Part shown: piece by piece, positions 1-64,000 of the stretch
Position numbering within the stretch: position 1 is the stretch's first letter
Layout: every line of letters begins with the position of its first letter
Source: Hymenobacter oligotrophus
Lineage (GTDB): Bacteria; Bacteroidota; Bacteroidia; Cytophagales; Hymenobacteraceae
Direction of reading: 5' to 3'
Assembly (NCBI RefSeq): GCF_003574965.1
Contig: NZ_CP032317.1
Span: 310,001-374,000, forward strand
DNA: 64,000 nucleotides
The notes under the pieces: generated by a model
What the model was told of the DNA's origin: nothing
Databases searched by the model: none
Seen by the model: the letters and a program-made list of their open reading frames with translations, nothing else
Program-made: the position numbers and the translations under genes

Positions 1-940
1 CGCCCACCGTGAAAATGCCGAACTCGGTGAAAATGTGTGGCTCGGGCACGCCTTCTTCGCGGCAAATGCGCTGAATGGTGCGTAGCACTTCCTCAATCAT
101 GTACGGGTAGTCGTACTCGGGTTGAATGGAGGTTTGGATGGGCAGGCCGCCGCCGATGTCGATGGTGTGCAGCGTGGGGCACACCTTGCGCAGCTCGCAG
201 TACTTGTGCACAAAGCGGCGCAGCTCCGACCAGTAGTAGGAGGTGTCCTTGATGCCCGTGTTGATGAAGTAGTGCAGCATCGTCAGCTCGAAGCGCGGGT
301 CGTTTTTGATCTGCTCTTCGTACAGCGGAATGGCATCGGCGTAGCGCACGCCCAGGCGCGAGGTGTAAAACTGGAAGCGCGGCTCCTCGTCGGAAGCCAA
401 ACGAATGCCCAGGTTGGCGCGGGTATCGGCGTGCACGTGCTCCTTGTAGTACTCGATTTCCGACAGGTTATCGAGAATGGGCATGCAGTTCACGAAGCCG
501 TCGTTCATGAACTCGGTGAGGTAGCGCTTGTACCGCTCGCGCTTAAAGCCGTTGGCGATGATGTACGTCTGCTTGTTGATGCGGCCCTTGCCGTAGAGCG
601 CGCGCACAATGTGCATGTCGTACCCCGAGGAGGTTTCGATGTGCACGTCGTTTTTCAGGGCTTCCTCCACCACAAAAGCAAAGTGCGAGGCCTTAGTGCA
701 GTAGCAGTAAGTGTAGCTGCCTTGGTAGTCGATTTTCTCGATGCCCTGCCGAAACCACTGCTTGGCGCGTTGAATGTTTTCGCTGATTTTGGGCAAGTAG
801 GTAAGGCGCAGCGGCGTACCGTGTTTCCGGATCAAATCCATCAGCGGAATGCCATGAAAGCGCAGCTCGTTGCCCTCGACGGTGAACTCCTGCGAAGGAA
901 AGTCGAAGGTTTGGCTAATCAGGTCGTGGTATGTATCCAT
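1..940 (-). CDS. speA: Arginine decarboxylase, fold-III PLP enzyme (3' end outside window)
   Basis: Catalyses arginine to agmatine plus CO2, the first step of one polyamine route. About 313 N-terminal residues are visible, starting MDTYHDLISQTFDF. Lys83 in CYCTKASHF fits the PLP lysine at the start of the fold-III barrel, and IDIGGGLPIQTS is the glycine-rich phosphate-binding segment; EFGIF follows where these enzymes usually carry an EPG-type motif. It is divergent from the arginase gene, so both arginine-consuming enzymes share one 292 bp intergenic region. The C-terminus lies beyond base 1. A diaminopimelate or ornithine decarboxylase relative cannot be fully excluded from this part alone. 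Confidence 0.8.
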   Translation of the reverse strand, partial: MDTYHDLISQTFDFPSQEFTVEGNELRFHGIPLMDLIRKHGTPLRLTYLPKISENIQRAKQWFRQGIEKIDYQGSYTYCYCTKASHFAFVVEEALKNDVHIETSSGYDMHIVRALYGKGRINKQTYIIANGFKRERYKRYLTEFMNDGFVNCMPILDNLSEIEYYKEHVHADTRANLGIRLASDEEPRFQFYTSRLGVRYADAIPLYEEQIKNDPRFELTMLHYFINTGIKDTSYYWSELRRFVHKYCELRKVCPTLHTIDIGGGLPIQTSIQPEYDYPYMIEEVLRTIQRICREEGVPEPHIFTEFGIFTVG

Positions 941-1232
941 TTTGGGAACTTGGGGTCAGGGGGGCCGGGGGCTTGGCGTGCCGGTGGTGTCCGAAGCATT
1001 TTTCAGGACACAACCGAGTTCCTAAGACCCCAAGAGCCTATTATCTTGCAGAGGCAAAGATACCCCAACGGGGGTGTTTTGGTTGTTGAATTGTTCGTTG
1101 GTCGCGGAGGAAGGTCCTCCGACACCAAGCCTAACCGGCGCCTACGGGTGTCAGCCCTTGTGTGTTAGCACCTTGGGGTTCCGGTAATCGGCAAGCAACA
1201 CTACCGCCCTAAACTTATTTAGCCGATGTAGT
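941..1232. other. Divergent intergenic region speA / arginase
   Basis: These 292 bp separate the divergent arginine decarboxylase and arginase starts and must hold both promoters. The stretch near 1040-1075 and the AT-richer bases just before 1233 are candidates, but I see no clean TTG/TAnnTTTG Bacteroidota promoter. No gene is evident here. Confidence 0.4.
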
Positions 1233-2210
1233 ATGCGACGAATTAAACTCATTGAAGTGCGCTCCGAACTGGGAGCTGGCACCCGCGGGGCAAGCCTGGG
1301 CATCGATGCCCTGAAAGTAGCCTGCCTAAACAAAGGGTCCGATTACTTCCGGCGGTTCAACGCCGTGGCCGTGCCGGACCAAAACCACGTGCTGTTCGAC
1401 AAAAACCACTTTCCCTACGCGAAGCACATCGACAGCATTTACACCGTGCTCAAAGGCATTGCCGGCACGGTAGAGCAAACCCTGCGCTTTGGGGAGTTCC
1501 CGCTGGTGCTGGCCGGCGACCACAGCAACGCCGCCGGTACCATTGCCGGCATCAAGGCCACGTACCCGCACAAAACCCTCGGGGTAGTATGGATCGACGC
1601 CCACGCCGACATCCATTCGCCCTACACCACGCCCTCGGGCAACGTGCACGGCATGCCGCTGGCCATGGCCCTAGGTGCCGACCACCGTGAGCTGCAGCAC
1701 AACAGCGTGGAGCCCGAAACGGAGTTCTTCTGGCGCAAAATCAAGAACCTAGGCGAAGAAGGCCCCAAGGTTACGCCCGACCACCTGGTGTACGTGGTAG
1801 TGCGCGACACCGAAATGGAAGAAGACGCCATCATTGCGCAGCACGGCATCAAAAACTTCAAGCTCGATGAGTTTCGCGCCAAAGGCCCCAGGCAGGTAGC
1901 CCGCGAGATTTACGAGCAACTGCGCTTCTGCGACCTGGTGTACATCTCGTTCGATGTCGATTCGCTTGACTCGCGCTTCAGCAAAGGCACCGGCACGCCC
2001 GTGGAGCTCGGCCTCGATGTGCCCGAAGCCAAAGCCTTGTGCCGCGCCCTGCTCGAAAACGACCGCGTGGTGTGCTTCGAGATGGTGGAAATCAACCCTA
2101 CGCTCGATTCCGAAAACACCATGGCCAGCAACGCTTTCGAAATTCTGGAAGCGGCTACCGAGGCCATTCAGGAGCGCCTGCGCCTCGACGACATGGTGAC
2201 CGGCCGCTGA
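1233..2210 (+). CDS. rocF: Arginase (ureohydrolase family)
   Basis: Hydrolyses arginine to ornithine and urea with a binuclear manganese centre. The 325 aa protein has every metal-ligand motif: GDHS (His97), DAHADIH (Asp122, His124, Asp126) and SFDVDSLD near residue 243. The segment SPSGN-like PSGNVHGMPLA after the second motif is the arginase form rather than the agmatinase form. Next to an arginine decarboxylase an agmatinase might have been expected, so specificity deserves testing. ATG start at 1233. Confidence 0.85.
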   Translation: MRRIKLIEVRSELGAGTRGASLGIDALKVACLNKGSDYFRRFNAVAVPDQNHVLFDKNHFPYAKHIDSIYTVLKGIAGTVEQTLRFGEFPLVLAGDHSNAAGTIAGIKATYPHKTLGVVWIDAHADIHSPYTTPSGNVHGMPLAMALGADHRELQHNSVEPETEFFWRKIKNLGEEGPKVTPDHLVYVVVRDTEMEEDAIIAQHGIKNFKLDEFRAKGPRQVAREIYEQLRFCDLVYISFDVDSLDSRFSKGTGTPVELGLDVPEAKALCRALLENDRVVCFEMVEINPTLDSENTMASNAFEILEAATEAIQERLRLDDMVTGR

Positions 2211-2299
2211 AGCCGGTAAAATTATTATTGGCAATGTGCCAGAAGCGGATACATTCGTGAAAATCAGTCGCGTTTGTATCCGCTTTTCTTGCCATTGCC

Positions 2300-2749
2300 A
2301 TGAATTCGTACGCGCTTCTGAGCGCCCTAGGTGCTGCCGCCTTGATGGGAGCTTGCACCGGCCCGTCGGCCACCACATCGGGCAGCCGTGGGCAAACCAA
2401 CACCGCCGTTGTGCGCGACTCCGTAACCGGCACCGTGGCTTACCGCGAGCGAATTGCCCTGCCGCTCAACGCGGTGCTGCGCGTGCAACTGCAGGATGTA
2501 AGCCGCCAAGATGCCCCGGCCATCGAAGTGGCATCGGCTTCCGTCGAGGCCCAAGGCAGGCAAGTGCCGCTGCCCTTCGTGCTTCGCTACGATACCATCC
2601 GCATCGACCCTACCAACACCTACGCCGTGCAAGCCCGCATTGAAGTGGATGGCCGGCTTATGTTCACCAACGATTCGGCTTACCCGGTTATCACGCGCGG
2701 CAACCCCAAACAGGTGCAGATGATGCTACGCCGCGCCTCGGGGCAGTAA
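2300..2749 (+). CDS. YbaY/YscW-like lipoprotein
   Basis: A 149 aa predicted lipoprotein. The signal peptide ends in a lipobox with Cys19 (ALMGAC). The rest is one small beta-rich domain with the pattern GTVAYRERIALPLNAVLRVQL, then IEVASASVE and a YAVQARIEVDG strand, which resembles the YbaY/YscW (META-neighbour) family. It probably sits in the periplasmic or outer-membrane leaflet. Function unknown. It starts 89 bp after arginase on the same strand, but a link to arginine metabolism is not shown. Confidence 0.7.
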   Translation: MNSYALLSALGAAALMGACTGPSATTSGSRGQTNTAVVRDSVTGTVAYRERIALPLNAVLRVQLQDVSRQDAPAIEVASASVEAQGRQVPLPFVLRYDTIRIDPTNTYAVQARIEVDGRLMFTNDSAYPVITRGNPKQVQMMLRRASGQ

Positions 2750-2755
2750 AAGCCT

Positions 2756-2855
2756 GTAGCGCGGGCTTCAGCCCGCGTGTACTAGAGCTTATTCGCTGAG
2801 GTAGCTATGCGCGGTACCAATCGTTCTAGCAAACGCGGGCTGAAGACCACGCTAC
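2756..2855. repeat. REP/MITE-like inverted repeat, family A copy 1
   Basis: A roughly 100 bp element bounded by 25 bp imperfect inverted repeats. The left end reads GTAGCGCGGGCTTCAGCCCG and the right end is its near complement ending in CGCTAC. Related elements lie at 42106-42294 and 61374-61472, and a fragment at 33368-33394. No transposase is present, so mobility would need an enzyme encoded elsewhere. Confidence 0.75.
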
Positions 2856-3281
2856 CCCGTACTGCGTCCCTAAGGTCAGAAAACAGAAGTTACTAGCCAG
2901 AGATGCAGACTGCAACCCGAGGTCGGCGTAGCCGCGTTCATGCTACTGTTGTGTAACGGTCAAATCAGCTGCAACCGAACGCCCAAGAAGCCAAAAATCG
3001 GTGCTGGCCGCAGAAACGAAGTTCGGCGTAGCCAATCGGTGTAAATCCGTGATTAGCTTTGCGCCCGTGAAACCGCTGCCTGTCTTCGTAGTGAACTTGC
3101 TGGTGCGGTCGTTTCGGAGCCGAAACGAGCGACGAATGTAGCGTAAGCCTTCTGCTTGCGCGGCCGCTCTGTGCGTCCGCCGCGAGGGTTTACGCCAGCG
3201 TCCGATTTTCAGCTCCTAAACCAACAGTATTTCAGCGCGCCGCCAATCGGTACCAGCGCGTCGACATAAAACCCGCACCCT
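2856..3281. other. Intergenic region upstream of argS with repeat debris
   Basis: About 426 bp without a convincing gene. It contains the phrases GGTCGGCGTAGCC and GTTCGGCGTAGCC, also found in the family A element near 42268, so part of the stretch is degraded repeat. TAGCTTTG at 3054-3061 matches the -7 consensus TAnnTTTG, but I see no upstream TTG element and it lies over 200 bp from argS. Confidence 0.4.
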
Positions 3282-5072
3282 GTGCAACAACTCGAACAAG
3301 ACCTCAAAGCTGCGCTGAGCGCGGCCATTCAGCAAGTATTTGGTGCTGCCGTGCCAGCCGAGCAGCTCACCATTCAGCCCACACGCAAAGACTTCGCGGG
3401 CACCTTCACGCTGGTTACGTTTCCGCTCACCAAAGCCCTTGGTAAGGGTCCCGAACAAATCGGGCAGGCCCTAGGCGAGTGGCTCCAAGCCAACGAAGCG
3501 CGCGTAAGCGGCTTCAACGTGGTGAAAGGCTTCCTGAACCTGGAAGTTGCCGATGCCGAGTGGCTGCGGCTGCTGCGCCAGCTGCGCGCCCAAGACATTG
3601 CCACGCCCGTGCAAACCGGCGGCCCCCAGCGTGTGGTGGTGGAGTACTCCTCGCCCAACACCAACAAGCCGCTGCACCTAGGCCACTTGCGCAACAACTT
3701 TTTGGGTTACTCGGTGGCCGAAATTCTGAAAGCCACTGGCGCCACCGTTACCAAGGCCAACCTGGTAAACGACCGTGGCATCCACATCTGTAAGTCGATG
3801 CTGGCGTACCAGCAGTACGGCCAGGGCGAAACCCCACAGAGCGCCGGCATTAAAGGCGACCACCTCATCGGCAAGTACTACGTGTTGTTCGAAAAGCACT
3901 ACCGCGAGCAGGTACGGCAGCTCGAGGCCGAAGGCGTATCGAATGAAGTAGCCAAGCGCGAAGCCCCGCTGATGCGGCACGCGCAGGAAATGCTGCTGCA
4001 GTGGGAAGCCGGCGACGAGGAGGTGGTAAGCCTGTGGCGCCAGATGAACGGCTGGGTGTATGAAGGATTCAACGACACGTACCAGCGCATCGGCGTCGAT
4101 TTCGACAAGTTCTACTACGAGTCGGAAACCTACTTGCTGGGCAAGGAACGGGTAGAAGAGGGCTTGGACAAGGGCGTGTTCTTCCGCAAGGACGACGGCT
4201 CGGTGTGGGTCGACCTCACCGACGAAGGCCTCGACCAGAAGCTGCTGCTCCGCGCCGATGGCACCTCGGTATACATGACGCAGGACCTAGGCACGGCCGA
4301 GCTGAAGTACCAGGACTACCAGTACGATTCGTCCGTCTACGTCATCGCCGACGAGCAGAACTACCACATGCAGGTGCTCAAGCTCGTGCTGAAAAAGCTG
4401 GGCAAGCCCTACGCCGATGCCATTTACCACCTAAGCTACGGCATGGTCGATCTGCCCTCGGGCAAGATGAAGTCGCGCGAAGGCACCGTGGTAGACGCCG
4501 ACGAGCTGGTGCAGGAAGTAACCGATGCCGCCAAGCAAACCACCGCCGAGCTAGGCAAAATTGAGGGCCTGAGCGAGCAGGAGGCCAACCAGCTATTCCA
4601 CACGCTAGGCCTAGGTGCGCTCAAGTACTACCTGCTGAAGGTAGACCCCAAGAAGCGCATGTTGTTCGACCCGAACGAGTCGGTGCAGTTGCAGGGCCAC
4701 ACGGGGCCATTTATTCAGTACACCCACGCCCGCATTTCGCAACTGCGCCGCAAGGCCGCCGAAATGGGCATCCGGCCCGAGCTGACGGAGGGCGTTGCCA
4801 CGCTGCACGAAACCGAGCGCGACGTGGTGCAGGCGTTGGCCAGCTACGCATCGGCCGTGGCCGAGGCGGCCCGTACGTACTCGCCGGCCGTTATCGCCCA
4901 GTACGCTTACGACCTCGCCAAAACCTACAACCGCTTTTACACCGAAGTGCCGGTGCTGCCCGAGCCCGACGCGGCCAAGCGCAGCCTGCGCGTAGCCCTT
5001 TCGGCGCAGGTGGCCGATACGCTGCGGCAAAGCCTGAAGCTGCTCGGCATTACGGCGCCCGAGCGCATGTAA
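3282..5072 (+). CDS. argS: Arginyl-tRNA synthetase
   Basis: Charges tRNA-Arg with arginine in the cytoplasm. The 596 aa length is usual for class I ArgRS. HLGH (residues 132-135) follows SSPNTNKPL, and the KMSKS-equivalent is KMKSREG near residue 396. The N-terminal additional domain (about 1-100) and C-terminal anticodon-binding domain (YDLAKTYNRFYTEVPV, ending ITAPERM) are both present. The start is GTG; no upstream ATG fits. A strong hairpin terminator follows, so it looks monocistronic. Confidence 0.95.
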   Translation: MQQLEQDLKAALSAAIQQVFGAAVPAEQLTIQPTRKDFAGTFTLVTFPLTKALGKGPEQIGQALGEWLQANEARVSGFNVVKGFLNLEVADAEWLRLLRQLRAQDIATPVQTGGPQRVVVEYSSPNTNKPLHLGHLRNNFLGYSVAEILKATGATVTKANLVNDRGIHICKSMLAYQQYGQGETPQSAGIKGDHLIGKYYVLFEKHYREQVRQLEAEGVSNEVAKREAPLMRHAQEMLLQWEAGDEEVVSLWRQMNGWVYEGFNDTYQRIGVDFDKFYYESETYLLGKERVEEGLDKGVFFRKDDGSVWVDLTDEGLDQKLLLRADGTSVYMTQDLGTAELKYQDYQYDSSVYVIADEQNYHMQVLKLVLKKLGKPYADAIYHLSYGMVDLPSGKMKSREGTVVDADELVQEVTDAAKQTTAELGKIEGLSEQEANQLFHTLGLGALKYYLLKVDPKKRMLFDPNESVQLQGHTGPFIQYTHARISQLRRKAAEMGIRPELTEGVATLHETERDVVQALASYASAVAEAARTYSPAVIAQYAYDLAKTYNRFYTEVPVLPEPDAAKRSLRVALSAQVADTLRQSLKLLGITAPERM

Positions 5073-5081
5073 ACCCTTCTC

Positions 5082-5113
5082 CAGAACGCGCTTCGGCGCG
5101 TTCTGCTTTTTTT
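5082..5113 (+). terminator. Rho-independent terminator of argS
   Basis: Ten-base-pair perfect stem (CAGAACGCGC / GCGCGTTCTG) around a stable TTCG tetraloop, followed directly by CTTTTTTT. It begins 9 bases after the argS stop. Confidence 0.9.
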
Positions 5114-5163
5114 GCCAATTTCTTTGAACGCCGCTGCCTAAGCGCGTTCCTCCAAGCTTCCGA

Positions 5164-5745
5164 ATGAAATCAATTGCAGTTTATTGCGGCTCCAGCGCCG
5201 GCACCGATGTGCGCTACCGCGAGCACGCCACCCAAGTGGGCCAAACGTTTGCCCAGCGCGGCATTACGCTGGTATACGGCGGCGGCAACGTGGGCCTGAT
5301 GGGCGCCGTGGCCGATGCCACCATGGCAAACGGCGGTCAGGCCATCGGCATCATCCCCGGCTTCTTGGCCGATAAAGAAGTGGCGCACCTAGGGCTGACG
5401 CAGCTCGAAGTCGTAGATAACATGCACCAGCGCAAGCTGCGCATGGTCGAGCTGGCCGAGGGCTTTATTGCCATGCCCGGCGGATTCGGTACCTTGGAAG
5501 AGTTGTTTGAGGTGCTTACCTGGGGCCAGCTGGGCCTGCACCGCAAGCCCATTGGCCTGCTGAACGTGGCCGGCTTCTACGATGCGCTTATTCACCTGCT
5601 CGAACACATGGTGCTGCAAGGCTTGCTACGCTCCGAAAACCGCCGCCAGCTGCTTGTGGCCGACAACGTGGACGAGCTGCTGGCCCAAATGAACGCCTGG
5701 CAGCCCAGCAACGTGGAAAAGTGGCTAACGCCGAGCCGCACGTAG
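5164..5745 (+). CDS. LOG-family nucleotide phosphoribohydrolase (TIGR00730)
   Basis: The 193 aa protein has the Rossmann-like lysine-decarboxylase-like fold of LOG proteins, which release cytokinin-type bases from nucleoside 5'-monophosphates. The signature PGGFGTLEE is at residues 105-113, with upstream MHQRK (87-91) and YGGGNVGLMG (38-47). The older label of lysine decarboxylase should not be used. In bacteria outside plant associations the substrate is probably a general purine nucleotide. It stands alone between two terminators or spacers. Confidence 0.88.
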   Translation: MKSIAVYCGSSAGTDVRYREHATQVGQTFAQRGITLVYGGGNVGLMGAVADATMANGGQAIGIIPGFLADKEVAHLGLTQLEVVDNMHQRKLRMVELAEGFIAMPGGFGTLEELFEVLTWGQLGLHRKPIGLLNVAGFYDALIHLLEHMVLQGLLRSENRRQLLVADNVDELLAQMNAWQPSNVEKWLTPSRT

Positions 5746-5824
5746 GAACTGCTACAAACAACGGTACCCCAATGGGGTTAGTGCTTCGAATTCATTTCTG
5801 CTGTCTACACCACCACCGTCTGCC

Positions 5825-6421
5825 ATGAAATCCTTAGTTATTTACTCCCTGGCCGCCGCCCTCGCTGCCTGCGGCGCCCGCTCAGCTTCAACCACCGACC
5901 AGCCCACCACCGCCATGGCCGAAACGCCCGCAACCGCTGCCGCCCGCGGCACCGTGTACGATTTCACCGTTACCGACATCAACGGCAAGCCCGTGCAGCT
6001 CAGCCAGTACAAAGGCAAAAAGCTGCTCATCGTGAATACGGCTTCGGAATGCGGCTACACCCCGCAGTACAAGGAGCTGGAAGAGCTCTACAAAAAACAC
6101 AGCGACCGGGTAACTGTGCTGGGTTTCCCGGCCAACAACTTCGGCGGGCAGGAGCCGGGCTCCAACGAGCAGATTGCCGCCTTCTGCGAGAAAAACTACG
6201 GCGTAACGTTCCCGCTCTTCGGCAAAGTATCGGTGAAGGGCGACGACACCGCGCCGCTCTACCAGTTCCTGAGCGACAAATCGAAGAACGGCTACACCGA
6301 CGAAAAGCCCACCTGGAACTTCTGCAAGTACCTCATCAACGAGCAGGGGCAGGTAGTGGGCTTCTATCCTTCCAAAGTAAAGCCGATGAGCGAGGAGCTG
6401 GTATCGGCCATCCTGAAGTAA
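5825..6421 (+). CDS. Glutathione peroxidase family lipoprotein
   Basis: A 198 aa thiol peroxidase of the GPx family, carried on a lipoprotein signal peptide with lipobox Cys16 (LAAC). The peroxidatic Cys76 lies in NTASECGYTPQY, followed by GFPANNFGGQEPG with the conserved Gln, and WNFCKYL holds the Trp/Asn of the active site. Being a Cys enzyme it probably uses thioredoxin-like donors. The lipobox suggests it protects the envelope from peroxides. Thr/Ala-rich linker residues 20-42 separate the anchor from the domain. Confidence 0.9.
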   Translation: MKSLVIYSLAAALAACGARSASTTDQPTTAMAETPATAAARGTVYDFTVTDINGKPVQLSQYKGKKLLIVNTASECGYTPQYKELEELYKKHSDRVTVLGFPANNFGGQEPGSNEQIAAFCEKNYGVTFPLFGKVSVKGDDTAPLYQFLSDKSKNGYTDEKPTWNFCKYLINEQGQVVGFYPSKVKPMSEELVSAILK

Positions 6422-6435
6422 ACCGCCTGACGAAG

Positions 6436-6477
6436 CGTTGCCCTAGGTCGTAAACGTATTTACTACCTAGGGCAACG
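6436..6477. terminator. Hairpin with a CCTAGG in each arm
   Basis: Arms CGTTGCCCTAGGT and ACCTAGGGCAACG pair exactly over 13 bp, and inner GTAAA/TTTAC extend the stem after one mismatch, around a CGTA loop. It begins 15 bases after the peroxidase stop. There is no T-tract on either side, so it may act as an mRNA-end structure rather than an intrinsic terminator. Confidence 0.65.
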
Positions 6478-6541
6478 ACTGGTAAACCAGGTTACCAACG
6501 TTGTAAGCGCTTGTGCAGCAGGCGCTAAACCGCGCCAAGTT

Positions 6542-7477
6542 TTGACAACCTCTTCTGATATCACCCCGCGAAACCCAAGCCTCATCGGGGCTTGGGTTTC
6601 GGCTTTCCGGCCGCGCACCTTGCCGTTGGCCCTGGCCAGTATTCTGATGGGTGGCTTTCTGGCCGCCAGCCGCCACGAGTTTAACGGGGCGGTGATTGGG
6701 CTTGCTGCGCTTACCACGGTGCTGCTGCAAGTGCTCAGCAACCTCGCCAACGACTACGGCGACTCGCAAAACGGCGCCGACAGCGTGCACCGCGAGGGGC
6801 CGCAGCGCGCCGTGCAAAGCGGCGCTATTTCGCCGGCAGCCATGAAGCAGGGCATGTACGTGTTCGGGGCGTTGTCGCTGGCCTCGGGCTTGTGGCTGCT
6901 GTGGGTGGCCCTAGGTGCCTCGGGGCTGTGGCTGTTCGTGGGCTTCCTGCTGCTGGGGTTGGGCGCCATTTGGGCGGCCATCAACTACACGGCCGGCGCG
7001 CGGCCCTACGGCTACGCGGGCTTGGGTGATGTGTCGGTGTTTTTGTTTTTCGGGCTGGTGGGCGTGTGCGGCAGCTACTTTCTGCAAACCCGCGAGCTGC
7101 CCTACGAGGTGCTGCTGCCGGCCGTCAGTCTGGGCTGCTTTTCCACGGCGGTGCTGAACGTAAACAACATCCGCGATATGCGCTCCGATGAGCTGGCCGG
7201 CAAAATTACCATTCCGGTGCGCCTAGGTGCCCGCCGGGCCCGCGTGTACCACGGGCTGCTGCTGCTCGTGGGCCTAGGTGCCGCGGCGGCCTATGTGCTG
7301 CAGCACCACCGCTCGCCGTGGCAGTGGTTGTTTGTGGGCGCGGTACCGCTGCTGGTGTTCAACGGCGTGCAGGTATGGCAGCGGCAGCAACCTGCGCAGC
7401 TCGACCCGTTGCTGAAGCAAATGGCCATGAGTACCTTGCTGTTCGTGTTGCTGTTTGGCATTGGGCAGCTGCTTTAG
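6542..7477 (+). CDS. menA: 1,4-dihydroxy-2-naphthoate polyprenyltransferase
   Basis: Attaches the polyprenyl chain to dihydroxynaphthoate in menaquinone synthesis, in the inner membrane. The 311 aa protein has about nine hydrophobic helices and the two UbiA motifs: NLANDYGDSQNGAD (Asp71, Asp74, Asp80) and NIRDMRSDELAGK near residue 205. ARPYGYAGLGDVSVFLFFG is typical of MenA. The start used is TTG at 6542; the next ATG (6646) would remove the first helix. No other men genes are nearby. Confidence 0.9.
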   Translation: MTTSSDITPRNPSLIGAWVSAFRPRTLPLALASILMGGFLAASRHEFNGAVIGLAALTTVLLQVLSNLANDYGDSQNGADSVHREGPQRAVQSGAISPAAMKQGMYVFGALSLASGLWLLWVALGASGLWLFVGFLLLGLGAIWAAINYTAGARPYGYAGLGDVSVFLFFGLVGVCGSYFLQTRELPYEVLLPAVSLGCFSTAVLNVNNIRDMRSDELAGKITIPVRLGARRARVYHGLLLLVGLGAAAAYVLQHHRSPWQWLFVGAVPLLVFNGVQVWQRQQPAQLDPLLKQMAMSTLLFVLLFGIGQLL

Positions 7478-7500
7478 CCGAGCAATTCCGCGCCGACCAC

Positions 7501-7538
7501 AACGCAACAGGCCGCTCCCAGAGCGGCCTGTTGCGTTT
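7501..7538. terminator. Bidirectional terminator menA / kinase operon
   Basis: A 17 bp perfect stem (AACGCAACAGGCCGCTC at 7501-7517, complement at 7521-7537) with a three-base loop. It lies between the convergent menA and histidine kinase genes and can serve both strands; the stem itself supplies short T or A runs. Confidence 0.85.
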
Positions 7539-7564
7539 GCTAACCCCTGCGGTTGCCCGAAGCA

Positions 7565-8818
7565 TCAGCCCCGCAAAAACACCCGAAACGTGGTGCCGGT
7601 GCCTTCTTCGCTTTCTACCTCGATGCGGCCGCCGTGCGACTGCGCCAGGCGGTTCACCAAAAACAAGCCCACGCCGGTGCCGTCGCTCACCTGCGGATGA
7701 AAGCGCCGAAACAGCTGAAACAGCTCGGCGCCGTGCCGCTCGAGGTTCATGCCCAAGCCGTTGTCGCGAATGGTGAGCACCGGCTGGCCTGCCACCACTT
7801 GCGTGCCGAGCACCACGTGGGGCGCCCGCCCGGGGTGGCGGTACTTGAGGGCGTTGCTGAGCAAATTGTGCAAAATGGTGCGCAGGTTGCTGCGCACGTA
7901 CAGCACTTCGGGTAGCTCGGCAAAATCGGCGCAAACGATGGCCTCGCTTTCCTGAACCTGCGGCCGAATGGCTTGCAGCACCTCGTTGGTAATGGCCGAA
8001 AGCGGCACGAGTTCGGCGTTGTGGTCGCCGGGTTGGCGCTGCTCCTGCACCACGGCCGAAAGGCCATCGATGGTGCTCGACAAATCGTGCAACGACGACT
8101 CAACCAACTGCAACACCACCGATTCGTCGGGGTCGGCGAAGGTGGCGCTGCGGCGCAGTTCGTCGAACAGGCCGCTGAGGTTGCTTACCGGTTGCTTCAG
8201 GTCGTGCGAGGCCGCGTACACAAAGTTGTCGAGGTCGGCGTTGGTGCGGGCCAGCTGCTGGTTGGCGGTATCGAGGGCCTGGTTGCGGGCCTGAATGGCC
8301 GCGTTGGCCGAGGAAAGCTGGTCGTTACTCTGCTGCAGCTGTTGGCGCGTTTTGTTTAGCTCGGTGAGCGAATCGCGCAACTGCTGGTTTACGGCCTGCA
8401 ACTGCTGGTGGTGCCGGGCCACGTGCTGGCGCCACTCGTTTTTCTCGATGGCGTGAAGAATGGTTTTGGCCAGCAGCTCCTGGTCGAAATGGCCCTTCAC
8501 CAGATAATCGAGCGCGCCGTTGTTGAGCGCCCGTACCGCTAGCTGCTCGCTGCCGCCGCCCGTAATCATTACCACGCACAGGGTTTCGGGCGGCGAGATG
8601 CGCTTAAAATCACTGAGCAGTGTCAGGCCGTCGGTATCGTGCAGGTTGTAATCGAGCAGCACGCAATCGGGCTGGTGCTGGGCAAACAAAGCCAGGCCTT
8701 CCTCGCCCGAAGCGGCCTCGTAAATTTCGAAATTCTGTAACTCGGGCTGTTTGCGCAAATAGCGCTTGTACAGCATCCGGTCGTACTCGTTGTCGTCGAC
8801 GAGAAAGATTTTCTTCAC
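7565..8818 (-). CDS. REC-histidine kinase (receiver at N-terminus)
   Basis: A 417 aa cytoplasmic signalling protein. An N-terminal receiver domain (residues 1-120, phospho-acceptor Asp56 in LLDYN) is followed by a Gln-rich coiled coil (125-200), a HisKA domain with H-box ASHDLKQP (His205) and a HATPase domain with HNLLSNALKY, DNGLGM and GTGVGLFLV. The layout suggests a kinase that receives phosphate from an upstream kinase, plausibly the bacteriophytochrome. It is the last gene of the operon, 12 bases after the response regulator, and starts with GTG. Confidence 0.9.
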   Translation of the reverse strand: MKKIFLVDDNEYDRMLYKRYLRKQPELQNFEIYEAASGEEGLALFAQHQPDCVLLDYNLHDTDGLTLLSDFKRISPPETLCVVMITGGGSEQLAVRALNNGALDYLVKGHFDQELLAKTILHAIEKNEWRQHVARHHQQLQAVNQQLRDSLTELNKTRQQLQQSNDQLSSANAAIQARNQALDTANQQLARTNADLDNFVYAASHDLKQPVSNLSGLFDELRRSATFADPDESVVLQLVESSLHDLSSTIDGLSAVVQEQRQPGDHNAELVPLSAITNEVLQAIRPQVQESEAIVCADFAELPEVLYVRSNLRTILHNLLSNALKYRHPGRAPHVVLGTQVVAGQPVLTIRDNGLGMNLERHGAELFQLFRRFHPQVSDGTGVGLFLVNRLAQSHGGRIEVESEEGTGTTFRVFLRG

Positions 8819-8830
8819 GCGCAGGTGCCG

Positions 8831-9277
8831 CTAGCTTTCGGAAGGAATTTCGGAGGTATTCAGCCAGTAGTGCACCAGGGCACGGGTTTTTTCCTCCAAC
8901 ACCGAAAACTCGATGGGCTTGGTGAGGTAGCTGTTGGCACCTAGGCGGTAGCAGTCCTGGATGTCGCGGTTGTTGGTGGAGGTGCTGAAGATGATAACCG
9001 GAATCGACTGCAGCCGCGGGTCCTTCTTCACAATATCGAGCACGGTACGGCCGTCGGTGCCGGGCAGGTTTAAATCGAGCAGCACAAAAGCCGGCAGCTG
9101 CTGCGGCCAGTTGGGGTGCTGGCCGTAGCTCTGCAGGTACTCCAGGGCTTGGTCACCGTCTTCGCACCGAAGCACAGGATTGGGCAACGCCTGCTTGCGG
9201 AAAGCGCGGCCCAACGCGGTGAAGTCTTCCACGCTGTCTTCCACCACTAGGATGGGCTTGTGAGGGGAGGTTATCAC
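8831..9277 (-). CDS. Single-domain response regulator (Rcp1-like)
   Basis: A 148 aa stand-alone receiver: acidic VVEDS near residues 11-15, phospho-acceptor Asp68 in LLDLNLPGTDG, and Lys in LTKPI near residue 119. It has no output domain, as in the Rcp1 partners of phytochrome kinases. Its GTG start (9277) follows the TAA stop of the phytochrome gene without a spacer base, so the two are likely co-translated. It may relay phosphate to the REC-kinase downstream. Confidence 0.92.
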   Translation of the reverse strand: MITSPHKPILVVEDSVEDFTALGRAFRKQALPNPVLRCEDGDQALEYLQSYGQHPNWPQQLPAFVLLDLNLPGTDGRTVLDIVKKDPRLQSIPVIIFSTSTNNRDIQDCYRLGANSYLTKPIEFSVLEEKTRALVHYWLNTSEIPSES

Positions 9278-11593
9278 TTACAGGTACTTTGAAAGGGAGA
9301 AATAGAACGTGGTGCCTTGGCCCGGTACCGAGTCCAACCACAACTCGCCGTCGTGCCGTTCCACCATCTTGCGGGCAATTGTCAGGCCAGCGCCCGTGCC
9401 GCCCCCAAATTTGTCCTGCCCGTGCAGGCGCTTAAAGATTTTAAAGATGGCCTCTTGGTGCTTGGGCTCAATGCCGATGCCGTTGTCTTGCACGTAAAAC
9501 ACGTAAAAGTCGGCAGGGTTTCCGGTGCCGCGCGGGCCGCGCGCATTGGCCGGGGCCACGCCCACGCTAATCAACCGCTCGGGTTTGTCGTTGTAGCGCA
9601 TGGCGTTGGTAAGCAGGTTGTTGAGCACTTCCCTTATACGCACTTTGTCGCAGCGCAGGGTGGGCAGCGGGCCTAGCACCGTGGCGATGGTGTTGGTTTG
9701 CTCAAAGCGTGGGTGCAGCATGTCGAGCACCTCGTCCACCACCTCGTTCATGTTGGTGGGCACCACCACCAGCTCCTGCCGGCCCACGCGCGAGAGCTGC
9801 AGCAGCGACTCAATTAGGGCCTCCATGCGCTGGCTAAGGCGCACCAACGTTTGCAGCTTGCTTACGCCGTCGGCATCGAGCTGGTCGGCGTAGTCTTCGA
9901 GCAGAAAGATGGAGTAGTTGTGTATGCCGCGCAGCGGCTCCTTTAGGTCGTGCGAGGCCACGTAGGCAAACGAGTCGAGCTCGTCGTTGCTGCGCTCGAG
10001 CTCGGTGTTGAGCTTGCTGAGGCTGGCGGCCCGGGCTTGCAACTCGTTGAAAATCTTGAGGCGCACGTCGGAGAGGTGAAGCCTGATTTCTTCGGCGGCG
10101 GTTACCTCCATCGGGCGCCACGGCAACGCGGTGTTGTCGACCTCCTGGCTCCAGGCCGCAAACGACTGCCGGGGCGATAGATGCAGCAGGCCATCTTGCA
10201 TTACTTCGGCTTTGTGCTCCTTGCCCGCCCACGTTACCGTTTGAATCAGCTCGGGCCGAAACCAAATGATATAGTCGCCGGGGTCTTGGGCCAGCGAAAT
10301 GGCCAAAATGCCGCTGGCCGTGCCCCGAATGGAAATGCCCGCCGGGTTTTGCTGCACGTAGGAGTTGGTGCGAAACAAATCCTGCTTCATGTTCAGCTGC
10401 AGCCAAGTGCGCAACTCCTCTAGCTGGGGTTGGGTAGGGGTGGTACCTAGGGTAATGATGTTGCCCTCGAAGCAAATGGCCACGCCGCCGCAATCGAACA
10501 CGTCCATCACGGTGGGCTTGCGCTGGTACAAGCCATCCACAAAGTTGTCGTGGCGCGAAACCTGCTCGAACAGCCGCACCTGCGTTTCGCGGATGTGCAG
10601 CTGGTAGGCGTAATCATCTTGCTGCTGCTTGGTTTTGAGCAGCGCCGAAAACGTTTTGCCGATGAACAGGCACAGCTCGCGCACCTCGTAGCTAACCAGC
10701 TGCGGCGTAAGGTGGTGGCACGTAATCAGGCCCCACAGTTTGCCCTCCTGAATGACGGAAATCGTCATGGTGGCGGCCACGCCCATGTTGCGCAGGTACT
10801 GCAGGTGTATCGGCGATACGCTCCGCAGCACGGCGTAGGTCATGTCGGGCGGGCGGTTGGCGGCGGGGTGCATGGCGGGCACCAGCGGCGCCGGCACGTA
10901 CGACACATCCGGAATAAACCGCAGCCAGTTTTTCAGGTACATGGCCCGTGCCTGCTGCGGAATATCGGTGGCCGGGTAGTGCAGGCCCAAAAACGGTTCC
11001 AGGTCGTTGCGCTTGGCTTCGGCCACTACTTCGCCGCTGGCGTCTTCGGCAAAGCGGTACATCACCACCCGATCGAAGCCCGTAATGGTACGCAGCTGAT
11101 CGACGGCAAACTGGCAAAACTCGAGCACCGAGCCAGCCGCCAGCATGTGCCCCAGGGCCAAGTTCAGCGAGGCGAGGTCGAAGGGCGCGCTTTGGGTTTC
11201 GGCTACGGGCTCAAACTCCGCCCACAGCAGCCCGTCGTGGCGGTGCGCAATGAGTTTGTAGTAAGGCCGCTGCGGAATTTGATCGAGGCGAGTGCCCAGC
11301 AATTTGGGCGTTTCGGCTAGGCCGGCCCACAGCTGCTCCACCTCGGCCAGGGCGCCGGCACTTAGGAGGCGCTCCAGGCCGCTGCCCAGCAGTTCGTCGG
11401 GCCCGATGCCGATGAGCTGGGCGGTATTGGCGCTGGCGTGCACCACGTGCTTGGTTTGCTCGTCGAGGCAAAGCAAAAAGCCATACGGCTGTACCGAGCC
11501 CGGAATATGAATAGGCTCCCGGTCGCAATTGGTTAGGGTAACCGGCGTATTCAGGAGGGCTTCGTCGGAGTATACTACCGTAGCTCGATCCAC
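9278..11593 (-). CDS. bphP: Bacteriophytochrome histidine kinase
   Basis: Red/far-red photoreceptor kinase of 771 aa. Domains in order are PAS (about 15-130, with Cys23 in TNCDREPIHIPGSVQPYG as the biliverdin attachment site), GAF (about 145-320, with PATDIPQQAR, the DIP motif contacting the chromophore), PHY (about 330-510), HisKA (VASHDLKEPLRG, near residue 545) and HATPase (NNLLTNAMRY, DNGIGIEP, GTGAGLTIA). N-terminal Cys means biliverdin, not phycocyanobilin. GTG start, overlapping the heme oxygenase gene by 19 bases. Confidence 0.95.
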   Translation of the reverse strand: MDRATVVYSDEALLNTPVTLTNCDREPIHIPGSVQPYGFLLCLDEQTKHVVHASANTAQLIGIGPDELLGSGLERLLSAGALAEVEQLWAGLAETPKLLGTRLDQIPQRPYYKLIAHRHDGLLWAEFEPVAETQSAPFDLASLNLALGHMLAAGSVLEFCQFAVDQLRTITGFDRVVMYRFAEDASGEVVAEAKRNDLEPFLGLHYPATDIPQQARAMYLKNWLRFIPDVSYVPAPLVPAMHPAANRPPDMTYAVLRSVSPIHLQYLRNMGVAATMTISVIQEGKLWGLITCHHLTPQLVSYEVRELCLFIGKTFSALLKTKQQQDDYAYQLHIRETQVRLFEQVSRHDNFVDGLYQRKPTVMDVFDCGGVAICFEGNIITLGTTPTQPQLEELRTWLQLNMKQDLFRTNSYVQQNPAGISIRGTASGILAISLAQDPGDYIIWFRPELIQTVTWAGKEHKAEVMQDGLLHLSPRQSFAAWSQEVDNTALPWRPMEVTAAEEIRLHLSDVRLKIFNELQARAASLSKLNTELERSNDELDSFAYVASHDLKEPLRGIHNYSIFLLEDYADQLDADGVSKLQTLVRLSQRMEALIESLLQLSRVGRQELVVVPTNMNEVVDEVLDMLHPRFEQTNTIATVLGPLPTLRCDKVRIREVLNNLLTNAMRYNDKPERLISVGVAPANARGPRGTGNPADFYVFYVQDNGIGIEPKHQEAIFKIFKRLHGQDKFGGGTGAGLTIARKMVERHDGELWLDSVPGQGTTFYFSLSKYL

Positions 11594-12138
11594 GCGTGTA
11601 GCTTTTGAAACGTTTGGATGGCGGACTGCACAATTTCCGCTTCGTTATCGGGGGTGGCTTCGGCGGCCAGCAGCTGGCAAAAGCTTTTCCACAGCGGGCC
11701 AGTGTGCTCGGCCGAACCCGTAAAGTAGGTGCGGGTTGGGATGCCCGCCTTGGCAAGCTGCCGCGTGATTACCTGCCCGCCCAAGGTAGAACCCTCGAGT
11801 ACGTACAGGGCGCCCAAGAGTTGGGGCCAAGTGCGCAACTCGGGCATATCGGCGCACTCGGGCAAGTGCGCAGCGGCGGGCAAATCCTGCTCGATTAGGT
11901 GGGCGCGTTGGCGGCGCTCGGGCTGCCAGGCGGGGCTAAATGCGTGCTGCCGCAGCCGGGCTTCGTAGGGGCGCAAAAAGCCGTACAGCTTGGCCAAAAA
12001 GCGTGCTGCTATGGCTTCCGTGATGTTGCCAGCCGCCAGCGCCCGGTTGAATTCGTTTTGCTCCAGCGCGCGGTGGTAGGGCTGCGTTTCGGTGCGCAGG
12101 CGCTGCAGGATGAGCGGTTTATCGAGGCCGACAAGCAT
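11575..12138 (-). CDS. bphO: Biliverdin-producing heme oxygenase
   Basis: Cleaves heme to biliverdin, iron and CO, supplying the chromophore for the adjacent phytochrome. The 187 aa form starts at ATG 12138 (MLVGLDKPLILQRLR); the frame stays open to 12267 but the extra residues look non-coding. TQPYHRALEQ holds the likely proximal heme ligand His22, and LLGALYVLEGSTLGGQVI is the distal-helix signature of bacterial heme oxygenases. It is first in the operon and overlaps bphP by 19 bases, which fits coupled production of apoprotein and chromophore. Confidence 0.88.
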   Translation of the reverse strand: MLVGLDKPLILQRLRTETQPYHRALEQNEFNRALAAGNITEAIAARFLAKLYGFLRPYEARLRQHAFSPAWQPERRQRAHLIEQDLPAAAHLPECADMPELRTWPQLLGALYVLEGSTLGGQVITRQLAKAGIPTRTYFTGSAEHTGPLWKSFCQLLAAEATPDNEAEIVQSAIQTFQKLHAWIELR

Positions 12139-12239
12139 AGGGCGGTAAACGGTGATTGGCAAGAAAGTAGGCAACATGCTGCCCGGCCGGAAAGTGCTGC
12201 CGGGCCGGCCAGCCAGCTGGCCCAACCGCCCATAAAGAC

Positions 12240-12276
12240 AAAAGCACCCCGCTACAACCCGTAGCAAGGTGCTTTT
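12240..12276 (-). terminator. Terminator downstream of the DEAD-box helicase gene
   Basis: AAAAGCACC and GGTGCTTTT pair over 9 bp with an inner GCTAC/GTAGC stem. Read on the minus strand it ends in CTTTTGTCTTT. It lies between the helicase stop (12288) and the heme oxygenase start, separating the helicase transcript from the light operon. Confidence 0.7.
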
Positions 12277-12287
12277 GGCGCAATAGA

Positions 12288-13895
12288 TTATTCGCTGGCT
12301 GCCGGGGCCGCTACGCTTTGCGGCGCGCCCTCGGGCTTGGGGCCACGGCGGTTGCGGCCGCCCCGCTTGCGGCGGCGCTTGGCCGCGTCGGTGGCAGGGG
12401 TGCCTTCGTCGGCTGCCTCGGCCCTAGGTGCTCCGGTTTCGGAAGCGGCGGGGGCGCTACCCTCGGCCGGGCCTTGGGGGCGCGGTTTGCGGCGGCGGCT
12501 TTTCCGGCGTTTCTGCTCTTCGGTTTCGGGCGTGGTGGCTGCGCCCTCGGCAGCCGGGGCCGCGAGGGCCGCGGGGGCCGGGGCAGTCGCTACCGGCGCA
12601 GCGGCGCGCTCGGGGCGGCCCGTGCGCGGGGCCAATTTGCCGCCGCGGCCGCCGGGCTTGCCGGCGTGTGCGGGGCCACGGCCGCGGTATTTTTTGGGGT
12701 CGAACTCGGGCGAGGGGCCAATTTCTTCGGGCGTGGGCTTTTTCTCCAGCTCCCGCTCAATCAGCTTTTCAATCTTCACCACGGCGTCCTGGTCGTGGTC
12801 CGACACGAATGTGATGGCCATGCCCGAAGTGCCAGCGCGGGCCGTGCGGCCAATGCGGTGCACGTAGTCCTCGGCATCGCGCGGCAGGTCGAAGTTCACC
12901 ACGTGCGACAACTCGCTCACGTCGATGCCGCGCGACATCACGTCGGTGGCTACCAGAATCTGGAACTGCTTGTTTTTGAACTCGCGCAGCACTTGTTCGC
13001 GCTCCTCCTGGGTGCGGTCGGAGGTGATGCCGCGCACGTTCAGGCCTTTTTTGCGCAGGGCGCGCTCAATGGGCCCCACATTCATTTTGCGCGAGGTAAA
13101 CAAGATCATGCTCTGTACTTCGAGCTGACCGATGAGGTGCTCCAGCAAGGCCAGCTTGTTGGTGTCGTACACCATGTACATCTGCTGGTTGATGTTCTCG
13201 GCCGGCTTCGACACGGCCAGGCGGATTTCCTCCGGTTCGTGCAAAATCTTTTTCGAGAACTCGCGGATCTTGTTCGGCATGGTGGCCGAAAACAGCAGCG
13301 TTTGGCGTTTGGTGGGCAGCTGATTGACAATCTGAATGATGTCTTCGGCAAAGCCCATGTCCATCATTTTGTCGGCCTCGTCGAGGATCAGGAAGTCGAT
13401 CTGGTCGAGCTTCACGTAGCCCAGCTGCATGTGCGCAATCAGGCGGCCGGGCGTGGCAATGATGATATCGGCGCCCTGCGTGAGGGCACGCTTTTGCTGC
13501 TCCCAAATGTCGCTTTTGCCGCCGCCGTAAATGGCAATGCTGCTGGCGCCCACATGGTAGCCAAAGCCTTCCACCTGCTCGTCGATTTGCTTGGCCAGCT
13601 CGCGCGTGGGGCACAAAATAAGCGCCGTGGTGTGCTCGGGCCGCTCGTAGGCAATAAAGTCGAGCACGGGCAGCAGGTAGGCGGCGGTTTTGCCGGTGCC
13701 GGTTTGGGCGCAAGCAATCAGGTCTTTGCCAGCCAATGCGGCCGGAATGGCCTGCTCCTGAATGGGGGAGGGCTTGGTATAGCCCATGCCCTGCACCCCG
13801 TCGAACACGTCGGGGTGTAATTGAAAATCGTCGAACGTCAAGGGTTCAGCAAGTTGGGTAAACGGATGGCTGACCTTGAGTTCCTGGGTCAGCAA
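12288..13895 (-). CDS. DEAD-box RNA helicase with basic C-terminal tail
   Basis: ATP-dependent RNA helicase of 535 aa. Visible are the Q motif (PIQEQAIP), Walker A AQTGTGKT (63-70), PTRELA, ATPGR, DEAD (172-175), FSATMP near 203 and HRIGRTARAG near 348. Residues from about 410 are a low-complexity Lys/Arg/Gly/Ala/Pro tail, usual in RhlE/CsdA-like helicases that bind structured RNA or ribosomes. The start is uncertain: TTG at 13895 or TTG at 13841, the latter giving LTFDDFQLH, the usual N-terminus of this group. Probably involved in cold adaptation or ribosome assembly. Confidence 0.93.
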   Translation of the reverse strand: MLTQELKVSHPFTQLAEPLTFDDFQLHPDVFDGVQGMGYTKPSPIQEQAIPAALAGKDLIACAQTGTGKTAAYLLPVLDFIAYERPEHTTALILCPTRELAKQIDEQVEGFGYHVGASSIAIYGGGKSDIWEQQKRALTQGADIIIATPGRLIAHMQLGYVKLDQIDFLILDEADKMMDMGFAEDIIQIVNQLPTKRQTLLFSATMPNKIREFSKKILHEPEEIRLAVSKPAENINQQMYMVYDTNKLALLEHLIGQLEVQSMILFTSRKMNVGPIERALRKKGLNVRGITSDRTQEEREQVLREFKNKQFQILVATDVMSRGIDVSELSHVVNFDLPRDAEDYVHRIGRTARAGTSGMAITFVSDHDQDAVVKIEKLIERELEKKPTPEEIGPSPEFDPKKYRGRGPAHAGKPGGRGGKLAPRTGRPERAAAPVATAPAPAALAAPAAEGAATTPETEEQKRRKSRRRKPRPQGPAEGSAPAASETGAPRAEAADEGTPATDAAKRRRKRGGRNRRGPKPEGAPQSVAAPAASE

Positions 13896-14147
13896 AACAG
13901 CGTATTGGCGCTAAATATACGCGAAACCAACAGGTGCGGCGGCGCGATGGTTCGCCCAGGTATATTCTGCAGAAGCAATATATGGGCCGATAATGCCGCT
14001 GTTTGGCCGGGCGGGCCCTTGGGCCAGGCTTGGGCCTGGGGCACTTAGGGCGTTATTTTCGGGCTGGGGTAAAGTATTTGGGCGGGCCCACCGACTGCCA
14101 TACCCAACGGCCCCGCACCGCTGCCGGGGCAATCAACTTTTGTTTGT

Positions 14148-14822
14148 ATGAACGTAATCGTAACCGGCGCCACGGGCATGGTGGGCGAGGGCGTGCTGCA
14201 CGAGTGCCTGCTCGATGCCGCCATTGAGCAAGTGCTGGTGGTTACGCGCCGGCCCTCCGGCGTGCAGCACCCCAAGCTGCGCGAAGTATTGCTCACGAAC
14301 TTTGCCGACCCCAGCCCCCTCGAAGACGAACTAGCCGGTTACGACGCCTGCTTTTTCTGCCTGGGAGTGTCCTCAATCGGTTTGAGCGAGGAGGAATACA
14401 TCCGCCTGACGTACGACCTGACGCTGAATTTTGCCCGCCTGCTAGCCCGCCTGAACCCGCAGATGACGTTCTGCTACGTATCAGGGGCGGGCACCGACGG
14501 CACGGAGCGCGGCCGCCAAATGTGGGCCCGCGTGAAAGGGCGCACCGAAAACGCCGTGCGCCAATTGCCCTTCCGGCGGGCGTACGCCTTTCGGCCGGGC
14601 TACATGCACCCCACGCCCGGCCTGCGGCACACGCTTTCGGGCTACCGCTACTTTGCCTGGGCGTACCCCGCGTTGCGCCGGCTGTTTCCGGCGTACGTAT
14701 CCACGCTGCAAGAAATGGCCCGGGCCATGATTAACGCGGCCAAGTTTGGGTATTCGAAACCGGTGCTGGAGGTAAAGGACGTTGTGGCGCTGGCCCAGCA
14801 AAGCAGCGCCACGCCAACCTAG
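14148..14822 (+). CDS. NAD(P)-binding Rossmann protein (atypical SDR, TIP30/YbjT-like)
   Basis: A 224 aa atypical short-chain-dehydrogenase-like protein. The nucleotide-binding motif is TGATGMVGEG (6-15), followed by CFFCLGVSS and CYVSGAGTDG; MWARVKGRTENAVRQL supplies the conserved Lys of the HTATIP2/TIP30-like group. Substrate unknown. Its TAG stop lies in CCTAGG and overlaps the stop of the convergent oxidoreductase on the other strand. Confidence 0.8.
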   Translation: MNVIVTGATGMVGEGVLHECLLDAAIEQVLVVTRRPSGVQHPKLREVLLTNFADPSPLEDELAGYDACFFCLGVSSIGLSEEEYIRLTYDLTLNFARLLARLNPQMTFCYVSGAGTDGTERGRQMWARVKGRTENAVRQLPFRRAYAFRPGYMHPTPGLRHTLSGYRYFAWAYPALRRLFPAYVSTLQEMARAMINAAKFGYSKPVLEVKDVVALAQQSSATPT

Positions 14823-15871
14823 GCATTTCGGCTGTGGGTTTCCCAAGGCTCGTCGGGCTCGGCCAAGGCTTGCAGCTGCCACAGCAGCTGCTCTTCCGTA
14901 ACGGGGTAGGCGCCGCCGTGCCGCAACGCTTGGTGCACCGCCTCAAACAGCTGCAAGTAGTTGCCTTGGGGCGGGGCGAGGGTTTGTTGCGTCTTTTGGC
15001 CATCGGCGTCTACCAGCGTCAGCAGGCCGGCTTCGGCGGCGGGCTCCAGGCCGTAGGCGGCGTCGAGCGGGCTGAGGCCGGCCAGCAACTGCGCCTCTTG
15101 CACATCGGCCCTCGATTTCTGAAAACTACCTAGGGTGCCGTGGAGCACGTATGCCGGCAACGGCTGCGCAATCACCAACCCCGACACCAGCGTAACCAGC
15201 GGCCCGTTGGGGTAGAGCAGTTGCAGCTGAACGTAGTCGTCGACTTGCGAGCCGGGCCGAAAACGACCCAGGGCACGGCGCACGCGGGCCGGACGGCCAA
15301 ACAGGCTGAGGGCTTGGTCGAGCAGGTGCGGGCCTAGGTCGAACAGCAGCCCGCTGCCCGGCCGGCCGGCTTCCTCCTTAAACTGCTTGGGGTTGAGCGC
15401 CAGCTTGTACCGATCGAAGCGAAACGTAACATCCACCAGCTGCCCCAGTTGCCCGCCGGCCACCACCTGCTGCACCAGTTGAAAGTCGCTGTCGTAGCGG
15501 CGGTTTTGGTAGGCAAACAGGCGGCGGTTTACGGAGCGCGCCAGCTGCCACAGCTCCTGCACCTCGGCTGGGGTGGTGGCCACGGGTTTTTCGAGCAGCA
15601 CGTGCTTGCCGGCTTGCAGCGCCTGCCGGGCCAGCGCCACGTGCGTGTCGTTGGGCGTGTTCACCACCACCAACTCAATTGCGGGGTCATGCAGCAACTC
15701 CGCTACGCTGGGGTAGCTGATAACCGCGGGGTAGCGCTGCTGGGCCTGCTTGCGGGTGCGCTCCACCACGGCGCGCAACGCAAAATCGGGGTGGGCCGCC
15801 ACAAACGGCGCCTGAAATACCTGGCCCGACATGCCGTAGGCGAGCAGGCCGGTTTGGATGGCGTTGGACAT
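14819..15871 (-). CDS. Gfo/Idh/MocA family oxidoreductase
   Basis: A 350 aa NAD(P)-dependent oxidoreductase of the glucose-fructose oxidoreductase/inositol dehydrogenase family. It starts at ATG 15871 (MSNAIQTGLLAYGMSG) with the Rossmann fold in the first 120 residues and the signature GKHVLLEKPVATT, whose Glu-Lys-Pro contacts the nicotinamide. GSGLLFDLGPHLLDQAL holds the conserved His of the C-terminal domain. The substrate is a sugar or related polyol by family; nothing nearby narrows it. Stop codon shared with the convergent neighbour. Confidence 0.88.
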   Translation of the reverse strand: MSNAIQTGLLAYGMSGQVFQAPFVAAHPDFALRAVVERTRKQAQQRYPAVISYPSVAELLHDPAIELVVVNTPNDTHVALARQALQAGKHVLLEKPVATTPAEVQELWQLARSVNRRLFAYQNRRYDSDFQLVQQVVAGGQLGQLVDVTFRFDRYKLALNPKQFKEEAGRPGSGLLFDLGPHLLDQALSLFGRPARVRRALGRFRPGSQVDDYVQLQLLYPNGPLVTLVSGLVIAQPLPAYVLHGTLGSFQKSRADVQEAQLLAGLSPLDAAYGLEPAAEAGLLTLVDADGQKTQQTLAPPQGNYLQLFEAVHQALRHGGAYPVTEEQLLWQLQALAEPDEPWETHSRNA

Positions 15872-16174
15872 GGCCCCAAAGTAAGCAAGGCGGCACCCAA
15901 ATGCGCCAAGGCCCCGCCCGCCCGCCGCATCCGCACTACGGGCCCTGGCCAAGCGTAAAAATTTGCCCGCCACACCATCCTATGGGTACAACGCGCCGCT
16001 ATCGGGTATAAATTTGAGTTACTTTGCCGGCTTGCCGCACCAAGCAGCCCGGCAAGCCGCGCGCCCTCCGCCACTTACAGCCATTGCAAGTGGTTAGCCA
16101 CACCCTCATAATTGCATCGGGCGCCTTTTTTCACCTAGCAAGCGGCTACTGATCGGCTGCTTACCCCGTTGTAC
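15872..16174. other. Divergent intergenic region with a hairpin
   Basis: Some 303 bp between divergent genes. GTTACTTTGCC near 16018-16028 resembles the local -7 motif, and CGGCTTGCC (16028-16036) pairs with GGCAAGCCG (16051-16059). No gene is visible. Confidence 0.35.
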
Positions 16175-16585
16175 ATGAAAATACTCTACTCGGATGATTG
16201 CGTGCAAGTTGTGTTACACGACAACGGCTACCGCACGGCCCTCGAGGTAAATTGGCTTAACCGCTGCACCGGCGAAGAACTGCAGCGCGCCACGGTGCAG
16301 GCAATTATGCTGGCCCGGCGCCACCAAGTGAACGCCTGGATTGCCAACGACCAGGGTTTGGGCAAGCTCAGCCTGGTGGATATGCACTGGGCCGAGCAAA
16401 TGCTGGAAAACATGCACCGCGACCTAGGGCTCGACCGGTTTGCGTTGCTGATGTCGGATTTGCCGCATAACCGCGAAAAGTTCTCCCCTTACATCCAGAA
16501 ATACACCAAGCCCCACTCGCCCCTGGAGCTCAACTTGTTTGAGGACATCGGCACCGCGCGGGCGTGGGCCCTCGATCCGCAGTAA
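16175..16585 (+). CDS. Conserved unknown protein, possible STAS-like fold
   Basis: A 136 aa soluble protein starting at ATG 16175 (MKILYSDDCVQVVLHD). The order of strands and helices, with VNAWIANDQGLGKLSLVDMHWAEQ in the middle, recalls the STAS/SpoIIAA-like proteins common in this phylum, but I cannot assign it firmly. No catalytic motif or signal peptide. The CoA transferase gene starts 36 bases downstream, so the two may be co-transcribed. Confidence 0.65.
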   Translation: MKILYSDDCVQVVLHDNGYRTALEVNWLNRCTGEELQRATVQAIMLARRHQVNAWIANDQGLGKLSLVDMHWAEQMLENMHRDLGLDRFALLMSDLPHNREKFSPYIQKYTKPHSPLELNLFEDIGTARAWALDPQ

Positions 16586-16621
16586 GCAAGCCGTTGGGTG
16601 CTTGCCGCGCCGCACGCCCGA

Positions 16622-17839
16622 ATGCCAAACCGCCGGCACTTTCTTTTGCAAGCCGTGAACAACGCATCAACCGAATTGCCGCTGTGCGGCTTGCGCGTGC
16701 TGGAGTTGGCCAGCGTGCTGGCCGGCCCGCAGGTGGGGCAGTTTTTGGCCGAATTAGGTGCCGAAGTCATCAAAATAGAGCCGCCAACCGGCGACGTAAC
16801 CCGCACCTGGAAAACCCCCGCCGAAGCCTCGGGCACCGATGTGTCGGCTTACTTTGCCTGCGCCAACTGGGGCAAGCAGTCGGTGGTGGCCGATTTGCGC
16901 ACCGAAGCCGGCCTGCAGCAGGTGCAGCAGCTGGTCCATCAGGCCGACATCGTGCTGGCCAGCTACAAGCCCGGCGACGCCGAAAAGCTGCGCGTTGATT
17001 ACGCGACCCTAGGTGCCCACAACCCCCGCCTGATTTACGGGCAGATAACCGGCTACGGCCCCCACGAGCCCCGCGCCGGCTACGACGCCGTGGTGCAGGC
17101 CGAAGCCGGCTTTATGTACCTGAACGGCCCGCCCGGCGGCGAGCCGCTCAAAATGCCCGTGGCGCTGATGGATCTGCTGGCCGCGCACCAGCTCAAGGAA
17201 GGATTGCTCACGGCCCTGTACCGCCGCGAGCGTACGGGCCTAGGTGCCTTGGTGCACGTTTCGTTGTGGGAGGCTGGCCTGGCTTCGCTGGCCAACCAAG
17301 GCAGCACCTACCTCGTTACCGGCCACGACCCGCAAGCTCTGGGCTCGGGCCACCCCAGCATTGTGCCCTACGGCACCGTGTACCGGGGCGCCGACGGCGT
17401 ACGGCTTATCCTGGCCGTGGGCACCGACCGGCAGTTTGGGCAACTGTGCGGGGCGTTGGGCCAGCCCGCGTGGGCTTCCGATGCGCGCTTCGAGACCAAC
17501 GGCGCGCGCGTGCAGCACCGGCAGGCGCTGGAGGAGCTGTTGCACGAGCGCATTGGGCAGGTAAGCGGCGCCGCGCTGCTGGCCGAGCTAGCCCAGCTGG
17601 CCGTGCCCGCCGGGGCGGTGCGCACCGCCGGGCAAGCCCTGGCCGAGCCGGCCGCGGCCGGTATGCTCATGCCGGCGCAACCAGGCTTTGGGCACCTAGG
17701 GTTGCGCACGGTGGCTTTCCGGAGCCCGCAATGGCCTGTTGCCGAGGCTTTGGCGCCGCCACCGCACCTAGGCCAACACTCGGAGGAGCTGGGCGCAGCC
17801 AGCGGCGCATCGGGCGAAAACCAAACCCCGTTGAACTAA
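16622..17839 (+). CDS. CaiB/BaiF family (class III) CoA transferase
   Basis: Moves coenzyme A between carboxylic acids. The protein is 405 aa from ATG 16622 (the frame is open to a GTG at 16598). Family hallmarks are LCGLRVLELASVLAGPQVGQFLAELGAEVIKIEPPTGD at the N-terminus, IYGQITGYG, and MPVALMDLLAAHQLKEGLLTAL, which holds the Asp expected to form the acyl-enzyme anhydride. Acyl donor and acceptor cannot be read from the sequence. No beta-oxidation genes are adjacent. Confidence 0.87.
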   Translation: MPNRRHFLLQAVNNASTELPLCGLRVLELASVLAGPQVGQFLAELGAEVIKIEPPTGDVTRTWKTPAEASGTDVSAYFACANWGKQSVVADLRTEAGLQQVQQLVHQADIVLASYKPGDAEKLRVDYATLGAHNPRLIYGQITGYGPHEPRAGYDAVVQAEAGFMYLNGPPGGEPLKMPVALMDLLAAHQLKEGLLTALYRRERTGLGALVHVSLWEAGLASLANQGSTYLVTGHDPQALGSGHPSIVPYGTVYRGADGVRLILAVGTDRQFGQLCGALGQPAWASDARFETNGARVQHRQALEELLHERIGQVSGAALLAELAQLAVPAGAVRTAGQALAEPAAAGMLMPAQPGFGHLGLRTVAFRSPQWPVAEALAPPPHLGQHSEELGAASGASGENQTPLN

Positions 17840-17936
17840 AGCTGCGTACCAGTAATTTATAGCTGTTCGCGTTTGCGGGCCGGCCCAGGTTCGCAAACCT
17901 TCTTCTCTGACCCAACCGGCGTATTGCCGACCGCCT

Positions 17937-18830
17937 ATGCCTCAGGAAATAGAAAACTCCACGCCCGCTGCTGAGTTCAACGACAAACCCGGTGCCGCTG
18001 CCTCTGAGCCCGCCGCCCAGGCAGGCGCACCCGCCGCGCCCGAGCCCAGCGCCCCAGCCGCCCCCGACGAGCCAGCGCAGGCCGAAGCCGCACCCGCAGC
18101 CGATGCGCCCGACGCCGAACCCCCGCACGAAGCAGTGGAGGACAAGCTCGACATTATTTTTGAGGGGCTGCGCCAGAAGTCGACGGCCAAGCAGGCCATT
18201 TTCCGCAACACCCAGGCCGCTTTTGAGTGCCTGCGCACTGTTACGCAGGAGCTGGTGCTGGAGCTCACGCGGCGCATTGCCACCGTCGATTCGAGCGTGG
18301 TGATTGAGTACAAGCCCATCAACGAATTCGAGTTCCACATCCGGTTTTCGGGCGATTTGCTGGTGTTCGTGATGCACTCCAACATCATCACCTTCCCCGA
18401 CGATTTTCCGCTGTTCGGCTCGCGCTACGTTACCGACGATTTCCGCCGGCGCTTTTTCGGGCACATTATGGCCTACAACTTCATGGCCGACTCGATAAAG
18501 TACCAGCGCATGAACGACCCCGGCTACTTGGTGGGCCGCTTGCTCGTCAACATCGAAAATCACTACTACATCGAGGGCGCCAAGCAACTCGAAATGCCCG
18601 AAAACGACATGGAGCACAACGTCATCAACGAAGACGCGATGCGCCTGTACGTGGAAAGCGCCATGATTGCCGCCGTCAACAACGACCTGATGGCCCCGTC
18701 AATTCAGGACATCCAAAAGATTTCCGTGAAGCAGAAGCTGGAAAACCAGCAAGTAAGCCGCGGCAGCAAGGTCGGCTTCAACTTCCGCAACGAGCAGCGC
18801 CACCACGGCTACGACGGCCTGATTTATTGA
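17937..18830 (+). CDS. Conserved protein of unknown function with Ala/Pro/Glu-rich N-terminus
   Basis: A 297 aa protein I do not recognise. Residues 1-65 are low-complexity Ala/Pro/Glu and probably disordered. From about 70 on there is a well-structured domain (DKLDIIFEGLRQKSTAKQAI, then a long helix QAAFECLRTVTQELVLELT, then FEFHIRFSGDLLVFVMHSNI). The C-terminal part ends in NFRNEQRHHGYDGLIY. No signal peptide, membrane segment or catalytic motif is seen. It appears monocistronic. Confidence 0.8.
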   Translation: MPQEIENSTPAAEFNDKPGAAASEPAAQAGAPAAPEPSAPAAPDEPAQAEAAPAADAPDAEPPHEAVEDKLDIIFEGLRQKSTAKQAIFRNTQAAFECLRTVTQELVLELTRRIATVDSSVVIEYKPINEFEFHIRFSGDLLVFVMHSNIITFPDDFPLFGSRYVTDDFRRRFFGHIMAYNFMADSIKYQRMNDPGYLVGRLLVNIENHYYIEGAKQLEMPENDMEHNVINEDAMRLYVESAMIAAVNNDLMAPSIQDIQKISVKQKLENQQVSRGSKVGFNFRNEQRHHGYDGLIY

Positions 18831-18854
18831 GCGTCCACTTCTAGGTCAATCAGT

Positions 18855-18970
18855 CTGTCATCCTGAGCCAAAGCGAAGGACCTTATCACGCGAGAACGAA
18901 AATCGTAACAACGACTCGTTCAGCGGCGATAAGGTCCTTCTCTTTGCGGACGCTAGATAAAGGATGACAG
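18855..18970. repeat. REP/MITE-like inverted repeat, family B-like copy
   Basis: Ends CTGTCATCCT and AGGATGACAG are exact inverted repeats, and an inner AAGGACCTTATC / GATAAGGTCCTT pair makes a second stem. The phrases GTCATCCTGAGC and AAGGACCTT recur near 36655-36695. It lies between the convergent 17937 gene and trpS and may also end their transcripts. Confidence 0.7.
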
Positions 18971-18999
18971 TTGGCGACAGATGCCAAGCGAGGCAAGAA

Positions 19000-19977
19000 C
19001 TACCTAGGCGAGTAGCCCACCCGCTCACGCACTTTGTTAAGCACAGTAGTGCCGTAGGCTTGCGCCTTGCGGGCGCCTTCGGCCAGGCGCTGGTCGAGCT
19101 CGGGCAGGTTATTCATGTAGTAATTAAACAGCTCGCGCTCTTGGGCAAAGCGCGTGCGAATCACCTCGTACAGCGCTTGCTTGGCGTGGCCGTAGCCGTA
19201 GCCGCCGCGCAGGTAATTCTGGCGCATTTCTTCGGTTTGCTCGGGCGTGGCCAGCAGCGCGAACAGCTTGAAGGTGGTATCGTTATCGGGGTTTTTGGGC
19301 GCCTCCAGCGGGGTGCTGTCCGATACGATGCCGCGGATGTTTTTCAGCAAGGCTTTGTCGTCGAGGAAGATGTCGATGATGTTGCCGTACGACTTGCTCA
19401 TCTTCTGCCCGTCGAGGCCCGGGATGGTCTGGATCTGCTCATCCACGCGGGCTTCAGGCAGCACAAAGGTTTCGCCGTAGCGGCTGTTGAAGGCCGCAGC
19501 AATGTCGCGCGTAATCTCGAGGTGCTGAATCTGGTCTTTGCCCACGGGCACAAACTCTGCGTCGTAGAGCAGGATGTCGGCGGCCATGAGCACGGGGTAG
19601 GTAAACAGGCCCGCATTCACATCAGCGAGGCGCCCCGATTTGTCCTTGAACGAGTGCGCGTTGGCCAGCATCGGGTACGGCGTCAGGCACGAGAGGTACC
19701 ACGTCAGCTCCGTTACCTGCGGCACATCCGACTGGCGGTAAAACATGTTCTTCTCCGTGTCGAAACCGCAGGCCAGCCACGCGGCGGCCACGGCATAGGT
19801 GTTCTGGCGAAGCAAGTCGGCATCGCGCACGGTCGTGAGCGAGTGCATGTCAGCAATGAACAGCAGCGACTCGTTGCGGCTGTCTTTCGACAGCTCGATG
19901 GCGGGCAGAATGGCGCCGAGCAAGTTGCCTAGGTGCGGGCGGCCGGTGCTCTGAATGCCGGTAAGGATGCGGGACAT
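19000..19977 (-). CDS. trpS: Tryptophanyl-tRNA synthetase
   Basis: Charges tRNA-Trp. The 325 aa length is normal for bacterial TrpRS. Class I motifs are STGRPHLGN (10-18, the HIGH equivalent) and KMSKS near residues 193-197. DMHSLTT, AADILLYDAEFVPVGKDQ and HLEITRDIA are typical active-site segments. ATG start at 19977. The unknown secreted protein gene upstream ends 18 bases before it, so they could share a transcript. Confidence 0.96.
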   Translation of the reverse strand: MSRILTGIQSTGRPHLGNLLGAILPAIELSKDSRNESLLFIADMHSLTTVRDADLLRQNTYAVAAAWLACGFDTEKNMFYRQSDVPQVTELTWYLSCLTPYPMLANAHSFKDKSGRLADVNAGLFTYPVLMAADILLYDAEFVPVGKDQIQHLEITRDIAAAFNSRYGETFVLPEARVDEQIQTIPGLDGQKMSKSYGNIIDIFLDDKALLKNIRGIVSDSTPLEAPKNPDNDTTFKLFALLATPEQTEEMRQNYLRGGYGYGHAKQALYEVIRTRFAQERELFNYYMNNLPELDQRLAEGARKAQAYGTTVLNKVRERVGYSPR

Positions 19978-19994
19978 ATAAAATGGTTACGACC

Positions 19995-20642
19995 CTAGGG
20001 GCGCGAAGAAGTTGGGTTAGGAACGGATTGGTATGGTTGATTGGTGTTGAATGCTTGGATAACTGCACGCAGATTGCCTTCAGTTATGCGGCTTTGCTGA
20101 ACCAACTCAACCAAATCTGGCCGAGCCGCAAGGTGCAGAGCCAGTACTTCTCGAAATCGACCGTTGCCCCATTGCGTGCCTACTGGCAGTACCGTGGCAA
20201 CGTAGCTCGCAGGTGATTGTAGCAAGTAAATGTGGCGACGTGTAAAGGAAGTGCCCGGGTATTTCGGATCAAGCATAACTTCATCCTGTTCCTTGTACTC
20301 GTAGCGCATCAGCATAATGCGGCCGCTGTCGAGCACCGGGATAAAAGCCTTCGTAACGACGCCGCCTGTCATCAGTTTGGTACCGATTCTGAAGCTACCA
20401 GCTGTCTGATAGCCTTGTTTACCAATGCGGACATATTGTACTTCTTCCGGCGTAAGCTCACGTGTTTTGCCTTCGGGGCTACGAACCAACAGCAACTGCT
20501 TTTTCTCTTGCAATTTCAGCTGCGCTGGGTAGCTGATACGCGGATCCTTACCTAGAATATACATTCCTGGCTCGAACCGAGTGAATTGCGCCAAAAGCAC
20601 CTGTGGCAATAGCAACAGAAGTAAGATGAAATAAGACCTCAT
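19995..20642 (-). CDS. Secreted protein of unknown function
   Basis: A 215 aa protein starting at ATG 20642 with signal peptide MRSYFILLLLLLPQVLLAQ. The mature part is soluble, with EKKQLLLVRSPEGKTRELTPEEVQYVRIG suggesting a beta-rich domain and a C-terminal helical region. I do not recognise the family. It lies between yhhQ and trpS on the same strand; base composition here is somewhat less GC-rich than in its neighbours. Confidence 0.7.
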   Translation of the reverse strand: MRSYFILLLLLLPQVLLAQFTRFEPGMYILGKDPRISYPAQLKLQEKKQLLLVRSPEGKTRELTPEEVQYVRIGKQGYQTAGSFRIGTKLMTGGVVTKAFIPVLDSGRIMLMRYEYKEQDEVMLDPKYPGTSFTRRHIYLLQSPASYVATVLPVGTQWGNGRFREVLALHLAARPDLVELVQQSRITEGNLRAVIQAFNTNQPYQSVPNPTSSRP

Positions 20643-20664
20643 TAATTCGGACGGATTCATGCGC

Positions 20665-21426
20665 CTACACGCTCACATTCGCCTCGGCTTCCTGCTGCAG
20701 CTCCACCGTTTCCTGCTTCCCTAGGTAACGGTCGATGAGGGCGTGGGCGAGGTAGAGCACGGGCGTGAGCAGAATGGCGGCTGCGAATTTATACCAGTAG
20801 TTGGTGTTGGCCACGCTCAGTACCTGCTCGAAGCTCCAGTTACCGAAAACGTAAAAAGCTACAAACAGCACCACAAACGAATCGACGAGCTGCGACACGA
20901 GCGTGGAGCCGGTGGCGCGCAGCCAGATGAGTCGGTTGCGTGTGATGCGGCGCAGCGTCTGGAACACCGTGGCGTCGAGAATCTGGCCGACCACGAAGGC
21001 TACAATGGACCCGATGATGATGTTGCCGCCCTGCCGGAAAATGCTCTGGTAAGCGAAGTCGATGTTGAAGGGCCGGCCTAGGTCGTCGGTTTTGTTGACA
21101 TCGAGCCAGAAGGCCGCCGGGGGCAGTTTGGTGGTGGCGTAGATGATACCGAACGCGTACAAAATGAGCCCGGCCGTGAGCAGGCTCACGCGCAGCACGC
21201 CTTTGGGCCCGAAGTATTCGTTGAGGATATCGGTGGTAACGAACACCACCGGCCAAATGAGCACGCCGGCCGTGAGGTTGCCGGGCAGGCCCATCAGCTC
21301 GTCGACGGAGAAAATCTTGACCCCAATGATTTCGGCGAGCAGCGCATTCACCAGAAAAATGGCGCTCAGAACAAGGTATAGCTGCTGCTTTTTGTGCGCA
21401 AACGATGGGGTAGCGGTGCTGCTCAT
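20665..21426 (-). CDS. yhhQ: Queuosine precursor transporter, YhhQ/VUT family
   Basis: Inner-membrane importer of queuosine precursors (queuine or preQ0/preQ1) by family. 253 aa with about six hydrophobic helices. Family features include LLAEIIGVKIFSV, VVFVTTDILNEYFG, GQILDATVFQTLR and STLVSQLVDSFVV. TTACTTTGC lies 12 bases before the ATG and may be a -7 element, which would give a very short leader. Confidence 0.88.
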   Translation of the reverse strand: MSSTATPSFAHKKQQLYLVLSAIFLVNALLAEIIGVKIFSVDELMGLPGNLTAGVLIWPVVFVTTDILNEYFGPKGVLRVSLLTAGLILYAFGIIYATTKLPPAAFWLDVNKTDDLGRPFNIDFAYQSIFRQGGNIIIGSIVAFVVGQILDATVFQTLRRITRNRLIWLRATGSTLVSQLVDSFVVLFVAFYVFGNWSFEQVLSVANTNYWYKFAAAILLTPVLYLAHALIDRYLGKQETVELQQEAEANVSV

Positions 21427-21620
21427 GGCGCAAAGTAAGGTGCCCGCCGGCAGTTACAAGTACTGAAGGGTAGCCACGCCGGACAAACAAGCAAAACCAA
21501 GTGCTGCCAGCAGCCGCTTTAGGGTGGCTGACCTAGGGCTTTGCAGCAACAAAGCGCAGGCGGCGGCGGGGCAAGTGGGCGGTTAGCAAAAATGTGGCCT
21601 TGCGCTCAACCTGCGGCCAT

Positions 21621-22532
21621 TTATACTGCCACGGTTAGGCCTTCGAGGGCCAGCTGGGTGTTGTCGAACTCGCGTTTGGCCTCGGTGAGAAGGGGCTGCA
21701 AATCGCGGTAGCGCGACGAGAAATGCCCGATCAGCAGCTGTTTTACCTCGGCCAGGTGAGCCAGTTGGCCGGCTTGGCGGGCCGTGGAGTGGCCGGTTTG
21801 CTGCGCCCGCTCGAGCATTTCGTGCAGAAAAGTAGCCTCGTGATATAGCAAATCGGCGCCGCGCACCAACTCGGCCAAGTTTTCCTGAAATACGGTGTCG
21901 GCGCAGTAGGCGTAGGTGCGGGGCGGGGGCGGGGCCACGGTTGCGTCGGCATGGCGCACGAGCACGTGGCCGGCTTCGTCGTGCACATCCTGGCCACGCG
22001 TGAGGGCTTGCAGCTGATCGGGCGAGAGGCCGGCCGGCAGGTTTTCCCTGATGAGGCGGCGGCGGCGGGGCTGCTCCCGAAACAGGTAGCCGCAGCACGG
22101 AATGCGGTGGCGCATGGGCAGCGTGTACACCTGCACCGCGGCGTCCTCACAAATAAGCTGGTGGCGCTCGGTATCCACGGGCGTAAACTCCACGTCGAAG
22201 CCCAAGGGCGTGCCCGAGCAGCGCAGTTGGGTGGTAATAATCTCGTCGAGCCCGGCGGGGCCGTAGAGGTGCAGCGGCTCGTGGCGGCCTTGCAAATGCA
22301 GCGTGCCCAGCAGCCCGAACAGCCCGAAGAAATGGTCGCCGTGCAGGTGCGAGATAAAGATGCGGTTGATGCGCCCGAAACGAATGCGCTGCTCGATGAG
22401 GCGCTCCTGGGTGGACTCGCCGCAGTCGATCAGGTAAAGCTCGCGGCCTACCGTGAGCACTTGGGCCGTGTGGTGGCGGCCCAACATGGGCGTGGCCGAA
22501 GCGCTACCGAGAATCGTTAACTCGAACTCCAA
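21621..22532 (-). CDS. rnz: Ribonuclease Z
   Basis: Zinc-dependent endonuclease that trims the 3' ends of tRNA precursors. The 303 aa protein has the metallo-beta-lactamase core motif SHLHGDHFFG, the downstream His in LPMRHRIPCCGY, Asp in YCADT, the HEATF motif and the final His in GHFSSRY. The apparent start is TTG at 22532 (MEFELTILGSASATP). It lies 137 bp after the STAS gene on the same strand, a pairing I recall from related genomes. Confidence 0.93.
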   Translation of the reverse strand: MEFELTILGSASATPMLGRHHTAQVLTVGRELYLIDCGESTQERLIEQRIRFGRINRIFISHLHGDHFFGLFGLLGTLHLQGRHEPLHLYGPAGLDEIITTQLRCSGTPLGFDVEFTPVDTERHQLICEDAAVQVYTLPMRHRIPCCGYLFREQPRRRRLIRENLPAGLSPDQLQALTRGQDVHDEAGHVLVRHADATVAPPPPRTYAYCADTVFQENLAELVRGADLLYHEATFLHEMLERAQQTGHSTARQAGQLAHLAEVKQLLIGHFSSRYRDLQPLLTEAKREFDNTQLALEGLTVAV

Positions 22533-22669
22533 AATAGTTGCCAGTTGTCAGTTGGGAGTTGCCAGACGCGGCATTAGTGCATGGACGGCCGCAAAACGAA
22601 GAAGGTTGTCAGCTGTCAGCTTCGAGCACTGACAACCGACAACCTTCAAGACTGACAACCAAACGAAAA
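22533..22669. repeat. Short GTTGTCAG-type repeats and hairpin
   Basis: The spacer is built from variants of GTTGTCAGT and its complement. GAAGGTTGTC (22601-22610) pairs with GACAACCTTC (22638-22647), with further pairing inside. It may end the STAS transcript or be a small repeat element. Confidence 0.5.
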
Positions 22670-23044
22670 CTATTCTTTGTTGGTGAGGTCGCGCTCGATG
22701 GCGTGCAGGAAAATGCGGTCGATGCCTTCTTCCACGGTGGGCAGAATGTGCAGTACCGATTCCAGCTTGGAGATGGTGATGAGCTTCATCACGTGATCTT
22801 GCAGGCCGGTGAGTACCAGCAGGCCGCCCGTGGAGTTGCAAAGGCGGTTGGCAATCAGGATGGAGCTGAGTCCCGACGAATCGGTGTACTTCACATTTTG
22901 AAGGTCGAGGATCAGGTTGTTGATGCCTTCGGCGTTGAGCTTCACGAACTCCGATTTCAGGTCGGGCGCGACGGTGGTGTCGAGCTTTTTCTCGTCAATC
23001 GTGATAATCGTGTAGTTCTCTTTTTTATCAATGGAGTACTTCAT
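22670..23044 (-). CDS. STAS-domain anti-sigma factor antagonist
   Basis: A 124 aa single STAS domain of the SpoIIAA/RsbV type, which binds a partner-switching kinase and is released by phosphorylation. KYTDSSGLSSI holds the phosphorylatable Ser, and LNNLILDLQNV-like INNLILDLQNV is the preceding strand. No RsbW/SpoIIAB kinase or PP2C phosphatase lies nearby, so its partner is encoded elsewhere. ATG start at 23044. Confidence 0.9.
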   Translation of the reverse strand: MKYSIDKKENYTIITIDEKKLDTTVAPDLKSEFVKLNAEGINNLILDLQNVKYTDSSGLSSILIANRLCNSTGGLLVLTGLQDHVMKLITISKLESVLHILPTVEEGIDRIFLHAIERDLTNKE

Positions 23045-23142
23045 ACGGGACGTCTTCGGTAGTACGTGGGAGTTGCGAAGGTAGTAAAAAAATGAATGTC
23101 TGAATCTAAGAGAAATCAGCCATTAATTCATGCGCAGAAGAA

Positions 23143-23964
23143 TTAACGCCCCAGAAAAGCAAACGTGAGCGAGGCCCAGGTGCTTTGCCAATCGGCTTCG
23201 GCGGGGGTGGGGTAAGGCTCCATGCGCACGGTGCTCAGCAGCACGTCGGCGGGTTGGAGTAGGCGTAACAGCGTGCGGCCATTATTGTTGGTGCGCAGGG
23301 TAAAATGTTGGGTGGCGCCGCCGGCGTGGGGCCGCAGCCAAGCTTGCAGCGTTTGGCCGGCCACGGGGCGGCCGGCAGCCAGCACCACTACCGTGAGGGC
23401 GCTGCCGGGGCGCAGCGTGTACGGGTTTTGTTCCAAAAGGATTTCGAGCGGGTGCCCTAAGTGCCGCCGCCAGGTGGTGTCGGTGGGGGCAGCGGCCCCG
23501 GCCAGGATAAGTGTTTTGGCGCAACGGCGGTACAGCTCGCGGGCTGGCGCGGCGGTTTGGTGGCGGCGCTGCCGCAGGGCCAGCACGTCGGCAAGGCCTG
23601 CTTCGCGCAGGTAGTCGGTAAACTGCGGGCCCGTCATGCCGATGGCGGCGTTGTTGGTGCGCAAGGCCAGCAGGTGCGTGCCGGGTTGCTCGAGCAACAC
23701 GCTGGTTTGCAGGGTATCGGCAAGGCGGGCTTGGACGGTGAGGTTGCGCAACGTGCCGCCCGGCTGCAGGTGCACCAACTCCTCGAGGCGCTGGCTGTTG
23801 CCAGCCCACCGCCTTCCCTGGAACTGCTGGCCCACCCAGCGCCCTAGGTGCACGCGGCTGCCCGGCGCCACGGCAAAGCGCACGGGCTGTAGCCAAAACT
23901 CTTGCGCCGCAGCGCTGAGAGTTATCAGCAAGGCCGAAACCAGCAGAACACGGTGGGCGAGCAT
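23143..23964 (-). CDS. DUF4198-like secreted protein
   Basis: A 273 aa exported protein from ATG 23964, with a signal peptide ending near SAAAQ. The mature start EFWLQPVRFAVAPGSRV and the later TLRPGSALTVVVLAAGRPVAGQTL, an Ig-like strand pair, match the DUF4198 proteins, some of which sit near metal or TonB uptake genes. The C-terminus ends WASLTFAFLGR. No metal transport genes are adjacent. Role unknown. Confidence 0.75.
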   Translation of the reverse strand: MLAHRVLLVSALLITLSAAAQEFWLQPVRFAVAPGSRVHLGRWVGQQFQGRRWAGNSQRLEELVHLQPGGTLRNLTVQARLADTLQTSVLLEQPGTHLLALRTNNAAIGMTGPQFTDYLREAGLADVLALRQRRHQTAAPARELYRRCAKTLILAGAAAPTDTTWRRHLGHPLEILLEQNPYTLRPGSALTVVVLAAGRPVAGQTLQAWLRPHAGGATQHFTLRTNNNGRTLLRLLQPADVLLSTVRMEPYPTPAEADWQSTWASLTFAFLGR

Positions 23965-24215
23965 CAAGCAAAGATCGGCGAAACTCCAATAGATTGGAGG
24001 AGCAGGTACTGCTGCCCTCGCAGCGCGTTTCGAAACTGCGGCAGCCCGCGCTGCGGCCTCAGCAAACCCAAAATCGGTAGGCCTTGCAGCGTCTTGCCGC
24101 TGCGGCTTACAATGGCGGCTGCTGACCGCGCAACGCCCAAGCTTACTTGACGGACCTGACGAGTAACTTGATGGTGAGCACGCTCGACAGCCACTTAACT
24201 ATTGGTGTAAAGAGC
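23965..24215. other. Intergenic region between DUF4198 gene and glycogen synthase terminator
   Basis: No gene is supported in these 251 bp. It holds the upstream region of the DUF4198 gene; I see no clear promoter, repeat or RNA. Confidence 0.3.
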
Positions 24216-24250
24216 AAAAGGCCGCTGCCAGCAGTGGCAGCAGCCTTTTT
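24216..24250 (-). terminator. Terminator of glycogen synthase
   Basis: AAAAGGC-C-GCTGCCA pairs with TGGCAGC-A-GCCTTTT around GCAG, one mismatch in 15 bp. On the minus strand it follows the glycogen synthase stop and ends in CCTTTTGCTCTTT. Confidence 0.8.
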
Positions 24251-24269
24251 AGTGGCTAGGCACCTAGGG

Positions 24270-26114
24270 CTATTCGCGCTCCATGGCCAGGGCGTAAGCG
24301 CGGTCGTAGTACTGGCGCAGCTGGTGCCAGTCGAACTGCTCGGAAGAGCTTTCTACTTGGTTGCGCTGCGTAATCCGTTCGCGACGGTTCTGGATAACGA
24401 AGCGCCAGAGCATGTCGCAGAGCTCGTCGGCGGCCTCGTCGAAGCTGCGTTCTTTGCGGCGCACCACAAAAATGCCCTTCTGCTCGTGCTCGGGTACGTG
24501 TTGCTGCACGTAGTCGCCGAAGCCCGAGAGGTCGGAGGTAATGGCCGGCACGCCGCGGGCCACGCACTCGAGCGGGGTGTAGCCCCACGGCTCGTAGTAG
24601 CTCGGGAAAACCCCTAGGTGGCAGCCGCGCACAAACTGCCCGTACTCCATGCCAAACAGCGGCGAGGTGGGCGACACAAAATCGGGGTGGTACACCACCT
24701 TCACGCGGTCGTGGCGGTTGTTGACGAGGTTGGCCCGGCGCAGGAAGTCCAGTATTTCGTCGTTGTGGTCGTCGACGAGGTTGTGGGTAATAACCGGCGG
24801 CAGGCGCGAGGTTTTCCAGCTTTGCAAGGTGCGGCGGTAGCGCAGTTTCCAGTAGTCGTCGACGAGGTCGGAGAGGTTGGGCAGTTGGTACTCGGTGCTG
24901 CTGGCGGCTTGGTAAAACAGCCGCTCGCCCACTTGCTGCTCAATGGCACGGCAGGTGTCCTGCACCTCGTCGAGCATGGCGCGACTTTGCAGCACATCGG
25001 CGTTGATGCTGTGGTAGGGCCGTTTGGTGATGATGAACAACACCACCTGGCCCTCGAGCCCGCTTTGCTGAATGCGGTAGTTGAGCCGCGCCAGGGCCTC
25101 CAGCGTCAGGTCGAAGCCTTTGTTGTGGTACTCGTAGCGGCCCGAGGTAAACAGGTACAGCGTTTTGTCGAGGTCGAAGGAGTACGACTGAAAGAAGTGC
25201 GCCATCACGAACTCTTGGATGCGCTGTTTGTACTGCTGGTGCAGGTTTTGGAATTCGTGCAGGGCCACAAACCGCTCAATGTTCAGGCCGTTGGGCAGCA
25301 CGGCATCGGGGATGCGGTCGAGCAGGTAAATGCACTCGCGCACCGTTAACTCCGATACCGTGGTGAACACGTGCGCCCCGTGGGCAGCGGCGCGCTCCAT
25401 GCGCACGGCCGTTTCGATGTTGAAGTGGCGCGCTTCCCGCTCCCAATCCACGTACAGCAGGTGGTCGTAGAAGTTGGGGTCGTTCATGGCCAGGTAGCGG
25501 CCGAGCAGCGTGGCGTGGGTGGTAAACACCAGGTGCGCCTTGGTTTGCTCGCGGCGCAGGGCCGGTATGGCCGAGCCCACCATCCACTCGTGAAAGTGGG
25601 CCAGTAGCTGCAGGTTGGCTTCGGCTAGTTCGGCCTCGAGGGCTTGCACAAACAGCTTAGCCAAGTGCCCAAAGGCCGTTACCTGGTGCAGCAAATCGTC
25701 GTTGTCCTGCGACGGAATACCGTGCTGCTCCCACAGGTCGCTTTTCAGCTGATTTAGTTGCGGGTACGCCTGGTAGGGCGAAAGCAGCACCACGCGCGGC
25801 TTGCCCGTTACGAGCCAGTGACCGTAGCACACATCGAGGCCTTGCTGGCGCAGTTTCTTCACGGCGCGGGCAACGGGGTCGGCGTAGGCGGCGGCCATTT
25901 GCGTATCGGAAAGCGGCTCGAACTCGGCCTGCGCCGTTTGCGGAAAGTACGGGCCCACCAGGCAATACCGGTCGCCCCAGCCCTCCACGGTGGCCGGCAC
26001 CTTCGAGCGGATAACCGTGTAAATACCACCCACTTGGTTGCACACTTCCCAGGCTACTTCCACGAGCAGGGCACCGGGTACTACGGCTTCGGGGGCGGGC
26101 ATAGGAAACTGCAT
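24270..26114 (-). CDS. Glycogen synthase, eukaryote-type (GT3)
   Basis: Extends glycogen chains. The 614 aa protein (ATG 26114, MQFPMPAPEAVVPG) belongs to the GYS-like GT3 family rather than the bacterial GlgA GT5 family, shown by EVAWEVCNQVGGIYTVIRSK near the N-terminus. The C-terminal Rossmann domain has FPSYYEPWGYTPLECVARGVPAI with the E-x7-E catalytic pair, and SGRYEYHNKGFDLTLEAL. GT3 enzymes in animals use UDP-glucose; donor use here is not shown. The branching enzyme gene lies 257 bp upstream on the same strand. Confidence 0.92.
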   Translation of the reverse strand: MQFPMPAPEAVVPGALLVEVAWEVCNQVGGIYTVIRSKVPATVEGWGDRYCLVGPYFPQTAQAEFEPLSDTQMAAAYADPVARAVKKLRQQGLDVCYGHWLVTGKPRVVLLSPYQAYPQLNQLKSDLWEQHGIPSQDNDDLLHQVTAFGHLAKLFVQALEAELAEANLQLLAHFHEWMVGSAIPALRREQTKAHLVFTTHATLLGRYLAMNDPNFYDHLLYVDWEREARHFNIETAVRMERAAAHGAHVFTTVSELTVRECIYLLDRIPDAVLPNGLNIERFVALHEFQNLHQQYKQRIQEFVMAHFFQSYSFDLDKTLYLFTSGRYEYHNKGFDLTLEALARLNYRIQQSGLEGQVVLFIITKRPYHSINADVLQSRAMLDEVQDTCRAIEQQVGERLFYQAASSTEYQLPNLSDLVDDYWKLRYRRTLQSWKTSRLPPVITHNLVDDHNDEILDFLRRANLVNNRHDRVKVVYHPDFVSPTSPLFGMEYGQFVRGCHLGVFPSYYEPWGYTPLECVARGVPAITSDLSGFGDYVQQHVPEHEQKGIFVVRRKERSFDEAADELCDMLWRFVIQNRRERITQRNQVESSSEQFDWHQLRQYYDRAYALAMERE

Positions 26115-26371
26115 AAAGTGGCTGGATTTGGGGAGTCGGCGGAAATATAGTTGCGGTTGGCCCTGCAACAACCGCTGATTACGCACACAACGCCAGAAAG
26201 GAACCCCGCGCTTTTTAGGTAGCTGATTATCAGCAGCACATGTTGGGGCACAAACGCATGCATGCCAGTGCGGTACGTGGCAACAGCAGCGGGTCCGCTT
26301 AACCTCTGTTAGGCCGACCCGCTGGGGTAAGTTTCAGTAGGTGCCTAAGTGCCGTAGCAACACCGCGCACC

Positions 26372-28216
26372 CTAGGTAGCCGATTGCGACAAAACCAAGG
26401 CGGAGTAGGCCGGCAGGCCAAACTCGGCGAACTGCGAACAGCCGTCGTAGTCGCCTTCCTGCGTATCGGCACCTAGGGCCGGGAAGTTGTCGAAGTCGGC
26501 ATCGTAGCCTTGCCAGTCGCTGTTGAAGCGTACCTGCCAGTGGCCGGCAGCGGGCAGCCCCAGGCGGTACGCCTCGTGGGTGGTGTTGCTGAAGTTGAGC
26601 AGTACCACCACGGTATCGTTGGGGCCGCCCTCGTGCGCCCAGCGTTGGTAGGCCAGTACTTTTTGCTCGGAGTTGAGGTGCAGCAACTGGGTGTGTTGCC
26701 CCAACAGGCCCGCCGAGTAGCCGTGCAGGTTGCGGCGCAGGGCAATCAGGTCGCGGTAGAGGTGCACGAGGCCGCGGTGCTCCTGGGCGCGGCGCCAGTC
26801 GAGGGGGTGCTCGTCGGAGAAAAAGCCGTCTTGCAAAAACTCTTGGCCCTGAAAAATCATCGGGATGCCCGGCGCGGTAAACACCAGCACGGCACCTAGG
26901 GCGGCGCGCTTTTTCGGAAACCAGTGCGCGGCCTCGCCGGGCATAATTTCCTCGGGCACGCGCGATTTGCCGTTGGCCACCTCGTCGTGCGACTCGGTGT
27001 AGATGACGCGCTGAAAAGCATCGTTGTTGTAGCGCTGCAGCAGGCTTTCGGCCACGGCCCCTAGGTCGCGGTCAGCGTCGTGCTGGGTAATGAGGGCATC
27101 GCGCACGCGGTTCACGAAGGCGGCGTCCCACTGCGCGGCAAAGCCCTGGCCGTCGTCTTCCGGCGCGCGGGTGATGTATTCGTTGCCCAGCAGGTCTTCC
27201 GCAATGGTGATTTTCCACGGCATCCGCTCCCGAATTTCTTCGTTGATCCAGCGCATCAAGCTCCAGCCATCGGGCAAGTCGCGGGCGGGGTCGGTGGAGC
27301 CATCTACGTTGCGCACGTGGGCAATGGCATCGGCCCGCAAGCCATCCACGCGGTATTCTTCGAGCCAGAACAGGGCGTTGTCGCGGATGTACTGGCGCAC
27401 CTCGGGGCGGCCGTAATCGGGGCGGTTGTGGCCCCACGGGGTTTCGCCGCGCCAATCGTTGTAGAAGTAAATACCGCCGCCTTCGTTTTCGTGCCAGCCA
27501 TCGAACTGCCACAAATCCAGGTCGCCGGGGCCGAAGTGGTTGTACACCACATCGAGCACCACGGCAATGCCGTGCTGGTGAGCGGCTTTTACCAGTTGCT
27601 TAAAGGCCAGCGGCCCGCCGTAGTCGGTTTCGAGCGCGAAGGGGTGGGAGGGGTTGTAGCCCCACGAGCGGCTGCCCGGAAACTCGGTGGCCGGCATTAC
27701 CTCGATGCAGTTGATGCCTAGCTTTTGCAAGTAGGGCAGGCGCTCAATTACATCCAAAAAAGTACCCGGCCGCTCGGCATCGGGCGCGTTGAAGGTGCCC
27801 ACGTGCAGCTCGTAAATCACCAGCTCGTTCCAGGCGGGCATTTCAAAGTGGTCGTCGGCCCAGTCGAAGGTAGGGTCGTGCACCACGGAGTTGCCGCTCG
27901 AGTGCGTTACCTCGCGGGCGTAGGGGTCGTTGCGGGTTAGCTCGTGGCCCTCGGCAGTGCGTAGCCAAAAGCGGTATTCGGCGCCGGCTTGCACCTCGGC
28001 CACATTGGCCGCCCAGTAGCCGTCGGGCTCGGGCAGCAATGGGTGCTGTTTGGGGTTCCAGTCGTTAAAGTCGCCCACCACCGACACGGCAGTGGCGTTG
28101 GGGGCCCACACGCGAAAGGCAGTGCCCTTGGCGTGTAGGATGGCGCCCATCCCGGTAGGGAGGGCAGCCACGGGTGCGGCAGCGGCAGGCGCAGCACCTA
28201 GGGTTGTAGCAGGCAT
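26372..28216 (-). CDS. glgB: 1,4-alpha-glucan branching enzyme-like GH13 protein
   Basis: The 614 aa protein (ATG 28216, MPATTLGAAPAAAAPV) has an N-terminal CBM48 domain (GTAFRVWAPNATAVSVVGDFNDW) and a GH13 barrel: VVLDVVYNHFGPG, DGLRADAIAH with the Asp nucleophile, TIAEDLLGNE with the acid Glu, and YTESHDEVANGK with the third Asp. It would introduce alpha-1,6 branches into glycogen. CBM48 plus barrel also fits a trehalohydrolase, but the TESHDE segment and the synthase neighbour favour branching. Located in the cytoplasm. Confidence 0.85.
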   Translation of the reverse strand: MPATTLGAAPAAAAPVAALPTGMGAILHAKGTAFRVWAPNATAVSVVGDFNDWNPKQHPLLPEPDGYWAANVAEVQAGAEYRFWLRTAEGHELTRNDPYAREVTHSSGNSVVHDPTFDWADDHFEMPAWNELVIYELHVGTFNAPDAERPGTFLDVIERLPYLQKLGINCIEVMPATEFPGSRSWGYNPSHPFALETDYGGPLAFKQLVKAAHQHGIAVVLDVVYNHFGPGDLDLWQFDGWHENEGGGIYFYNDWRGETPWGHNRPDYGRPEVRQYIRDNALFWLEEYRVDGLRADAIAHVRNVDGSTDPARDLPDGWSLMRWINEEIRERMPWKITIAEDLLGNEYITRAPEDDGQGFAAQWDAAFVNRVRDALITQHDADRDLGAVAESLLQRYNNDAFQRVIYTESHDEVANGKSRVPEEIMPGEAAHWFPKKRAALGAVLVFTAPGIPMIFQGQEFLQDGFFSDEHPLDWRRAQEHRGLVHLYRDLIALRRNLHGYSAGLLGQHTQLLHLNSEQKVLAYQRWAHEGGPNDTVVVLLNFSNTTHEAYRLGLPAAGHWQVRFNSDWQGYDADFDNFPALGADTQEGDYDGCSQFAEFGLPAYSALVLSQSAT

Positions 28217-28434
28217 GGTGTGGTACGGAATAAGCTCGTCGGTACCTGCTGCTACTTGTTTTTGACGGGTTTGGTTGTGCTGGCCCGGTGCAGCAGGCAG
28301 CCGGCGCAACCCAGTCGGCTTGCCGGCACGGGCAGGCAAGCGGGCATCGTTACTTTTGCCCTCCGCAAACTCTGGGCTTGGGCTCGGCGTTTGCCTATTA
28401 CGCTCACCAACTGTATTTGCCCGTGCCCCGCCCC

Positions 28435-28818
28435 ATGCTTGAATTTGGCCTCTACGGCTGGACCCCCGCCTACGGCTACACCTACGTGCACCCGGCCAAC
28501 CGCCGCACTTTCGAGTGGGTGGAGCCCGTGAACAAGGTGTTCGAGAAAATCAGGGAAGACGACGAATGGATTACGCTGCGCTACGACGAGCAGCAATACT
28601 TGGTGCGCCCCGAGCTATTCAGGCCCATTCGGCGGCCGCCGTTTGGCTTTGGCGACGCGGTAGAGGCTGTGGCAATGGAGCCCGGCCAGCCGCGCCTGCG
28701 CGGGGTGGTGTCGGATATTTTCTGGGACGAAAGCCGCGACCAGGCCCGCTACCAGATTGTGGTGCGCAAAAAGAAGGTGCCGCAGGTATTCGAGGCCGAC
28801 GAGCTGCGGGCGTCGTAG
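28435..28818 (+). CDS. Small conserved protein of unknown function
   Basis: A 127 aa protein beginning MLEFGLYGWTPAYGYTYVHP at ATG 28435; the frame is open to 28288 but the extra residues look random. The compact, aromatic-rich sequence is probably beta-rich, with QARYQIVVRKKKVPQVFEADEL near the end. No signal peptide or membrane segment. Unrecognised. It is divergent from glgB with 218 bp between starts. Confidence 0.65.
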   Translation: MLEFGLYGWTPAYGYTYVHPANRRTFEWVEPVNKVFEKIREDDEWITLRYDEQQYLVRPELFRPIRRPPFGFGDAVEAVAMEPGQPRLRGVVSDIFWDESRDQARYQIVVRKKKVPQVFEADELRAS

Positions 28819-28937
28819 CCGGGCGCAACCTGCAAGTTACCAGCGGGTATAGCCCGTTTATGTGATTGCGCTGCGGCGGGCAATCGGGGTTCTTTACGGG
28901 TGTTGCACACGCCCACTCTTCAGCCCCCAATACCGCC

Positions 28938-29510
28938 ATGAATAACCGTACCCTAGGCACCATTGCCCTCGTGTTTTCGCCTTGCTTGCAGCTAATGGGC
29001 ATGCTTGGTGCCAGCAAAGCGCCCTGGGTTGAATCGGTTTCGGCGGGTTTTGGGCTGCTGTTTTTAGTAGGCTGGGCGTGCAGCGCCACCGCGCTGCGCC
29101 ACAACCGCGTCACGGCGGGCAATGGCCGCGGCGCCCAAGTACTGTATGCCGCGCAGCTTACGCTGTTTGCCTTAGCCAGCATGCAGCAGGTATTTGACAT
29201 GACGGTGGGCCGGCAGCAGCACCTCGTGTATTTCGTGGCTGATATGGCTTGGCCCGGCAGCATGGCGCTGATGCTGATTGCAGGCATTGCCGTGCTGCGC
29301 GCCCGCGTATGGGCGGGCTGGCGCCGCTTTGTGCCGCTGGCCTGTGCCTTGTTCTTGCCAGTATTTTTTGCGCTGATTCCGCTAGTCGGACGCGACTTGG
29401 CCTCTAGCCTAGCCGGATGGTACACGGTAGGGGCATGGGCACTGCTTGCTTACGCGGTACGCAGCACGCCCGAGTCCAAACTGGTGCCCGCGTTGGTAGC
29501 GGCTAACTAG
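28938..29510 (+). CDS. Membrane protein of unknown function
   Basis: A 190 aa integral membrane protein with six predicted helices (for example TIALVFSPCLQLMGMLG and SVSAGFGLLFLVGWACSAT). ATG at 28938. No catalytic motif. It ends two bases from the stop of the convergent YfcC gene. Unrecognised family. Confidence 0.7.
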   Translation: MNNRTLGTIALVFSPCLQLMGMLGASKAPWVESVSAGFGLLFLVGWACSATALRHNRVTAGNGRGAQVLYAAQLTLFALASMQQVFDMTVGRQQHLVYFVADMAWPGSMALMLIAGIAVLRARVWAGWRRFVPLACALFLPVFFALIPLVGRDLASSLAGWYTVGAWALLAYAVRSTPESKLVPALVAAN

Positions 29511-29512
29511 CG

Positions 29513-30877
29513 CTACACACCTAGGGCAATGGCCAGCACAATGGCCACTACGGCCAGCAGCAACAGCAGCAGGTAGAGCGGCAAGGCAAACCGCCACCAC
29601 TGATCGAAGCGCACGCCGCACGCCGCTACAATGGCCATGAGCGCACCGTTGGTAGGCGTTATCAGCTCGCACAAACCCGCGCCGTATTGGTAGGCCAGCA
29701 CCGTAACCTGCCGCGATAGGCCCAGCAAATCCGACAGCGGCGTGAGGATGGGCATGGTAAGCACTGCCTGCCCGCTTACGCTTGGCACGGGCAGGTGCAA
29801 GGCCGTGTGCACGCCCAGCATACCTAGGGCCGAGAGCGTAACCGGCAAATGAGCCAGCGGCGCCGACATGCCATTCACGATGGTATCGACGATCTGGCCT
29901 TGCTCGAGCACCACAAAAATGGCCCGCGCAAACCCAATCAGCATGCCCGAAAAGGCAATGTCTTTGAAACCGGCAATGAAGCCCTCGGCGGTACCCGTGA
30001 GGCCCAAGCCGCCCACCAGGCCAGCCGCTACGCCCAGCACAAAAAACAGCGCCGACATCTGCCCGAAGTCCCAGCCCAGCTCCAGCACGCCGTAAGCAAA
30101 GTACACGAAGGTGGCCAGCAGCAACAGCAGCACCAAGCCGTGGCGGTGGCCGCCTTCCTGCGCGGCGGCTTCGGCCTCCAGCTCCGCGGTACCGGCAGCA
30201 CCTAGGGGCGCGGCTTCGCGGTGGCGCAGGGCGTAGCGCATGGTGCCGCCAATCCAGATCAGCAGCGCCACGGCCAAAAACGCCATCCGAAAACCCATGC
30301 CCGAGAGCAGCGGCAAGCCCGCCAGCTTTTGCGCAATGCCCACCTGAAAAGGGTTGAGCGGGCTGAACGCGGCCCCCACGGCGGCGGCACCAATGCTAAC
30401 AGCGGCGGCCATAAGCACGGGGTAGCGCAGGCGCCGCATCAGCACCAACAGCACCGGCACCAGGGGCACAATTTCTTCCTGCATGTTTTCGAGCGCGCCC
30501 ATGGTGGCAAACAGCAGCGCCACCACGGGTATTACCAAGGCCTCGCGCCCGCGCAGCTTCTGCACCAGCCAATCCACACCGCGCCGCAGCGCCCCGGTTT
30601 GATCGACCACCGTAAAGGCGCCGCCGGCCAAAAACACCAGAAAAATAACGTCGGCTGCCTCCTGCAAACCTCTCGGAATGGCCGTTACGGCATCGAGTGG
30701 CGAAACCGGCGTGGCGGGTACTAAGCGGTAGGAACCCGGCAATACTACCTCGCGCTTGGTTGCGGCATCTTGGCGCCGCTCGAAACGGCCTGCGGGCAGC
30801 ACGTAACTCAGGGCCGCGGCCAACAGGATAAAGCCAAACATCAGCACCAACGGGTGCGGAAAACGAAACTTGGGCAT
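29513..30877 (-). CDS. YfcC-family transporter (C4-dicarboxylate/basic amino acid type)
   Basis: A 454 aa inner-membrane carrier with about 12 helices, from ATG 30877 (MPKFRFPHPLVLMFGFILLA). VFLAGGAFTVVDQTGAL, ATMGALENMQEEIVPLVPVLLVL and LHLPVPSVSGQAVLTMPILTPLSDLLGLSR are typical of YfcC in the DcuC superfamily. Members are annotated as arginine/ornithine-type antiporters or C4-dicarboxylate carriers; substrate here is unknown. The arginine genes at the left edge are too far away to count as context. Confidence 0.85.
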   Translation of the reverse strand: MPKFRFPHPLVLMFGFILLAAALSYVLPAGRFERRQDAATKREVVLPGSYRLVPATPVSPLDAVTAIPRGLQEAADVIFLVFLAGGAFTVVDQTGALRRGVDWLVQKLRGREALVIPVVALLFATMGALENMQEEIVPLVPVLLVLMRRLRYPVLMAAAVSIGAAAVGAAFSPLNPFQVGIAQKLAGLPLLSGMGFRMAFLAVALLIWIGGTMRYALRHREAAPLGAAGTAELEAEAAAQEGGHRHGLVLLLLLATFVYFAYGVLELGWDFGQMSALFFVLGVAAGLVGGLGLTGTAEGFIAGFKDIAFSGMLIGFARAIFVVLEQGQIVDTIVNGMSAPLAHLPVTLSALGMLGVHTALHLPVPSVSGQAVLTMPILTPLSDLLGLSRQVTVLAYQYGAGLCELITPTNGALMAIVAACGVRFDQWWRFALPLYLLLLLLAVVAIVLAIALGV

Positions 30878-31022
30878 GAGGTGCAGAAGCGGGTGTGAGC
30901 TGCAAAGGAACAAAGTGCCCGCCGAACCACGTGGCGCGGCAGCGCCAATTAGCCCCTAGGTGCTTGGCCGCGCGTTGCCCCCGGGCAGCCTTGGGCGGCC
31001 CGCAAAGTGCTACTTGCTGCCG

Positions 31023-32276
31023 CTAGTTAGGTGGGGCATCGGCTTGCCTAGGTGCGTTGCGGAAAAACAACCCGTAGAAGCCCAGCAGCGTGCCGCGCTC
31101 CACCAGCACAAACAGCAGCGTGCACAGCAAGGTGGTGCACAAAATCACCGAGAAGGTGATGGTTTGGATAACGTCGCCGGTAGGAATGCCGCGCTGCGCG
31201 GGCAACGTTGCCAACACGGCCGCACCCAGGCCTTTCGGAATCATGATGCTCATCACCGACAAGTCGAGCAGGGGTGTGCGGGGCGGCGCCGAAGCCCGCA
31301 CCACCGGCACGCGCGCCATCAGCAATAGCACCGTGAGAATGGCGCCCGTGACTACCAGCCAGGCGTTGTCCATTTCGATGCTCAGGCCCACGTAGATGAA
31401 GAAAAACGTGCGGAGCAAAAACACGATTTCCGAGAAGAACGACTTCTCGTCGGCACGCAGCGTGACGGGGTTGGCCGGAATGTAGCGCGCCAGCCGCAGC
31501 GGGCGCAGCAGCGCCAAATTGCCCAGCGTAATGCCAAACGTAAGCACCGCAATGGGTCCGCTGAACTCCATCATCTCCACCAGCCCGTACACGATAAACA
31601 CGAAGGCGGGCGTGGAGAAACGCGTTTTCTGCAAGCTGGGCAGCCGCTCCTGAATCCAGGACCACCCTAGGGCACCGCCCACGCCGATGAGCACGGCCAG
31701 CACCAGCGAGGCCACCATTTGCCCGAACATCGAACCCACGTTGAAGCGGGCATCGTCGTAGGCCGTCATCAGCGACAGGGGCACGCCTAAGGTAAACAAG
31801 TCGCTGAACGCCGACTCGATAACCAGCGTGGCCGAGGTGCCCTCTTGCACCTGCACTTTGCGAATGAGCGAGGTAACCACCGCCGACGAGGTGCCGCCCA
31901 AAATGGAGCCCAGCATGAGCGCCGAAAGCAAATCGAGCCCGGCAAGCCACTGACCCACGGCCGCCCCCAGCAGCGTAGACACAATAAAGTTGAGCACCGT
32001 AAGCCCCACCGAGCCGCGCAACGAAGCCTGCAGCTGCTGCAAGTGCACATCGAGCCCGCTCTCGAACAGGATGAACACCAGCACGATGTTGGTGAACAGG
32101 CGCCCGCCCTGGCCAAAATCCTGGGCGTGCGCAACGCCCAGCACCGGGCCCAGCAGCAAGCCCACCAGCAGCAGGCCAATCACCTCGGGCAGCTTGGTAC
32201 GCTCGAATACCTCGGACAAGTAGTGGCCGAAGAAGATAAGGCAACCCAGAACGATAATGAGCAGCGGGGTAGACAT
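31023..32276 (-). CDS. Cation:proton antiporter (CPA family)
   Basis: A 417 aa membrane antiporter with about 12 helices (MSTPLLIIVLGCLIFFGHYL onward). Family features are FERTKLPEVIGLLLVGLLLGP, LFESGLDVH, GGTSSAVVTSLI and ESAFSDLFTLGVPL, whose acidic residue sits where CPA proteins carry the ion-binding Asp. It would exchange Na+ or K+ for protons. No KTN/TrkA-N regulatory domain is attached. ATG at 32276. Confidence 0.87.
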   Translation of the reverse strand: MSTPLLIIVLGCLIFFGHYLSEVFERTKLPEVIGLLLVGLLLGPVLGVAHAQDFGQGGRLFTNIVLVFILFESGLDVHLQQLQASLRGSVGLTVLNFIVSTLLGAAVGQWLAGLDLLSALMLGSILGGTSSAVVTSLIRKVQVQEGTSATLVIESAFSDLFTLGVPLSLMTAYDDARFNVGSMFGQMVASLVLAVLIGVGGALGWSWIQERLPSLQKTRFSTPAFVFIVYGLVEMMEFSGPIAVLTFGITLGNLALLRPLRLARYIPANPVTLRADEKSFFSEIVFLLRTFFFIYVGLSIEMDNAWLVVTGAILTVLLLMARVPVVRASAPPRTPLLDLSVMSIMIPKGLGAAVLATLPAQRGIPTGDVIQTITFSVILCTTLLCTLLFVLVERGTLLGFYGLFFRNAPRQADAPPN

Positions 32277-32395
32277 GCAAAGGGCTTATACGGCCGCCGC
32301 GGCAACTTATCCGAAGCCGCTTTTCATGGAACCCCGTGCCAGCTAATCGTTGTATCTTCGATTTTGGTCGGCCGCGCTGTTGCTGCTGTGTTGTT

Positions 32396-32641
32396 ATGAA
32401 GTTTGCCGCTTTCGCCCAATTGCCCCTAGGTCAGCAGACCGAGCACCTGCTGCGCGCCGGCCACCACCTGGCCGACCGCGCCGAGCACGGGTGCCGCTTG
32501 CAGCTGTATGCCCTTGAGGATTTTTATGCCGAGGTGTGGCGCCTGGTAGGCGAGGAGCGCGTGCTGTTCATCAACCTGTTTCAGAAGCCGGCGCTGCTGC
32601 AGGCCTGGCTCGATAGCGTGCGGCTGCCCGAGGAGCTGTAG
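32396..32641 (+). CDS. Small conserved protein of unknown function
   Basis: An 81 aa soluble protein (MKFAAFAQLPLGQQTEHLL). The second half, YAEVWRLVGEERVLFINLFQKPALLQAWLDSV, looks like a real amphipathic fold and codon use matches the neighbours. Divergent from the antiporter gene by 119 bp. The frame is open to 32336, but ATG 32396 gives the natural N-terminus. Confidence 0.6.
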   Translation: MKFAAFAQLPLGQQTEHLLRAGHHLADRAEHGCRLQLYALEDFYAEVWRLVGEERVLFINLFQKPALLQAWLDSVRLPEEL

Positions 32642-32746
32642 GCTGAGGCAAAGGGGCATCGGCGGGCGTGCGGCCCTAGGCCTGCTTATCTGAAGAAACA
32701 AAGGCGTATCATTGCTGAAAGGGCACAACCACCCTTTTAGCAATTC

Positions 32747-33259
32747 ATGAGCGAGCAGGATTACTACCTCATAAGCGTGCCGGGCAAAGGCGATTTCGGC
32801 CTGCACCACGGCAAACAATTGCTGACTGCCTTCACCTACGACGATTGGTTTTCCAGTCGTGGCCGGGCTACCCTTGCGGATGGGCAAACGCTGGAAATAC
32901 GCCCGCGCAACATGTGGTGGTCGCATTTTGATGTGGTGCGCAACGACGTTGTGGTGGGCGACATTACCTTCAACTGGAAAGGCCAGGTAATTGTAACCCT
33001 GCAAACGGCATCGGGAGAGCAGCAAGGGTTTAAGCTGAAAAGCCAGGGAATTCGGGGTACCCGATTTGTGCTCGAAAACGAAGCCCAAGAGCAGGTGCTG
33101 ACGTTGGACCTCGCGTTCAAGTGGAACAAGCTGAACTACGAATACCACGTGCAGCTCGCGCCTGGTTTCCCTTTCAGCGAGACCACCGAACTGCTCTTAT
33201 TTGCCTGCGGCTACGCTACCAATTTATACATGACTATGCTGCTCACGGCGGTGCTGTAA
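32747..33259 (+). CDS. Unknown protein, possible scramblase/LURP1-like barrel
   Basis: A 170 aa protein rich in beta strands (GDFGLHHGKQLLTAFTYDDW, WSHFDVVRNDVVVGDITFNW, FVLENEAQEQVLTLDL) with a hydrophobic C-terminal helix (LLLFACGYATNLYMTMLL). A beta barrel wrapped round a hydrophobic helix is the plan of Tubby/LURP1/scramblase-like folds; this is a fold guess, not a family match. No signal peptide. Confidence 0.6.
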   Translation: MSEQDYYLISVPGKGDFGLHHGKQLLTAFTYDDWFSSRGRATLADGQTLEIRPRNMWWSHFDVVRNDVVVGDITFNWKGQVIVTLQTASGEQQGFKLKSQGIRGTRFVLENEAQEQVLTLDLAFKWNKLNYEYHVQLAPGFPFSETTELLLFACGYATNLYMTMLLTAVL

Positions 33260-33367
33260 GCAGTGGTTCTGCTGGTCGGCAGCGCGCATGGGCTGGCTTC
33301 GCTCAGCAGAGGTTGTGGATAGGGTGTGTGATGCCCGGCGTGTTTGCAGGTACTGCAACCATTGTCT

Positions 33368-33394
33368 GCGCACGTGGGCTGAAGCCTAAGCTAC
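33368..33394. repeat. Fragment of repeat family A at the 3' end of the MMPL gene
   Basis: On the minus strand the piece begins GTAGCTTAGGCTTCAGCCCA, close to the left end of the family A repeat. Its first bases encode the last two residues (Val-Ala) and the TAG stop of the MMPL gene, so the gene end seems to have been set by the repeat. Confidence 0.55.
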
Positions 33395-35629
33395 TTGCCG
33401 TTTCGGCACCCGATCGAACCGCTCGAGCACCAGCGGGAAGATGATGATTTCGCCGAACAACGCCGCCGCTACCGAGACGGCCGTGAGCACCCCAAACAGC
33501 TCCACGGTTTTCAGCGAGCCGAAGCCCATCACGGCGTAGCCCGCAAACAAAATGATACTGGTAAGCACAATGGTAGGCCCCACGTGCGTAATGGTGCTCA
33601 GCCGGGCTTGGTGCGGCGACTGGCCGCCGAGCCGGGCTTGCCGGTAATGGTGGATGTAGTGCACTGTATCGTCGACGCATAAACCCAGCACGATGGCACC
33701 AATACTCGCCGTGGCCGTATCGAGGGCAATGCCAAACCAGCCCATTACGCCGAGCAGCACCAGCACCGGAAACAGATTGGGCACTACCGTAAGCAGCGCC
33801 AACCGAAAGCTGCGCACGTACAGCCACACCAACCCGAACACCATGAAGGCCGAGAGCAGCAGGCTGTTGGTTTGCGAGGTGGTTACGTACTGCACAATGC
33901 GGGCGTACATGGGCTGGTACCCCGCCGGCCGTACCGCGGCTACGGCACCTAGGGTGTTGCGGGCCATGCGCAGCAGGGTATCGGTTTTGGCCGTGAGCTG
34001 CCGCGCCGAGAGCATAGCCCCCGAAACGGTGATGCGCCCGGTTTGGCTGGGCACGTGCAGGTATTGCGCTGCCAACTGCGGGTAATCGGCCGTTAGCTGC
34101 TCGTGCACTTTCCGGAGCAGGCTTTGGCTGAGGAGCGCCGCGCGGCCTTTGCCCGGAAAGTGCGTTTCGAGGCCGGCTTGGTAGAGCGACTGAAAGCCGA
34201 ACACGCGCCCCACGCCCGGCAGCGTGCGGGCCGAATCGGCGAAGGCAGCGGCGGCCTGCACCACGGCGGCGTCGGTGAGTTGGTGGCCGGGCTTAGCCTC
34301 CACCAATAGCTCCAAGGGCATATAGGGCCCCCAGATTTGCTCCATGGCGTGGTGGTCGTGCACCACGGCGTGGTTTCGTGGAAAATAACCTAGGGTATAA
34401 GTATCGGCCCGAAGCAGGGTAGTGCCGGCGGCAGCCAGCAGCACCAAGGCCGCCGAGGCGGCCGTGAATGCGCCTTTACGGCTAAGGATAATTTCGTAGA
34501 GCCGCGCCAGCGCCGAGCTGGTGGCGCGCGTGGCCCTAGGTGCCGGCTGGGTCAGAGGCAGTATCAGCACGCCCAGCAGAAAAGTGAACCCCAGGCACAG
34601 CACAATGCCCAGGGCCGCAAACAACCCAAAGTTTTGCAGGATGGCCATGGGGCTGGTAACCAGCGCCAGAAAACCCGCCACCGTGGTGAGCATGGTAGCC
34701 AAACAGGGCGAAAACGTGTTGCACAGCGCCTGCAACGCCGAGGCTTGCCGCGACATGCCCGGCGCCGCCACCAAGTTGCGTTCATTGATGACGTGCATGG
34801 CATCCATAAACCCCAGCAGAATCAGCACCACCGGCAGCAGCACGGTCATCAGGTTAAGTCGGTGACCTAGGGCGCCGTACACGCCCAGCGTAACGTAGGT
34901 AGCCAGCCCCACAATGCCCAGCACGTAGAGCAGCAGCCAGCCGTTGCGGTACAGCAGGGCAAACACGGCAAACATCAGCAGGTAGCCCAAGCCCAAAAAA
35001 AAGCCAAAATCCTGCTGCGACAAGGCATTCAGGCCGGCGTAAATAACGCCCACGCCGCCCAGGTAAGCATGCGCGCGAGGCACGTGGGCGTACACCGTGC
35101 GTTGCACCTCGGCCACAATATTGCCGCGCTGCGCATCAAAATCGGGCAGTTGGCGCAGCTGCACCAGCAAACGCGCCGTGCGGTAATCGGGGCTGAAAAG
35201 CTGCTCGCGCAGTACCGTGTGCTTGGCCAGCAGCTGCCGCACTTCGGCCGGCTTGGTGTTGGCCTTGAGTAGCGGTTGGGCGCTGCTACCTAGGGCTGCC
35301 CGCTGGGGCACCATGGCGTTGCCCGGCCCAATTACGCCCGCCACGGCCGGAATGCGCTCCAACGCCTGGCTAAGCCGGCGAAAGCGTTGGAAGTACTCCG
35401 GCGTCAGTACCGATTGCTCGTCGTGCACTACCACCACCATCACTTCATCGTTGCCGAAGCGCTGTTGAAAGTCGCGGTAAGCTTGCAGGCTGGCGTCGCC
35501 TTCCAGAAACCATGCCTCCAAACTATTGTCAACCTGCACAGCGGCCCGCACGCCCGGCCACAACAGCGCGCACACCACCAGCACCAACCCGAGCAGCCAA
35601 AAACGAAATTTGTGTAATCCCTCAATCAT
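33386..35629 (-). CDS. MMPL/RND-superfamily exporter
   Basis: A 747 aa inner-membrane protein with the RND plan: one helix, a large periplasmic loop (about 30-200), five helices, then a second repeat of the same (loop about 390-560). FGNDEVMVVVVHDEQSVL, HRLNLMTVLLPVVLILLGFMDAMHVI and GLCVDDTVHYIHHYRQAR are typical MMPL segments, with the Asp pair of proton relay in the last. MMPL proteins export lipids, hopanoids or polyketide-type products. Its start lies 40 bp from the divergent UbiA-like gene. Confidence 0.9.
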   Translation of the reverse strand: MIEGLHKFRFWLLGLVLVVCALLWPGVRAAVQVDNSLEAWFLEGDASLQAYRDFQQRFGNDEVMVVVVHDEQSVLTPEYFQRFRRLSQALERIPAVAGVIGPGNAMVPQRAALGSSAQPLLKANTKPAEVRQLLAKHTVLREQLFSPDYRTARLLVQLRQLPDFDAQRGNIVAEVQRTVYAHVPRAHAYLGGVGVIYAGLNALSQQDFGFFLGLGYLLMFAVFALLYRNGWLLLYVLGIVGLATYVTLGVYGALGHRLNLMTVLLPVVLILLGFMDAMHVINERNLVAAPGMSRQASALQALCNTFSPCLATMLTTVAGFLALVTSPMAILQNFGLFAALGIVLCLGFTFLLGVLILPLTQPAPRATRATSSALARLYEIILSRKGAFTAASAALVLLAAAGTTLLRADTYTLGYFPRNHAVVHDHHAMEQIWGPYMPLELLVEAKPGHQLTDAAVVQAAAAFADSARTLPGVGRVFGFQSLYQAGLETHFPGKGRAALLSQSLLRKVHEQLTADYPQLAAQYLHVPSQTGRITVSGAMLSARQLTAKTDTLLRMARNTLGAVAAVRPAGYQPMYARIVQYVTTSQTNSLLLSAFMVFGLVWLYVRSFRLALLTVVPNLFPVLVLLGVMGWFGIALDTATASIGAIVLGLCVDDTVHYIHHYRQARLGGQSPHQARLSTITHVGPTIVLTSIILFAGYAVMGFGSLKTVELFGVLTAVSVAAALFGEIIIFPLVLERFDRVPKRQVA

Positions 35630-35669
35630 GTGGGTGCGACAGGGCGGCCGTAGGTGTAATTTGCTTGCG
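35630..35669. promoter_or_regulatory. Divergent promoter region MMPL / UbiA-like
   Basis: Only 40 bp separate the two start codons, so both promoters overlap one another or the coding regions. GTAATTTGC lies 8-16 bases before the UbiA-like ATG and resembles the Bacteroidota -7 element with one base missing. Shared control is inferred. Confidence 0.35.
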
Positions 35670-36569
35670 ATGAATTGGCGCCACTTTCCTGCTTACCTGC
35701 ACGAGCGTTTTCCGCTCGTCAACATGGCATTGTTTGCCATCTTGTTCCTCACGGTATTGGCCGTGGCGCAGGCCACCCAACCCGCAAAGCCAGCGGCGTT
35801 TGGCCCGCAGGAGGCAGTGGGCATTCTGGCTACAATATCCTTCTTTTTCCGGCTTCGGGTATTCGACGAAATCAAAGATTACGCCTCCGATCTGGAGCAC
35901 TTTCCGCACCGCGTGCTGCAGTCGGGCCGCGTTACCCTAGGTCAGCTGCAGCGCGTGGCGTGGGCAGGGCTGTTGCTGGAGGCCCCTTGGTCGGCCTGGA
36001 TGGGCTGGGGCACGCTGCTGACCTGGGTGTTGGTGGTGAGTTACAGCCTGCTGATGCGCTACGAGTTTTTCGTGCGCGAGTGGCTGCGGGCCCGGCTGGT
36101 GCTCTATGCCTTCACGCACCTGCTCATCATGCCGCTGATTATTGGCTGGGTGTGGTCGGCCTACGCGGCGCAGCCGCTGCTCTCGGTGCCGCTGCTGCTG
36201 CTGGCGCTGCTGAGTTTGCTCGGCGGCTTGTCGTTCGAAATAGCCCGCAAAATTAAAACGCCCGAAGCCGAGCGCACCGGCGTCGATTCGTACTCCCGCT
36301 CCCTGGGTTACGTGGGCGCTATTGTGGCCGTGCTGGTGGTGTTGCTGGCCGGCGTGCTGGTGCAAGGCTATTTGCTGAACTTGCTGGCCACGCGCCTATG
36401 GCCCTTTGCCCTAATGGGCGTGCTGTATCTGGTAACGGTAGTGGCTTACCTAGGCAGCCTGGCTAAGCCGCGCCCCAAAACCCTGAAAGTGGCCGAGCTG
36501 CTGGTGTCGCTGTTCATGCTCACGAGCTACGTGTCCATCATCGTCGAAATTGCCGCTCGACTCTGGTAG
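35670..36569 (+). CDS. UbiA-like prenyltransferase family membrane protein
   Basis: A 299 aa membrane protein with eight to nine helices, from ATG 35670 (MNWRHFPAYLHERFPL). RVFDEIKDYASDLEHFPHRV (residues 63-82: Asp66, Asp70, Asp74) lines up with the first Asp-rich motif of UbiA enzymes, and EIARKIKTPEAERTGVDSYS (190-209) occupies the place of the second. The second motif is less acidic than usual. UbiA enzymes join an isoprenoid diphosphate to an aromatic or other acceptor. The rifampin-phosphotransferase-like gene follows on the same strand after a 466 bp repeat-filled gap. Confidence 0.75.
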   Translation: MNWRHFPAYLHERFPLVNMALFAILFLTVLAVAQATQPAKPAAFGPQEAVGILATISFFFRLRVFDEIKDYASDLEHFPHRVLQSGRVTLGQLQRVAWAGLLLEAPWSAWMGWGTLLTWVLVVSYSLLMRYEFFVREWLRARLVLYAFTHLLIMPLIIGWVWSAYAAQPLLSVPLLLLALLSLLGGLSFEIARKIKTPEAERTGVDSYSRSLGYVGAIVAVLVVLLAGVLVQGYLLNLLATRLWPFALMGVLYLVTVVAYLGSLAKPRPKTLKVAELLVSLFMLTSYVSIIVEIAARLW

Positions 36570-36608
36570 ATTAAGCGTGTGTTTGGGCTTTTCTACAACG
36601 ACACTTTG

Positions 36609-36930
36609 AACGTCATGCTGAGCGAAGCCGAAAGATTTCGCCGGATAGTATTGTCATCCCTCATCTGGCGTACGCCAAGCCAAGGACCTTCTCACGCCCG
36701 AATAGCTTTCCCTAGGTCGTGTCATATTGAGCAAAGCGAGACATCTGGCAGCTGAATTCAAATAGCCCCCACTCCCCTCTCTTTTGGAGAGGGGAGTGGG
36801 GGCGAGGTTTCGGTAGAGATGCTTCAACTTCGCTCAGCATGACATATACTATCTAGCGAGATGTCTCGACAAGCTCGACATGACGTTCAGCCGAAGCGGT
36901 AGAGATGCTTCGGCTGCGCTCAGCATGACC
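36609..36930. repeat. Cluster of family B REP-like palindromes
   Basis: Several copies and half-copies of CGTCATGCTGAGC and its complement GCTCAGCATGAC lie in tandem and inverted order, mixed with AAGGACCTT and GAGATGTCTCGACAAGCTCG phrases. It fills most of the 466 bp gap between the UbiA-like and dikinase genes. Similar units occur near 42306 and 63724. No gene is present. Confidence 0.75.
36766..36802. terminator. Long hairpin in the UbiA/dikinase gap
   Basis: CCCCCACTCCCCTCTC (36766-36781) pairs perfectly with GAGAGGGGAGTGGGGG (36787-36802) around TTTTG. No strong T-tract follows, so it is as likely a repeat element as a terminator. Confidence 0.55.
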
Positions 36931-37035
36931 TAGACTTAAATTCTTAAACAGGCTTTAATTTCCTGTTCCATAATCGTCCGCCATTTGCCTCAGCAGCACA
37001 CTTCGCCGCGCTGCTCTCCATCACCTCGCACCTGC

Positions 37036-39606
37036 ATGATTCTGACCTCCGCCGAACCGCAGCCCCTACGCCATGCCGTGGGCGGCAAAGCCGCTGGCTT
37101 GTACCGCCTGCAAGGCGCCGGCGTGCGCGTGCCCGACTTTGTGGTATTGCCGGCCGAGCAGTTCGAAGCGCTTCTCCTAGGTGCTGGCACCGACGCCGAT
37201 GGCGTGCAGCAACGCCGCGATAAGCTTTTGCACTTTCAGTTAGCGGATGCTGACCGCGCCACGCTCGTAGCCCAACTGCAGCAGTGGAGTTTCCCACAGC
37301 AGCCCGTGGTAGTGCGCTCGTCGGTAGCTGATGAAGACGGCCGCCACGACGCCTTTGCGGGGCTGATGGACACCTTTCTGAACCTGACTACGCTGGAGGC
37401 CGTGGAGCAGGCCATTGCCCGCTGCGCCGCCAGTGCTTACTCCGAGCGCGTTGTGGCTTACCGGCAGCAAAAAGGCTTGCCACTGGCAGCGCGGCCAGCT
37501 GTTATTATTCAGCAGCAAATTGAGCCCACAGCCAGCGGAGTGCTGTTCTCAACCTTTCCGGAGTACCCGCAGGAGTTGGCCGTGCACGCCGTGTGGGGCT
37601 TCGGCGAAGGCTTGGTGAGCGGTGCCTTGGCGCCCGACGAGTTCTACTTCAGCAAGCAGACCGGGCAGGTGCACCGCCAAATCATTGCCAGCAAAGACCA
37701 GCAGTTTGTGGCCCGCCCCGAAGGTGGGCTAATGATGCAGGCTGTACCCCCTGCACAGCAACACGAGCCTTGCCTGAGTGCCGCGCACCTAGGGCAGCTT
37801 TTCGGCATCGGTACGCAGCTGGAACAGGCCTTTGGCGGCCCGCAGGATGTGGAGTTTGTGGTGGCTGGCGAGCAGCTGTGGGTGGTGCAGGCGCGGCCCA
37901 TTACGCAGCCCATTCCGGAGGTGGTGGTGTACGACAACTCCAACATTCAGGAAAGTTACTGCGGCGTAACCACGCCCCTCACGTTCAGCTTTGCGCAGCG
38001 GGCCTACGCCACCGTGTACCGCCAAACCATGCACGCCCTAGGTTTGCCAAAGGCCGAAATTGCGGCGCACGAGCCCGTTGTAACGCAGCTGCTCGGGTTG
38101 GTGAAAGGCCGCATTTATTACAACATTAACAACTGGTACCGCGGCCTGCAATTGCTGCCTTCGTTTCGGCAAAACAAGGCCGATATGGAGCGCATGATGG
38201 GTCTCGAAGAACCCGTTGACTTTGTGCAGACGCAGGAGAAAAGCCTGCCCGCCAAGTTGCGCATGGCCCCGCGGCTGGTGCTTAACCTGACGCGGCTGAT
38301 GTGGGCTTTTTCGCGCCTCGAGGCTGCCGTAAAGGCGTTTCATGCCTGCTTCGAGCAACATTACCAGCGTTTCTACCGGCTGCAGCTCAGCCAGTTTAGC
38401 ACCGACGCGCTGCTGGCCGAAAAAGCGCGCCTCGACGACGAACTGCTTGGCAACTGGAGCACGCCCATCGTCAACGATTTTTACGTGATGATGACAAACG
38501 GCCGCGCCGTGCGCCTGCTGCAAAAAGCCGGCGCCGCCGAGCCGGAGGAACTACTGCGCCGCTACCTGGCCGGCGACCAAGACCTGGCCAGCACGCAGCC
38601 CACCAAGCATATGCTGGCCCTGGCCAACTTGGTGCGCCCCAACGCCGCGCTGCGCCAGCTCATTCTGGCACAGCGCACCGATTTGCCCGAGCAAATGCAG
38701 CAACAGGCACCCGAGTTTGCGCACGAGGTAGCCACGTTCATCAGCCGCTACGGCGACCGTACTGTGGGCGAGCTAAAGCTCGAAACCCAAACCATGCGCA
38801 CTAACCCGCAAATCTTCTATCAGTACTTGCGCAACTACTTAGCTGCCGAAGCACCCGCCAGCCTAGGTACCCCCGGCAGCCACGAGGTACTTACCGAGGC
38901 CCAAGCCGAAGTAAAAGCTTTGCTTGCGGGTAAACCGTGGCTGCTGCAGCGCCAAGTACGCCGCCAGCTGCAGCAGTTGCAGCAGGCCATCCGCAACCGC
39001 GAATCGCTGCGGCTGGAGCGTACGCGGCTGTTTGGCATGTACCGTGCCTTGTACCTGGCTATGGGCGAGAAGCTAGCGGCCACCGGGTTGCTACAGCAGC
39101 CCAGGCAAATCTTCTTCCTGACCGAAGCCGAAGCCACTACCACGCTGAAAGAAGGCCACATGGCCGATTTACCGGCAACTTTGGCCGCGCGGCAACAGGA
39201 GTTTAGCGCCAACCAGCGCGCCGACGTGCCCGCCCGCGTGGTGGTGCCTTCGCCGCCGCTTGCGCCCGCCGAGCACATCGAAACCAGCGAAGCCCTGATG
39301 CGCGGCACGGGCTGCTACCCCGGCCAGGTAAGCGGCGAGGTGCTGGTCATTACCTCGCCCGAAGACAACCTAGGCGTGGCCGGCAAAATCGTATGCGCCC
39401 TCCGCACCGACCCCGGCTGGGCAGCGCTGTTTCCGGCCTGCCGCGCCGTTATCATCGAAAAAGGGTCGTCGTTGTCGCACTCGGTTATCCTGCTGCGCGA
39501 ATTGGGCATTCCTACCATCATCAACGTGCCGGGCATTACCAGGCGCCTGCGCAGCGGTCAGTTCGTGCGCCTCGATGGTGCCACCGGCGAAATTGAACTG
39601 ATGTAA
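37036..39606 (+). CDS. Rifampin-phosphotransferase-like dikinase (PPDK N-domain plus mobile His domain)
   Basis: An 856 aa protein from ATG 37036 (MILTSAEPQPLRHAVGGKAAG). The N-terminal ATP-grasp half shows GGKAAGLYRLQGAGVRVPDF, VVVRSSVADEDG...AFAG, SGVLFSTFPEYPQE, GFGEGLVSGALAPDEFYF and WVVQARPIT. The C-terminal swivelling domain shows LRTDPGWAALFPACRAVIIEKGSSLSHSV with phospho-carrier His815. There is no PEP-binding TIM barrel, so the layout is that of Rph (about 830-865 aa), which phosphorylates a small molecule with the ATP beta-phosphate. The middle region (about 300-740) should set the acceptor; it may not be rifampin. Confidence 0.85.
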   Translation: MILTSAEPQPLRHAVGGKAAGLYRLQGAGVRVPDFVVLPAEQFEALLLGAGTDADGVQQRRDKLLHFQLADADRATLVAQLQQWSFPQQPVVVRSSVADEDGRHDAFAGLMDTFLNLTTLEAVEQAIARCAASAYSERVVAYRQQKGLPLAARPAVIIQQQIEPTASGVLFSTFPEYPQELAVHAVWGFGEGLVSGALAPDEFYFSKQTGQVHRQIIASKDQQFVARPEGGLMMQAVPPAQQHEPCLSAAHLGQLFGIGTQLEQAFGGPQDVEFVVAGEQLWVVQARPITQPIPEVVVYDNSNIQESYCGVTTPLTFSFAQRAYATVYRQTMHALGLPKAEIAAHEPVVTQLLGLVKGRIYYNINNWYRGLQLLPSFRQNKADMERMMGLEEPVDFVQTQEKSLPAKLRMAPRLVLNLTRLMWAFSRLEAAVKAFHACFEQHYQRFYRLQLSQFSTDALLAEKARLDDELLGNWSTPIVNDFYVMMTNGRAVRLLQKAGAAEPEELLRRYLAGDQDLASTQPTKHMLALANLVRPNAALRQLILAQRTDLPEQMQQQAPEFAHEVATFISRYGDRTVGELKLETQTMRTNPQIFYQYLRNYLAAEAPASLGTPGSHEVLTEAQAEVKALLAGKPWLLQRQVRRQLQQLQQAIRNRESLRLERTRLFGMYRALYLAMGEKLAATGLLQQPRQIFFLTEAEATTTLKEGHMADLPATLAARQQEFSANQRADVPARVVVPSPPLAPAEHIETSEALMRGTGCYPGQVSGEVLVITSPEDNLGVAGKIVCALRTDPGWAALFPACRAVIIEKGSSLSHSVILLRELGIPTIINVPGITRRLRSGQFVRLDGATGEIELM

Positions 39607-39652
39607 CGCTGGGCTCAGCCAAACCCATTGCAGCGCTATGGTTCGCCAGCAC

Positions 39653-40858
39653 CTAGGGCTTGATCTGCCGGCGCAGGGCCTCGATTTGCATTTGTTGCTC
39701 CCGAATGGCCTCCAACAGCACAGCCGTCAGGCGCCCGTAATCGAGGCTCTGGTGGCCGTTGGCATCCTTGCTCACCAATTCCGGGTATTGCTTTTCTACC
39801 TCCTGCGACACAAACCCAACCTGCGGTTTATTAGAAAACCGCTGCTCCGGAAACTCGTCGGTTCGCCAGTTATAGCGTACGCCCCGTAGCGCCAGTACTT
39901 TGCTCAGGGCGTTACGAAGGGGTTGCACATCGGTTTTGTACCGAGCATCCGACATTTGCGTAATGGCGCCGCTGGCCAGTACGTCGCCGATTACGTGCAG
40001 TGTAGCCTCGGGCTTGGGGGTGCCGATGCCTACCCGCACCGCATAGTCGCCGGCACCACCTAGGGCTAGGCTGTTGCTTTGGCTAACCGTAGCGCGGTAG
40101 CCAATGGCCCCCGCGTTTTGCAGGTCGCCCGCGCTGGGCCCGGCCCGAAAGCCAAGGGCTATGTTTTTACTGCCGCTGGTATTGGTCATGCCGCTGGCCG
40201 CCCCTACAAAAGTGTTGTACGCACCCGTCGATTCAATACCGCTGGCGGCGCCCAGGTAGGTGTTGTCGTTGCTGCTGGTGTTCTTAGTGCCGCTGTTGGC
40301 GCCGACAAACGTGTTGTTTCTGCCGTCGGTGTTGGCTTGGCCGCAAGCCAATCCGGTAAAGGTGTTAGCGCTGCCGGTGGTGTTGGCTTTGCCGCTGTTG
40401 CGCCCGCAAAACGTGTTGCTGATGCCGGTGGTGTTAGCCGTTCCGCTTTCGCTCCCCACAAAGGTGTTGTCGAGGCCGGAGGTGTTTCTCTGGCCGCTGT
40501 GCGTGCCAACAAAGGTGTTGGCACGGCCTGTGGTATCGGCCGCGGCGGGGCCGCTCCGATATCCCAAATACACGTTCCGGTTGTTGTGCTGCCCTAGGTT
40601 TAGCCCGCCCCGGGCCGTCACACCCACGCCCACAGCGCCAGCGGCGAGTTCCTGGCCGTCGCCCGTAACAGCTGCCGTGCCAATATTTATGTCCGTAACG
40701 TTCAGCGTCGACTCTTCTGCCCGGCTTCTGCGTTTTTTGCGGCCGTTACTTTTGCCGTTGGCTTGGCCGTTCGAGCCGCCAAAGCCCAGCCATAAAGCAG
40801 CTAGCGCCGAGCCAGCCAATAGCGGTAGGGCATAAGCCCAAGAGGTAGTGTTTTGCAT
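39653..40858 (-). CDS. Membrane-anchored YadA-like repeat protein with S74 intramolecular chaperone/protease domain
   Basis: A 401 aa protein from ATG 40858. An N-terminal hydrophobic segment (YALPLLAGSALAALWLGF, 9-26) precedes a basic patch (GRKKRRSR). Residues 114-234 are seven 16-17-residue repeats of the type NTFVGxxSGxxNTxG, resembling trimeric YadA-head repeats. The C-terminal 99 residues are a Peptidase_S74 tail-spike chaperone domain whose Ser303 and Lys308 in SDARYK form the expected self-cleavage dyad, followed by VGFVSQEVEKQYPELV and a coiled coil. Self-trimerisation and release of the C-terminal part are predicted. Phage origin is possible, but no phage genes surround it. Confidence 0.85.
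   Translation of the reverse strand: MQNTTSWAYALPLLAGSALAALWLGFGGSNGQANGKSNGRKKRRSRAEESTLNVTDINIGTAAVTGDGQELAAGAVGVGVTARGGLNLGQHNNRNVYLGYRSGPAAADTTGRANTFVGTHSGQRNTSGLDNTFVGSESGTANTTGISNTFCGRNSGKANTTGSANTFTGLACGQANTDGRNNTFVGANSGTKNTSSNDNTYLGAASGIESTGAYNTFVGAASGMTNTSGSKNIALGFRAGPSAGDLQNAGAIGYRATVSQSNSLALGGAGDYAVRVGIGTPKPEATLHVIGDVLASGAITQMSDARYKTDVQPLRNALSKVLALRGVRYNWRTDEFPEQRFSNKPQVGFVSQEVEKQYPELVSKDANGHQSLDYGRLTAVLLEAIREQQMQIEALRRQIKP
40157..40519 (-). repeat. In-frame 51 bp tandem repeats in the S74 protein gene
   Basis: Seven diverged units, six of 51 bp and one of 48 bp, each encoding NTFVGxxSGxxNTxG-type turns. Copy number may vary between strains, as in other YadA-like heads. The periodicity is protein-coding, not a spacer array. 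Confidence 0.8.
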
Positions 40859-41035
40859 ACTAATACATTGATAAAATGGATGCCGATTCACAATTAGCAT
40901 CAAGAAATGTGTGAATATTCTGTTTGTCAATATGATTATTTGTGTTTTGTGTGCCTTCGCAGAAAATAACCTGTGCAGGTAAATGCACGGGCTGGTAGGG
41001 CCAAGTGGATACCGGTTGCCTTACCTTCGTCCGCC

Positions 41036-42109
41036 ATGCCGCAGCTACTTCGCATTCCGTACCAAGGCCAATTGCCCGACTGGTTCTGGCAGGTGCCGGC
41101 ACGTGTCTACCAAAACCAACCGTATCGGCCCGACGAGAACCCCGCCCTAACCGAGCAGTTGTTCGCGCACGAAGCGGAGCGCAACGGTATAGTGCTTTTT
41201 GGCACTGCCGATGCCGGGCTGCGCCTGGCCGGCATCTTCCCCAAAAACAGCTCCGATGCCTACTTTGGCTTTTGGGAAACCCTGAACGATGCTGCCAACA
41301 ACGAAGCCGCTTTTGCAGCTTTAGCCGATGAGGCGCGGCAGCAAGGGTACAGCCGCTTGGTAGGGCCGTTGAACTTCAGCACCTATCACGCTTACCGCCT
41401 GCGCCTAGGTGAGCAGCCGCCCTCGTGGGGGCACTTCGACCGGGAGCCTGTGAATCCTGCGTACTACCCCGGGCTACTCACGGCCCTAGGTTTTCAGCCG
41501 ATCAGCACCTTCGAGAGCCGCCTAATTCGGCCAGAAACGGTACCTGCGGTGTTTGCCGACAAGGACATGCTGCTGCGGGAGTTGGGCAAAATTCCGTACG
41601 ATTTCATTCCGCTCACGCCCGAGGTCTGGGAGCAGCACGAGCCCGAAATTTACGAGCTGGTGCAAGCCATTTTCGGAGCTAATCCGGCTTATCGACCGGT
41701 TTCACTCAAGCAGTTTCGGCTGCTTTACAACCGCCATTATGCCGAGCGCCTGTGCCCTTACACCTCGGTGCTGTTTCGCGACCAAGCCAACGGGCAACTG
41801 GCAGCGCTGAGTTTCTGCCACCCCAATTACCAAGCCCTGCAATTGCCCGCCCACGAGCACCCCGTGTTCGAGCGCGATTTTGCCAAGCTGCCCCGCAAAG
41901 TGCTGCTGGCCAAAACCGTAGGCGTACACCCGGAGTACCGCCAGCGCGGACTGATGTCGTACATGGGTGCGTATGGCATGGTGCACTTTCGCGAGCGGTA
42001 CGAAGAAGTCATCTTCTGCCTGATGCGCACCGGGAATTACTCCCTGCACTTCACCGACGGCCTCGACTACGAGGTGGCCGAGTACGCGCTGTTTGGCAAG
42101 GAGCTGTAG
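41036..42109 (+). CDS. GNAT-like acyltransferase family protein (YghO-like)
   Basis: A 357 aa protein from ATG 41036 (MPQLLRIPYQGQLPDWFW). SRLVGPLNFSTYHAYRLRL in the first half and LLAKTVGVHPEYRQRGLMSYMGAYGMVHF in the second fit a GNAT-type fold; VHPEYRQRGL matches the acetyl-CoA binding signature (Q/R-x-x-G-x-G/A region). The long N-terminal part suggests a degenerate second GNAT domain. Such proteins may N-acylate an amine of a small molecule. Its TAG stop lies within a family A repeat. It faces the APH/DUF3419/ligase operon. Confidence 0.75.
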   Translation: MPQLLRIPYQGQLPDWFWQVPARVYQNQPYRPDENPALTEQLFAHEAERNGIVLFGTADAGLRLAGIFPKNSSDAYFGFWETLNDAANNEAAFAALADEARQQGYSRLVGPLNFSTYHAYRLRLGEQPPSWGHFDREPVNPAYYPGLLTALGFQPISTFESRLIRPETVPAVFADKDMLLRELGKIPYDFIPLTPEVWEQHEPEIYELVQAIFGANPAYRPVSLKQFRLLYNRHYAERLCPYTSVLFRDQANGQLAALSFCHPNYQALQLPAHEHPVFERDFAKLPRKVLLAKTVGVHPEYRQRGLMSYMGAYGMVHFRERYEEVIFCLMRTGNYSLHFTDGLDYEVAEYALFGKEL

Positions 42110-42294
42110 CGCGGGCTTTAGCCCGCGTTTGCCAGAACGGCCGGCACTGCAGAAGCGCGAATTTTGGCTACGCCGACCTATGGGTATATTCCGCGTCCGC
42201 AGATAGTAAAATCAATCGGTCAGTAGATTAGAAATTACTATCCGTGGGCTGCGGACTACAACCGAAGGTCGGCGTAGCCAAAATCCGCGCTACA
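42106..42294. repeat. REP/MITE-like inverted repeat, family A copy 2
   Basis: Starts GTAGCGCGGGCTTTAGCCCG and ends CCGCGCTAC, with a nested inverted pair GGCTACGCCGACCTA / GGTCGGCGTAGCC. The TAG stop of the GNAT-like gene (42107-42109) is part of the repeat. Confidence 0.75.
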
Positions 42295-42459
42295 TTCAAC
42301 GAAGCGGGAGAGATGCTTCGACAAGCTCAGCATGACGGGCTGGGTATCATTTCAACCACCCTATGCCCACGCCGCTCCAAGCGCGGAATTCATCTGAGGA
42401 GGGAGGCTAGCTATAGTGTCTAACACCCATCGCTCTTGCAGTTTGAAAAGAACGTTAAG
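42295..42459. other. Intergenic region with a family B half-repeat
   Basis: AGAGATGCTTCGACAAGCTC followed by AGCATGACGG (42309-42340) is half of a family B palindrome. The rest, between the convergent GNAT-like and APH-like genes, shows no gene. Confidence 0.6.
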
Positions 42460-43650
42460 CTACGATGCTTGCACAACCGGCACCTGAGCACGTAGCGGCT
42501 GCAGCTGCGCCAAGGTGTTGAAGTAGCTCTGCACCACGCGCGGCAAGAAGGGGTAGGAGCTGACGGTGTGCGCCATCAGGTACATGCCTAGGCGGTGCAA
42601 GCCGAAGTCGAGAGCGGCCAGGCCGGCAACACGGTTGAACTCCTCGGCATTGCCGAACAGCCCCGTACGGGCCTGCAGCTGTTGGCGGTAAAACTCCAGG
42701 TATACCGGGCGCAGGTGGTAGCGGTCGGCATCGAGCACAAACGACAGCAGCTCCACCACATCGTACTGCGGCACGTGGTAAGTAGCCAGCTCCCAATCGT
42801 AGGCGCAGAGCTGCAAACCCAGGGCCGTGCGCCGAAAGCAGGTGTTGCGCGGGTTCAGGTCGTTGTGGATGAGGGTTTTGGGGTGCTTCGCAAGCTCGGC
42901 CCAGTACTCCGGAATAGCCCGAATGGCCTGCTGCAGGTCAGCTACGTTCGTTGCGTCGTAGAGCGTCGGAAAGTGTGTAGCAGCGTTGTGCAGCAAGGCC
43001 TGACACAAGGGGCTGAGCGCCTGCATATAGGCTTCGGAAGGCTGATCGGGCCAGGCGGTGCGCGAGTGGCCGGGCTGCAGGTGGGCGGCGTGCCACTCGG
43101 CCAGGGCACCTAGGGCAGCACGCAGATGCTCATCGGTCCAGTGCGCGGGCGTCATCACCGAGTTCAGCAGCTCCACATCGGCAAGGTACTCCATCAGAAT
43201 GGCGTGTACCTCGTGGGCTTCGTCGTGGTGCAGGCCCCAAATGGTGGGCATCAGGGCGGCGCGGCCGTGCGCGGCGTACACCTGCAGCTCGCGTTGGTGG
43301 GTGTGGTAAAAGCCCGTGCGCGTAGCAAACGGAGGGTACACCGCTGCCAGCTCGCCGCCGCAGGCCTGCGCCAGGCTGCCGAGCATGGCCGATACCTCGC
43401 GGCCCGGGGGCTTCAGCTTCAGCACCATGTCGCGCGTTTGCAGTTCGCCTTGGGCTTCAAACGTTACGCGCAAGCCAAAGTGGCCTACGGGCCGGTTGGT
43501 TTGGCCCGCCGTGAGCACCACCAGAATGCTGGCCGAATTATCGAGCGGAAGGGGGCTTACCTCGTGCACTCGAATGGCGCGCTCGGGCGCGTGGGCCTGC
43601 ATCAGGGCTTCGAGGAAAGCCGCCGAGCAGTAGTGCGCAGCGCTATGCAT
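42460..43650 (-). CDS. APH/choline-kinase-like phosphotransferase
   Basis: A 396 aa cytoplasmic kinase-like protein from ATG 43650 (MHSAAHYCSAAFLEALMQAH). The Brenner motif LIHNDLNPRNTCF (about 262-274) supplies the catalytic Asp and metal-binding Asn, and YDWELATYHVPQYDV carries the Mg-binding Asp. The family phosphorylates hydroxyls of aminoglycosides, choline, homoserine or similar molecules. Its ATG lies inside the end of the DUF3419 gene (ATGCATAG overlap of 8 bases), so translation is coupled. A drug-resistance role is not indicated. Confidence 0.85.
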   Translation of the reverse strand: MHSAAHYCSAAFLEALMQAHAPERAIRVHEVSPLPLDNSASILVVLTAGQTNRPVGHFGLRVTFEAQGELQTRDMVLKLKPPGREVSAMLGSLAQACGGELAAVYPPFATRTGFYHTHQRELQVYAAHGRAALMPTIWGLHHDEAHEVHAILMEYLADVELLNSVMTPAHWTDEHLRAALGALAEWHAAHLQPGHSRTAWPDQPSEAYMQALSPLCQALLHNAATHFPTLYDATNVADLQQAIRAIPEYWAELAKHPKTLIHNDLNPRNTCFRRTALGLQLCAYDWELATYHVPQYDVVELLSFVLDADRYHLRPVYLEFYRQQLQARTGLFGNAEEFNRVAGLAALDFGLHRLGMYLMAHTVSSYPFLPRVVQSYFNTLAQLQPLRAQVPVVQAS

Positions 43651-44788
43651 GAGCCGAAACCAAAACGGGAGCTGGAACCGACGCCGGCACCAGGGCCGAA
43701 TCGAGCACGCGCACATCGCGGAAGTAGAAGCAGGCGCCGGGCTGCCGACCTAGGGCCAGCGAAGTTGAGCGGTCGAGCGGTACGCCGGGCACTACGTGGG
43801 AGGCGTGCTCTTGCAGCAGGTTCCAGAACACGAGGCGCAGCGGCTGCTGCGCGCGGCCCATAAGGGCGCGGCTGGTGCGTTGAAACTCCGCGGGGCTCAC
43901 GTATTCGAAGATGTTGGATAGGCTGGCTTTGCTGATGTGCTGGCCGGTTTCGGAAAACAGAAACTCGGTAGCCTCGCCGGTAACCACCGCAAGCTTGCCT
44001 TGCTGCAGCAGGGCGCGCAGGCGGTAAAAATTTTGCTGCTGATAACAGGGCGGCAAAATGGCTTCGGGCAGGTTTTCGGCCCCGAAAAAGAAGAACCGGA
44101 AAAAGAAATTGTCGCGCAGCAGCTCCGTGGATACGTGCCGCACCAAGCGGCGGTAAAACGCCTCGCCGCCCGACTCGGGTGCGTAGCGAAACAGCTTGGT
44201 GTCGCGGCCGCGGCTGAGGTTGGCGTCGTCGAAGTAGCTGATAAATTGGTCTTCGAACGCGGTGCCGTGCAGGGCATCCATAAACCAGCGCCGCTGCTCC
44301 GTTAGGCTATCGAACGCAATGAGGCGGCGCACGTTGGCTTGCAGCTCGGGGCTGAGCGTGGGCAAGAAACCCAGCAGGTAGCTCTCGAGGCGGCCGGCCG
44401 GCAAAATACCCGCCGCGTGGCTTTCGAAAAACGGTGCCCAATAGGCGCGCAGCTCTTCGGGTAGGGTAGGCTCCAGGGCGTGCCACGCGGGCAGCACGGC
44501 GGCGGGGCCATCGAGCCCCAGCAAGGCGCGCAACACCTGCGGCTCGTGGTGCAGAATAAGGTGCTGTTTGAAATGCAGCAGGTGGTTTTGCACCGGGTTC
44601 AGGTCGATGGCGGTTACGCTGCGCGGCTCCTGCAGCAGCACGTTGAGGGCGTTGCAACCCGCCGAGCTAATCACCAGCACGTCGTCGGTGGGCTGCAGCT
44701 GCAACGCCTGGCACAGCGTGGTGCTGCTCTCCCACACCAACGAATAGCGAATGCGGTCGAGGGCCACGTTATAAAATTCGGATTGCAT
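43643..44788 (-). CDS. DUF3419/BtaA-like S-adenosylmethionine 3-amino-3-carboxypropyl transferase
   Basis: A 381 aa protein resembling BtaA, which moves the 3-amino-3-carboxypropyl group of SAM onto diacylglycerol in betaine-lipid synthesis. DDVLVISSAGCNALNVLL (35-52) is the SAM-binding loop and VTAIDLNPVQNHLLHFK (58-74) the following strand with its acidic ribose ligand. The C-terminal VSPAEFQRTSRALMGRAQQPL segment also fits DUF3419. No BtaB methyltransferase is nearby, so the final product is probably not standard DGTS. It lies 6 bases after the ligase gene and overlaps the kinase gene. Confidence 0.85.
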   Translation of the reverse strand: MQSEFYNVALDRIRYSLVWESSTTLCQALQLQPTDDVLVISSAGCNALNVLLQEPRSVTAIDLNPVQNHLLHFKQHLILHHEPQVLRALLGLDGPAAVLPAWHALEPTLPEELRAYWAPFFESHAAGILPAGRLESYLLGFLPTLSPELQANVRRLIAFDSLTEQRRWFMDALHGTAFEDQFISYFDDANLSRGRDTKLFRYAPESGGEAFYRRLVRHVSTELLRDNFFFRFFFFGAENLPEAILPPCYQQQNFYRLRALLQQGKLAVVTGEATEFLFSETGQHISKASLSNIFEYVSPAEFQRTSRALMGRAQQPLRLVFWNLLQEHASHVVPGVPLDRSTSLALGRQPGACFYFRDVRVLDSALVPASVPAPVLVSAHA

Positions 44789-44794
44789 TGGGTG

Positions 44795-46234
44795 CTAGCG
44801 GAGCTGGTGGTACAGAATTTTGGATAAATGACGGCTATCAACCGGAAGATGCTGGCGGCGGAGTATTCGGTTGCAAAGGCCCACCGGAAAATGTTGGGCC
44901 AGCGCGGTGCGCACGGCGGCGTCCGAAACCGTACCCTGGTAGTACACATCGAAGCCCGTGGGCGTGGCCCGGGCGGCCGCGCGCTCCATGCCCGGCAAGG
45001 AGCAGAGTACGTGCTCCACCTGGTAATGCTGCACGCCCTGGCAAATGGCCTCGTTGCCTTTGCGGCCGGTAAGCCACAGCAAGCCTTGCGCGTCGAGGTA
45101 GCCAAAATCGCCGGTGTGCAGCCAGGTGCCGGGCTCGGCCGCCACGTGCGCGCCTTGCACGCACACTTCGCCTACCTGGTGCTGCGTGCCGTTGGGCAAC
45201 TCCACCACACCTAGGGGCTGCAAACGGCAGCTTAGGCCCGCTTGCACTGGCCCCACGCAGTAGCCGCTGCGCGGGTTGGTGGGTGCTTCGGCAAGGCGCA
45301 CGGCAATGGGCTCGGCTTCCGACGACCCGTAAATGACGTACACCGCAGCTCCCGCAAAGCAACTGCGCAAGCGTTGCAGCAGGCTCTCGGGCACCGGCGA
45401 GCCGCCCACACCTAGGGCCCGCACGTGCGGCAAGGGCGTGGGGTGGTGCTGCTCGAGGTAGCCGCACAGCGCCGCAAAGTAGAACACGTTGCCCGTGAGG
45501 GTTTCGGCCTGGGTGGTTTGCAGCTGTTGCACCAAGCGGGCAGGCTGCAGGTTGGCGAGTTGGCCCCAGGGTACATCGGGCAGCACGCTCAGGGCCCCAA
45601 CCGCGAGGTTGTGCAGCAGCACGTTCGGAAACAGCGGAAAATCGCGCTGCCCCGGCCACGGCGGAAACACCTGCTTCAGTACCTCGTGCTGGGCCGTAAG
45701 CACCGCGTGGCTGCGCCGAATGGCCTTGGCTTGCCCCGTGGAGCCCGAGCTGTGCGACACCAGCGCGGGTTGCGTGGCCGGCACCGCTTGGGGGGGCAGC
45801 AGCTCGGCCGTGCCTAGGTGCTGGGGCGCCCCCAGCAAGCGCACACCCAGGCCCCGCAGCAGCCAGTTGTAGCGCCGCGCGCTTTTGTTGGGTACCAACG
45901 CCGCCCCAACCCCGTTGCGGCGCAACAGCCCGAGCACCCCCACGGCAGATGCTCCGGCTGGCGGCAGCACGGGCACGGCTCCCAGGCTCATCACGGCGAG
46001 TAAGCCGCAAATCAACTCGGCGCCCACGGGCAAGCCCAACAGCACGGGCTGGCCGGCGCGCGTATTGTGCTTGCGCAACAACTGCTGGTAGGCGGCGATG
46101 CGCTGGCCTAGGTCGCGGCCGGTATAGGCGGTTGCCAGCCCGGCCGTAGCCCCGCCCGGCCACACCAACAGCACTTGCTCGGCTTGCTGCAGCAGCGTAC
46201 GGTGAATGTGGTGGTAGAAGTTGGGCAAAGGCAC
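44795..46234 (-). CDS. AMP-dependent acyl/aryl ligase (ANL superfamily)
   Basis: A 479 aa adenylating enzyme, first in the operon, starting with GTG at 46234. Core motifs are VSHSSGSTGQAKAI (159-172, P-loop), VYVIYGSSEAEP (near 300), WLHTGDFGYLD (near 385) and a C-terminal Lys472 in RHLSKILYHQL that would drive adenylation. At 479 aa it is shorter than acetyl-CoA synthetase-type enzymes and closer to OleC or fatty-acyl-AMP ligases. It would activate a carboxylic acid as acyl-AMP or acyl-CoA. Substrate unknown. Confidence 0.88.
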   Translation of the reverse strand: MPLPNFYHHIHRTLLQQAEQVLLVWPGGATAGLATAYTGRDLGQRIAAYQQLLRKHNTRAGQPVLLGLPVGAELICGLLAVMSLGAVPVLPPAGASAVGVLGLLRRNGVGAALVPNKSARRYNWLLRGLGVRLLGAPQHLGTAELLPPQAVPATQPALVSHSSGSTGQAKAIRRSHAVLTAQHEVLKQVFPPWPGQRDFPLFPNVLLHNLAVGALSVLPDVPWGQLANLQPARLVQQLQTTQAETLTGNVFYFAALCGYLEQHHPTPLPHVRALGVGGSPVPESLLQRLRSCFAGAAVYVIYGSSEAEPIAVRLAEAPTNPRSGYCVGPVQAGLSCRLQPLGVVELPNGTQHQVGEVCVQGAHVAAEPGTWLHTGDFGYLDAQGLLWLTGRKGNEAICQGVQHYQVEHVLCSLPGMERAAARATPTGFDVYYQGTVSDAAVRTALAQHFPVGLCNRILRRQHLPVDSRHLSKILYHQLR

Positions 46235-46538
46235 GGGGCTTTAAGGAGTGGCGAAGCCAATTACCAAATTTGTAAAATAACCAGCACACCCCAACGTTAC
46301 GCGGCGGTGTATTTCTGCTTTTCTCCAAGCGAAAATCGGCTGGTGCTGCCCGCCCGGCCACCCCGCCAGCAGGCGTAGCTAAGCACTAGCTTTACAGGGC
46401 GGTTGCCAGCAACTTGCACTCTGCCAGCCTGGCGGTACTTTGCTGCGCCAAGCTACGCGCTGCCGCTGCAGGCACTTGCTGTTTGCGTTGCTTTTTCATC
46501 ATTAACCGCTGCCAAGTCAGCCCGATCTTAGCCAACTT
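46235..46538. other. Divergent intergenic region ligase / hydrolase
   Basis: About 304 bp between divergent starts. It contains an A/T-richer stretch (46260-46290) that may hold the promoter of the ligase operon. No repeat, hairpin of note or gene is seen. Confidence 0.35.
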
Positions 46539-47594
46539 ATGCGCCTGAAAAGCTTGCTTATTGCGGTAGTAGTGCTGTTTTACTTTGCGGGCATGGCCCT
46601 GGGCGCCCCCTTTGCCAAAACGCCTGCCGATTTTGGCTACCGGCACTTGCGTTGCGCCTTCGGCCGCGACACTGTAGACGTGCTCGTGATGTCGAAGCCG
46701 GGCGAGGAGCAACAGCGCAAACCCGTGCTGCTGGTGGTACAAGGCTCCTTGCCTAGGCCGCTAATCGTGCCGCACGCCAACGGGGCCTACAATTGGTTTG
46801 GCTTCACACCTAAATTATACACCGATGCGTACCACTTGGTGATTATCGGCAAGCCGGGCATACCGGTGCTGGCCGAGCAAACCGAGTTGCAACGCAACCT
46901 GAGCTATTTCGAGCCGAAAACGCAGGCACCGCCCGCGGCATACTGCCAGCGCAATTACCTCGATTACTACGTGGCCCGCAACAATACCGTGCTTAAGTAC
47001 CTGGCTAAGCAGCCTTGGGCTGATAGGCGCCGCATAGTGGCGGCGGGGCACTCCGAGGGCAGCAACGTGGTGGCTAAAATGGCTGCTACCAGTCGCCAGC
47101 TTACGCACGTAATTTACCTGAGCGGCAACCCCCTAGGTCGGATGTCTACGATAGTAACCCAACAGCGCAGCGCCGAGCCCACGGCCAGCGCCGAGGAAGC
47201 GTTTCGGAACTGGCAGCAGATTGTGGATAAGCCTGATGAAATTACTTGTGGCCCCGGCGACTCCCCCAAAACCACCTACTCGTTTTCGGTTCCGCCCATG
47301 CAGTACCTGCGCAAGGCCCGCGTGCCCGTGCTGGTGGTGTACGGCACCCGCGACGCCGCTGCGCCCTTCAACGATTACCTCCGATTGGAGCTGATGCGGC
47401 AACGAAATACGCGGGTGTCATTCAAGGAATATCCCGGCCTCGAACACAATTTCTTTGGATTCAAGAATGATAAGGTCGATTACGACCAGTTTCACTGGGA
47501 CGATGTGGCGCAGGATTTCCTGAGCTGGGTTGAGGGCAAGCCGATGAATGCAGTGAAGCCCGATGCCGGCGCGGCAATTTCTACCAAACCCTAG
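46539..47594 (+). CDS. Secreted alpha/beta hydrolase
   Basis: A 351 aa hydrolase with signal peptide MRLKSLLIAVVVLFYFAGMALG. The nucleophile elbow is AAGHSEGSN (Ser near 174), the acid Asp is in VVYGTRDAAAP and the His in GLEHNFFGF, giving a complete catalytic triad. Family members include peptidases and esterases; substrate unknown. Its TAG stop lies in CCCTAGGTGC. Followed by a 27 bp stem terminator shared with the convergent peptidase. Confidence 0.85.
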   Translation: MRLKSLLIAVVVLFYFAGMALGAPFAKTPADFGYRHLRCAFGRDTVDVLVMSKPGEEQQRKPVLLVVQGSLPRPLIVPHANGAYNWFGFTPKLYTDAYHLVIIGKPGIPVLAEQTELQRNLSYFEPKTQAPPAAYCQRNYLDYYVARNNTVLKYLAKQPWADRRRIVAAGHSEGSNVVAKMAATSRQLTHVIYLSGNPLGRMSTIVTQQRSAEPTASAEEAFRNWQQIVDKPDEITCGPGDSPKTTYSFSVPPMQYLRKARVPVLVVYGTRDAAAPFNDYLRLELMRQRNTRVSFKEYPGLEHNFFGFKNDKVDYDQFHWDDVAQDFLSWVEGKPMNAVKPDAGAAISTKP

Positions 47595-47610
47595 GTGCTC
47601 GGCTGCCAAA

Positions 47611-47665
47611 AGCGGCAAAACAACGGGCCCCTCCGCAATGCGGAGGGGCCCGTTGTTTTGCCGCT
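47611..47665. terminator. Bidirectional terminator hydrolase / M28 peptidase
   Basis: AGCGGCAAAACAACGGGCCC at 47611-47630 and on to 47637 pairs with 47639-47665 without mismatch, a 27 bp stem with minimal loop. A and T runs in the stem allow use from both strands. Confidence 0.9.
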
Positions 47666-47679
47666 CAAGTAATGTTGCT

Positions 47680-49332
47680 TTACAACGACTTGCCGCCGAA
47701 ACGGCCACCAAAAAAGTCGCCCTTTTTCCAGGTGGGGCGCTGCGGCTCGTTGGCCACTTGGTAACCGATCAGGAAGTTCAGCTGCACGTACTTCTTGCCG
47801 GCCTCAAAGTCGAACAGGCCGTTCATGTCGTCCTGCGGTTTGTGGTAGGTTTCGGCGCGCCACTTTTGCACCAGCTGGCTCAGGTTGTTCTGGCCGTCGG
47901 TGGTGCGGTTGCCGTACTTAATGTGCAGGGCCGGAATGCCCTGCGTAACGAAGCTGTACTGATCGGAGCGGATAAAGCGGTTTTGCTCGGGCTCGGGGTC
48001 GGCTTCCACCGTCAGGCCGAGGTAGGCCGCGGCTCTGTCCACTGGCTCCGAGAGCGAGGAGTGCTGGGCACCTAGGGGCACCACCGACAACAACGGCGCA
48101 ATGATGGTGGGCATGTCGGTGTTCACGTCGGCCACAATTTTGGCCTTGGGCACCGTGGGGCTGGAGGCAAAGTAGGCCGAGCCGAGCAGGCCCAACTCTT
48201 CGCCGGTTTGCAGCACCAGCAAAATGCTGCGCTTGGGCTTTTGCTTGATGCGCGAGTAGGTGCGGGCAATTTCGAGCACCGAAGCCACGCCCGAAGCGTT
48301 GTCGTGGGCGCCGTTGTAAATGGAGTCGCCTTTTACGGGCGTGCTGATGCCGATGTGGTCGAGGTGGGCCGAATGCACCACGTATTCGTCGCGCAGCACC
48401 TTGTCGGAGCCCGTAATCTTGCCCACCACGTTGTACGAGTCGAAGTCCTGGTACGTCGAGCCGAAGCTGAGCTTGGCCGTGCTGTTGAGGGCCGTGGGGG
48501 CCGGCTTGCCCGCGCGCAGGGCGGTAAAAGCGCGGCTGGTATCGGATGAGGCGGCCGCAAACAAGCGCTGCAGCGTGGCGGCGCTAATGTTTCCGAGCAC
48601 TTGCACGCCGGTAGCGTAGCTGCGCGAGGCCGCCACTTTGCCGTTGGTGCCGAGCACGCTGTAAGCGCCGCGGCGCAAATTGGGCAGGGTGCCTTTCGGG
48701 TTGGTGGAAGCCACAATTACGCCCACCGCGCCGTGTTGCACCGCGTTTTGCATAATCATGGTCAGGTCTTGGCTAGCCGCCGACACCGTTGACGGAAACG
48801 CGCTGGGCGCCCCGCGCACAATTACCGCAATCTTGCCTTTGGCATCGAGGCCGGCGTAGTCGTCGTAGCCCAGCTCGGGCGCCGATATGCCGTAGCCTGC
48901 AAACACCAGCGGCGCCTCTAGTTGTACGCTCGGCAACTCGGGGTTGGGGTAAAACACGAAGTCTTGCCCGGCGGCGAGCGGCGTGGCTGCCGTTGCGCCG
49001 GCCGTTAGCGCAAAGCTGCTTTCGGGTTTCAGGAAAGCGCGGCGCAACCGCACGCGCTGCACGTACGAGCCGTTTTCGCCGGCCGGTTTCACGCCGTATG
49101 CCTTCAGTTGCTTGGTCACGTAGTCGACGGCCATTTGGTAGCCCTCGGTGCCGGGCTGCCGGCCTTTCAGCTTGTCGTCGGCGAGGTACTGAATGTGGGC
49201 CTTGATGTCGTCGGGCCGAATTTGCCCCACGGCGGCGGCCACTTTCTTATCGATGGTGAGCGACTGGGCCGCCACTGGCCCGGCTAAGGAAATCAAGCTG
49301 CCCGCAACGAGCAGCGAACGGAAAAAGGCCAT
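47680..49332 (-). CDS. Secreted M28 family zinc peptidase with PA domain
   Basis: A 550 aa exported aminopeptidase-like protein from ATG 49332, with signal peptide MAFFRSLLVAGSLISLAGPVAAQ. A protease-associated insert (about 140-290, APLVFAGYGISAPELGYDDYAG) precedes the M28 core: VHSAHLDHIG (metal His), NGAHDNASGVASVLE (bridging Asp), LVLQTGEELGLLGS (general-base Glu and metal Glu) and DVNTDMP (metal Asp). It probably trims peptides in the periplasm or outside the cell. GC-rich, matching its neighbours. Confidence 0.93.
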   Translation of the reverse strand: MAFFRSLLVAGSLISLAGPVAAQSLTIDKKVAAAVGQIRPDDIKAHIQYLADDKLKGRQPGTEGYQMAVDYVTKQLKAYGVKPAGENGSYVQRVRLRRAFLKPESSFALTAGATAATPLAAGQDFVFYPNPELPSVQLEAPLVFAGYGISAPELGYDDYAGLDAKGKIAVIVRGAPSAFPSTVSAASQDLTMIMQNAVQHGAVGVIVASTNPKGTLPNLRRGAYSVLGTNGKVAASRSYATGVQVLGNISAATLQRLFAAASSDTSRAFTALRAGKPAPTALNSTAKLSFGSTYQDFDSYNVVGKITGSDKVLRDEYVVHSAHLDHIGISTPVKGDSIYNGAHDNASGVASVLEIARTYSRIKQKPKRSILLVLQTGEELGLLGSAYFASSPTVPKAKIVADVNTDMPTIIAPLLSVVPLGAQHSSLSEPVDRAAAYLGLTVEADPEPEQNRFIRSDQYSFVTQGIPALHIKYGNRTTDGQNNLSQLVQKWRAETYHKPQDDMNGLFDFEAGKKYVQLNFLIGYQVANEPQRPTWKKGDFFGGRFGGKSL

Positions 49333-49358
49333 TGATGAAGCAAAGGTGTATGGAATGC

Positions 49359-49366
49359 CAAAGGTA
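49359..49366 (-). promoter_or_regulatory. Candidate -7 element for the M28 peptidase gene
   Basis: TACCTTTG on the minus strand matches the Bacteroidota -7 consensus TAnnTTTG and lies 27 bases before the ATG. No clear -33 TTG is found at the usual spacing. Confidence 0.35.
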
Positions 49367-49485
49367 CTGGCTGCGGCGCCGAAGGTTGCACGCCGGCAGC
49401 CAATAGCGCCGCATTGCCGGCAACGTACGCCCTGGCCCCTAGGTGCCGGCGCGCCCAAGAGCCAACGGCACCTAGGGCCTTGTGG

Positions 49486-49515
49486 GGCCGCCTGCCTAGG
49501 GCTTGGCAGGCGGCC
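49486..49515 (-). terminator. Hairpin downstream of zinc-ribbon gene
   Basis: GGCCGCCTGCC pairs with GGCAGGCGGCC over 11 bp; the loop edge carries one of three CCTAGG sites found within 65 bp (49438, 49470, 49495). It follows the stop of the minus-strand zinc-ribbon gene. Confidence 0.65.
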
Positions 49516-49531
49516 ACGCGGAGCAACGCGG

Positions 49532-50149
49532 CTACTCGTGGGCGGGGCGCACCACGTCTACCAGCTTGTGTTGCTGCTGCATGATCTGCAGGTCGTACTG
49601 CGTCAGGTCGAAGGGCTCTGCGTCGTAGTTTTCGCGCTTGTCGAGGGCGGCTACCTCGCTTTGGCGGTTGGTTTGGTAGGCGTTCTGCTGCAGGCGCAAG
49701 CTGTTGCCGTTTACTTCCACCACTTTCAGCAGGGTGTAAAAGCCGGGCTCGTCGGTTTCTACGTGGTACAAATCGCCCACGCGGGGCTGCGCAAGCAGCT
49801 GTGCGTCGTGGCGCCGGCCGGCAAGATCCGTAGCAAACGAGCCAGCCACCATAAGCCCCAGCAAGGCCAGCCCCGCAAAGTGCCACTTCGGCACGCGGGC
49901 CCGCGCTTTGGCGGCCGCAAAGTGCGGGTGCAGCTGGGCCGGCAGCTCGGCGGCGGGCAGCACCTGCTGGCAGTGGCCGCATTGCAAACCGCCGGTTTTG
50001 CCAAACGGAAACAGCGGAATCCAATACACGTGGGCGTAGCGGCCGAGCACGCTCAGGCGCAGCGCATCGGGGGTGCCGCAGGCCTGGCAGGCGGCGCCGG
50101 GCACCGGCTCGGTAAGTAAATGCGACGAATTGCTGCCGTAAACAATCAT
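49532..50149 (-). CDS. Zinc-ribbon membrane protein of unknown function
   Basis: A 205 aa protein with a four-Cys zinc ribbon at the N-terminus (Cys21, Cys24, Cys57, Cys60 in CQAC and CGHC), one membrane helix (WHFAGLALLGLMVAGSFAT, about 89-107) and a 95-residue C-terminal domain (VGDLYHVETDEPGFYTLLKVVEVNGNSLRLQQN). I know of no function. Both ends of the gene carry hairpins, so it looks monocistronic. Confidence 0.75.
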   Translation of the reverse strand: MIVYGSNSSHLLTEPVPGAACQACGTPDALRLSVLGRYAHVYWIPLFPFGKTGGLQCGHCQQVLPAAELPAQLHPHFAAAKARARVPKWHFAGLALLGLMVAGSFATDLAGRRHDAQLLAQPRVGDLYHVETDEPGFYTLLKVVEVNGNSLRLQQNAYQTNRQSEVAALDKRENYDAEPFDLTQYDLQIMQQQHKLVDVVRPAHE

Positions 50150-50257
50150 TGCCTAGCGCGTGCGTTGGTGTGCGGGTGCAATAGTAGCATTTTACCTAGG
50201 GTAAAACTACCCAGACGCTGCCGTGGCCCGGCAAAATATGGTTGTGCCCCAAACAAA

Positions 50258-50294
50258 CCGGGGCCGGCACACCCGAATGGTGTGCCGGCCCCGG
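50258..50294 (-). terminator. Terminator of the CZB-like gene
   Basis: CCGGGGCCGGCACACC pairs perfectly with GGTGTGCCGGCCCCGG around CGAAT. It lies 26 bases after the stop of the minus-strand CZB-like gene. Confidence 0.75.
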
Positions 50295-50319
50295 CGCCTA
50301 AAGAGTTGGAGCAAAGACC

Positions 50320-50676
50320 TTAGGCCGAGCGGCCGTTGCGTTCCAGGGTTTGCAGCAGCTGCTCGATGCGCTCGGAGTGTTGGTCTATCTGGCCGAGGCC
50401 GGCGCGGGCTTCTTCGATTTGGCCGCGCTTGTACTGCGCTACCAAAGCTTGGCCGGCATCGAGCATGCGCTGCAGCACGCGCTCAATCTCGAACACCTCG
50501 GTGCCTTGGTACTTGGGCTTCACCACCGCATCGAGCCACTGACGCAGCGGGTTTTGCCGAATGTCGAACAACGACGCCTCGGCCTCGCGCACGCCGTAGA
50601 GCACGGAGCGCAGCCGCGATTTGAAGAGCACCTGCTTGATCCTGGCTTGCTGAAAGTCCAGGGTAGAAATATCCAT
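50320..50676 (-). CDS. CZB-like four-helix protein lacking zinc ligands
   Basis: A 118 aa helical protein. LDFQQARIKQVLFKSRLRSVLYG then DIRQNPLRQWLD, FEIERVLQRML and a final helical pair match, residue for residue in spacing, the chemoreceptor zinc-binding (CZB) domain (AHLKWKNRLR, DHRQCALGKWL, LEQVHARFH). The four ligands are replaced: His by Gln15, His by Ile39, Cys by Asn42 and His by Leu68. It should fold alike but not bind zinc in the known way. It lies 35 bases downstream of a PAS-only protein, probably in one transcript. Confidence 0.65.
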   Translation of the reverse strand: MDISTLDFQQARIKQVLFKSRLRSVLYGVREAEASLFDIRQNPLRQWLDAVVKPKYQGTEVFEIERVLQRMLDAGQALVAQYKRGQIEEARAGLGQIDQHSERIEQLLQTLERNGRSA

Positions 50677-50711
50677 ACGGAACGGGGTAGGGCGTAGGAG
50701 CAGGGTGGGGG

Positions 50712-52007
50712 TTAGGAGGCGGCGTTGCCTTCGAGCGATTTGCGCGCGTTTACCAGGTCGGTTACTTCGTAGGCGAATACCACAATGCCGGCTTTCTCAT
50801 CGCCTTCGTAGTAAAGTTGGTAAGTTAGGTTGATGTAGGACGGCGTAAGCTGACGGGTGTCGTCGCGTTCCAGCATAATCAGCAGCTCGTTGCCCTGGTA
50901 GGTTTCGCCGGTTTGGTACACGCGGTCGAGCAACTCAATGTAGCCTTGGTCGACCACCTCGGGCACGGCCTCGGCCACGGTGTTGCCCACGAGCTGGCGG
51001 TGCGGAAACAGCTGCTGGTACTTCGGGTTCACGAAATCGAACCGGTGCTCCGGGCCGCGTAGCAGCGCAATCAGGGCCGGCGCCTGCATGAAGATGTTGA
51101 GCAGGGTTTGGCGTTGGCTTTGGGCCAGCTTAAAGCTTTCGTAGGCTTGGTCCGACAGCACGGCCTGCTCCTCGTTGGCGCGCAGCAGCTCCTCCACCAT
51201 CTTCTTCTGGTCCGTAATGTCGATGCTGCCGCCCACGCGCAGCACAATGTTGCCGGCTGCATCGAGGCGGGGCACGGTGCGCATCAGCATCCAGCGGTAT
51301 TCGCCTTGGTGGTTGCGCAGGCGGTACTCGTGCTGGTACTCCTCGGTGGAGTAGCGCACCCGCTCCCAATCCTCGGCCAGGCGCAGCTGGTCTTCGGGAT
51401 GGATGGCGTTTACCCACTCGCCGGCCACCAGTTGCTCGTGCGAGAGGCCGGTAAACTGCGTCCAGCGTTGGTTAAAGTAATCGGCGCGGCCATCAGGCTT
51501 GGAGCTGCTCACCAGCACCGGCAGGGCGCCCAGCACAAAGCGCGCGTATTCCTGGGCCTCGGCCAAGGCTTTTTGCATGTCCTGAGCCCGCCGCTCGGCC
51601 TGGTACTGCTCCGTTATGTTTTGGGTGCGCTGCAAAATGTACTGCAGCTTGCCCTCGGCGCCGAGCACGGGGTAGTGCGTGGCCTGCCAGTACATCTCCT
51701 CGAAGCCGCCGCCTTGCTCGGCCGGCAGCTTCAGGTCGTAGCGAATAACGGGCATGGTGTGCGGCTGCAGGTGCTGGCGCACGTGCTCGTGCGAGCGTTC
51801 AATTTCGTCGCCTTGGTTCTGATCGGCCACCGGGTACGCCTCAAAAATGTGGCGGTTTACCACTTCGTCGCGCGGCTTCAGCGAAGCCGCCACGTGGGCG
51901 TCGGTGTTGTCGAGAATGGTGCCGTCGGGGGCCATCAGCAACAACGCATCGGGCAAAGAGCGAAACAGCTGCTGGTAATCGACGGAAGAAGGTAGCGCGG
52001 CGGCCAT
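50712..52007 (-). CDS. PAS-only sensor protein (three PAS domains)
   Basis: A 431 aa soluble protein with three PAS domains: about 10-135 (FRSLPDALLLMAPDGTILD), 150-270 (PDGRADYFNQRWTQFTGLSHEQL, ending VGGSIDITDQKK, PAC-like) and 300-425 (FDFVNPKYQQLF). Short coiled linkers join them. There is no kinase, GGDEF or methyl-accepting output domain, so it must signal by contact. The adjacent CZB-like protein is the natural candidate partner. ATG at 52007. Confidence 0.87.
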   Translation of the reverse strand: MAAALPSSVDYQQLFRSLPDALLLMAPDGTILDNTDAHVAASLKPRDEVVNRHIFEAYPVADQNQGDEIERSHEHVRQHLQPHTMPVIRYDLKLPAEQGGGFEEMYWQATHYPVLGAEGKLQYILQRTQNITEQYQAERRAQDMQKALAEAQEYARFVLGALPVLVSSSKPDGRADYFNQRWTQFTGLSHEQLVAGEWVNAIHPEDQLRLAEDWERVRYSTEEYQHEYRLRNHQGEYRWMLMRTVPRLDAAGNIVLRVGGSIDITDQKKMVEELLRANEEQAVLSDQAYESFKLAQSQRQTLLNIFMQAPALIALLRGPEHRFDFVNPKYQQLFPHRQLVGNTVAEAVPEVVDQGYIELLDRVYQTGETYQGNELLIMLERDDTRQLTPSYINLTYQLYYEGDEKAGIVVFAYEVTDLVNARKSLEGNAAS

Positions 52008-52099
52008 AGAAGCAAAAACGAAAACGGAAATACGCGGCTTGCGGCAATGGAAACAGCCGCAAAGCTACAATGTTGGCAGCCCCGAAGCCACAACGAAAG

Positions 52100-52144
52100 C
52101 CGGCACCCCGCCGCCGGCACTTGGCCGCGCGGCGGGGTGCCGGC
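52100..52144 (-). terminator. Hairpin downstream of GSP17M-like gene
   Basis: GCCGGCACCCCGCCG pairs with CGGCGGGGTGCCGGC over 15 bp. It lies just after the minus-strand stress-protein gene and before the PAS gene. No T-tract is visible. Confidence 0.6.
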
Positions 52145-52183
52145 AAAGTATTGTGAGCCAGCTACCTAGGGCCGATGGTGGGC

Positions 52184-52672
52184 TTAGCGCAGGCGCACGT
52201 CGTCGTCGAGGCGGCGCTCCACAATGTGGCTGCGCTGCGGCCCTAGGTGCCCCGCGGCGCGCTGTTGGCCGGGCAGCAGGCGGTCGGGGTCGGGCACGGG
52301 CGAGCCGCCCTCGCCAATGGCGCGGTGCTGGATGCCCATTTCGTGCACGTTCGCGGCGCCGGCGTGGTCGAGCAAGTCGCGGGCGCGTTCGGCCTCGGCC
52401 AAGGTGTGGGTGTGCACCGTAATTACCGAGCCGCGGCGGGCGGCGTTGGCGAGGGCGCGCGTATCGGAGTCGGGGTGGCCGCTAAACACGGCCCGGAAAA
52501 AGCGGTGGAAAGCATCGTTCTCGCCGAACTCGCCCGTGGGGTTTTCGGTGGTAACGGTGGAGCTTTGCGAGATGTCGACGTCGGCTTCGGCAAAGCCATT
52601 TTGCGCGAGCTGGTCGGCCGCGCGTTGGGCGGCGTCGGCGTTCGGAAAAACACCAATTACGGTTTGTGCCAT
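52184..52672 (-). CDS. General stress protein 17M-like domain protein
   Basis: A 162 aa protein starting MAQTVIGVFPNADAAQRAADQL, the ferredoxin-like GSP17M/YflT fold, with RRGSVITVHTHTLAEAERARDLL as the second half. The C-terminal 50 residues are charged and probably flexible. It is a paralogue of the N-terminal half of the protein at 57351-58250, which begins with the same seven residues. Such proteins are induced by general stress; mechanism unknown. Confidence 0.8.
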   Translation of the reverse strand: MAQTVIGVFPNADAAQRAADQLAQNGFAEADVDISQSSTVTTENPTGEFGENDAFHRFFRAVFSGHPDSDTRALANAARRGSVITVHTHTLAEAERARDLLDHAGAANVHEMGIQHRAIGEGGSPVPDPDRLLPGQQRAAGHLGPQRSHIVERRLDDDVRLR

Positions 52673-52803
52673 GGTTGTGGACGGGGGGTTAGGTGAGAAG
52701 ATGAACGGAGCAGTAGCAACGCGCGCCGGGCGCGGTTAGCATGTGTTACGGCCGAGCGCCCGGCTGGTTGATGCAAAGTGCAGCCCCACACCCGGTGCGC
52801 CCC

Positions 52804-53652
52804 CTAAGTGGTTTTGTACAAATACCAGCCGCCACCCAAGGGCCTGATGACGATGATGCGTGCGGGACTCATGGCGGGCACCTCGGCGGGGTTGGGTTGG
52901 TAAAGCAAGCCCACGGTATCGTTGGTTACGCCCCCAATCAGAAACTCGAGGCACGAGCCGCAGGCAGTAGCGCGGCGCGTAAGGCGCCGGATGTAAAGCT
53001 GTTGCAACTGCGCCTTGATGGCGGGGTCGGTGTTGGCTTGTTGCTCGGCGGCGGGCGTGGGCTCGGCAAAGTAGCCGCGCGTTTGCACGGTGCGCACCAC
53101 GTCGTCGAACCCGGCGCGGTTGCGGTTGAAGTGCTCGATGATTTGCGCATCGGCGCCCACCCACAGCTTTAGGTTGCCGACGGTAAACGTGTGGTCGGCG
53201 TCGGGGTGGCTTTGGTTGTAGCGGCTCACCTCGGCGGCGGGCATGCCCTCCATCAACTGCAGCATTTGCCGGCCCAGGTTGGTGCTTGCCAATCCCCGCA
53301 CGGCCTGCAGCTTCCAGTCGTCGGCTTCCTTTACAAAGTGCAGGTAAAAATCGGCCGTAGTGGCGGTGTCGCGCAGCTCCACAGCCACTACGGCCGAGGC
53401 GTTGTTTTGCTGCAACAGCCGGCACTCGCGCTGCAGGTTGGCCGGTATTTGCTGGCCCAGCGTGTGCGCTTTAGCTTGCTGAGCGGCCTCGCAGCACAGG
53501 TAATTTTTCATACGGGGCCACTGGCCCTTGCCCACAAAACGTTTGGCAATCTGGAGCGGCTCCTCGGGCGCCCAGGCCTGCGCGGCGGGCGTTCCGCTCA
53601 GCAGCAGGGCCGCCGCCCAACTCGTTGCCAATACCCGTAGTTTGCGCTTCAT
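52804..53652 (-). CDS. Secreted protein of unknown function
   Basis: A 282 aa exported protein with signal peptide ending GTPAAQA. The first part (APEEPLQIAKRFVGKGQWPRMKNYLCCEA...) and ADFYLHFVKEADDWKLQAVRGL resemble NTF2-like or DUF4878-type lipoprotein folds, not firmly. RATACGSCLEFLIGGVTNDTVGLLY near the C-terminus has a CxxC pair. Function unknown. Confidence 0.7.
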   Translation of the reverse strand: MKRKLRVLATSWAAALLLSGTPAAQAWAPEEPLQIAKRFVGKGQWPRMKNYLCCEAAQQAKAHTLGQQIPANLQRECRLLQQNNASAVVAVELRDTATTADFYLHFVKEADDWKLQAVRGLASTNLGRQMLQLMEGMPAAEVSRYNQSHPDADHTFTVGNLKLWVGADAQIIEHFNRNRAGFDDVVRTVQTRGYFAEPTPAAEQQANTDPAIKAQLQQLYIRRLTRRATACGSCLEFLIGGVTNDTVGLLYQPNPAEVPAMSPARIIVIRPLGGGWYLYKTT

Positions 53653-53755
53653 AATTAATTGCTAACGTTGCCTGGGGCCGCTGGCCAAGCACAACACGCG
53701 CTCGGCGCCCTGCGTTACGAACACCGAATCTACCCACATAAAATCCCTTCCGGCC

Positions 53756-53872
53756 ATGGCCAAGTCGCAAAACGCCCGAAAAGAGAAAAAAAAGGAGCCC
53801 GTAAAAACGGATAAAGAAAAGAAAGCTGCCAAGGAAGAAAAGAAACGCCAGCGCGACCGTAGCAGCGAGTAA
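53756..53872 (+). CDS. Very small Lys-rich protein (38 aa)
   Basis: ATG 53756 to TAA 53872 encodes MAKSQNARKEKKKEPVKTDK and 18 more residues, over half of them charged (Lys, Glu, Arg). The start MAKSQ resembles the N-termini of basic proteins attached to cold-shock domains in related bacteria, but no such domain follows here. A 15 bp hairpin closes the unit downstream. Could bind nucleic acid; this is inferred from charge only. Confidence 0.6.
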   Translation: MAKSQNARKEKKKEPVKTDKEKKAAKEEKKRQRDRSSE

Positions 53873-53905
53873 ATTGCTGCAAGCGAATGCGAAAAACCGC
53901 ATGCT

Positions 53906-53938
53906 AACCGGCTGCTGCTCATGGAGCGGCAGCCGGTT
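53906..53938 (+). terminator. Hairpin after the 38-aa gene
   Basis: AACCGGCTGCTGCTC pairs with GAGCGGCAGCCGGTT with one mismatch. It begins 33 bases after the small gene's stop. Confidence 0.6.
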
Positions 53939-54158
53939 TGGCTAATTGCGGCACTGTTGCGTAGCCGATGCAAGCCTTCCGTTCGGCATACGTAAGGCAC
54001 CGCGCGGCGCCAAGGCAAATATCACGGCGCCCTCCCCAACAAAACGGGCAGCTTGGAGCTGGCTCGGAAGCAAAGTTGCTCGTGCCCCGGTATCCGTCGG
54101 ATCTGCTTGGTGCGCTAGCGCCTGTCCCGGCCGTTGCCAGCGGTGGCGGGCCACTGCA
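53939..54158. other. Intergenic region before the porin gene's 3' end
   Basis: Open frames here have no start context, motif or family resemblance and I do not call a gene. No repeat is evident. Confidence 0.35.
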
Positions 54159-55379
54159 TCAGAAGTTTAGCTGGGCTTGCAGGCGCAGCAGGCTACCGCG
54201 CTGGCGGTTGCCCTGGGTTTGAAAATCCTCGAAGCGCCGCGCCGACCACGTGTACATCGCTACCAGCTCGAAAAACTTCAGGGGTTGCCACTCGGTACCC
54301 ACCTCCAACTCGCGCACCGAGTAGCTGCGGGCGTCGCGCTCGTGCTTTTTGCCGCCTTGGTAGTACTGCCCGCGCACAAACGGGTAAAACTGTTGCTGCC
54401 CCACGCGGGCCCGGTAGCTAAGGGTAGCATAGCCGCCGTGCAACCGCCGGGTTTCGATGCTGTCGGTGCTGGCGTTGAACTCGGGGCCGCGGCCTAGGTT
54501 GTACTCGGCCAAAATGCCGAAGGGCTGCGGGTACAGCACAAACGTAGCGGCGGCGCGTTGGTCGGGGTAGGTAAGGTCGGGGCGCGCCTTCACTCGGGCC
54601 GATAGCTGCTCCGCGCCCAGCGTGTATTGCCCGGTGTAGGCCTGCAGGCCCGGCTCGATGATTTGCCGGCCTACCTGCAGCGGATAGCTCAGGCGCGCTA
54701 CCACGTGCTGGCCGTTGTTTAGCTCGGAGCGGTTGGCGGCTTGTCCGTTGAACACGCCAAACCCCAACACGCCGTAGTCGCCGGAGCCTTTCAGGCCCTC
54801 GCTCACGAGCATGGCCAGGCGCTTGCGGATGGCGGCCGGCGCCCAGTACACAAACGCGCCCAGGTCGCGCTCGTTGGCCACGGCGCTGTTCAGGGCGTCG
54901 TTGCGGTCGAGGGGCAGGCGTTGCTGGCTCGATTGCATGTTTTCGAAGCCGTAGGGCACTTTGCTTTGGCCCAGGCGCACGCGCCAGGTGCTGGTGGCGT
55001 TCAGGCCCAAATCAAAGTACGCATCGCGCACCTGCGCAAACTGCCCGGTGCTGCTGCCGCTGGGCGTACTGGCAAAATCGGGCTGTAGGTAGAAGTACAC
55101 GCGCGGGTGCAGCTGCCCAAACACAATCAGGCGAATGCGCCGAAACGAAAACCCGCCGTTTGCTCCCCACGACCGGTCGCATTGCTCGCACTTCAGCTGG
55201 GCGTTGGTTTCGAGCAAGCGATTGTAGCGCACCTGCATGTACCCCCGAATGGATACCGCCTCGAACCACTCTTTTTTGGATGCCGCGGGCGCCGCCGCGC
55301 TAGCCTGCCGGGCTGTATCGGCCTGCTGACCTAGGGCCGGCAAGGCCAGCAGCCAAAGCATACTTAACAGATATTTCAT
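54159..55379 (-). CDS. Phosphate-selective porin O/P family outer-membrane protein
   Basis: A 406 aa protein from ATG 55379 with signal peptide MKYLLSMLWLLALPALGQQ. IRGYMQVRYNRLLETN, FSFRRIRLIVFGQLHPRVYFYLQPDF, VRDAYFDLGLN and VRLGQSKVPYGFENMQSSQQ are the usual Porin_O_P strands. The last residue is Phe (QAQLNF), as required for BAM insertion. CEQC near residue 70 is unusual in this family. It would let anions such as phosphate through the outer membrane. Confidence 0.88.
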   Translation of the reverse strand: MKYLLSMLWLLALPALGQQADTARQASAAAPAASKKEWFEAVSIRGYMQVRYNRLLETNAQLKCEQCDRSWGANGGFSFRRIRLIVFGQLHPRVYFYLQPDFASTPSGSSTGQFAQVRDAYFDLGLNATSTWRVRLGQSKVPYGFENMQSSQQRLPLDRNDALNSAVANERDLGAFVYWAPAAIRKRLAMLVSEGLKGSGDYGVLGFGVFNGQAANRSELNNGQHVVARLSYPLQVGRQIIEPGLQAYTGQYTLGAEQLSARVKARPDLTYPDQRAAATFVLYPQPFGILAEYNLGRGPEFNASTDSIETRRLHGGYATLSYRARVGQQQFYPFVRGQYYQGGKKHERDARSYSVRELEVGTEWQPLKFFELVAMYTWSARRFEDFQTQGNRQRGSLLRLQAQLNF

Positions 55380-55705
55380 GCAAACACAACCGTAGGGCAA
55401 AATGAGGCATTTTGTGTTACCTCTGGGTCACGGCGCTGTTAAGCCTGTGTTATCAAGCGCCCTGCAGCCCTTGGCCAAGGCTGCCGCTCGCCGATGCCGC
55501 AAGGGCAACACGCGGCCGCCGTTGCAAGGTTTTGCCGTGGCAACGCGGCAGGTGGTTATAGTTATGATAATCAGTATGTTGAACTTGTTGAAGGCTTGTG
55601 GCTTTTGTGGGGGCTGGCGCAAAAAAATTGTCCGAGCTGTTACCTCAACGTAAAATCTGCGTAGAGATATGACACAACCGATAACGAAATTAACTTTTCA
55701 TACTT
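55380..55705. other. Divergent intergenic region porin / Ser-rich protein
   Basis: These 326 bp must carry two promoters. The AT-richer stretch 55555-55590 and the bases just before 55706 (TAACTTTTCATACTT) are candidates. No gene, repeat or RNA is supported. Confidence 0.35.
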
Positions 55706-56278
55706 ATGGCAACTTCCAACGACCACAACCGCCACGAAGCACGTCACCTCGAATTTGAGCCCAACCGCCAAGGCCGCAGCAGCCAAGGCACCGAAGATAA
55801 CTCGTCGTCGCAGTCGTCGTCGAGCAGCTACTACGGCAGCAAGCACGGCGTGCAGTCGTCGGGCCAAAGCAGCAACCAGCGCGAGCAATCGTCGGGCAAC
55901 AATTGGCTTTCGCGCGGCAACAACCGCACGTGGGTAGGCGCCTCGCTGGGCGTATTAGCCGCCGGTGCCTTTGTGGCCCTCACCCGCGACAAATGGTCGT
56001 CGTGGGGCAGCAGCCTCAGCGACCTGGCCGACAAATCGGGCCTGACGGGCAGCCGCGCAAGCCAGGGCCAGCAGGAGCAAGGCGGCAGCAGCCAGCGCCG
56101 CGGCGCACAGGCTAGCTCGGCTAGCGCCAAAAGCAGCTCGTCGAAATCGGCTTCGGCCCAAAAAAGCGGCAGCCAAGCCGATGCCTCGCTGAACCGCGAA
56201 GCCGCCAGCGGCATCAAGTCGAGCCCCTCGTCGAGCAAATCCTTCACCGACGAAGGCGCCACCGGCAACAACGACTAA
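55706..56278 (+). CDS. Ser-rich membrane-associated stress-type protein
   Basis: A 190 aa low-complexity protein, about one third Ser. N-terminal SSSQSSSSSYYGSKHG is followed by one hydrophobic segment (WVGASLGVLAAGAFVALT, 76-93) and another Ser/Ala/Lys-rich tail. TCG serine runs recur in the DNA. Similar proteins often lie beside GSP/YsnF stress genes, as here. Probably disordered on both sides of the helix. Function unknown. Confidence 0.7.
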   Translation: MATSNDHNRHEARHLEFEPNRQGRSSQGTEDNSSSQSSSSSYYGSKHGVQSSGQSSNQREQSSGNNWLSRGNNRTWVGASLGVLAAGAFVALTRDKWSSWGSSLSDLADKSGLTGSRASQGQQEQGGSSQRRGAQASSASAKSSSSKSASAQKSGSQADASLNREAASGIKSSPSSSKSFTDEGATGNND

Positions 56279-56359
56279 CAACCTACCCTGGCCGGGCCTG
56301 TAATAGCCCGGGCACCTAGGGCTTTGCGCCGCTTTCAGGAGCAGCGCAAATAAATGACC

Positions 56360-56408
56360 AAACGCGCTGCGGCACCGGTTTTCCCGGTACTGCAGCGCGT
56401 TTGTTTTG
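56360..56408 (+). terminator. Terminator after the Ser-rich gene
   Basis: CAAACGCGCTGC pairs with GCAGCGCGTTTG with an inner ACCGG/CCGGT stem, followed by TTTTG. It also faces the convergent gene at 56445. Confidence 0.75.
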
Positions 56409-56444
56409 GGACGTTGGCCTCTGGCGGCTGGCACTGATAACGGA

Positions 56445-57134
56445 TTAGGGCGCCGGCTGTGTGCCAAGTGGTTTGCTGATGCGGAAACCCAGGCCGAGTA
56501 AAGCGTGCGCAGCAAGGTTCGTAACGTTGGCGTGGCCATCGGCAATGGGTACCCGCACGTACGCCGCCGTTGCTCGCACCTCGGCTTGCACAAACCACCT
56601 AGGGCCAATGGCTTGGCGCTTGGCTACACCCGCCTCCACCACCGGGCCCGATAAAAAGTAGCCCGTGCCCAGCAGCCCGCCGCGCTCGGCAAAAGCCCTG
56701 CCGCGCACCGTCGACTCGGGATGGGTGATGACGGCCCCTGCGCCCGCAGCCCATGTAAGGCCGCGCCGCTGCCACTGGCGCGTAAGCGTGAGCAGGTTGA
56801 AACCATCGGTGATAGAAAAGCGCTGCACTTCAAGCGGACGGTTGCGCAAGATGATTTTGTGGTGGGTGAGGCGCAGCGCCCAGCCCTGCCTACCGCGCCA
56901 GGTAGCCAGGCGCGCATCGTAATACACCGGTGGCCTGAGCGGCTTGGTGCGGTAACGGGCCTGAAACTTAAGCGGAGCGGCCCCGTGCTGTTGAATGCGC
57001 AACGGCGAGGGCACGTTGAAGGCAGCACCACCCGACACGGTGGCCTCCCAACTGCGTTGCTGAGCCAGCCCTAGATGCGACACAGCAGTGGCGGCCAATA
57101 GCAGGCCCGGTCAGCGGTAACGTGCGCGGTTCAT
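56445..57134 (-). pseudogene. Outer-membrane-type gene with an in-frame TGA in its signal peptide
   Basis: Read from ATG 57134 the frame gives MNRARYR, a TGA at 57113-57111, then PGLLLAATAVSHLGLAQ and about 205 residues of beta-rich sequence (GGAAFNVPSPLRIQ, WALRLTHHKIIL, TWAAGAGAVIT, ALLGLGFRISKP). Skipping the stop restores a perfect signal peptide. Alternatives are re-start at TTG 57098 (217 aa, TTGGCCGCC), which would leave half a signal sequence, or a sequencing error. The mature part looks intact, so any decay is recent. Confidence 0.6.
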
Positions 57135-57283
57135 AAATATCTGTCCTCTTGGTGCTTGGGTGGCAAGAGGTGTTGCGGCTTACACCCGGTGCCATTGGGC
57201 TAAACGCATACCAAGCAAGGCAGTTAAAGCCGAGCCAGCCCTAGGTGCTTCCTAGCGCAACTCTCCGGGGCAGCTAACAAAAA

Positions 57284-57314
57284 GAAGCGGCAACCGGAAA
57301 CCGGCTGCCGCTTC
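57284..57314 (-). terminator. Terminator of the GSP17M-YsnF gene
   Basis: GAAGCGGCA/TGCCGCTTC with an inner CCGG/CCGG stem around AAA. On the minus strand it continues CTTCTTTTTGTT, a good T-tract. Confidence 0.85.
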
Positions 57315-57350
57315 GGGGTAAGCTAAAAGCAATGGACTACTAGCTATATG

Positions 57351-58250
57351 CTAGAGGCCGGTGCCGCGGTTCGTGTCGTCCTCGTCGGAAGACATACGGC
57401 GCTGGCGCATGGGGTCGTCGGAGTTCAGGCGCTCCACATCTACGTCGGTGCGGCGCACCGTGTCGCGGATGGTTTCGTCGCGTTCTTCTACTTCTTTGCC
57501 CAAACGAACTTCTTCCACCACGCGGGCTTCCTTGTTCACTACGGGCACCTCGGCGCGCTCCGTAATTTCCATTTCGCCCTCTTTAAAGTTTTGAATATCG
57601 GCTTCGGTAGCGGGGCGATTCACGGGGTTGCGCTCAACCCAGGCGTGCTCCTGGCGCAAGCGCAGGTGCTCCTCTACGGGGCGTTCCACTATGCGGCTGC
57701 GCAGGCGCATGCCGCCGGTTTCTACTTCGCGCTTGCCCACTTGCAGGTTCTCCTCGATAATCGGAATCGATTGATCTGTCATGTCGGTGCCGCGGCCTAC
57801 CATGTCGCGGCTGGTCATGCTATTGGCAGTGGTGTTGGTGCCGGCTGTCATGTTCTGCTGCCCCATATTCTGGGCACCCATGCCTGTCCAGCCGCTGCGG
57901 TACTGCTGGGCGCGCTCGTCCACGTCAACGGCGCCGCAGCGGTCGAGCACCTCGGCGGCGCGCTGGGCTTCGGTTTGGTCGGAGGCGTGCACGGTTACCA
58001 TAGCGCCGCGGCGGGCTACTTCGGAGTACTTCGAAATTTCGTCGTCGCTATTAAACAGCGAGCGGAAAAAGCCGCTGATGCTGTCGTCGTTGGTGCTGCT
58101 AGCGGTAGTGCTGGTGCTGCTTGTGGCGCCCGTGGTGTTCTGGGCCGAAATATCTATGTGGTCGCGCGTTACACCCATGCTTTCGAGTTGTTGCGCGGCT
58201 TGTCGGGCTTGGTTGGCATCGTCGAACATGCCAATTACGGTTTGTGCCAT
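57351..58250 (-). CDS. GSP17M-like domain fused to YsnF/AvaK (DUF2382) domain
   Basis: A 299 aa stress protein from ATG 58250. Residues 1-110 are the GSP17M/YflT-like fold (MAQTVIGMFDDANQARQAAQ, RRGAMVTVHASDQTEAQRAAEVL). A Met/Asn/Thr-rich linker follows. Residues 150-290 are a DUF2382 domain (SIPIIEENLQVGKREVETGG, then EEHLRLRQEHAWVERNPVNR and ITERAEVPVVNKEARVVEEV). DUF2382 also occurs alone in the next gene upstream. Probably induced by desiccation or general stress. Confidence 0.85.
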   Translation of the reverse strand: MAQTVIGMFDDANQARQAAQQLESMGVTRDHIDISAQNTTGATSSTSTTASSTNDDSISGFFRSLFNSDDEISKYSEVARRGAMVTVHASDQTEAQRAAEVLDRCGAVDVDERAQQYRSGWTGMGAQNMGQQNMTAGTNTTANSMTSRDMVGRGTDMTDQSIPIIEENLQVGKREVETGGMRLRSRIVERPVEEHLRLRQEHAWVERNPVNRPATEADIQNFKEGEMEITERAEVPVVNKEARVVEEVRLGKEVEERDETIRDTVRRTDVDVERLNSDDPMRQRRMSSDEDDTNRGTGL

Positions 58251-58299
58251 GGTACTGGAATTAGGGCTATTGGTTGGGTTGGGAAAAAACGGACTAGGC

Positions 58300-58749
58300 T
58301 TAGCCCGCGGGTTGGGTAGGATCATTCGTCACCCGCTCCACAATAATCTCTTCTTTGCGGAGCGTAACAGGTTGCGTAGTATCGGCTTGCACTTGGCGTT
58401 TGGTAATGCGTACTTCCTCCACAAACAGGATGCGCTTTTCCACTACCAACACCTCGCGCAGCACCGGCATAATGGTGGTGTCGCCCTCGTAGCGCACGGC
58501 GGGCGGGGCCACATCCACGTACTGGTTTACGGGCACCCGCTCCACCTCAATCTCTTCGCGCACGGTGGGTGCCGTTACTTCCTGGTGTTCCTCGTGTACT
58601 TGCTTGGTCACCCGGATGCGGCCGGTTTCTATCACGCCGCGCTGTACCTGCAGCTGCTCCTCAATCACCGGAATTACCAGCGGCTGCTCCGGCTGCACAA
58701 GGGGCTGGTTCGAGGCGTTCGGCTGGGTCGGATCTTGGGGCGGTTGCAT
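58300..58749 (-). CDS. YsnF/AvaK (DUF2382) domain stress protein
   Basis: A 149 aa protein from ATG 58749. It is one DUF2382 domain: PLVIPVIEEQLQVQRGVIET, REEIEVERVPVNQYVDVAPP, LREVLVVEKRILFVEEVRIT and LRKEEIIVERV are the alternating Glu/Val strands typical of YsnF. The next gene starts 49 bases downstream on the same strand, so they form an operon. Role beyond stress is unknown. Confidence 0.85.
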   Translation of the reverse strand: MQPPQDPTQPNASNQPLVQPEQPLVIPVIEEQLQVQRGVIETGRIRVTKQVHEEHQEVTAPTVREEIEVERVPVNQYVDVAPPAVRYEGDTTIMPVLREVLVVEKRILFVEEVRITKRQVQADTTQPVTLRKEEIIVERVTNDPTQPAG

Positions 58750-59143
58750 GGGCACGTGGGGTTTGGGCCGGCCGGCGCCGGAATCGGTTAAAGCCAACTT
58801 CGAGGATTGTAGGATGGGCTTACGCGGCCCAACAGCTATGGTTATTGTTCAGCTAGCCTCAACAAGTACAATAAACGGTTGAGCTTAAAGGCGCCTCGGC
58901 GGCACAAGCCCGACGGTAACCAAGCACCGCAATGCCATGCTCGGTAAGGCTCTTATTTGTTTGTAAATGATTGATTAATAAACAATTGATGGTGTGTTGA
59001 AATGCCGCACGCCCTAGGTGCGCGGCGCCGGACGGGCGTGGGGGGCTACGGTTCATCCTGCTTATGCCACACTTCGGTAGCAACAAGTGGCAAGGGGGCA
59101 GGCCGGGCAGCCACTTTTGAGGCGTCACTCAGCTGCTACCCCC
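58750..59143. promoter_or_regulatory. AT-rich divergent control region of TonB receptor / stress operon
   Basis: About 394 bp without a gene. Bases 58950-58990 are strongly AT-rich against a GC-rich background and hold an imperfect inverted repeat (TTGTTTGTAAAT / ATTAATAAACAA, 58958-58985) that could be an operator or promoter core. A CCTAGG lies at 59015. Binding protein unknown. Confidence 0.4.
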
Positions 59144-61366
59144 ATGAAACGCCTGCCCTTCTTCGTACTGCTGCTCCTGCTGGCCGCCCTAGGTCGGGCG
59201 CGGGCCCAAACCGCTACCACCCTCGGCGGCACCGTGCGCGATGCGCAGGGCCAGCCGCTGCCCGGCGCCAACGTGTTCCTGAAAACCACCTTCGATGGGG
59301 CCACGGCCGATTCGCTGGGCCGGTTCAGCTTCAGCACCCGCCAAACCGGCACGCTGCCGTTGGTAATTACCCTGATGGGCTACGAAGTGCAGGAGCAACC
59401 CGTGGTGCTCGATGGCGCGGCCAAACGTTTTGTCGTGGTGCTGAAGCCCGTGCGCAACCAGCTCGGCGACGTGACCATCACGGCCGGGGCGTTCGAAGCC
59501 AGCGACGAGAAACGCAGCACCGTGCTTACCACCCGCGACGTGCAAACCACCGCCGGCGCCCTGGCCGACATCAACGGCGCGCTGAACACCTTGCCCGGCA
59601 CCAGCAGGGTAGGCGAGGAGGGCAAGCTGTTTGTGCGCGGCGGCGCAGCCGGCGAAACCAAGCAGTACCTCGATGGCCTGCCGCTGCAAAGCCCCTACAA
59701 CGCCAGCGTGGCCGGCGTGCCGGCGCGGGGCCGCTTTTCGCCCAACCTGTTTAAGGGCACCGTGTTCAGCACGGGCGGCTACTCGGCCGAGTTTGGGCAG
59801 GCGCTGTCGGCGGTGGTGGGGCTGAAATCGTACGACCTGGCCGACGAGACCCAAACGGGCGTGTCGCTGCTGTCGGTGGGCCTTAGCTTGTCGCACCAGC
59901 AACGCTTCGAGCGCAGTTCGGTAGCCGCTACCCTCGACTACACCAACCTGCAACCCTACTACGGCATGGTGCCGCAGGAGTGGGGCTGGCTGAAAGCGCC
60001 GCAGGCCCTGGGTGGCTCGGTGGCCCTGCGCCAGCGCACCGGCGAAATGGGCATGCTGAAAGTGTACGGCGCCTTTACGCGCTCGGAGTTTGCCCTGCGC
60101 CAGCCCGACCCCGACTTTGTCGGCGGGCGCCCCATCGGCCTCGAAAACCAAAACCAGTACCTCAATGCCACGTTCCGGAGCCCGCTGCGCCGCGGCTGGA
60201 GCCTGCAAACCGGCGTAGCCGGCACCCGCGACGAGCAAACCGTGCGCCCCGACGTGCAGTACCTCCACGACCTAGAGCAATCGGTAGTGGGCCGCGTGGT
60301 GCTCACCAACGATTCGGCCGGTACCTATTTTAACCTTAAGCTCGGCGCCGAGAGCCTAGGTCAGCGGTACCAGCAGCAGTACCAGGCATCGGCCGAAGCG
60401 CCGCTGCAGCGCCTCGGATTCGATGAAGCGCGGGTGGCGGCCTTTGCCGAGTCGGACATTGCCTTCAGCAACAACTTCGTAGCCCGGGCCGGCGCTCGTA
60501 CGGAGTACTCGAAGGTGCTGGGCCGCTGGAATGCCGCGCCGCGCTTGGCCTTGGCTTACCAGCTAAGCGAAGGCGAGCAGCTGTCGGGGGCGTGGGGCTA
60601 TTTCTACCAAACGCCCGCCAACGACCTTATGCGCATTGGGCAGTACGCCGATAACCTGCGCTTCGAGCGGGCAGTGCATTATTTGCTCACGTATCAGCGC
60701 ATCAAAAACAACCGCACCCTCCGCACCGAGGCGTACTACAAAGACTACGCCCACCTCACGCGCTACGAGGGCGCGGCCCTTGCCACCAACGTGCCGCTGC
60801 CTTTTGTGCCCGCCGCGTACCAAAGCACCGGCCGGGGCTACGCCCGCGGGGTAGATGTATTCTGGCGCGACCGGAAAACCGTGCGGGGGCTTGATTATTG
60901 GGTTAGCTACGGCCTGGTGGATACCCGCCGCCAGCAGCGCGCCGATCCGCAAATGGCTGTGCCCACCTTCGCCTCGCGGCACAACCTCTCGGTGGTCGGC
61001 AAATACTGGATCAACAAGCTGCACACGCAGGTAGGCGCCACCTTCAGCTACGCCTCGCCTAGGGCCTACTACAACCCCAACTTACCCGGCTACAACCAAG
61101 CCCGCACGCCCAGCTACCAGGATGTGAGCGTGAACCTGAGTTACGTTACCTCGCTCTGGAAAAACCTGACCATTGTGCACCTCTCGTGCTCCAATGTGCT
61201 GGGCCGCGACAACGTGTTCGGCTACCGCTACGCCAACACACCCGATGCCACGGGCACTTACCAAGGCGTGGCCGTTACGCCTTCGGCGCCGCGCATGTTC
61301 TTCGCCGGCCTGCTGATTTCCATCAACAAGAAACGCCCCGCCGATACCAACGCGGCACCGGAGTAG
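59144..61366 (+). CDS. TonB-dependent receptor with carboxypeptidase-regulatory-like N-terminus
   Basis: A 740 aa outer-membrane receptor from ATG 59144 with signal peptide MKRLPFFVLLLLLAALGRARA. Residues 25-105 are a CarboxypepD_reg-like domain (TLGGTVRDAQGQPLPGANVFL), then a plug (INGALNTLPGTSRVGEEGKLFVRGG, YLDGLPLQSPYN) and a beta barrel. It stands without a SusD partner, so it is a siderophore/metal/vitamin-type receptor rather than a SusC glycan importer. The barrel ends LISINKKRPADTNAAPE, without the usual terminal aromatic residue. Substrate not identifiable. Confidence 0.92.
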   Translation: MKRLPFFVLLLLLAALGRARAQTATTLGGTVRDAQGQPLPGANVFLKTTFDGATADSLGRFSFSTRQTGTLPLVITLMGYEVQEQPVVLDGAAKRFVVVLKPVRNQLGDVTITAGAFEASDEKRSTVLTTRDVQTTAGALADINGALNTLPGTSRVGEEGKLFVRGGAAGETKQYLDGLPLQSPYNASVAGVPARGRFSPNLFKGTVFSTGGYSAEFGQALSAVVGLKSYDLADETQTGVSLLSVGLSLSHQQRFERSSVAATLDYTNLQPYYGMVPQEWGWLKAPQALGGSVALRQRTGEMGMLKVYGAFTRSEFALRQPDPDFVGGRPIGLENQNQYLNATFRSPLRRGWSLQTGVAGTRDEQTVRPDVQYLHDLEQSVVGRVVLTNDSAGTYFNLKLGAESLGQRYQQQYQASAEAPLQRLGFDEARVAAFAESDIAFSNNFVARAGARTEYSKVLGRWNAAPRLALAYQLSEGEQLSGAWGYFYQTPANDLMRIGQYADNLRFERAVHYLLTYQRIKNNRTLRTEAYYKDYAHLTRYEGAALATNVPLPFVPAAYQSTGRGYARGVDVFWRDRKTVRGLDYWVSYGLVDTRRQQRADPQMAVPTFASRHNLSVVGKYWINKLHTQVGATFSYASPRAYYNPNLPGYNQARTPSYQDVSVNLSYVTSLWKNLTIVHLSCSNVLGRDNVFGYRYANTPDATGTYQGVAVTPSAPRMFFAGLLISINKKRPADTNAAPE

Positions 61367-61373
61367 CCGAGTG

Positions 61374-61472
61374 TTGCGCGGGCTTGAGCCCGCGTTTGCC
61401 GGAACGAAATCGTCAGGGCGGAACAGTGTGGTTCCGGTCATTCGCGCAAACGCGGACTAAAGTCCGCGCTAC
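61374..61472. repeat. REP/MITE-like inverted repeat, family A copy 3
   Basis: Left end TTGCGCGGGCTTGAGCCCGC and right end GCGGACTAAAGTCCGCGCTA with inner GGAAC/GTTCC pair, roughly 99 bp. It lies 8 bases after the TonB receptor stop. Confidence 0.75.
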
Positions 61473-61621
61473 ATCGCGCGTCTGCTTTCGTCTTTCCTGG
61501 GCTGCAGTTCAGCCGGCTGATCCGACACTTCAGCAACACAAAATTTCAGGCGGCCCTAGGTCGCCACACCTTTGAATCATCAGACAGGCACTACGCCACT
61601 CACCAAATCAACGCCCCTGCC

Positions 61622-62317
61622 ATGAAAACCTCGCTGCTTATCCTCGCCCTCGCTGCCGCTTCGCTTAATGCTTCGGCCCAGCAGAAAGCTACCCCGGCGG
61701 CTGCCACCCAAACTGCCCCCGCCGGATACTCTGAGATGCTGGCCGCCACCGTGCGCGAGCTGATGAGCACCGGCGACCCGGCCCAGCTGAAGCAGACCTA
61801 CGCCAAGCTGGAGCGCGCCGCCGCCGTAGCACCCGCCGATTGGCTGCCGCGCTACTACCAGGCCTACGCCATGATGCTGACCACTTTCGTGAGCAAGGAA
61901 GAGGGCGACGTGAAAGACAAGTACCTCGACCAAGCCGAAGCCGCCTTGGCCAAAGCCCGCAAGCTGCGCGGCGACGAATCGGAGCTGCTGGTGCTGCAGG
62001 CCTACATCTACCAGGCGCGCCTGGGTATCTCGCCCATGATGCGCTCCATGAAGTACTCGCAGATGGTTGCCGAAACCTTGGCGCAGGCCAAAAAGCTGAA
62101 CCCCGCCAACCCGCGCGCCTACTTGGTAGAAGCCAACAACGTATACTACACGCCCAAGATGTTTGGCGGCGGTGCCGAGGCCGCCAAGCCGCTTTTCGAG
62201 GAGGCCAAAACCCGTTACGGTGCCTTCAAGCCTGCTTCGGATGTGGCCCCCAACTGGGGCGAGCGGCAAGTGCTGGGCCGCCTGAAGCAGTACGAGCAGA
62301 CCACGGCCGCTAAGTAG
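61622..62317 (+). CDS. Secreted TPR-like helical protein
   Basis: A 231 aa exported protein with signal peptide MKTSLLILALAAASLNASAQ. The mature part is all helical with tetratricopeptide-like pairs (LERAAAVAPADWLPRYYQAYAMM, AEAALAKARKLRGDESELLVLQAYIYQ, AETLAQAKKLNPANPRAYLVEAN). Proteins of this type often precede LytS kinases in Bacteroidota. The kinase gene lies 130 bp downstream, so a common role is possible. Confidence 0.8.
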   Translation: MKTSLLILALAAASLNASAQQKATPAAATQTAPAGYSEMLAATVRELMSTGDPAQLKQTYAKLERAAAVAPADWLPRYYQAYAMMLTTFVSKEEGDVKDKYLDQAEAALAKARKLRGDESELLVLQAYIYQARLGISPMMRSMKYSQMVAETLAQAKKLNPANPRAYLVEANNVYYTPKMFGGGAEAAKPLFEEAKTRYGAFKPASDVAPNWGERQVLGRLKQYEQTTAAK

Positions 62318-62334
62318 TAGTGCCGTTCACGCCC

Positions 62335-62376
62335 GCTGTCATTGTGCGGATTGTCCTTCGTCCACGCAATGACAGC
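62335..62376 (+). terminator. Hairpin between TPR and LytS genes
   Basis: GCTGTCATTG pairs with CAATGACAGC over 10 bp. No T-tract follows, so termination may be partial; the GTCAT/ATGAC ends recall family B repeats. Confidence 0.5.
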
Positions 62377-62447
62377 CGGTGCTACCACTCTAGCGCAATG
62401 CCAACGGCGCGTGTTACCTTGTTGCGGGCCCCCAATTTTACATTGCC

Positions 62448-63590
62448 ATGTCTACGCTGTTTCCGCCCACGCAGGAAGAATGCGACGCGCTTTATGCCCA
62501 CAACCCCCAAATGCCGCCCGTGCAGTTTTGGAAGCGCTACACGCGCGGGCGTTGGTTGCGGCTGGGCCTCACCGTTCTGCTGCTCACGTTCGTCATCGGC
62601 ACCCTGGCCTGCACTGAGTGCTGGGGCGACGCCCGCAAGATGACCGTGAACTACACCATGACGTTTGTGTACTCGCTCGGCTTGTGGCTCACCAATGGCT
62701 ACGCCGTCGATTGGCTCGACCGGTACGCCAACTGGCGGCGTGAGCCGGTGAAGCGCTTGGTGCTCACGCTGCTCACCTCGTTGGGCGGCTCGCTGGTCGT
62801 CATCACGGCTATCAACTTCTGGTTTCTGGTAATCTACCGGGGCTACGACCCATCGGTGATGCTGAAGCCCGGCGTAATGGCCCGGGTGATGTTTCCGCTG
62901 CTGATTACCACCATTATTTCGCTGGTGCTGCACAGCCGCTCGTTCCTGATGAGCTGGCGCGAAGCCCTGATTCGTAACGAGCGGCTGCAAAAGGAAATGG
63001 CCCAGGCCGAGGCCCAAACCCTGCGCCAGCAGCTCGATCCGCACTTCATGTTCAATGCTCTGAACGCGCTGACCTCGCTGGTGGAGGAGGAACCCAAGCT
63101 GGCCGTGCGCTTCATTCGGCAGCTTTCGCAGGTGTACCGCTACGTGCTCGATGCCCGCGGCCGCGACGTGGTGTCCCTGCGTGATGAGTTGGAGTTTGCC
63201 GAGTCGTACCTGTTTTTGCAGCGCATCCGGTACGGCGAGGCCTTGCAAGTCGAGATGCCCGCACCCGACAGCGTTTCGGCGCAGGCCGTTGTGCCACCGC
63301 TAAGCCTGCAACTGCTCATCGAAAACGCGCTGAAGCACAACGTAGCCACGGCCGGCCAGCCCTTGTTCTTGCGCATCGCACTCGACGAGACCGGCCAGCG
63401 CCTGCGCGTTGTCAACAACCTGCGCCCGCGCCGCCTCGCCCCCGGCGAATCGACGAGCATTGGGCTGCCCAACCTGCAGGGCCGCTACCGCCACCTCACC
63501 AACGAGCAAGTGCAGGTGCAGCGCACCGATGCTGAATTTGTGGTAACCTTGCCCGTGCTGGCGCTCGAAAGCGAAACGGTGGCCGTTTAG
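62448..63590 (+). CDS. LytS/YehU-type sensor histidine kinase
   Basis: A 380 aa membrane kinase. Four helices (about 38-60, 68-90, 102-130, 145-165) are followed by a coiled segment and the His_kinase domain with RQQLDPHFMFNALNAL (phospho-acceptor His199), then a HATPase domain with LSLQLLIENALKHN and the G box IGLPNLQGRY. The helices have no periplasmic sensor domain of size. It is paired with the LytTR-type regulator that begins at 63896. Confidence 0.92.
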   Translation: MSTLFPPTQEECDALYAHNPQMPPVQFWKRYTRGRWLRLGLTVLLLTFVIGTLACTECWGDARKMTVNYTMTFVYSLGLWLTNGYAVDWLDRYANWRREPVKRLVLTLLTSLGGSLVVITAINFWFLVIYRGYDPSVMLKPGVMARVMFPLLITTIISLVLHSRSFLMSWREALIRNERLQKEMAQAEAQTLRQQLDPHFMFNALNALTSLVEEEPKLAVRFIRQLSQVYRYVLDARGRDVVSLRDELEFAESYLFLQRIRYGEALQVEMPAPDSVSAQAVVPPLSLQLLIENALKHNVATAGQPLFLRIALDETGQRLRVVNNLRPRRLAPGESTSIGLPNLQGRYRHLTNEQVQVQRTDAEFVVTLPVLALESETVAV

Positions 63591-63895
63591 CGCATACTTG
63601 TTTAGCTCTTTAGCTCGGAAAGCAAGCTGGTTAAATTCTCGTTATGCTTGATCTAACTTCTGTTTGTCGACGCATCTCGCCGGCTAGTAACCTCAACCAC
63701 CTAGTCCGTCATATCTAACCTCAGAACGTCATGTCGAGCTTGTCGAGACATCTCGCTGGATAGTGTTTTCTATCCCACGTCAGCACGCGAGATGTCTCGA
63801 CTGCGCCCGACATGACGTTCACGCGAAGCGGTGAAGAGATGCTTCGACAAGTTCCAGCTCATCCCTCTCAAACTCCACACCTCCCAAACTCTCGC
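63591..63895. other. Intergenic region between kinase and LytTR gene, mostly repeat
   Basis: The 305 bp hold the family B element at 63724-63820 and another half-unit (GAAGAGATGCTTCGACAAG, near 63831). No gene is seen. Unusually, the kinase and its regulator are separated by a repeat rather than coupled. Confidence 0.5.
63724..63820. repeat. REP/MITE-like inverted repeat, family B
   Basis: Arms of about 33 bp: GAACGTCATGTCGAGCTTGT at the left end and the near complement ending CCGACATGACGTTC at the right, separated by about 30 bp. Matches units at 36609-36930. Confidence 0.75.
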
Positions 63896-64000
63896 ATGAC
63901 TGCGTTCATCATCGAAGACGAGCCGTTAGCCGCTAAGCGCCTTGCCGATTTGCTGCGCCGCCAGCAGCCCCCCGTGCAAGTGCTGGCTACTGCCGATTCG
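63896..64000 (+). CDS. LytTR-type response regulator (5' part only)
   Basis: Only 35 codons are visible, beginning MTAFIIEDEPLAAKRLADLL. The FIIEDEPLA segment is the acidic pocket of a receiver domain as in LytR/AlgR regulators, and position after a LytS kinase supports a LytTR output domain. The rest lies beyond the window. Confidence 0.8.
   Translation, partial: MTAFIIEDEPLAAKRLADLLRRQQPPVQVLATADS

Follow-up and report, generated by a model that had tools for sequence, protein, structure and literature searches.

Features of the window

The window, i.e. the whole 64-kb stretch of Hymenobacter DNA that was analysed, contains 92 copies of CCTAGG, which is its top over-represented hexamer. 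A second-order Markov model predicts 10.3 copies, and models of order 1 and 3 predict 12.3 and 18.8; the order-4 expectation of 71.5 is high because the 5-mers on which it is built are themselves pieces of the motif. The original prediction had estimated about 90 strongly over-represented sites and a scarcity of other CTAG contexts. Both statements hold, as do its coordinates, since 92 of the 144 CTAG tetramers of the window lie within CCTAGG. The hairpin pair, the trio and the two stop-codon sites that it described are likewise present, the pair being located at 6442/6466. The features are:

1669..61561, no strand: array of 92 CCTAGG, 83 of them in the form BCCTAGGT on either strand (site counts)
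6436..6477, plus strand: head-to-head motif pair (6442/6466) with a long stem; the ORF upstream of it ends at 6421
14818..14823, no strand: CCTAGG supplying the TAG stop of ORF 14148..14822
29519..30207, minus strand: three motif sites (29519, 29822, 30200) in a DcuC-family transporter gene
34534..34541, plus strand: rare motif site in the Pro-Arg frame, the gene being on the minus strand
47590..47595, no strand: CCTAGG supplying the TAG stop of ORF 46539..47594
49437..49477, plus strand: second head-to-head motif pair, capable of forming a hairpin
49495..49500, no strand: third CCTAGG of a trio (49438, 49471, 49495)

The RNA of the pair at 6436..6477 folds with -30.4 kcal/mol (z -6.4), and none of 200 shuffled sequences was as low; for the hairpin at 49437..49477, z was -3.1, with one of 200 shuffles as low. 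The CCTAGG at 49495 is not a full motif because it is flanked by G on both sides. At the three motif positions of the DcuC-family gene, motif-free relatives use other codons.

The enriched unit and its abundance in the genome

Exactly one outward T is found at 83 of the 92 sites, which therefore read BCCTAGGT on one strand and ACCTAGGV on the other. In this genome, CCCTAGGT was seen 296 times against 13 expected, while the symmetric octamers ACCTAGGT (12 seen, 9.4 expected) and CCCTAGGG (5 seen, 4.6 expected) are close to expectation. The unit enriched in this genome is therefore the asymmetric octamer BCCTAGGT and not the palindrome CCTAGG, which we rejected as the unit; the enrichment of CCTAGG originally proposed stands, with its unit corrected to an asymmetric one. 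A mobile repeat was also rejected, as the flanks beyond about three bases are almost free of information.

The enrichment is genome-wide. The genome (4.19 Mb) contains 5,678 CCTAGG compared with 67 GGATCC, far above the second-order expectation, so that neither of the two outcomes named in advance as contrary (counts at the Markov expectation, or enrichment vanishing outside the window) was observed. SCCTAGGT totals 4,682 copies, 2,332 on one strand and 2,350 on the other, and GCCCTAGGTGC is present in 329 + 310 copies, its reversed control in none. The density of CCTAGGT is 141 per 100 kb, as against 0.4 in motif-free members of the genus. Among the 18 one-mismatch neighbours, nine are raised at least 1.5-fold, eight stay at about the same level, and CCCAGGT, the precursor, falls to half.

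CCTAGG is spaced more evenly than random (0 of 1,000 random placements were as even). SCCTAGGT alone shows the effect weakly (1.8% of placements as even), as does G058 (5.1%), and the same comparison did not reveal it in G079. Counts of the two motif orientations stay close to 1:1 in each of 15 sampled stretches, with 22 to 10 as the greatest imbalance. A head-to-head arrangement accounts for 24 of 46 close pairs, and three of these 24 have a nearby T or A tract, as would be expected of terminators.

Position relative to genes and mobile DNA

Motif density is 2.55/kb outside and 0.99/kb inside called genes. In 344 kb of sequence with home-made gene calls, 265 of the 282 coding SCCTAGGT were in the CTA-GG (Leu-Gly) frame and 17 in the Pro-Arg frame, and none placed TAG as an internal codon. 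The use of all reading phases, suggested originally, is thus true of single examples and fails as a rule. A preference for the CTA codon was rejected as the cause: among Leu codons before Gly, CTA accounts for only 20/368 after codons with a last base other than C, compared with 181/297 after NSC; the figures after NAC and NTC are 115/152 and 19/31. The Leu-Gly pairs are in part created by the motif.

On the three plasmids of the same genome (82.7 kb), no SCCTAGGT was found, while about 94 would be expected at the genome rate. Similarly, the full motif is absent from a 12-kb type I restriction-modification island, where about 16 copies were expected, and two 20-kb pieces of small contigs of G004 contain one SCCTAGGT and none, respectively. 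The original view that bias or selection acts on the DNA is supported by the excess outside genes, the absence from plasmids and the partly motif-made Leu-Gly pairs.

Related motifs in Hymenobacter

BCCTAGGT is one, lineage-specific, of at least five dialects with a CTAG core in Hymenobacter. It is shared by three species (dialect A: G000, the genome of the window, G004 and G025), and other clades use CCCTAGGG, ACCTAGST, AGTGGCCTAG and GGCTAGCC. On a tree of a single gene (ComEC) from 29 chosen genomes, each dialect is one clade, with seven changes, the minimum possible being seven. The word is asymmetric in dialects A and D. In three groups (G058, the G079 group and the G049/G031 group; dialects B, C and E) the top word is palindromic (CCCTAGGG, ACCTAGGT, GGCTAGCC). 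The abundance in spacers decreases from convergent to tandem to divergent in dialect A; dialects B and D do not follow this order, and in dialect E spacers carry no excess.

In the family sample, 19 of 204 genomes contain more than 3,000 SCCTAGS, although counts of the G058 type are inflated because a CCTAGG with S at both ends is counted on both strands. Within the eight genomes of the own genus, the motif is missing in five. Such a patchy distribution requires several losses or gains.

Origin and conservation of the sites

Judged from motif-free relatives, the motif sites arose through many types of substitution. Of 39 gained sites, 34 required at least two changes; transversions made up 56 of the 111 changes, and C>T and G>A were the commonest (50/111). 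Of the motif sites, 38/74 are identical in G025 and 38/69 in G004, above the controls (10-38% for four sets of octamers, about 40% for random octamers).

Genes for DNA uptake and DNA methylation

ComEC is present in all 30 genomes searched, and it does not discriminate, because motif-free relatives and outgroups possess it as well. The type IV pilus/T2SS ATPase (PF00437) was above cut-off in none of the 26 genomes of the own genus (g1) and of g5, G049 giving a sub-cut-off match; across 38 genomes, only the outgroup G007 exceeded the cut-off. A Neisseria-type pilus machine for uptake sequences is therefore excluded, and the type IV pilus or T2SS route was rejected.

No gene for a reader of the motif was found. 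In Riemerella the locus tags of the receptor genes and comEC lie near each other, but the ORF lists around comEC in G000 and G004 (first 45 residues of each product) contained nothing pointing to Riemerella-type genes. The same was true of the nine frames scanned beside the TonB-plug/CarboxypepD_reg protein encoded at 59087-61363 of the window (one histidine kinase, one DUF2382 and seven with nothing above cut-offs).

PF00145 and PF01555 were searched in 20 genomes, seven of them with dialects, and found in two and three of these seven, respectively; PF02086 and PF02384 were searched in 25 genomes, 14 with dialects, and PF02086 was found in none of the 14. G000 lacks PF00145, PF01555 and PF02086, and its sole PF02384 is HsdM, from a type I operon within a stretch that lacks the motif. 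G025, which has the same motif, lacks PF00145, PF02086 and PF02384, and its sole PF01555 adjoins a SmaI-family nuclease. G000 and G025 thus share none of the four families, and a methyltransferase of these families was rejected as the driver.

Discussion

We tentatively favour the view that the motif is a tag of self-DNA identity, working like a DNA uptake sequence by a pilus-independent route; this seems plausible, if somewhat short of probable. A putative cell-surface or DNA-processing reader would favour DNA bearing the tag, so that tagged DNA from kin would enter and recombine more frequently. Molecular drive would then build up the tag at all places where the sequence permits it, i.e. in spacers and, within genes, at Leu-Gly codons. 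Drift in the specificity of the reader would then produce new dialects. Uptake would proceed without type IV pili, perhaps through an outer-membrane route of the Bacteroidota type as in Riemerella, followed by ComEC. The wider proposal is possible but rather doubtful: that Hymenobacter has an undescribed, sequence-specific system of self-DNA recognition and uptake independent of type IV pili, whose surface receptor, drifting in specificity around a CTAG core, rewrote the chromosomes lineage by lineage, each with its own dialect, in spacers and at some protein positions. Of the causes listed in the original prediction, the uptake-like one is thus preferred, while methylation, segregation and a single repair bias are disfavoured.

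The motif could instead be the binding site of a chromosomal protein (nucleoid, replication, repair or a Chi-like hotspot) whose thousands of copies are maintained by weak selection. Even spacing of CCTAGG, conservation within the clade above controls and absence from plasmids all agree with this, and no uptake machine, of which the pilus part is absent, is required. Nevertheless, several shifts of specificity at thousands of sites would be demanded within one genus group, the motif is dispensable to five of the eight genomes of the own genus, and its strands are near balance, unlike Chi and segregation motifs, which are usually strand-biased; we therefore regard such a site as unlikely. The same balance speaks against a polar segregation or recombination signal of the KOPS type. 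While an asymmetric octamer spread over the chromosome would suit it, the genome-wide strand counts and the 15 near-balanced stretches led us to reject strand polarity, leaving such a signal barely conceivable.

Two further explanations would have the motif written by mutation or repair. In one, which is HIP-like, an orphan methyltransferase marks the motif and biased mismatch repair creates and keeps the sites; scale, palindromic core and lineage variants resemble those of HIP1 and its alternates (PMC4390886), and the palindromic top words of three groups are more HIP-like than DUS-like. It is, however, improbable, given that G000 and G025 share no methyltransferase of the four families and that symmetric octamers are not enriched in the own genome. 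In the other, a functionless mutational or Vsr-like repair bias is responsible. The predominance of C>T and G>A fits, but the multiple changes at most gained sites and the many transversions disfavour any single bias, and conservation exceeds the controls; plasmids and an island of the same cell also lack the motif, although recent arrival would have the same effect. This explanation appears very improbable.

Returning to the self-DNA tag, a search of the open-access PMC literature found neither such a motif in Hymenobacter nor an established uptake sequence in Bacteroidota, and a tag of this kind appears to be unreported for the phylum. If the reading is correct, a series of dialects in Bacteroidota lacking the pilus machine would allow the spread of such words, shifts in their specificity and the genetic isolation of lineages to be tested a second time, independently. 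The contrast between sister species that have the motif and those that lack it would serve as a natural experiment in molecular drive, and a gene whose presence and sequence track the dialects would be a route to a putative outer-membrane DNA receptor of the phylum.

Comparison with known systems

Uptake in Pasteurellaceae and Neisseriaceae uses type IV pili, and the machine that reads uptake sequences has a pilin receptor. Uptake sequences (USS and DUS) are known from these two families (PMC1939737), and PMC3630211, PMC1939737 and PMC7371117 describe their dialects and core, inverted pairs and even spacing, their build-up where sequence is unconstrained and their depletion from mobile DNA. 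The Hymenobacter motif resembles them in that its short words number in the thousands, run in either orientation at about 1/kb and have a shared short core with clade-specific flanks. Its dialects track phylogeny (on the 29-genome single-gene tree); it is denser where sequence is unconstrained and scarce in mobile DNA, forms inverted pairs and is evenly spaced; it shows no replichore polarity, and in dialects A and D the word is non-palindromic. It differs in belonging to Bacteroidota, in its CTAG core, length of 8-10 bases and restriction to part of the genus, in the lack of the pilus ATPase, and in the palindromic top words of dialects B, C and E.

With cyanobacterial HIP1 and alternate HIPs, the motif shares a genome-wide short word in thousands of copies, a palindromic core and lineage variants. 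Unlike HIP1, the variants have a common core, only the asymmetric octamer is enriched in the own genome, and none of the four methyltransferase families occurs in both G000 and G025. Transformation in Riemerella anatipestifer and R. columbina is similar in phylum and in involving ComEC. Mutagenesis identified eight genes essential for transformation in Riemerella, with no annotated pilus gene among them (PMC8459023). Riemerella transformation genes encode a DUF5689 protein with an outer-membrane partner that has a carboxypeptidase regulatory domain, a helix-hairpin-helix protein, a DUF1343 protein, ComF and DprA. A preference for self-DNA has been reported, and k-mers have been proposed as candidate uptake words in Riemerella and Flavobacterium (PMC7965970); the candidates of that study are A/T-rich runs (PMC7965970, Table 3), unlike the CTAG-centred words of Hymenobacter.

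Abundance and asymmetry of the motif

The over-representation of CCTAGG, for which about 90 sites in 64 kb had been claimed in the original prediction, was borne out: the window contains 92 sites, against 10.3 expected under a second-order Markov model, by which CCTAGG is the top-scoring hexamer, and 18.8 under a third-order model (the fourth-order expectation is 71.5, that model drawing on words which are already parts of the motif). Other contexts of CTAG are indeed fewer, with CCTAGG accounting for 92 of the 144 CTAG; CTAG overall is not in excess (139 expected). The enrichment is real and extends beyond the window to the whole genome, where 5,678 CCTAGG were counted in 4.19 Mb, compared with 67 for the reversed control GGATCC; GCCCTAGGTGC is present in 639 copies and its reversal in none. 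GGATCC itself occurs in 0 or 1 copies per 5.5-6 Mb in five other Hymenobacter genomes (G111, G071, G093, G101 and G109) and in 100-200 copies in many other genomes of their genus; this near-absence is a strong site avoidance.

The enriched unit is asymmetric. Exactly one outward T is present at 83 of the 92 window sites, which read BCCTAGGT on one strand and ACCTAGGV on the other, and the flanks A..T and C..G occur at 0 and 2 sites, respectively. In 364 kb of the own chromosome (third-order expectation), CCCTAGGT was seen 296 times (13.1 expected), GCCTAGGT 161 times (24.2) and TCCTAGGT 33 times (9.0), while the palindromes ACCTAGGT (12 vs 9.4), CCCTAGGG (5 vs 4.6) and GCCTAGGC (12 vs 15.7) were not enriched. 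The codons used for Leu-Gly follow the same rule: CTA-GGT encodes 158 of 297 pairs after an NSC codon and 18 of 31 after NTC; after NAC, CTA-GGC or CTA-GGG is found in 107 of 152 and CTA-GGT in only 4. Where the codon before the pair is of any other kind, CTA occurs in 20 of 368.

Dialects in related genomes

SCCTAGS was counted in 204 genomes of the family, with strands summed and sites with S on both sides counting twice. It exceeded 3,000 in 19 genomes, 3 of the own genus and 16 of a second genus (g5); the maximum was 1,154 in the other four genera of the family and, among 311 genomes from elsewhere in the order (390 counted in all), 3,007. Sampled at 14.5-364 kb apiece, 15 of the 19 showed a clade-specific word round CTAG, and G130, G183 and G195 no clear one.

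Words round CTAG and the genomes carrying them
BCCTAGGT (dialect A): own genome, G004, G025
CCCTAGGG/SCCTAGGG: G058
mixture of ACCTAGGG and CCCTAGGG: G158, G171
ACCTAGST: G079, G127, G185
TGGCCTAG, extended to AGTGGCCTAG: G132, G196, G190
GGCTAGCC: G049, G031, probably G036

The TGGCCTAG word was also found in contigs of H. fodinae and H. wooponensis, both of which may be among the genomes already counted. Every dialect with at least two members formed one clade on a ComEC tree built from 29 selected genomes, of which 14 have a dialect, 11 are motif-poor and 4 are outgroups; the dialect labels need 7 changes, which is the minimum, and the motif-poor state 5. In 20 kb of G052 (L182), the top octamers were CCTACCCC and CCCTACCC (19 and 14 copies, against roughly 1.6 expected for either), and CCCTACCC was seen 12 times in G113 (L250; 0.9 expected), possibly a dialect lacking the CTAG core.

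Origin of the sites

The motif is present in three of eight genomes of the own genus (4,558-4,831 SCCTAGGT) and the other five are motif-free (25-67). CCTAGGT amounts to 141 per 100 kb in 344 kb of the own chromosome vs 0.4 in 240 kb of the motif-free five; between these sets, which differ in GC, 9 of the 18 one-mismatch neighbours that do not overlap the motif were raised at least 1.5-fold, 8 were about equal and CCCAGGT was halved. The top octamers of the motif-free genus mates (the same 240 kb, L116-L127) were GTGCGCGA (66 seen, 9 expected) and GTCGCGCA (68, 11), the latter being raised on the own plasmids too (19 vs 3.1).

For 82 aligned window sites, the motif was found in none of 142 comparisons with motif-free genomes. 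In the two relatives that bear the motif, the octamer is unchanged at 38 of 74 and 38 of 69 sites; conservation is 10-38% for control octamers (four small sets, with 18-30 sites in each) and about 40% for random ones. At the 39 sites with a motif-free state, at least two changes in the 7-base core are needed at 34 and at least three at 25, and transitions make up 55 of the 111 changes at gained sites. At 28 of 40 coding sites, the codons spanning the motif encode other amino acids than in the motif-free orthologue, on a baseline at which half of the codon triplets are non-identical in any case (4,971 of 9,966 identical). A sharper comparison is that of Leu-Gly pairs: those encoded by the motif are Leu-Gly in motif-free relatives in 15 of 38 cases, other Leu-Gly pairs in 46 of 70 (Fisher p = 0.014); within the clade, the former are kept in 48 of 52 and 52 of 54, the latter in 107 of 124 and 100 of 115. 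The word has thus been written, in part, over protein positions.

Distribution in the genome

Motif density is 0.99/kb inside and 2.55/kb outside genes (home-made calls covering 82%). Spacers of dialect A hold 3.49 (convergent), 2.37 (tandem) and 1.50 (divergent) per kb (664 kb). The three classes are alike in dialect B, the densest are convergent in C and tandem in D, and E has no spacer excess. Close pairs (< 60 bases) of dialect A are head-to-head in 24 of 46 cases (p = 0.0001 against one quarter), but a T or A tract accompanies just 3 of these 24; the four pairs selected for folding all form stems (z below -5 in three, -3.1 in the fourth). CCTAGG is spaced more evenly than at random (CV 0.858, null 0.985, sd 0.042; 0 of 1,000 placements), and random placements were as even in 1.8% for SCCTAGGT alone and 5.1% for G058; even spacing was not seen in G079.

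In each of fourteen 20-kb chromosome stretches there were 23-38 CCTAGG, split about evenly between the strands (22 to 10 at most). The three own plasmids (82.7 of 84.9 kb sampled) carry 3 CCTAGG and no SCCTAGGT. The 12 kb round the genome's only PF02384 methyltransferase (HsdM), encoding a type I HsdMSR operon, have 2 CCTAGG and no full motif. Such stretches could serve to map foreign DNA.

Motif-free stretches
G000:C1:2985500-2997499 (L254, own genome): type I restriction-modification genes
L013:9155-13342: longest gap (4.2 kb) of the main chromosome sample, GC reduced to 0.571, possibly a further acquired segment

L254 also encodes a DUF3987 protein and an ADP-ribosylglycohydrolase/phosphatase-like protein. 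Window positions 36611-36939 and 42096-42416 belong to a dispersed repeat family, with matches (identity about 67-100%) scattered over many sites in G004, G025 and further genus mates.

Methylation and uptake genes

Among four methyltransferase families (PF00145, PF01555, PF02086, PF02384), the first three had no match in G000; PF00145, PF02086 and PF02384 had none in G025, whose PF01555 protein adjoins a SmaI-family nuclease. None of 14 dialect genomes had a PF02086 match. The ATPase family shared by type IV pili and type II secretion, PF00437, exceeded the cut-off in none of 26 genomes of the own genus and g5, 14 of them dialect-bearing, and ComEC was present in 30 of 30 genomes, motif-bearing or motif-free alike.

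A transposon screen in Riemerella (Bacteroidota) found transformation to need ComEC, DprA, ComF and RecA, plus four proteins said not to resemble known uptake proteins, one predicted to be an outer-membrane protein with a carboxypeptidase-regulatory domain and another its operon partner (PMC8459023). A second report states that R. columbina prefers its own DNA, with restriction-modification named as one possible cause and no clear uptake word found; it also records genes resembling PilB and PilT in Flavobacterium johnsoniae, so that pilus genes are not foreign to Bacteroidota (PMC7965970). Hymenobacter would be served by a pilus-free route.

Comparison with known systems

A segregation signal was rejected, the SCCTAGGT orientations being balanced genome-wide (2,332 vs 2,350). 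The several word switches within one genus are hard to explain by a cellular function that depends on thousands of sites simultaneously, and are best accounted for if biased DNA acquisition drives the accumulation of the motif. In the tests applied here, the motif of the own genome did not behave like HIP, the highly iterated palindrome of cyanobacteria; the top words of three dialect groups (B, C and E) are palindromic and in this HIP-like.

We hold it possible, a little short of evenly balanced, that the motif works like an uptake sequence of the DUS kind. In contrast to DUS/USS systems, Hymenobacter lacks the classical type IV pilus machine by the PF00437 search, and membership of the DUS family is not claimed. 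No earlier report of a DUS-like dialect series in Bacteroidota was found in the literature searched, and BCCTAGGT and its kin would represent a new one. Uptake sequences are described as having dialects that share a core, inverted pairs and even spacing, as building up in unconstrained sequence and as depleted in mobile DNA (PMC3630211, PMC1939737, PMC7371117), all of which has its counterpart in Hymenobacter, with the even spacing seen for CCTAGG of the own genome; both likewise favour one orientation in reading frames (331 to 212 here; PMC2346458).
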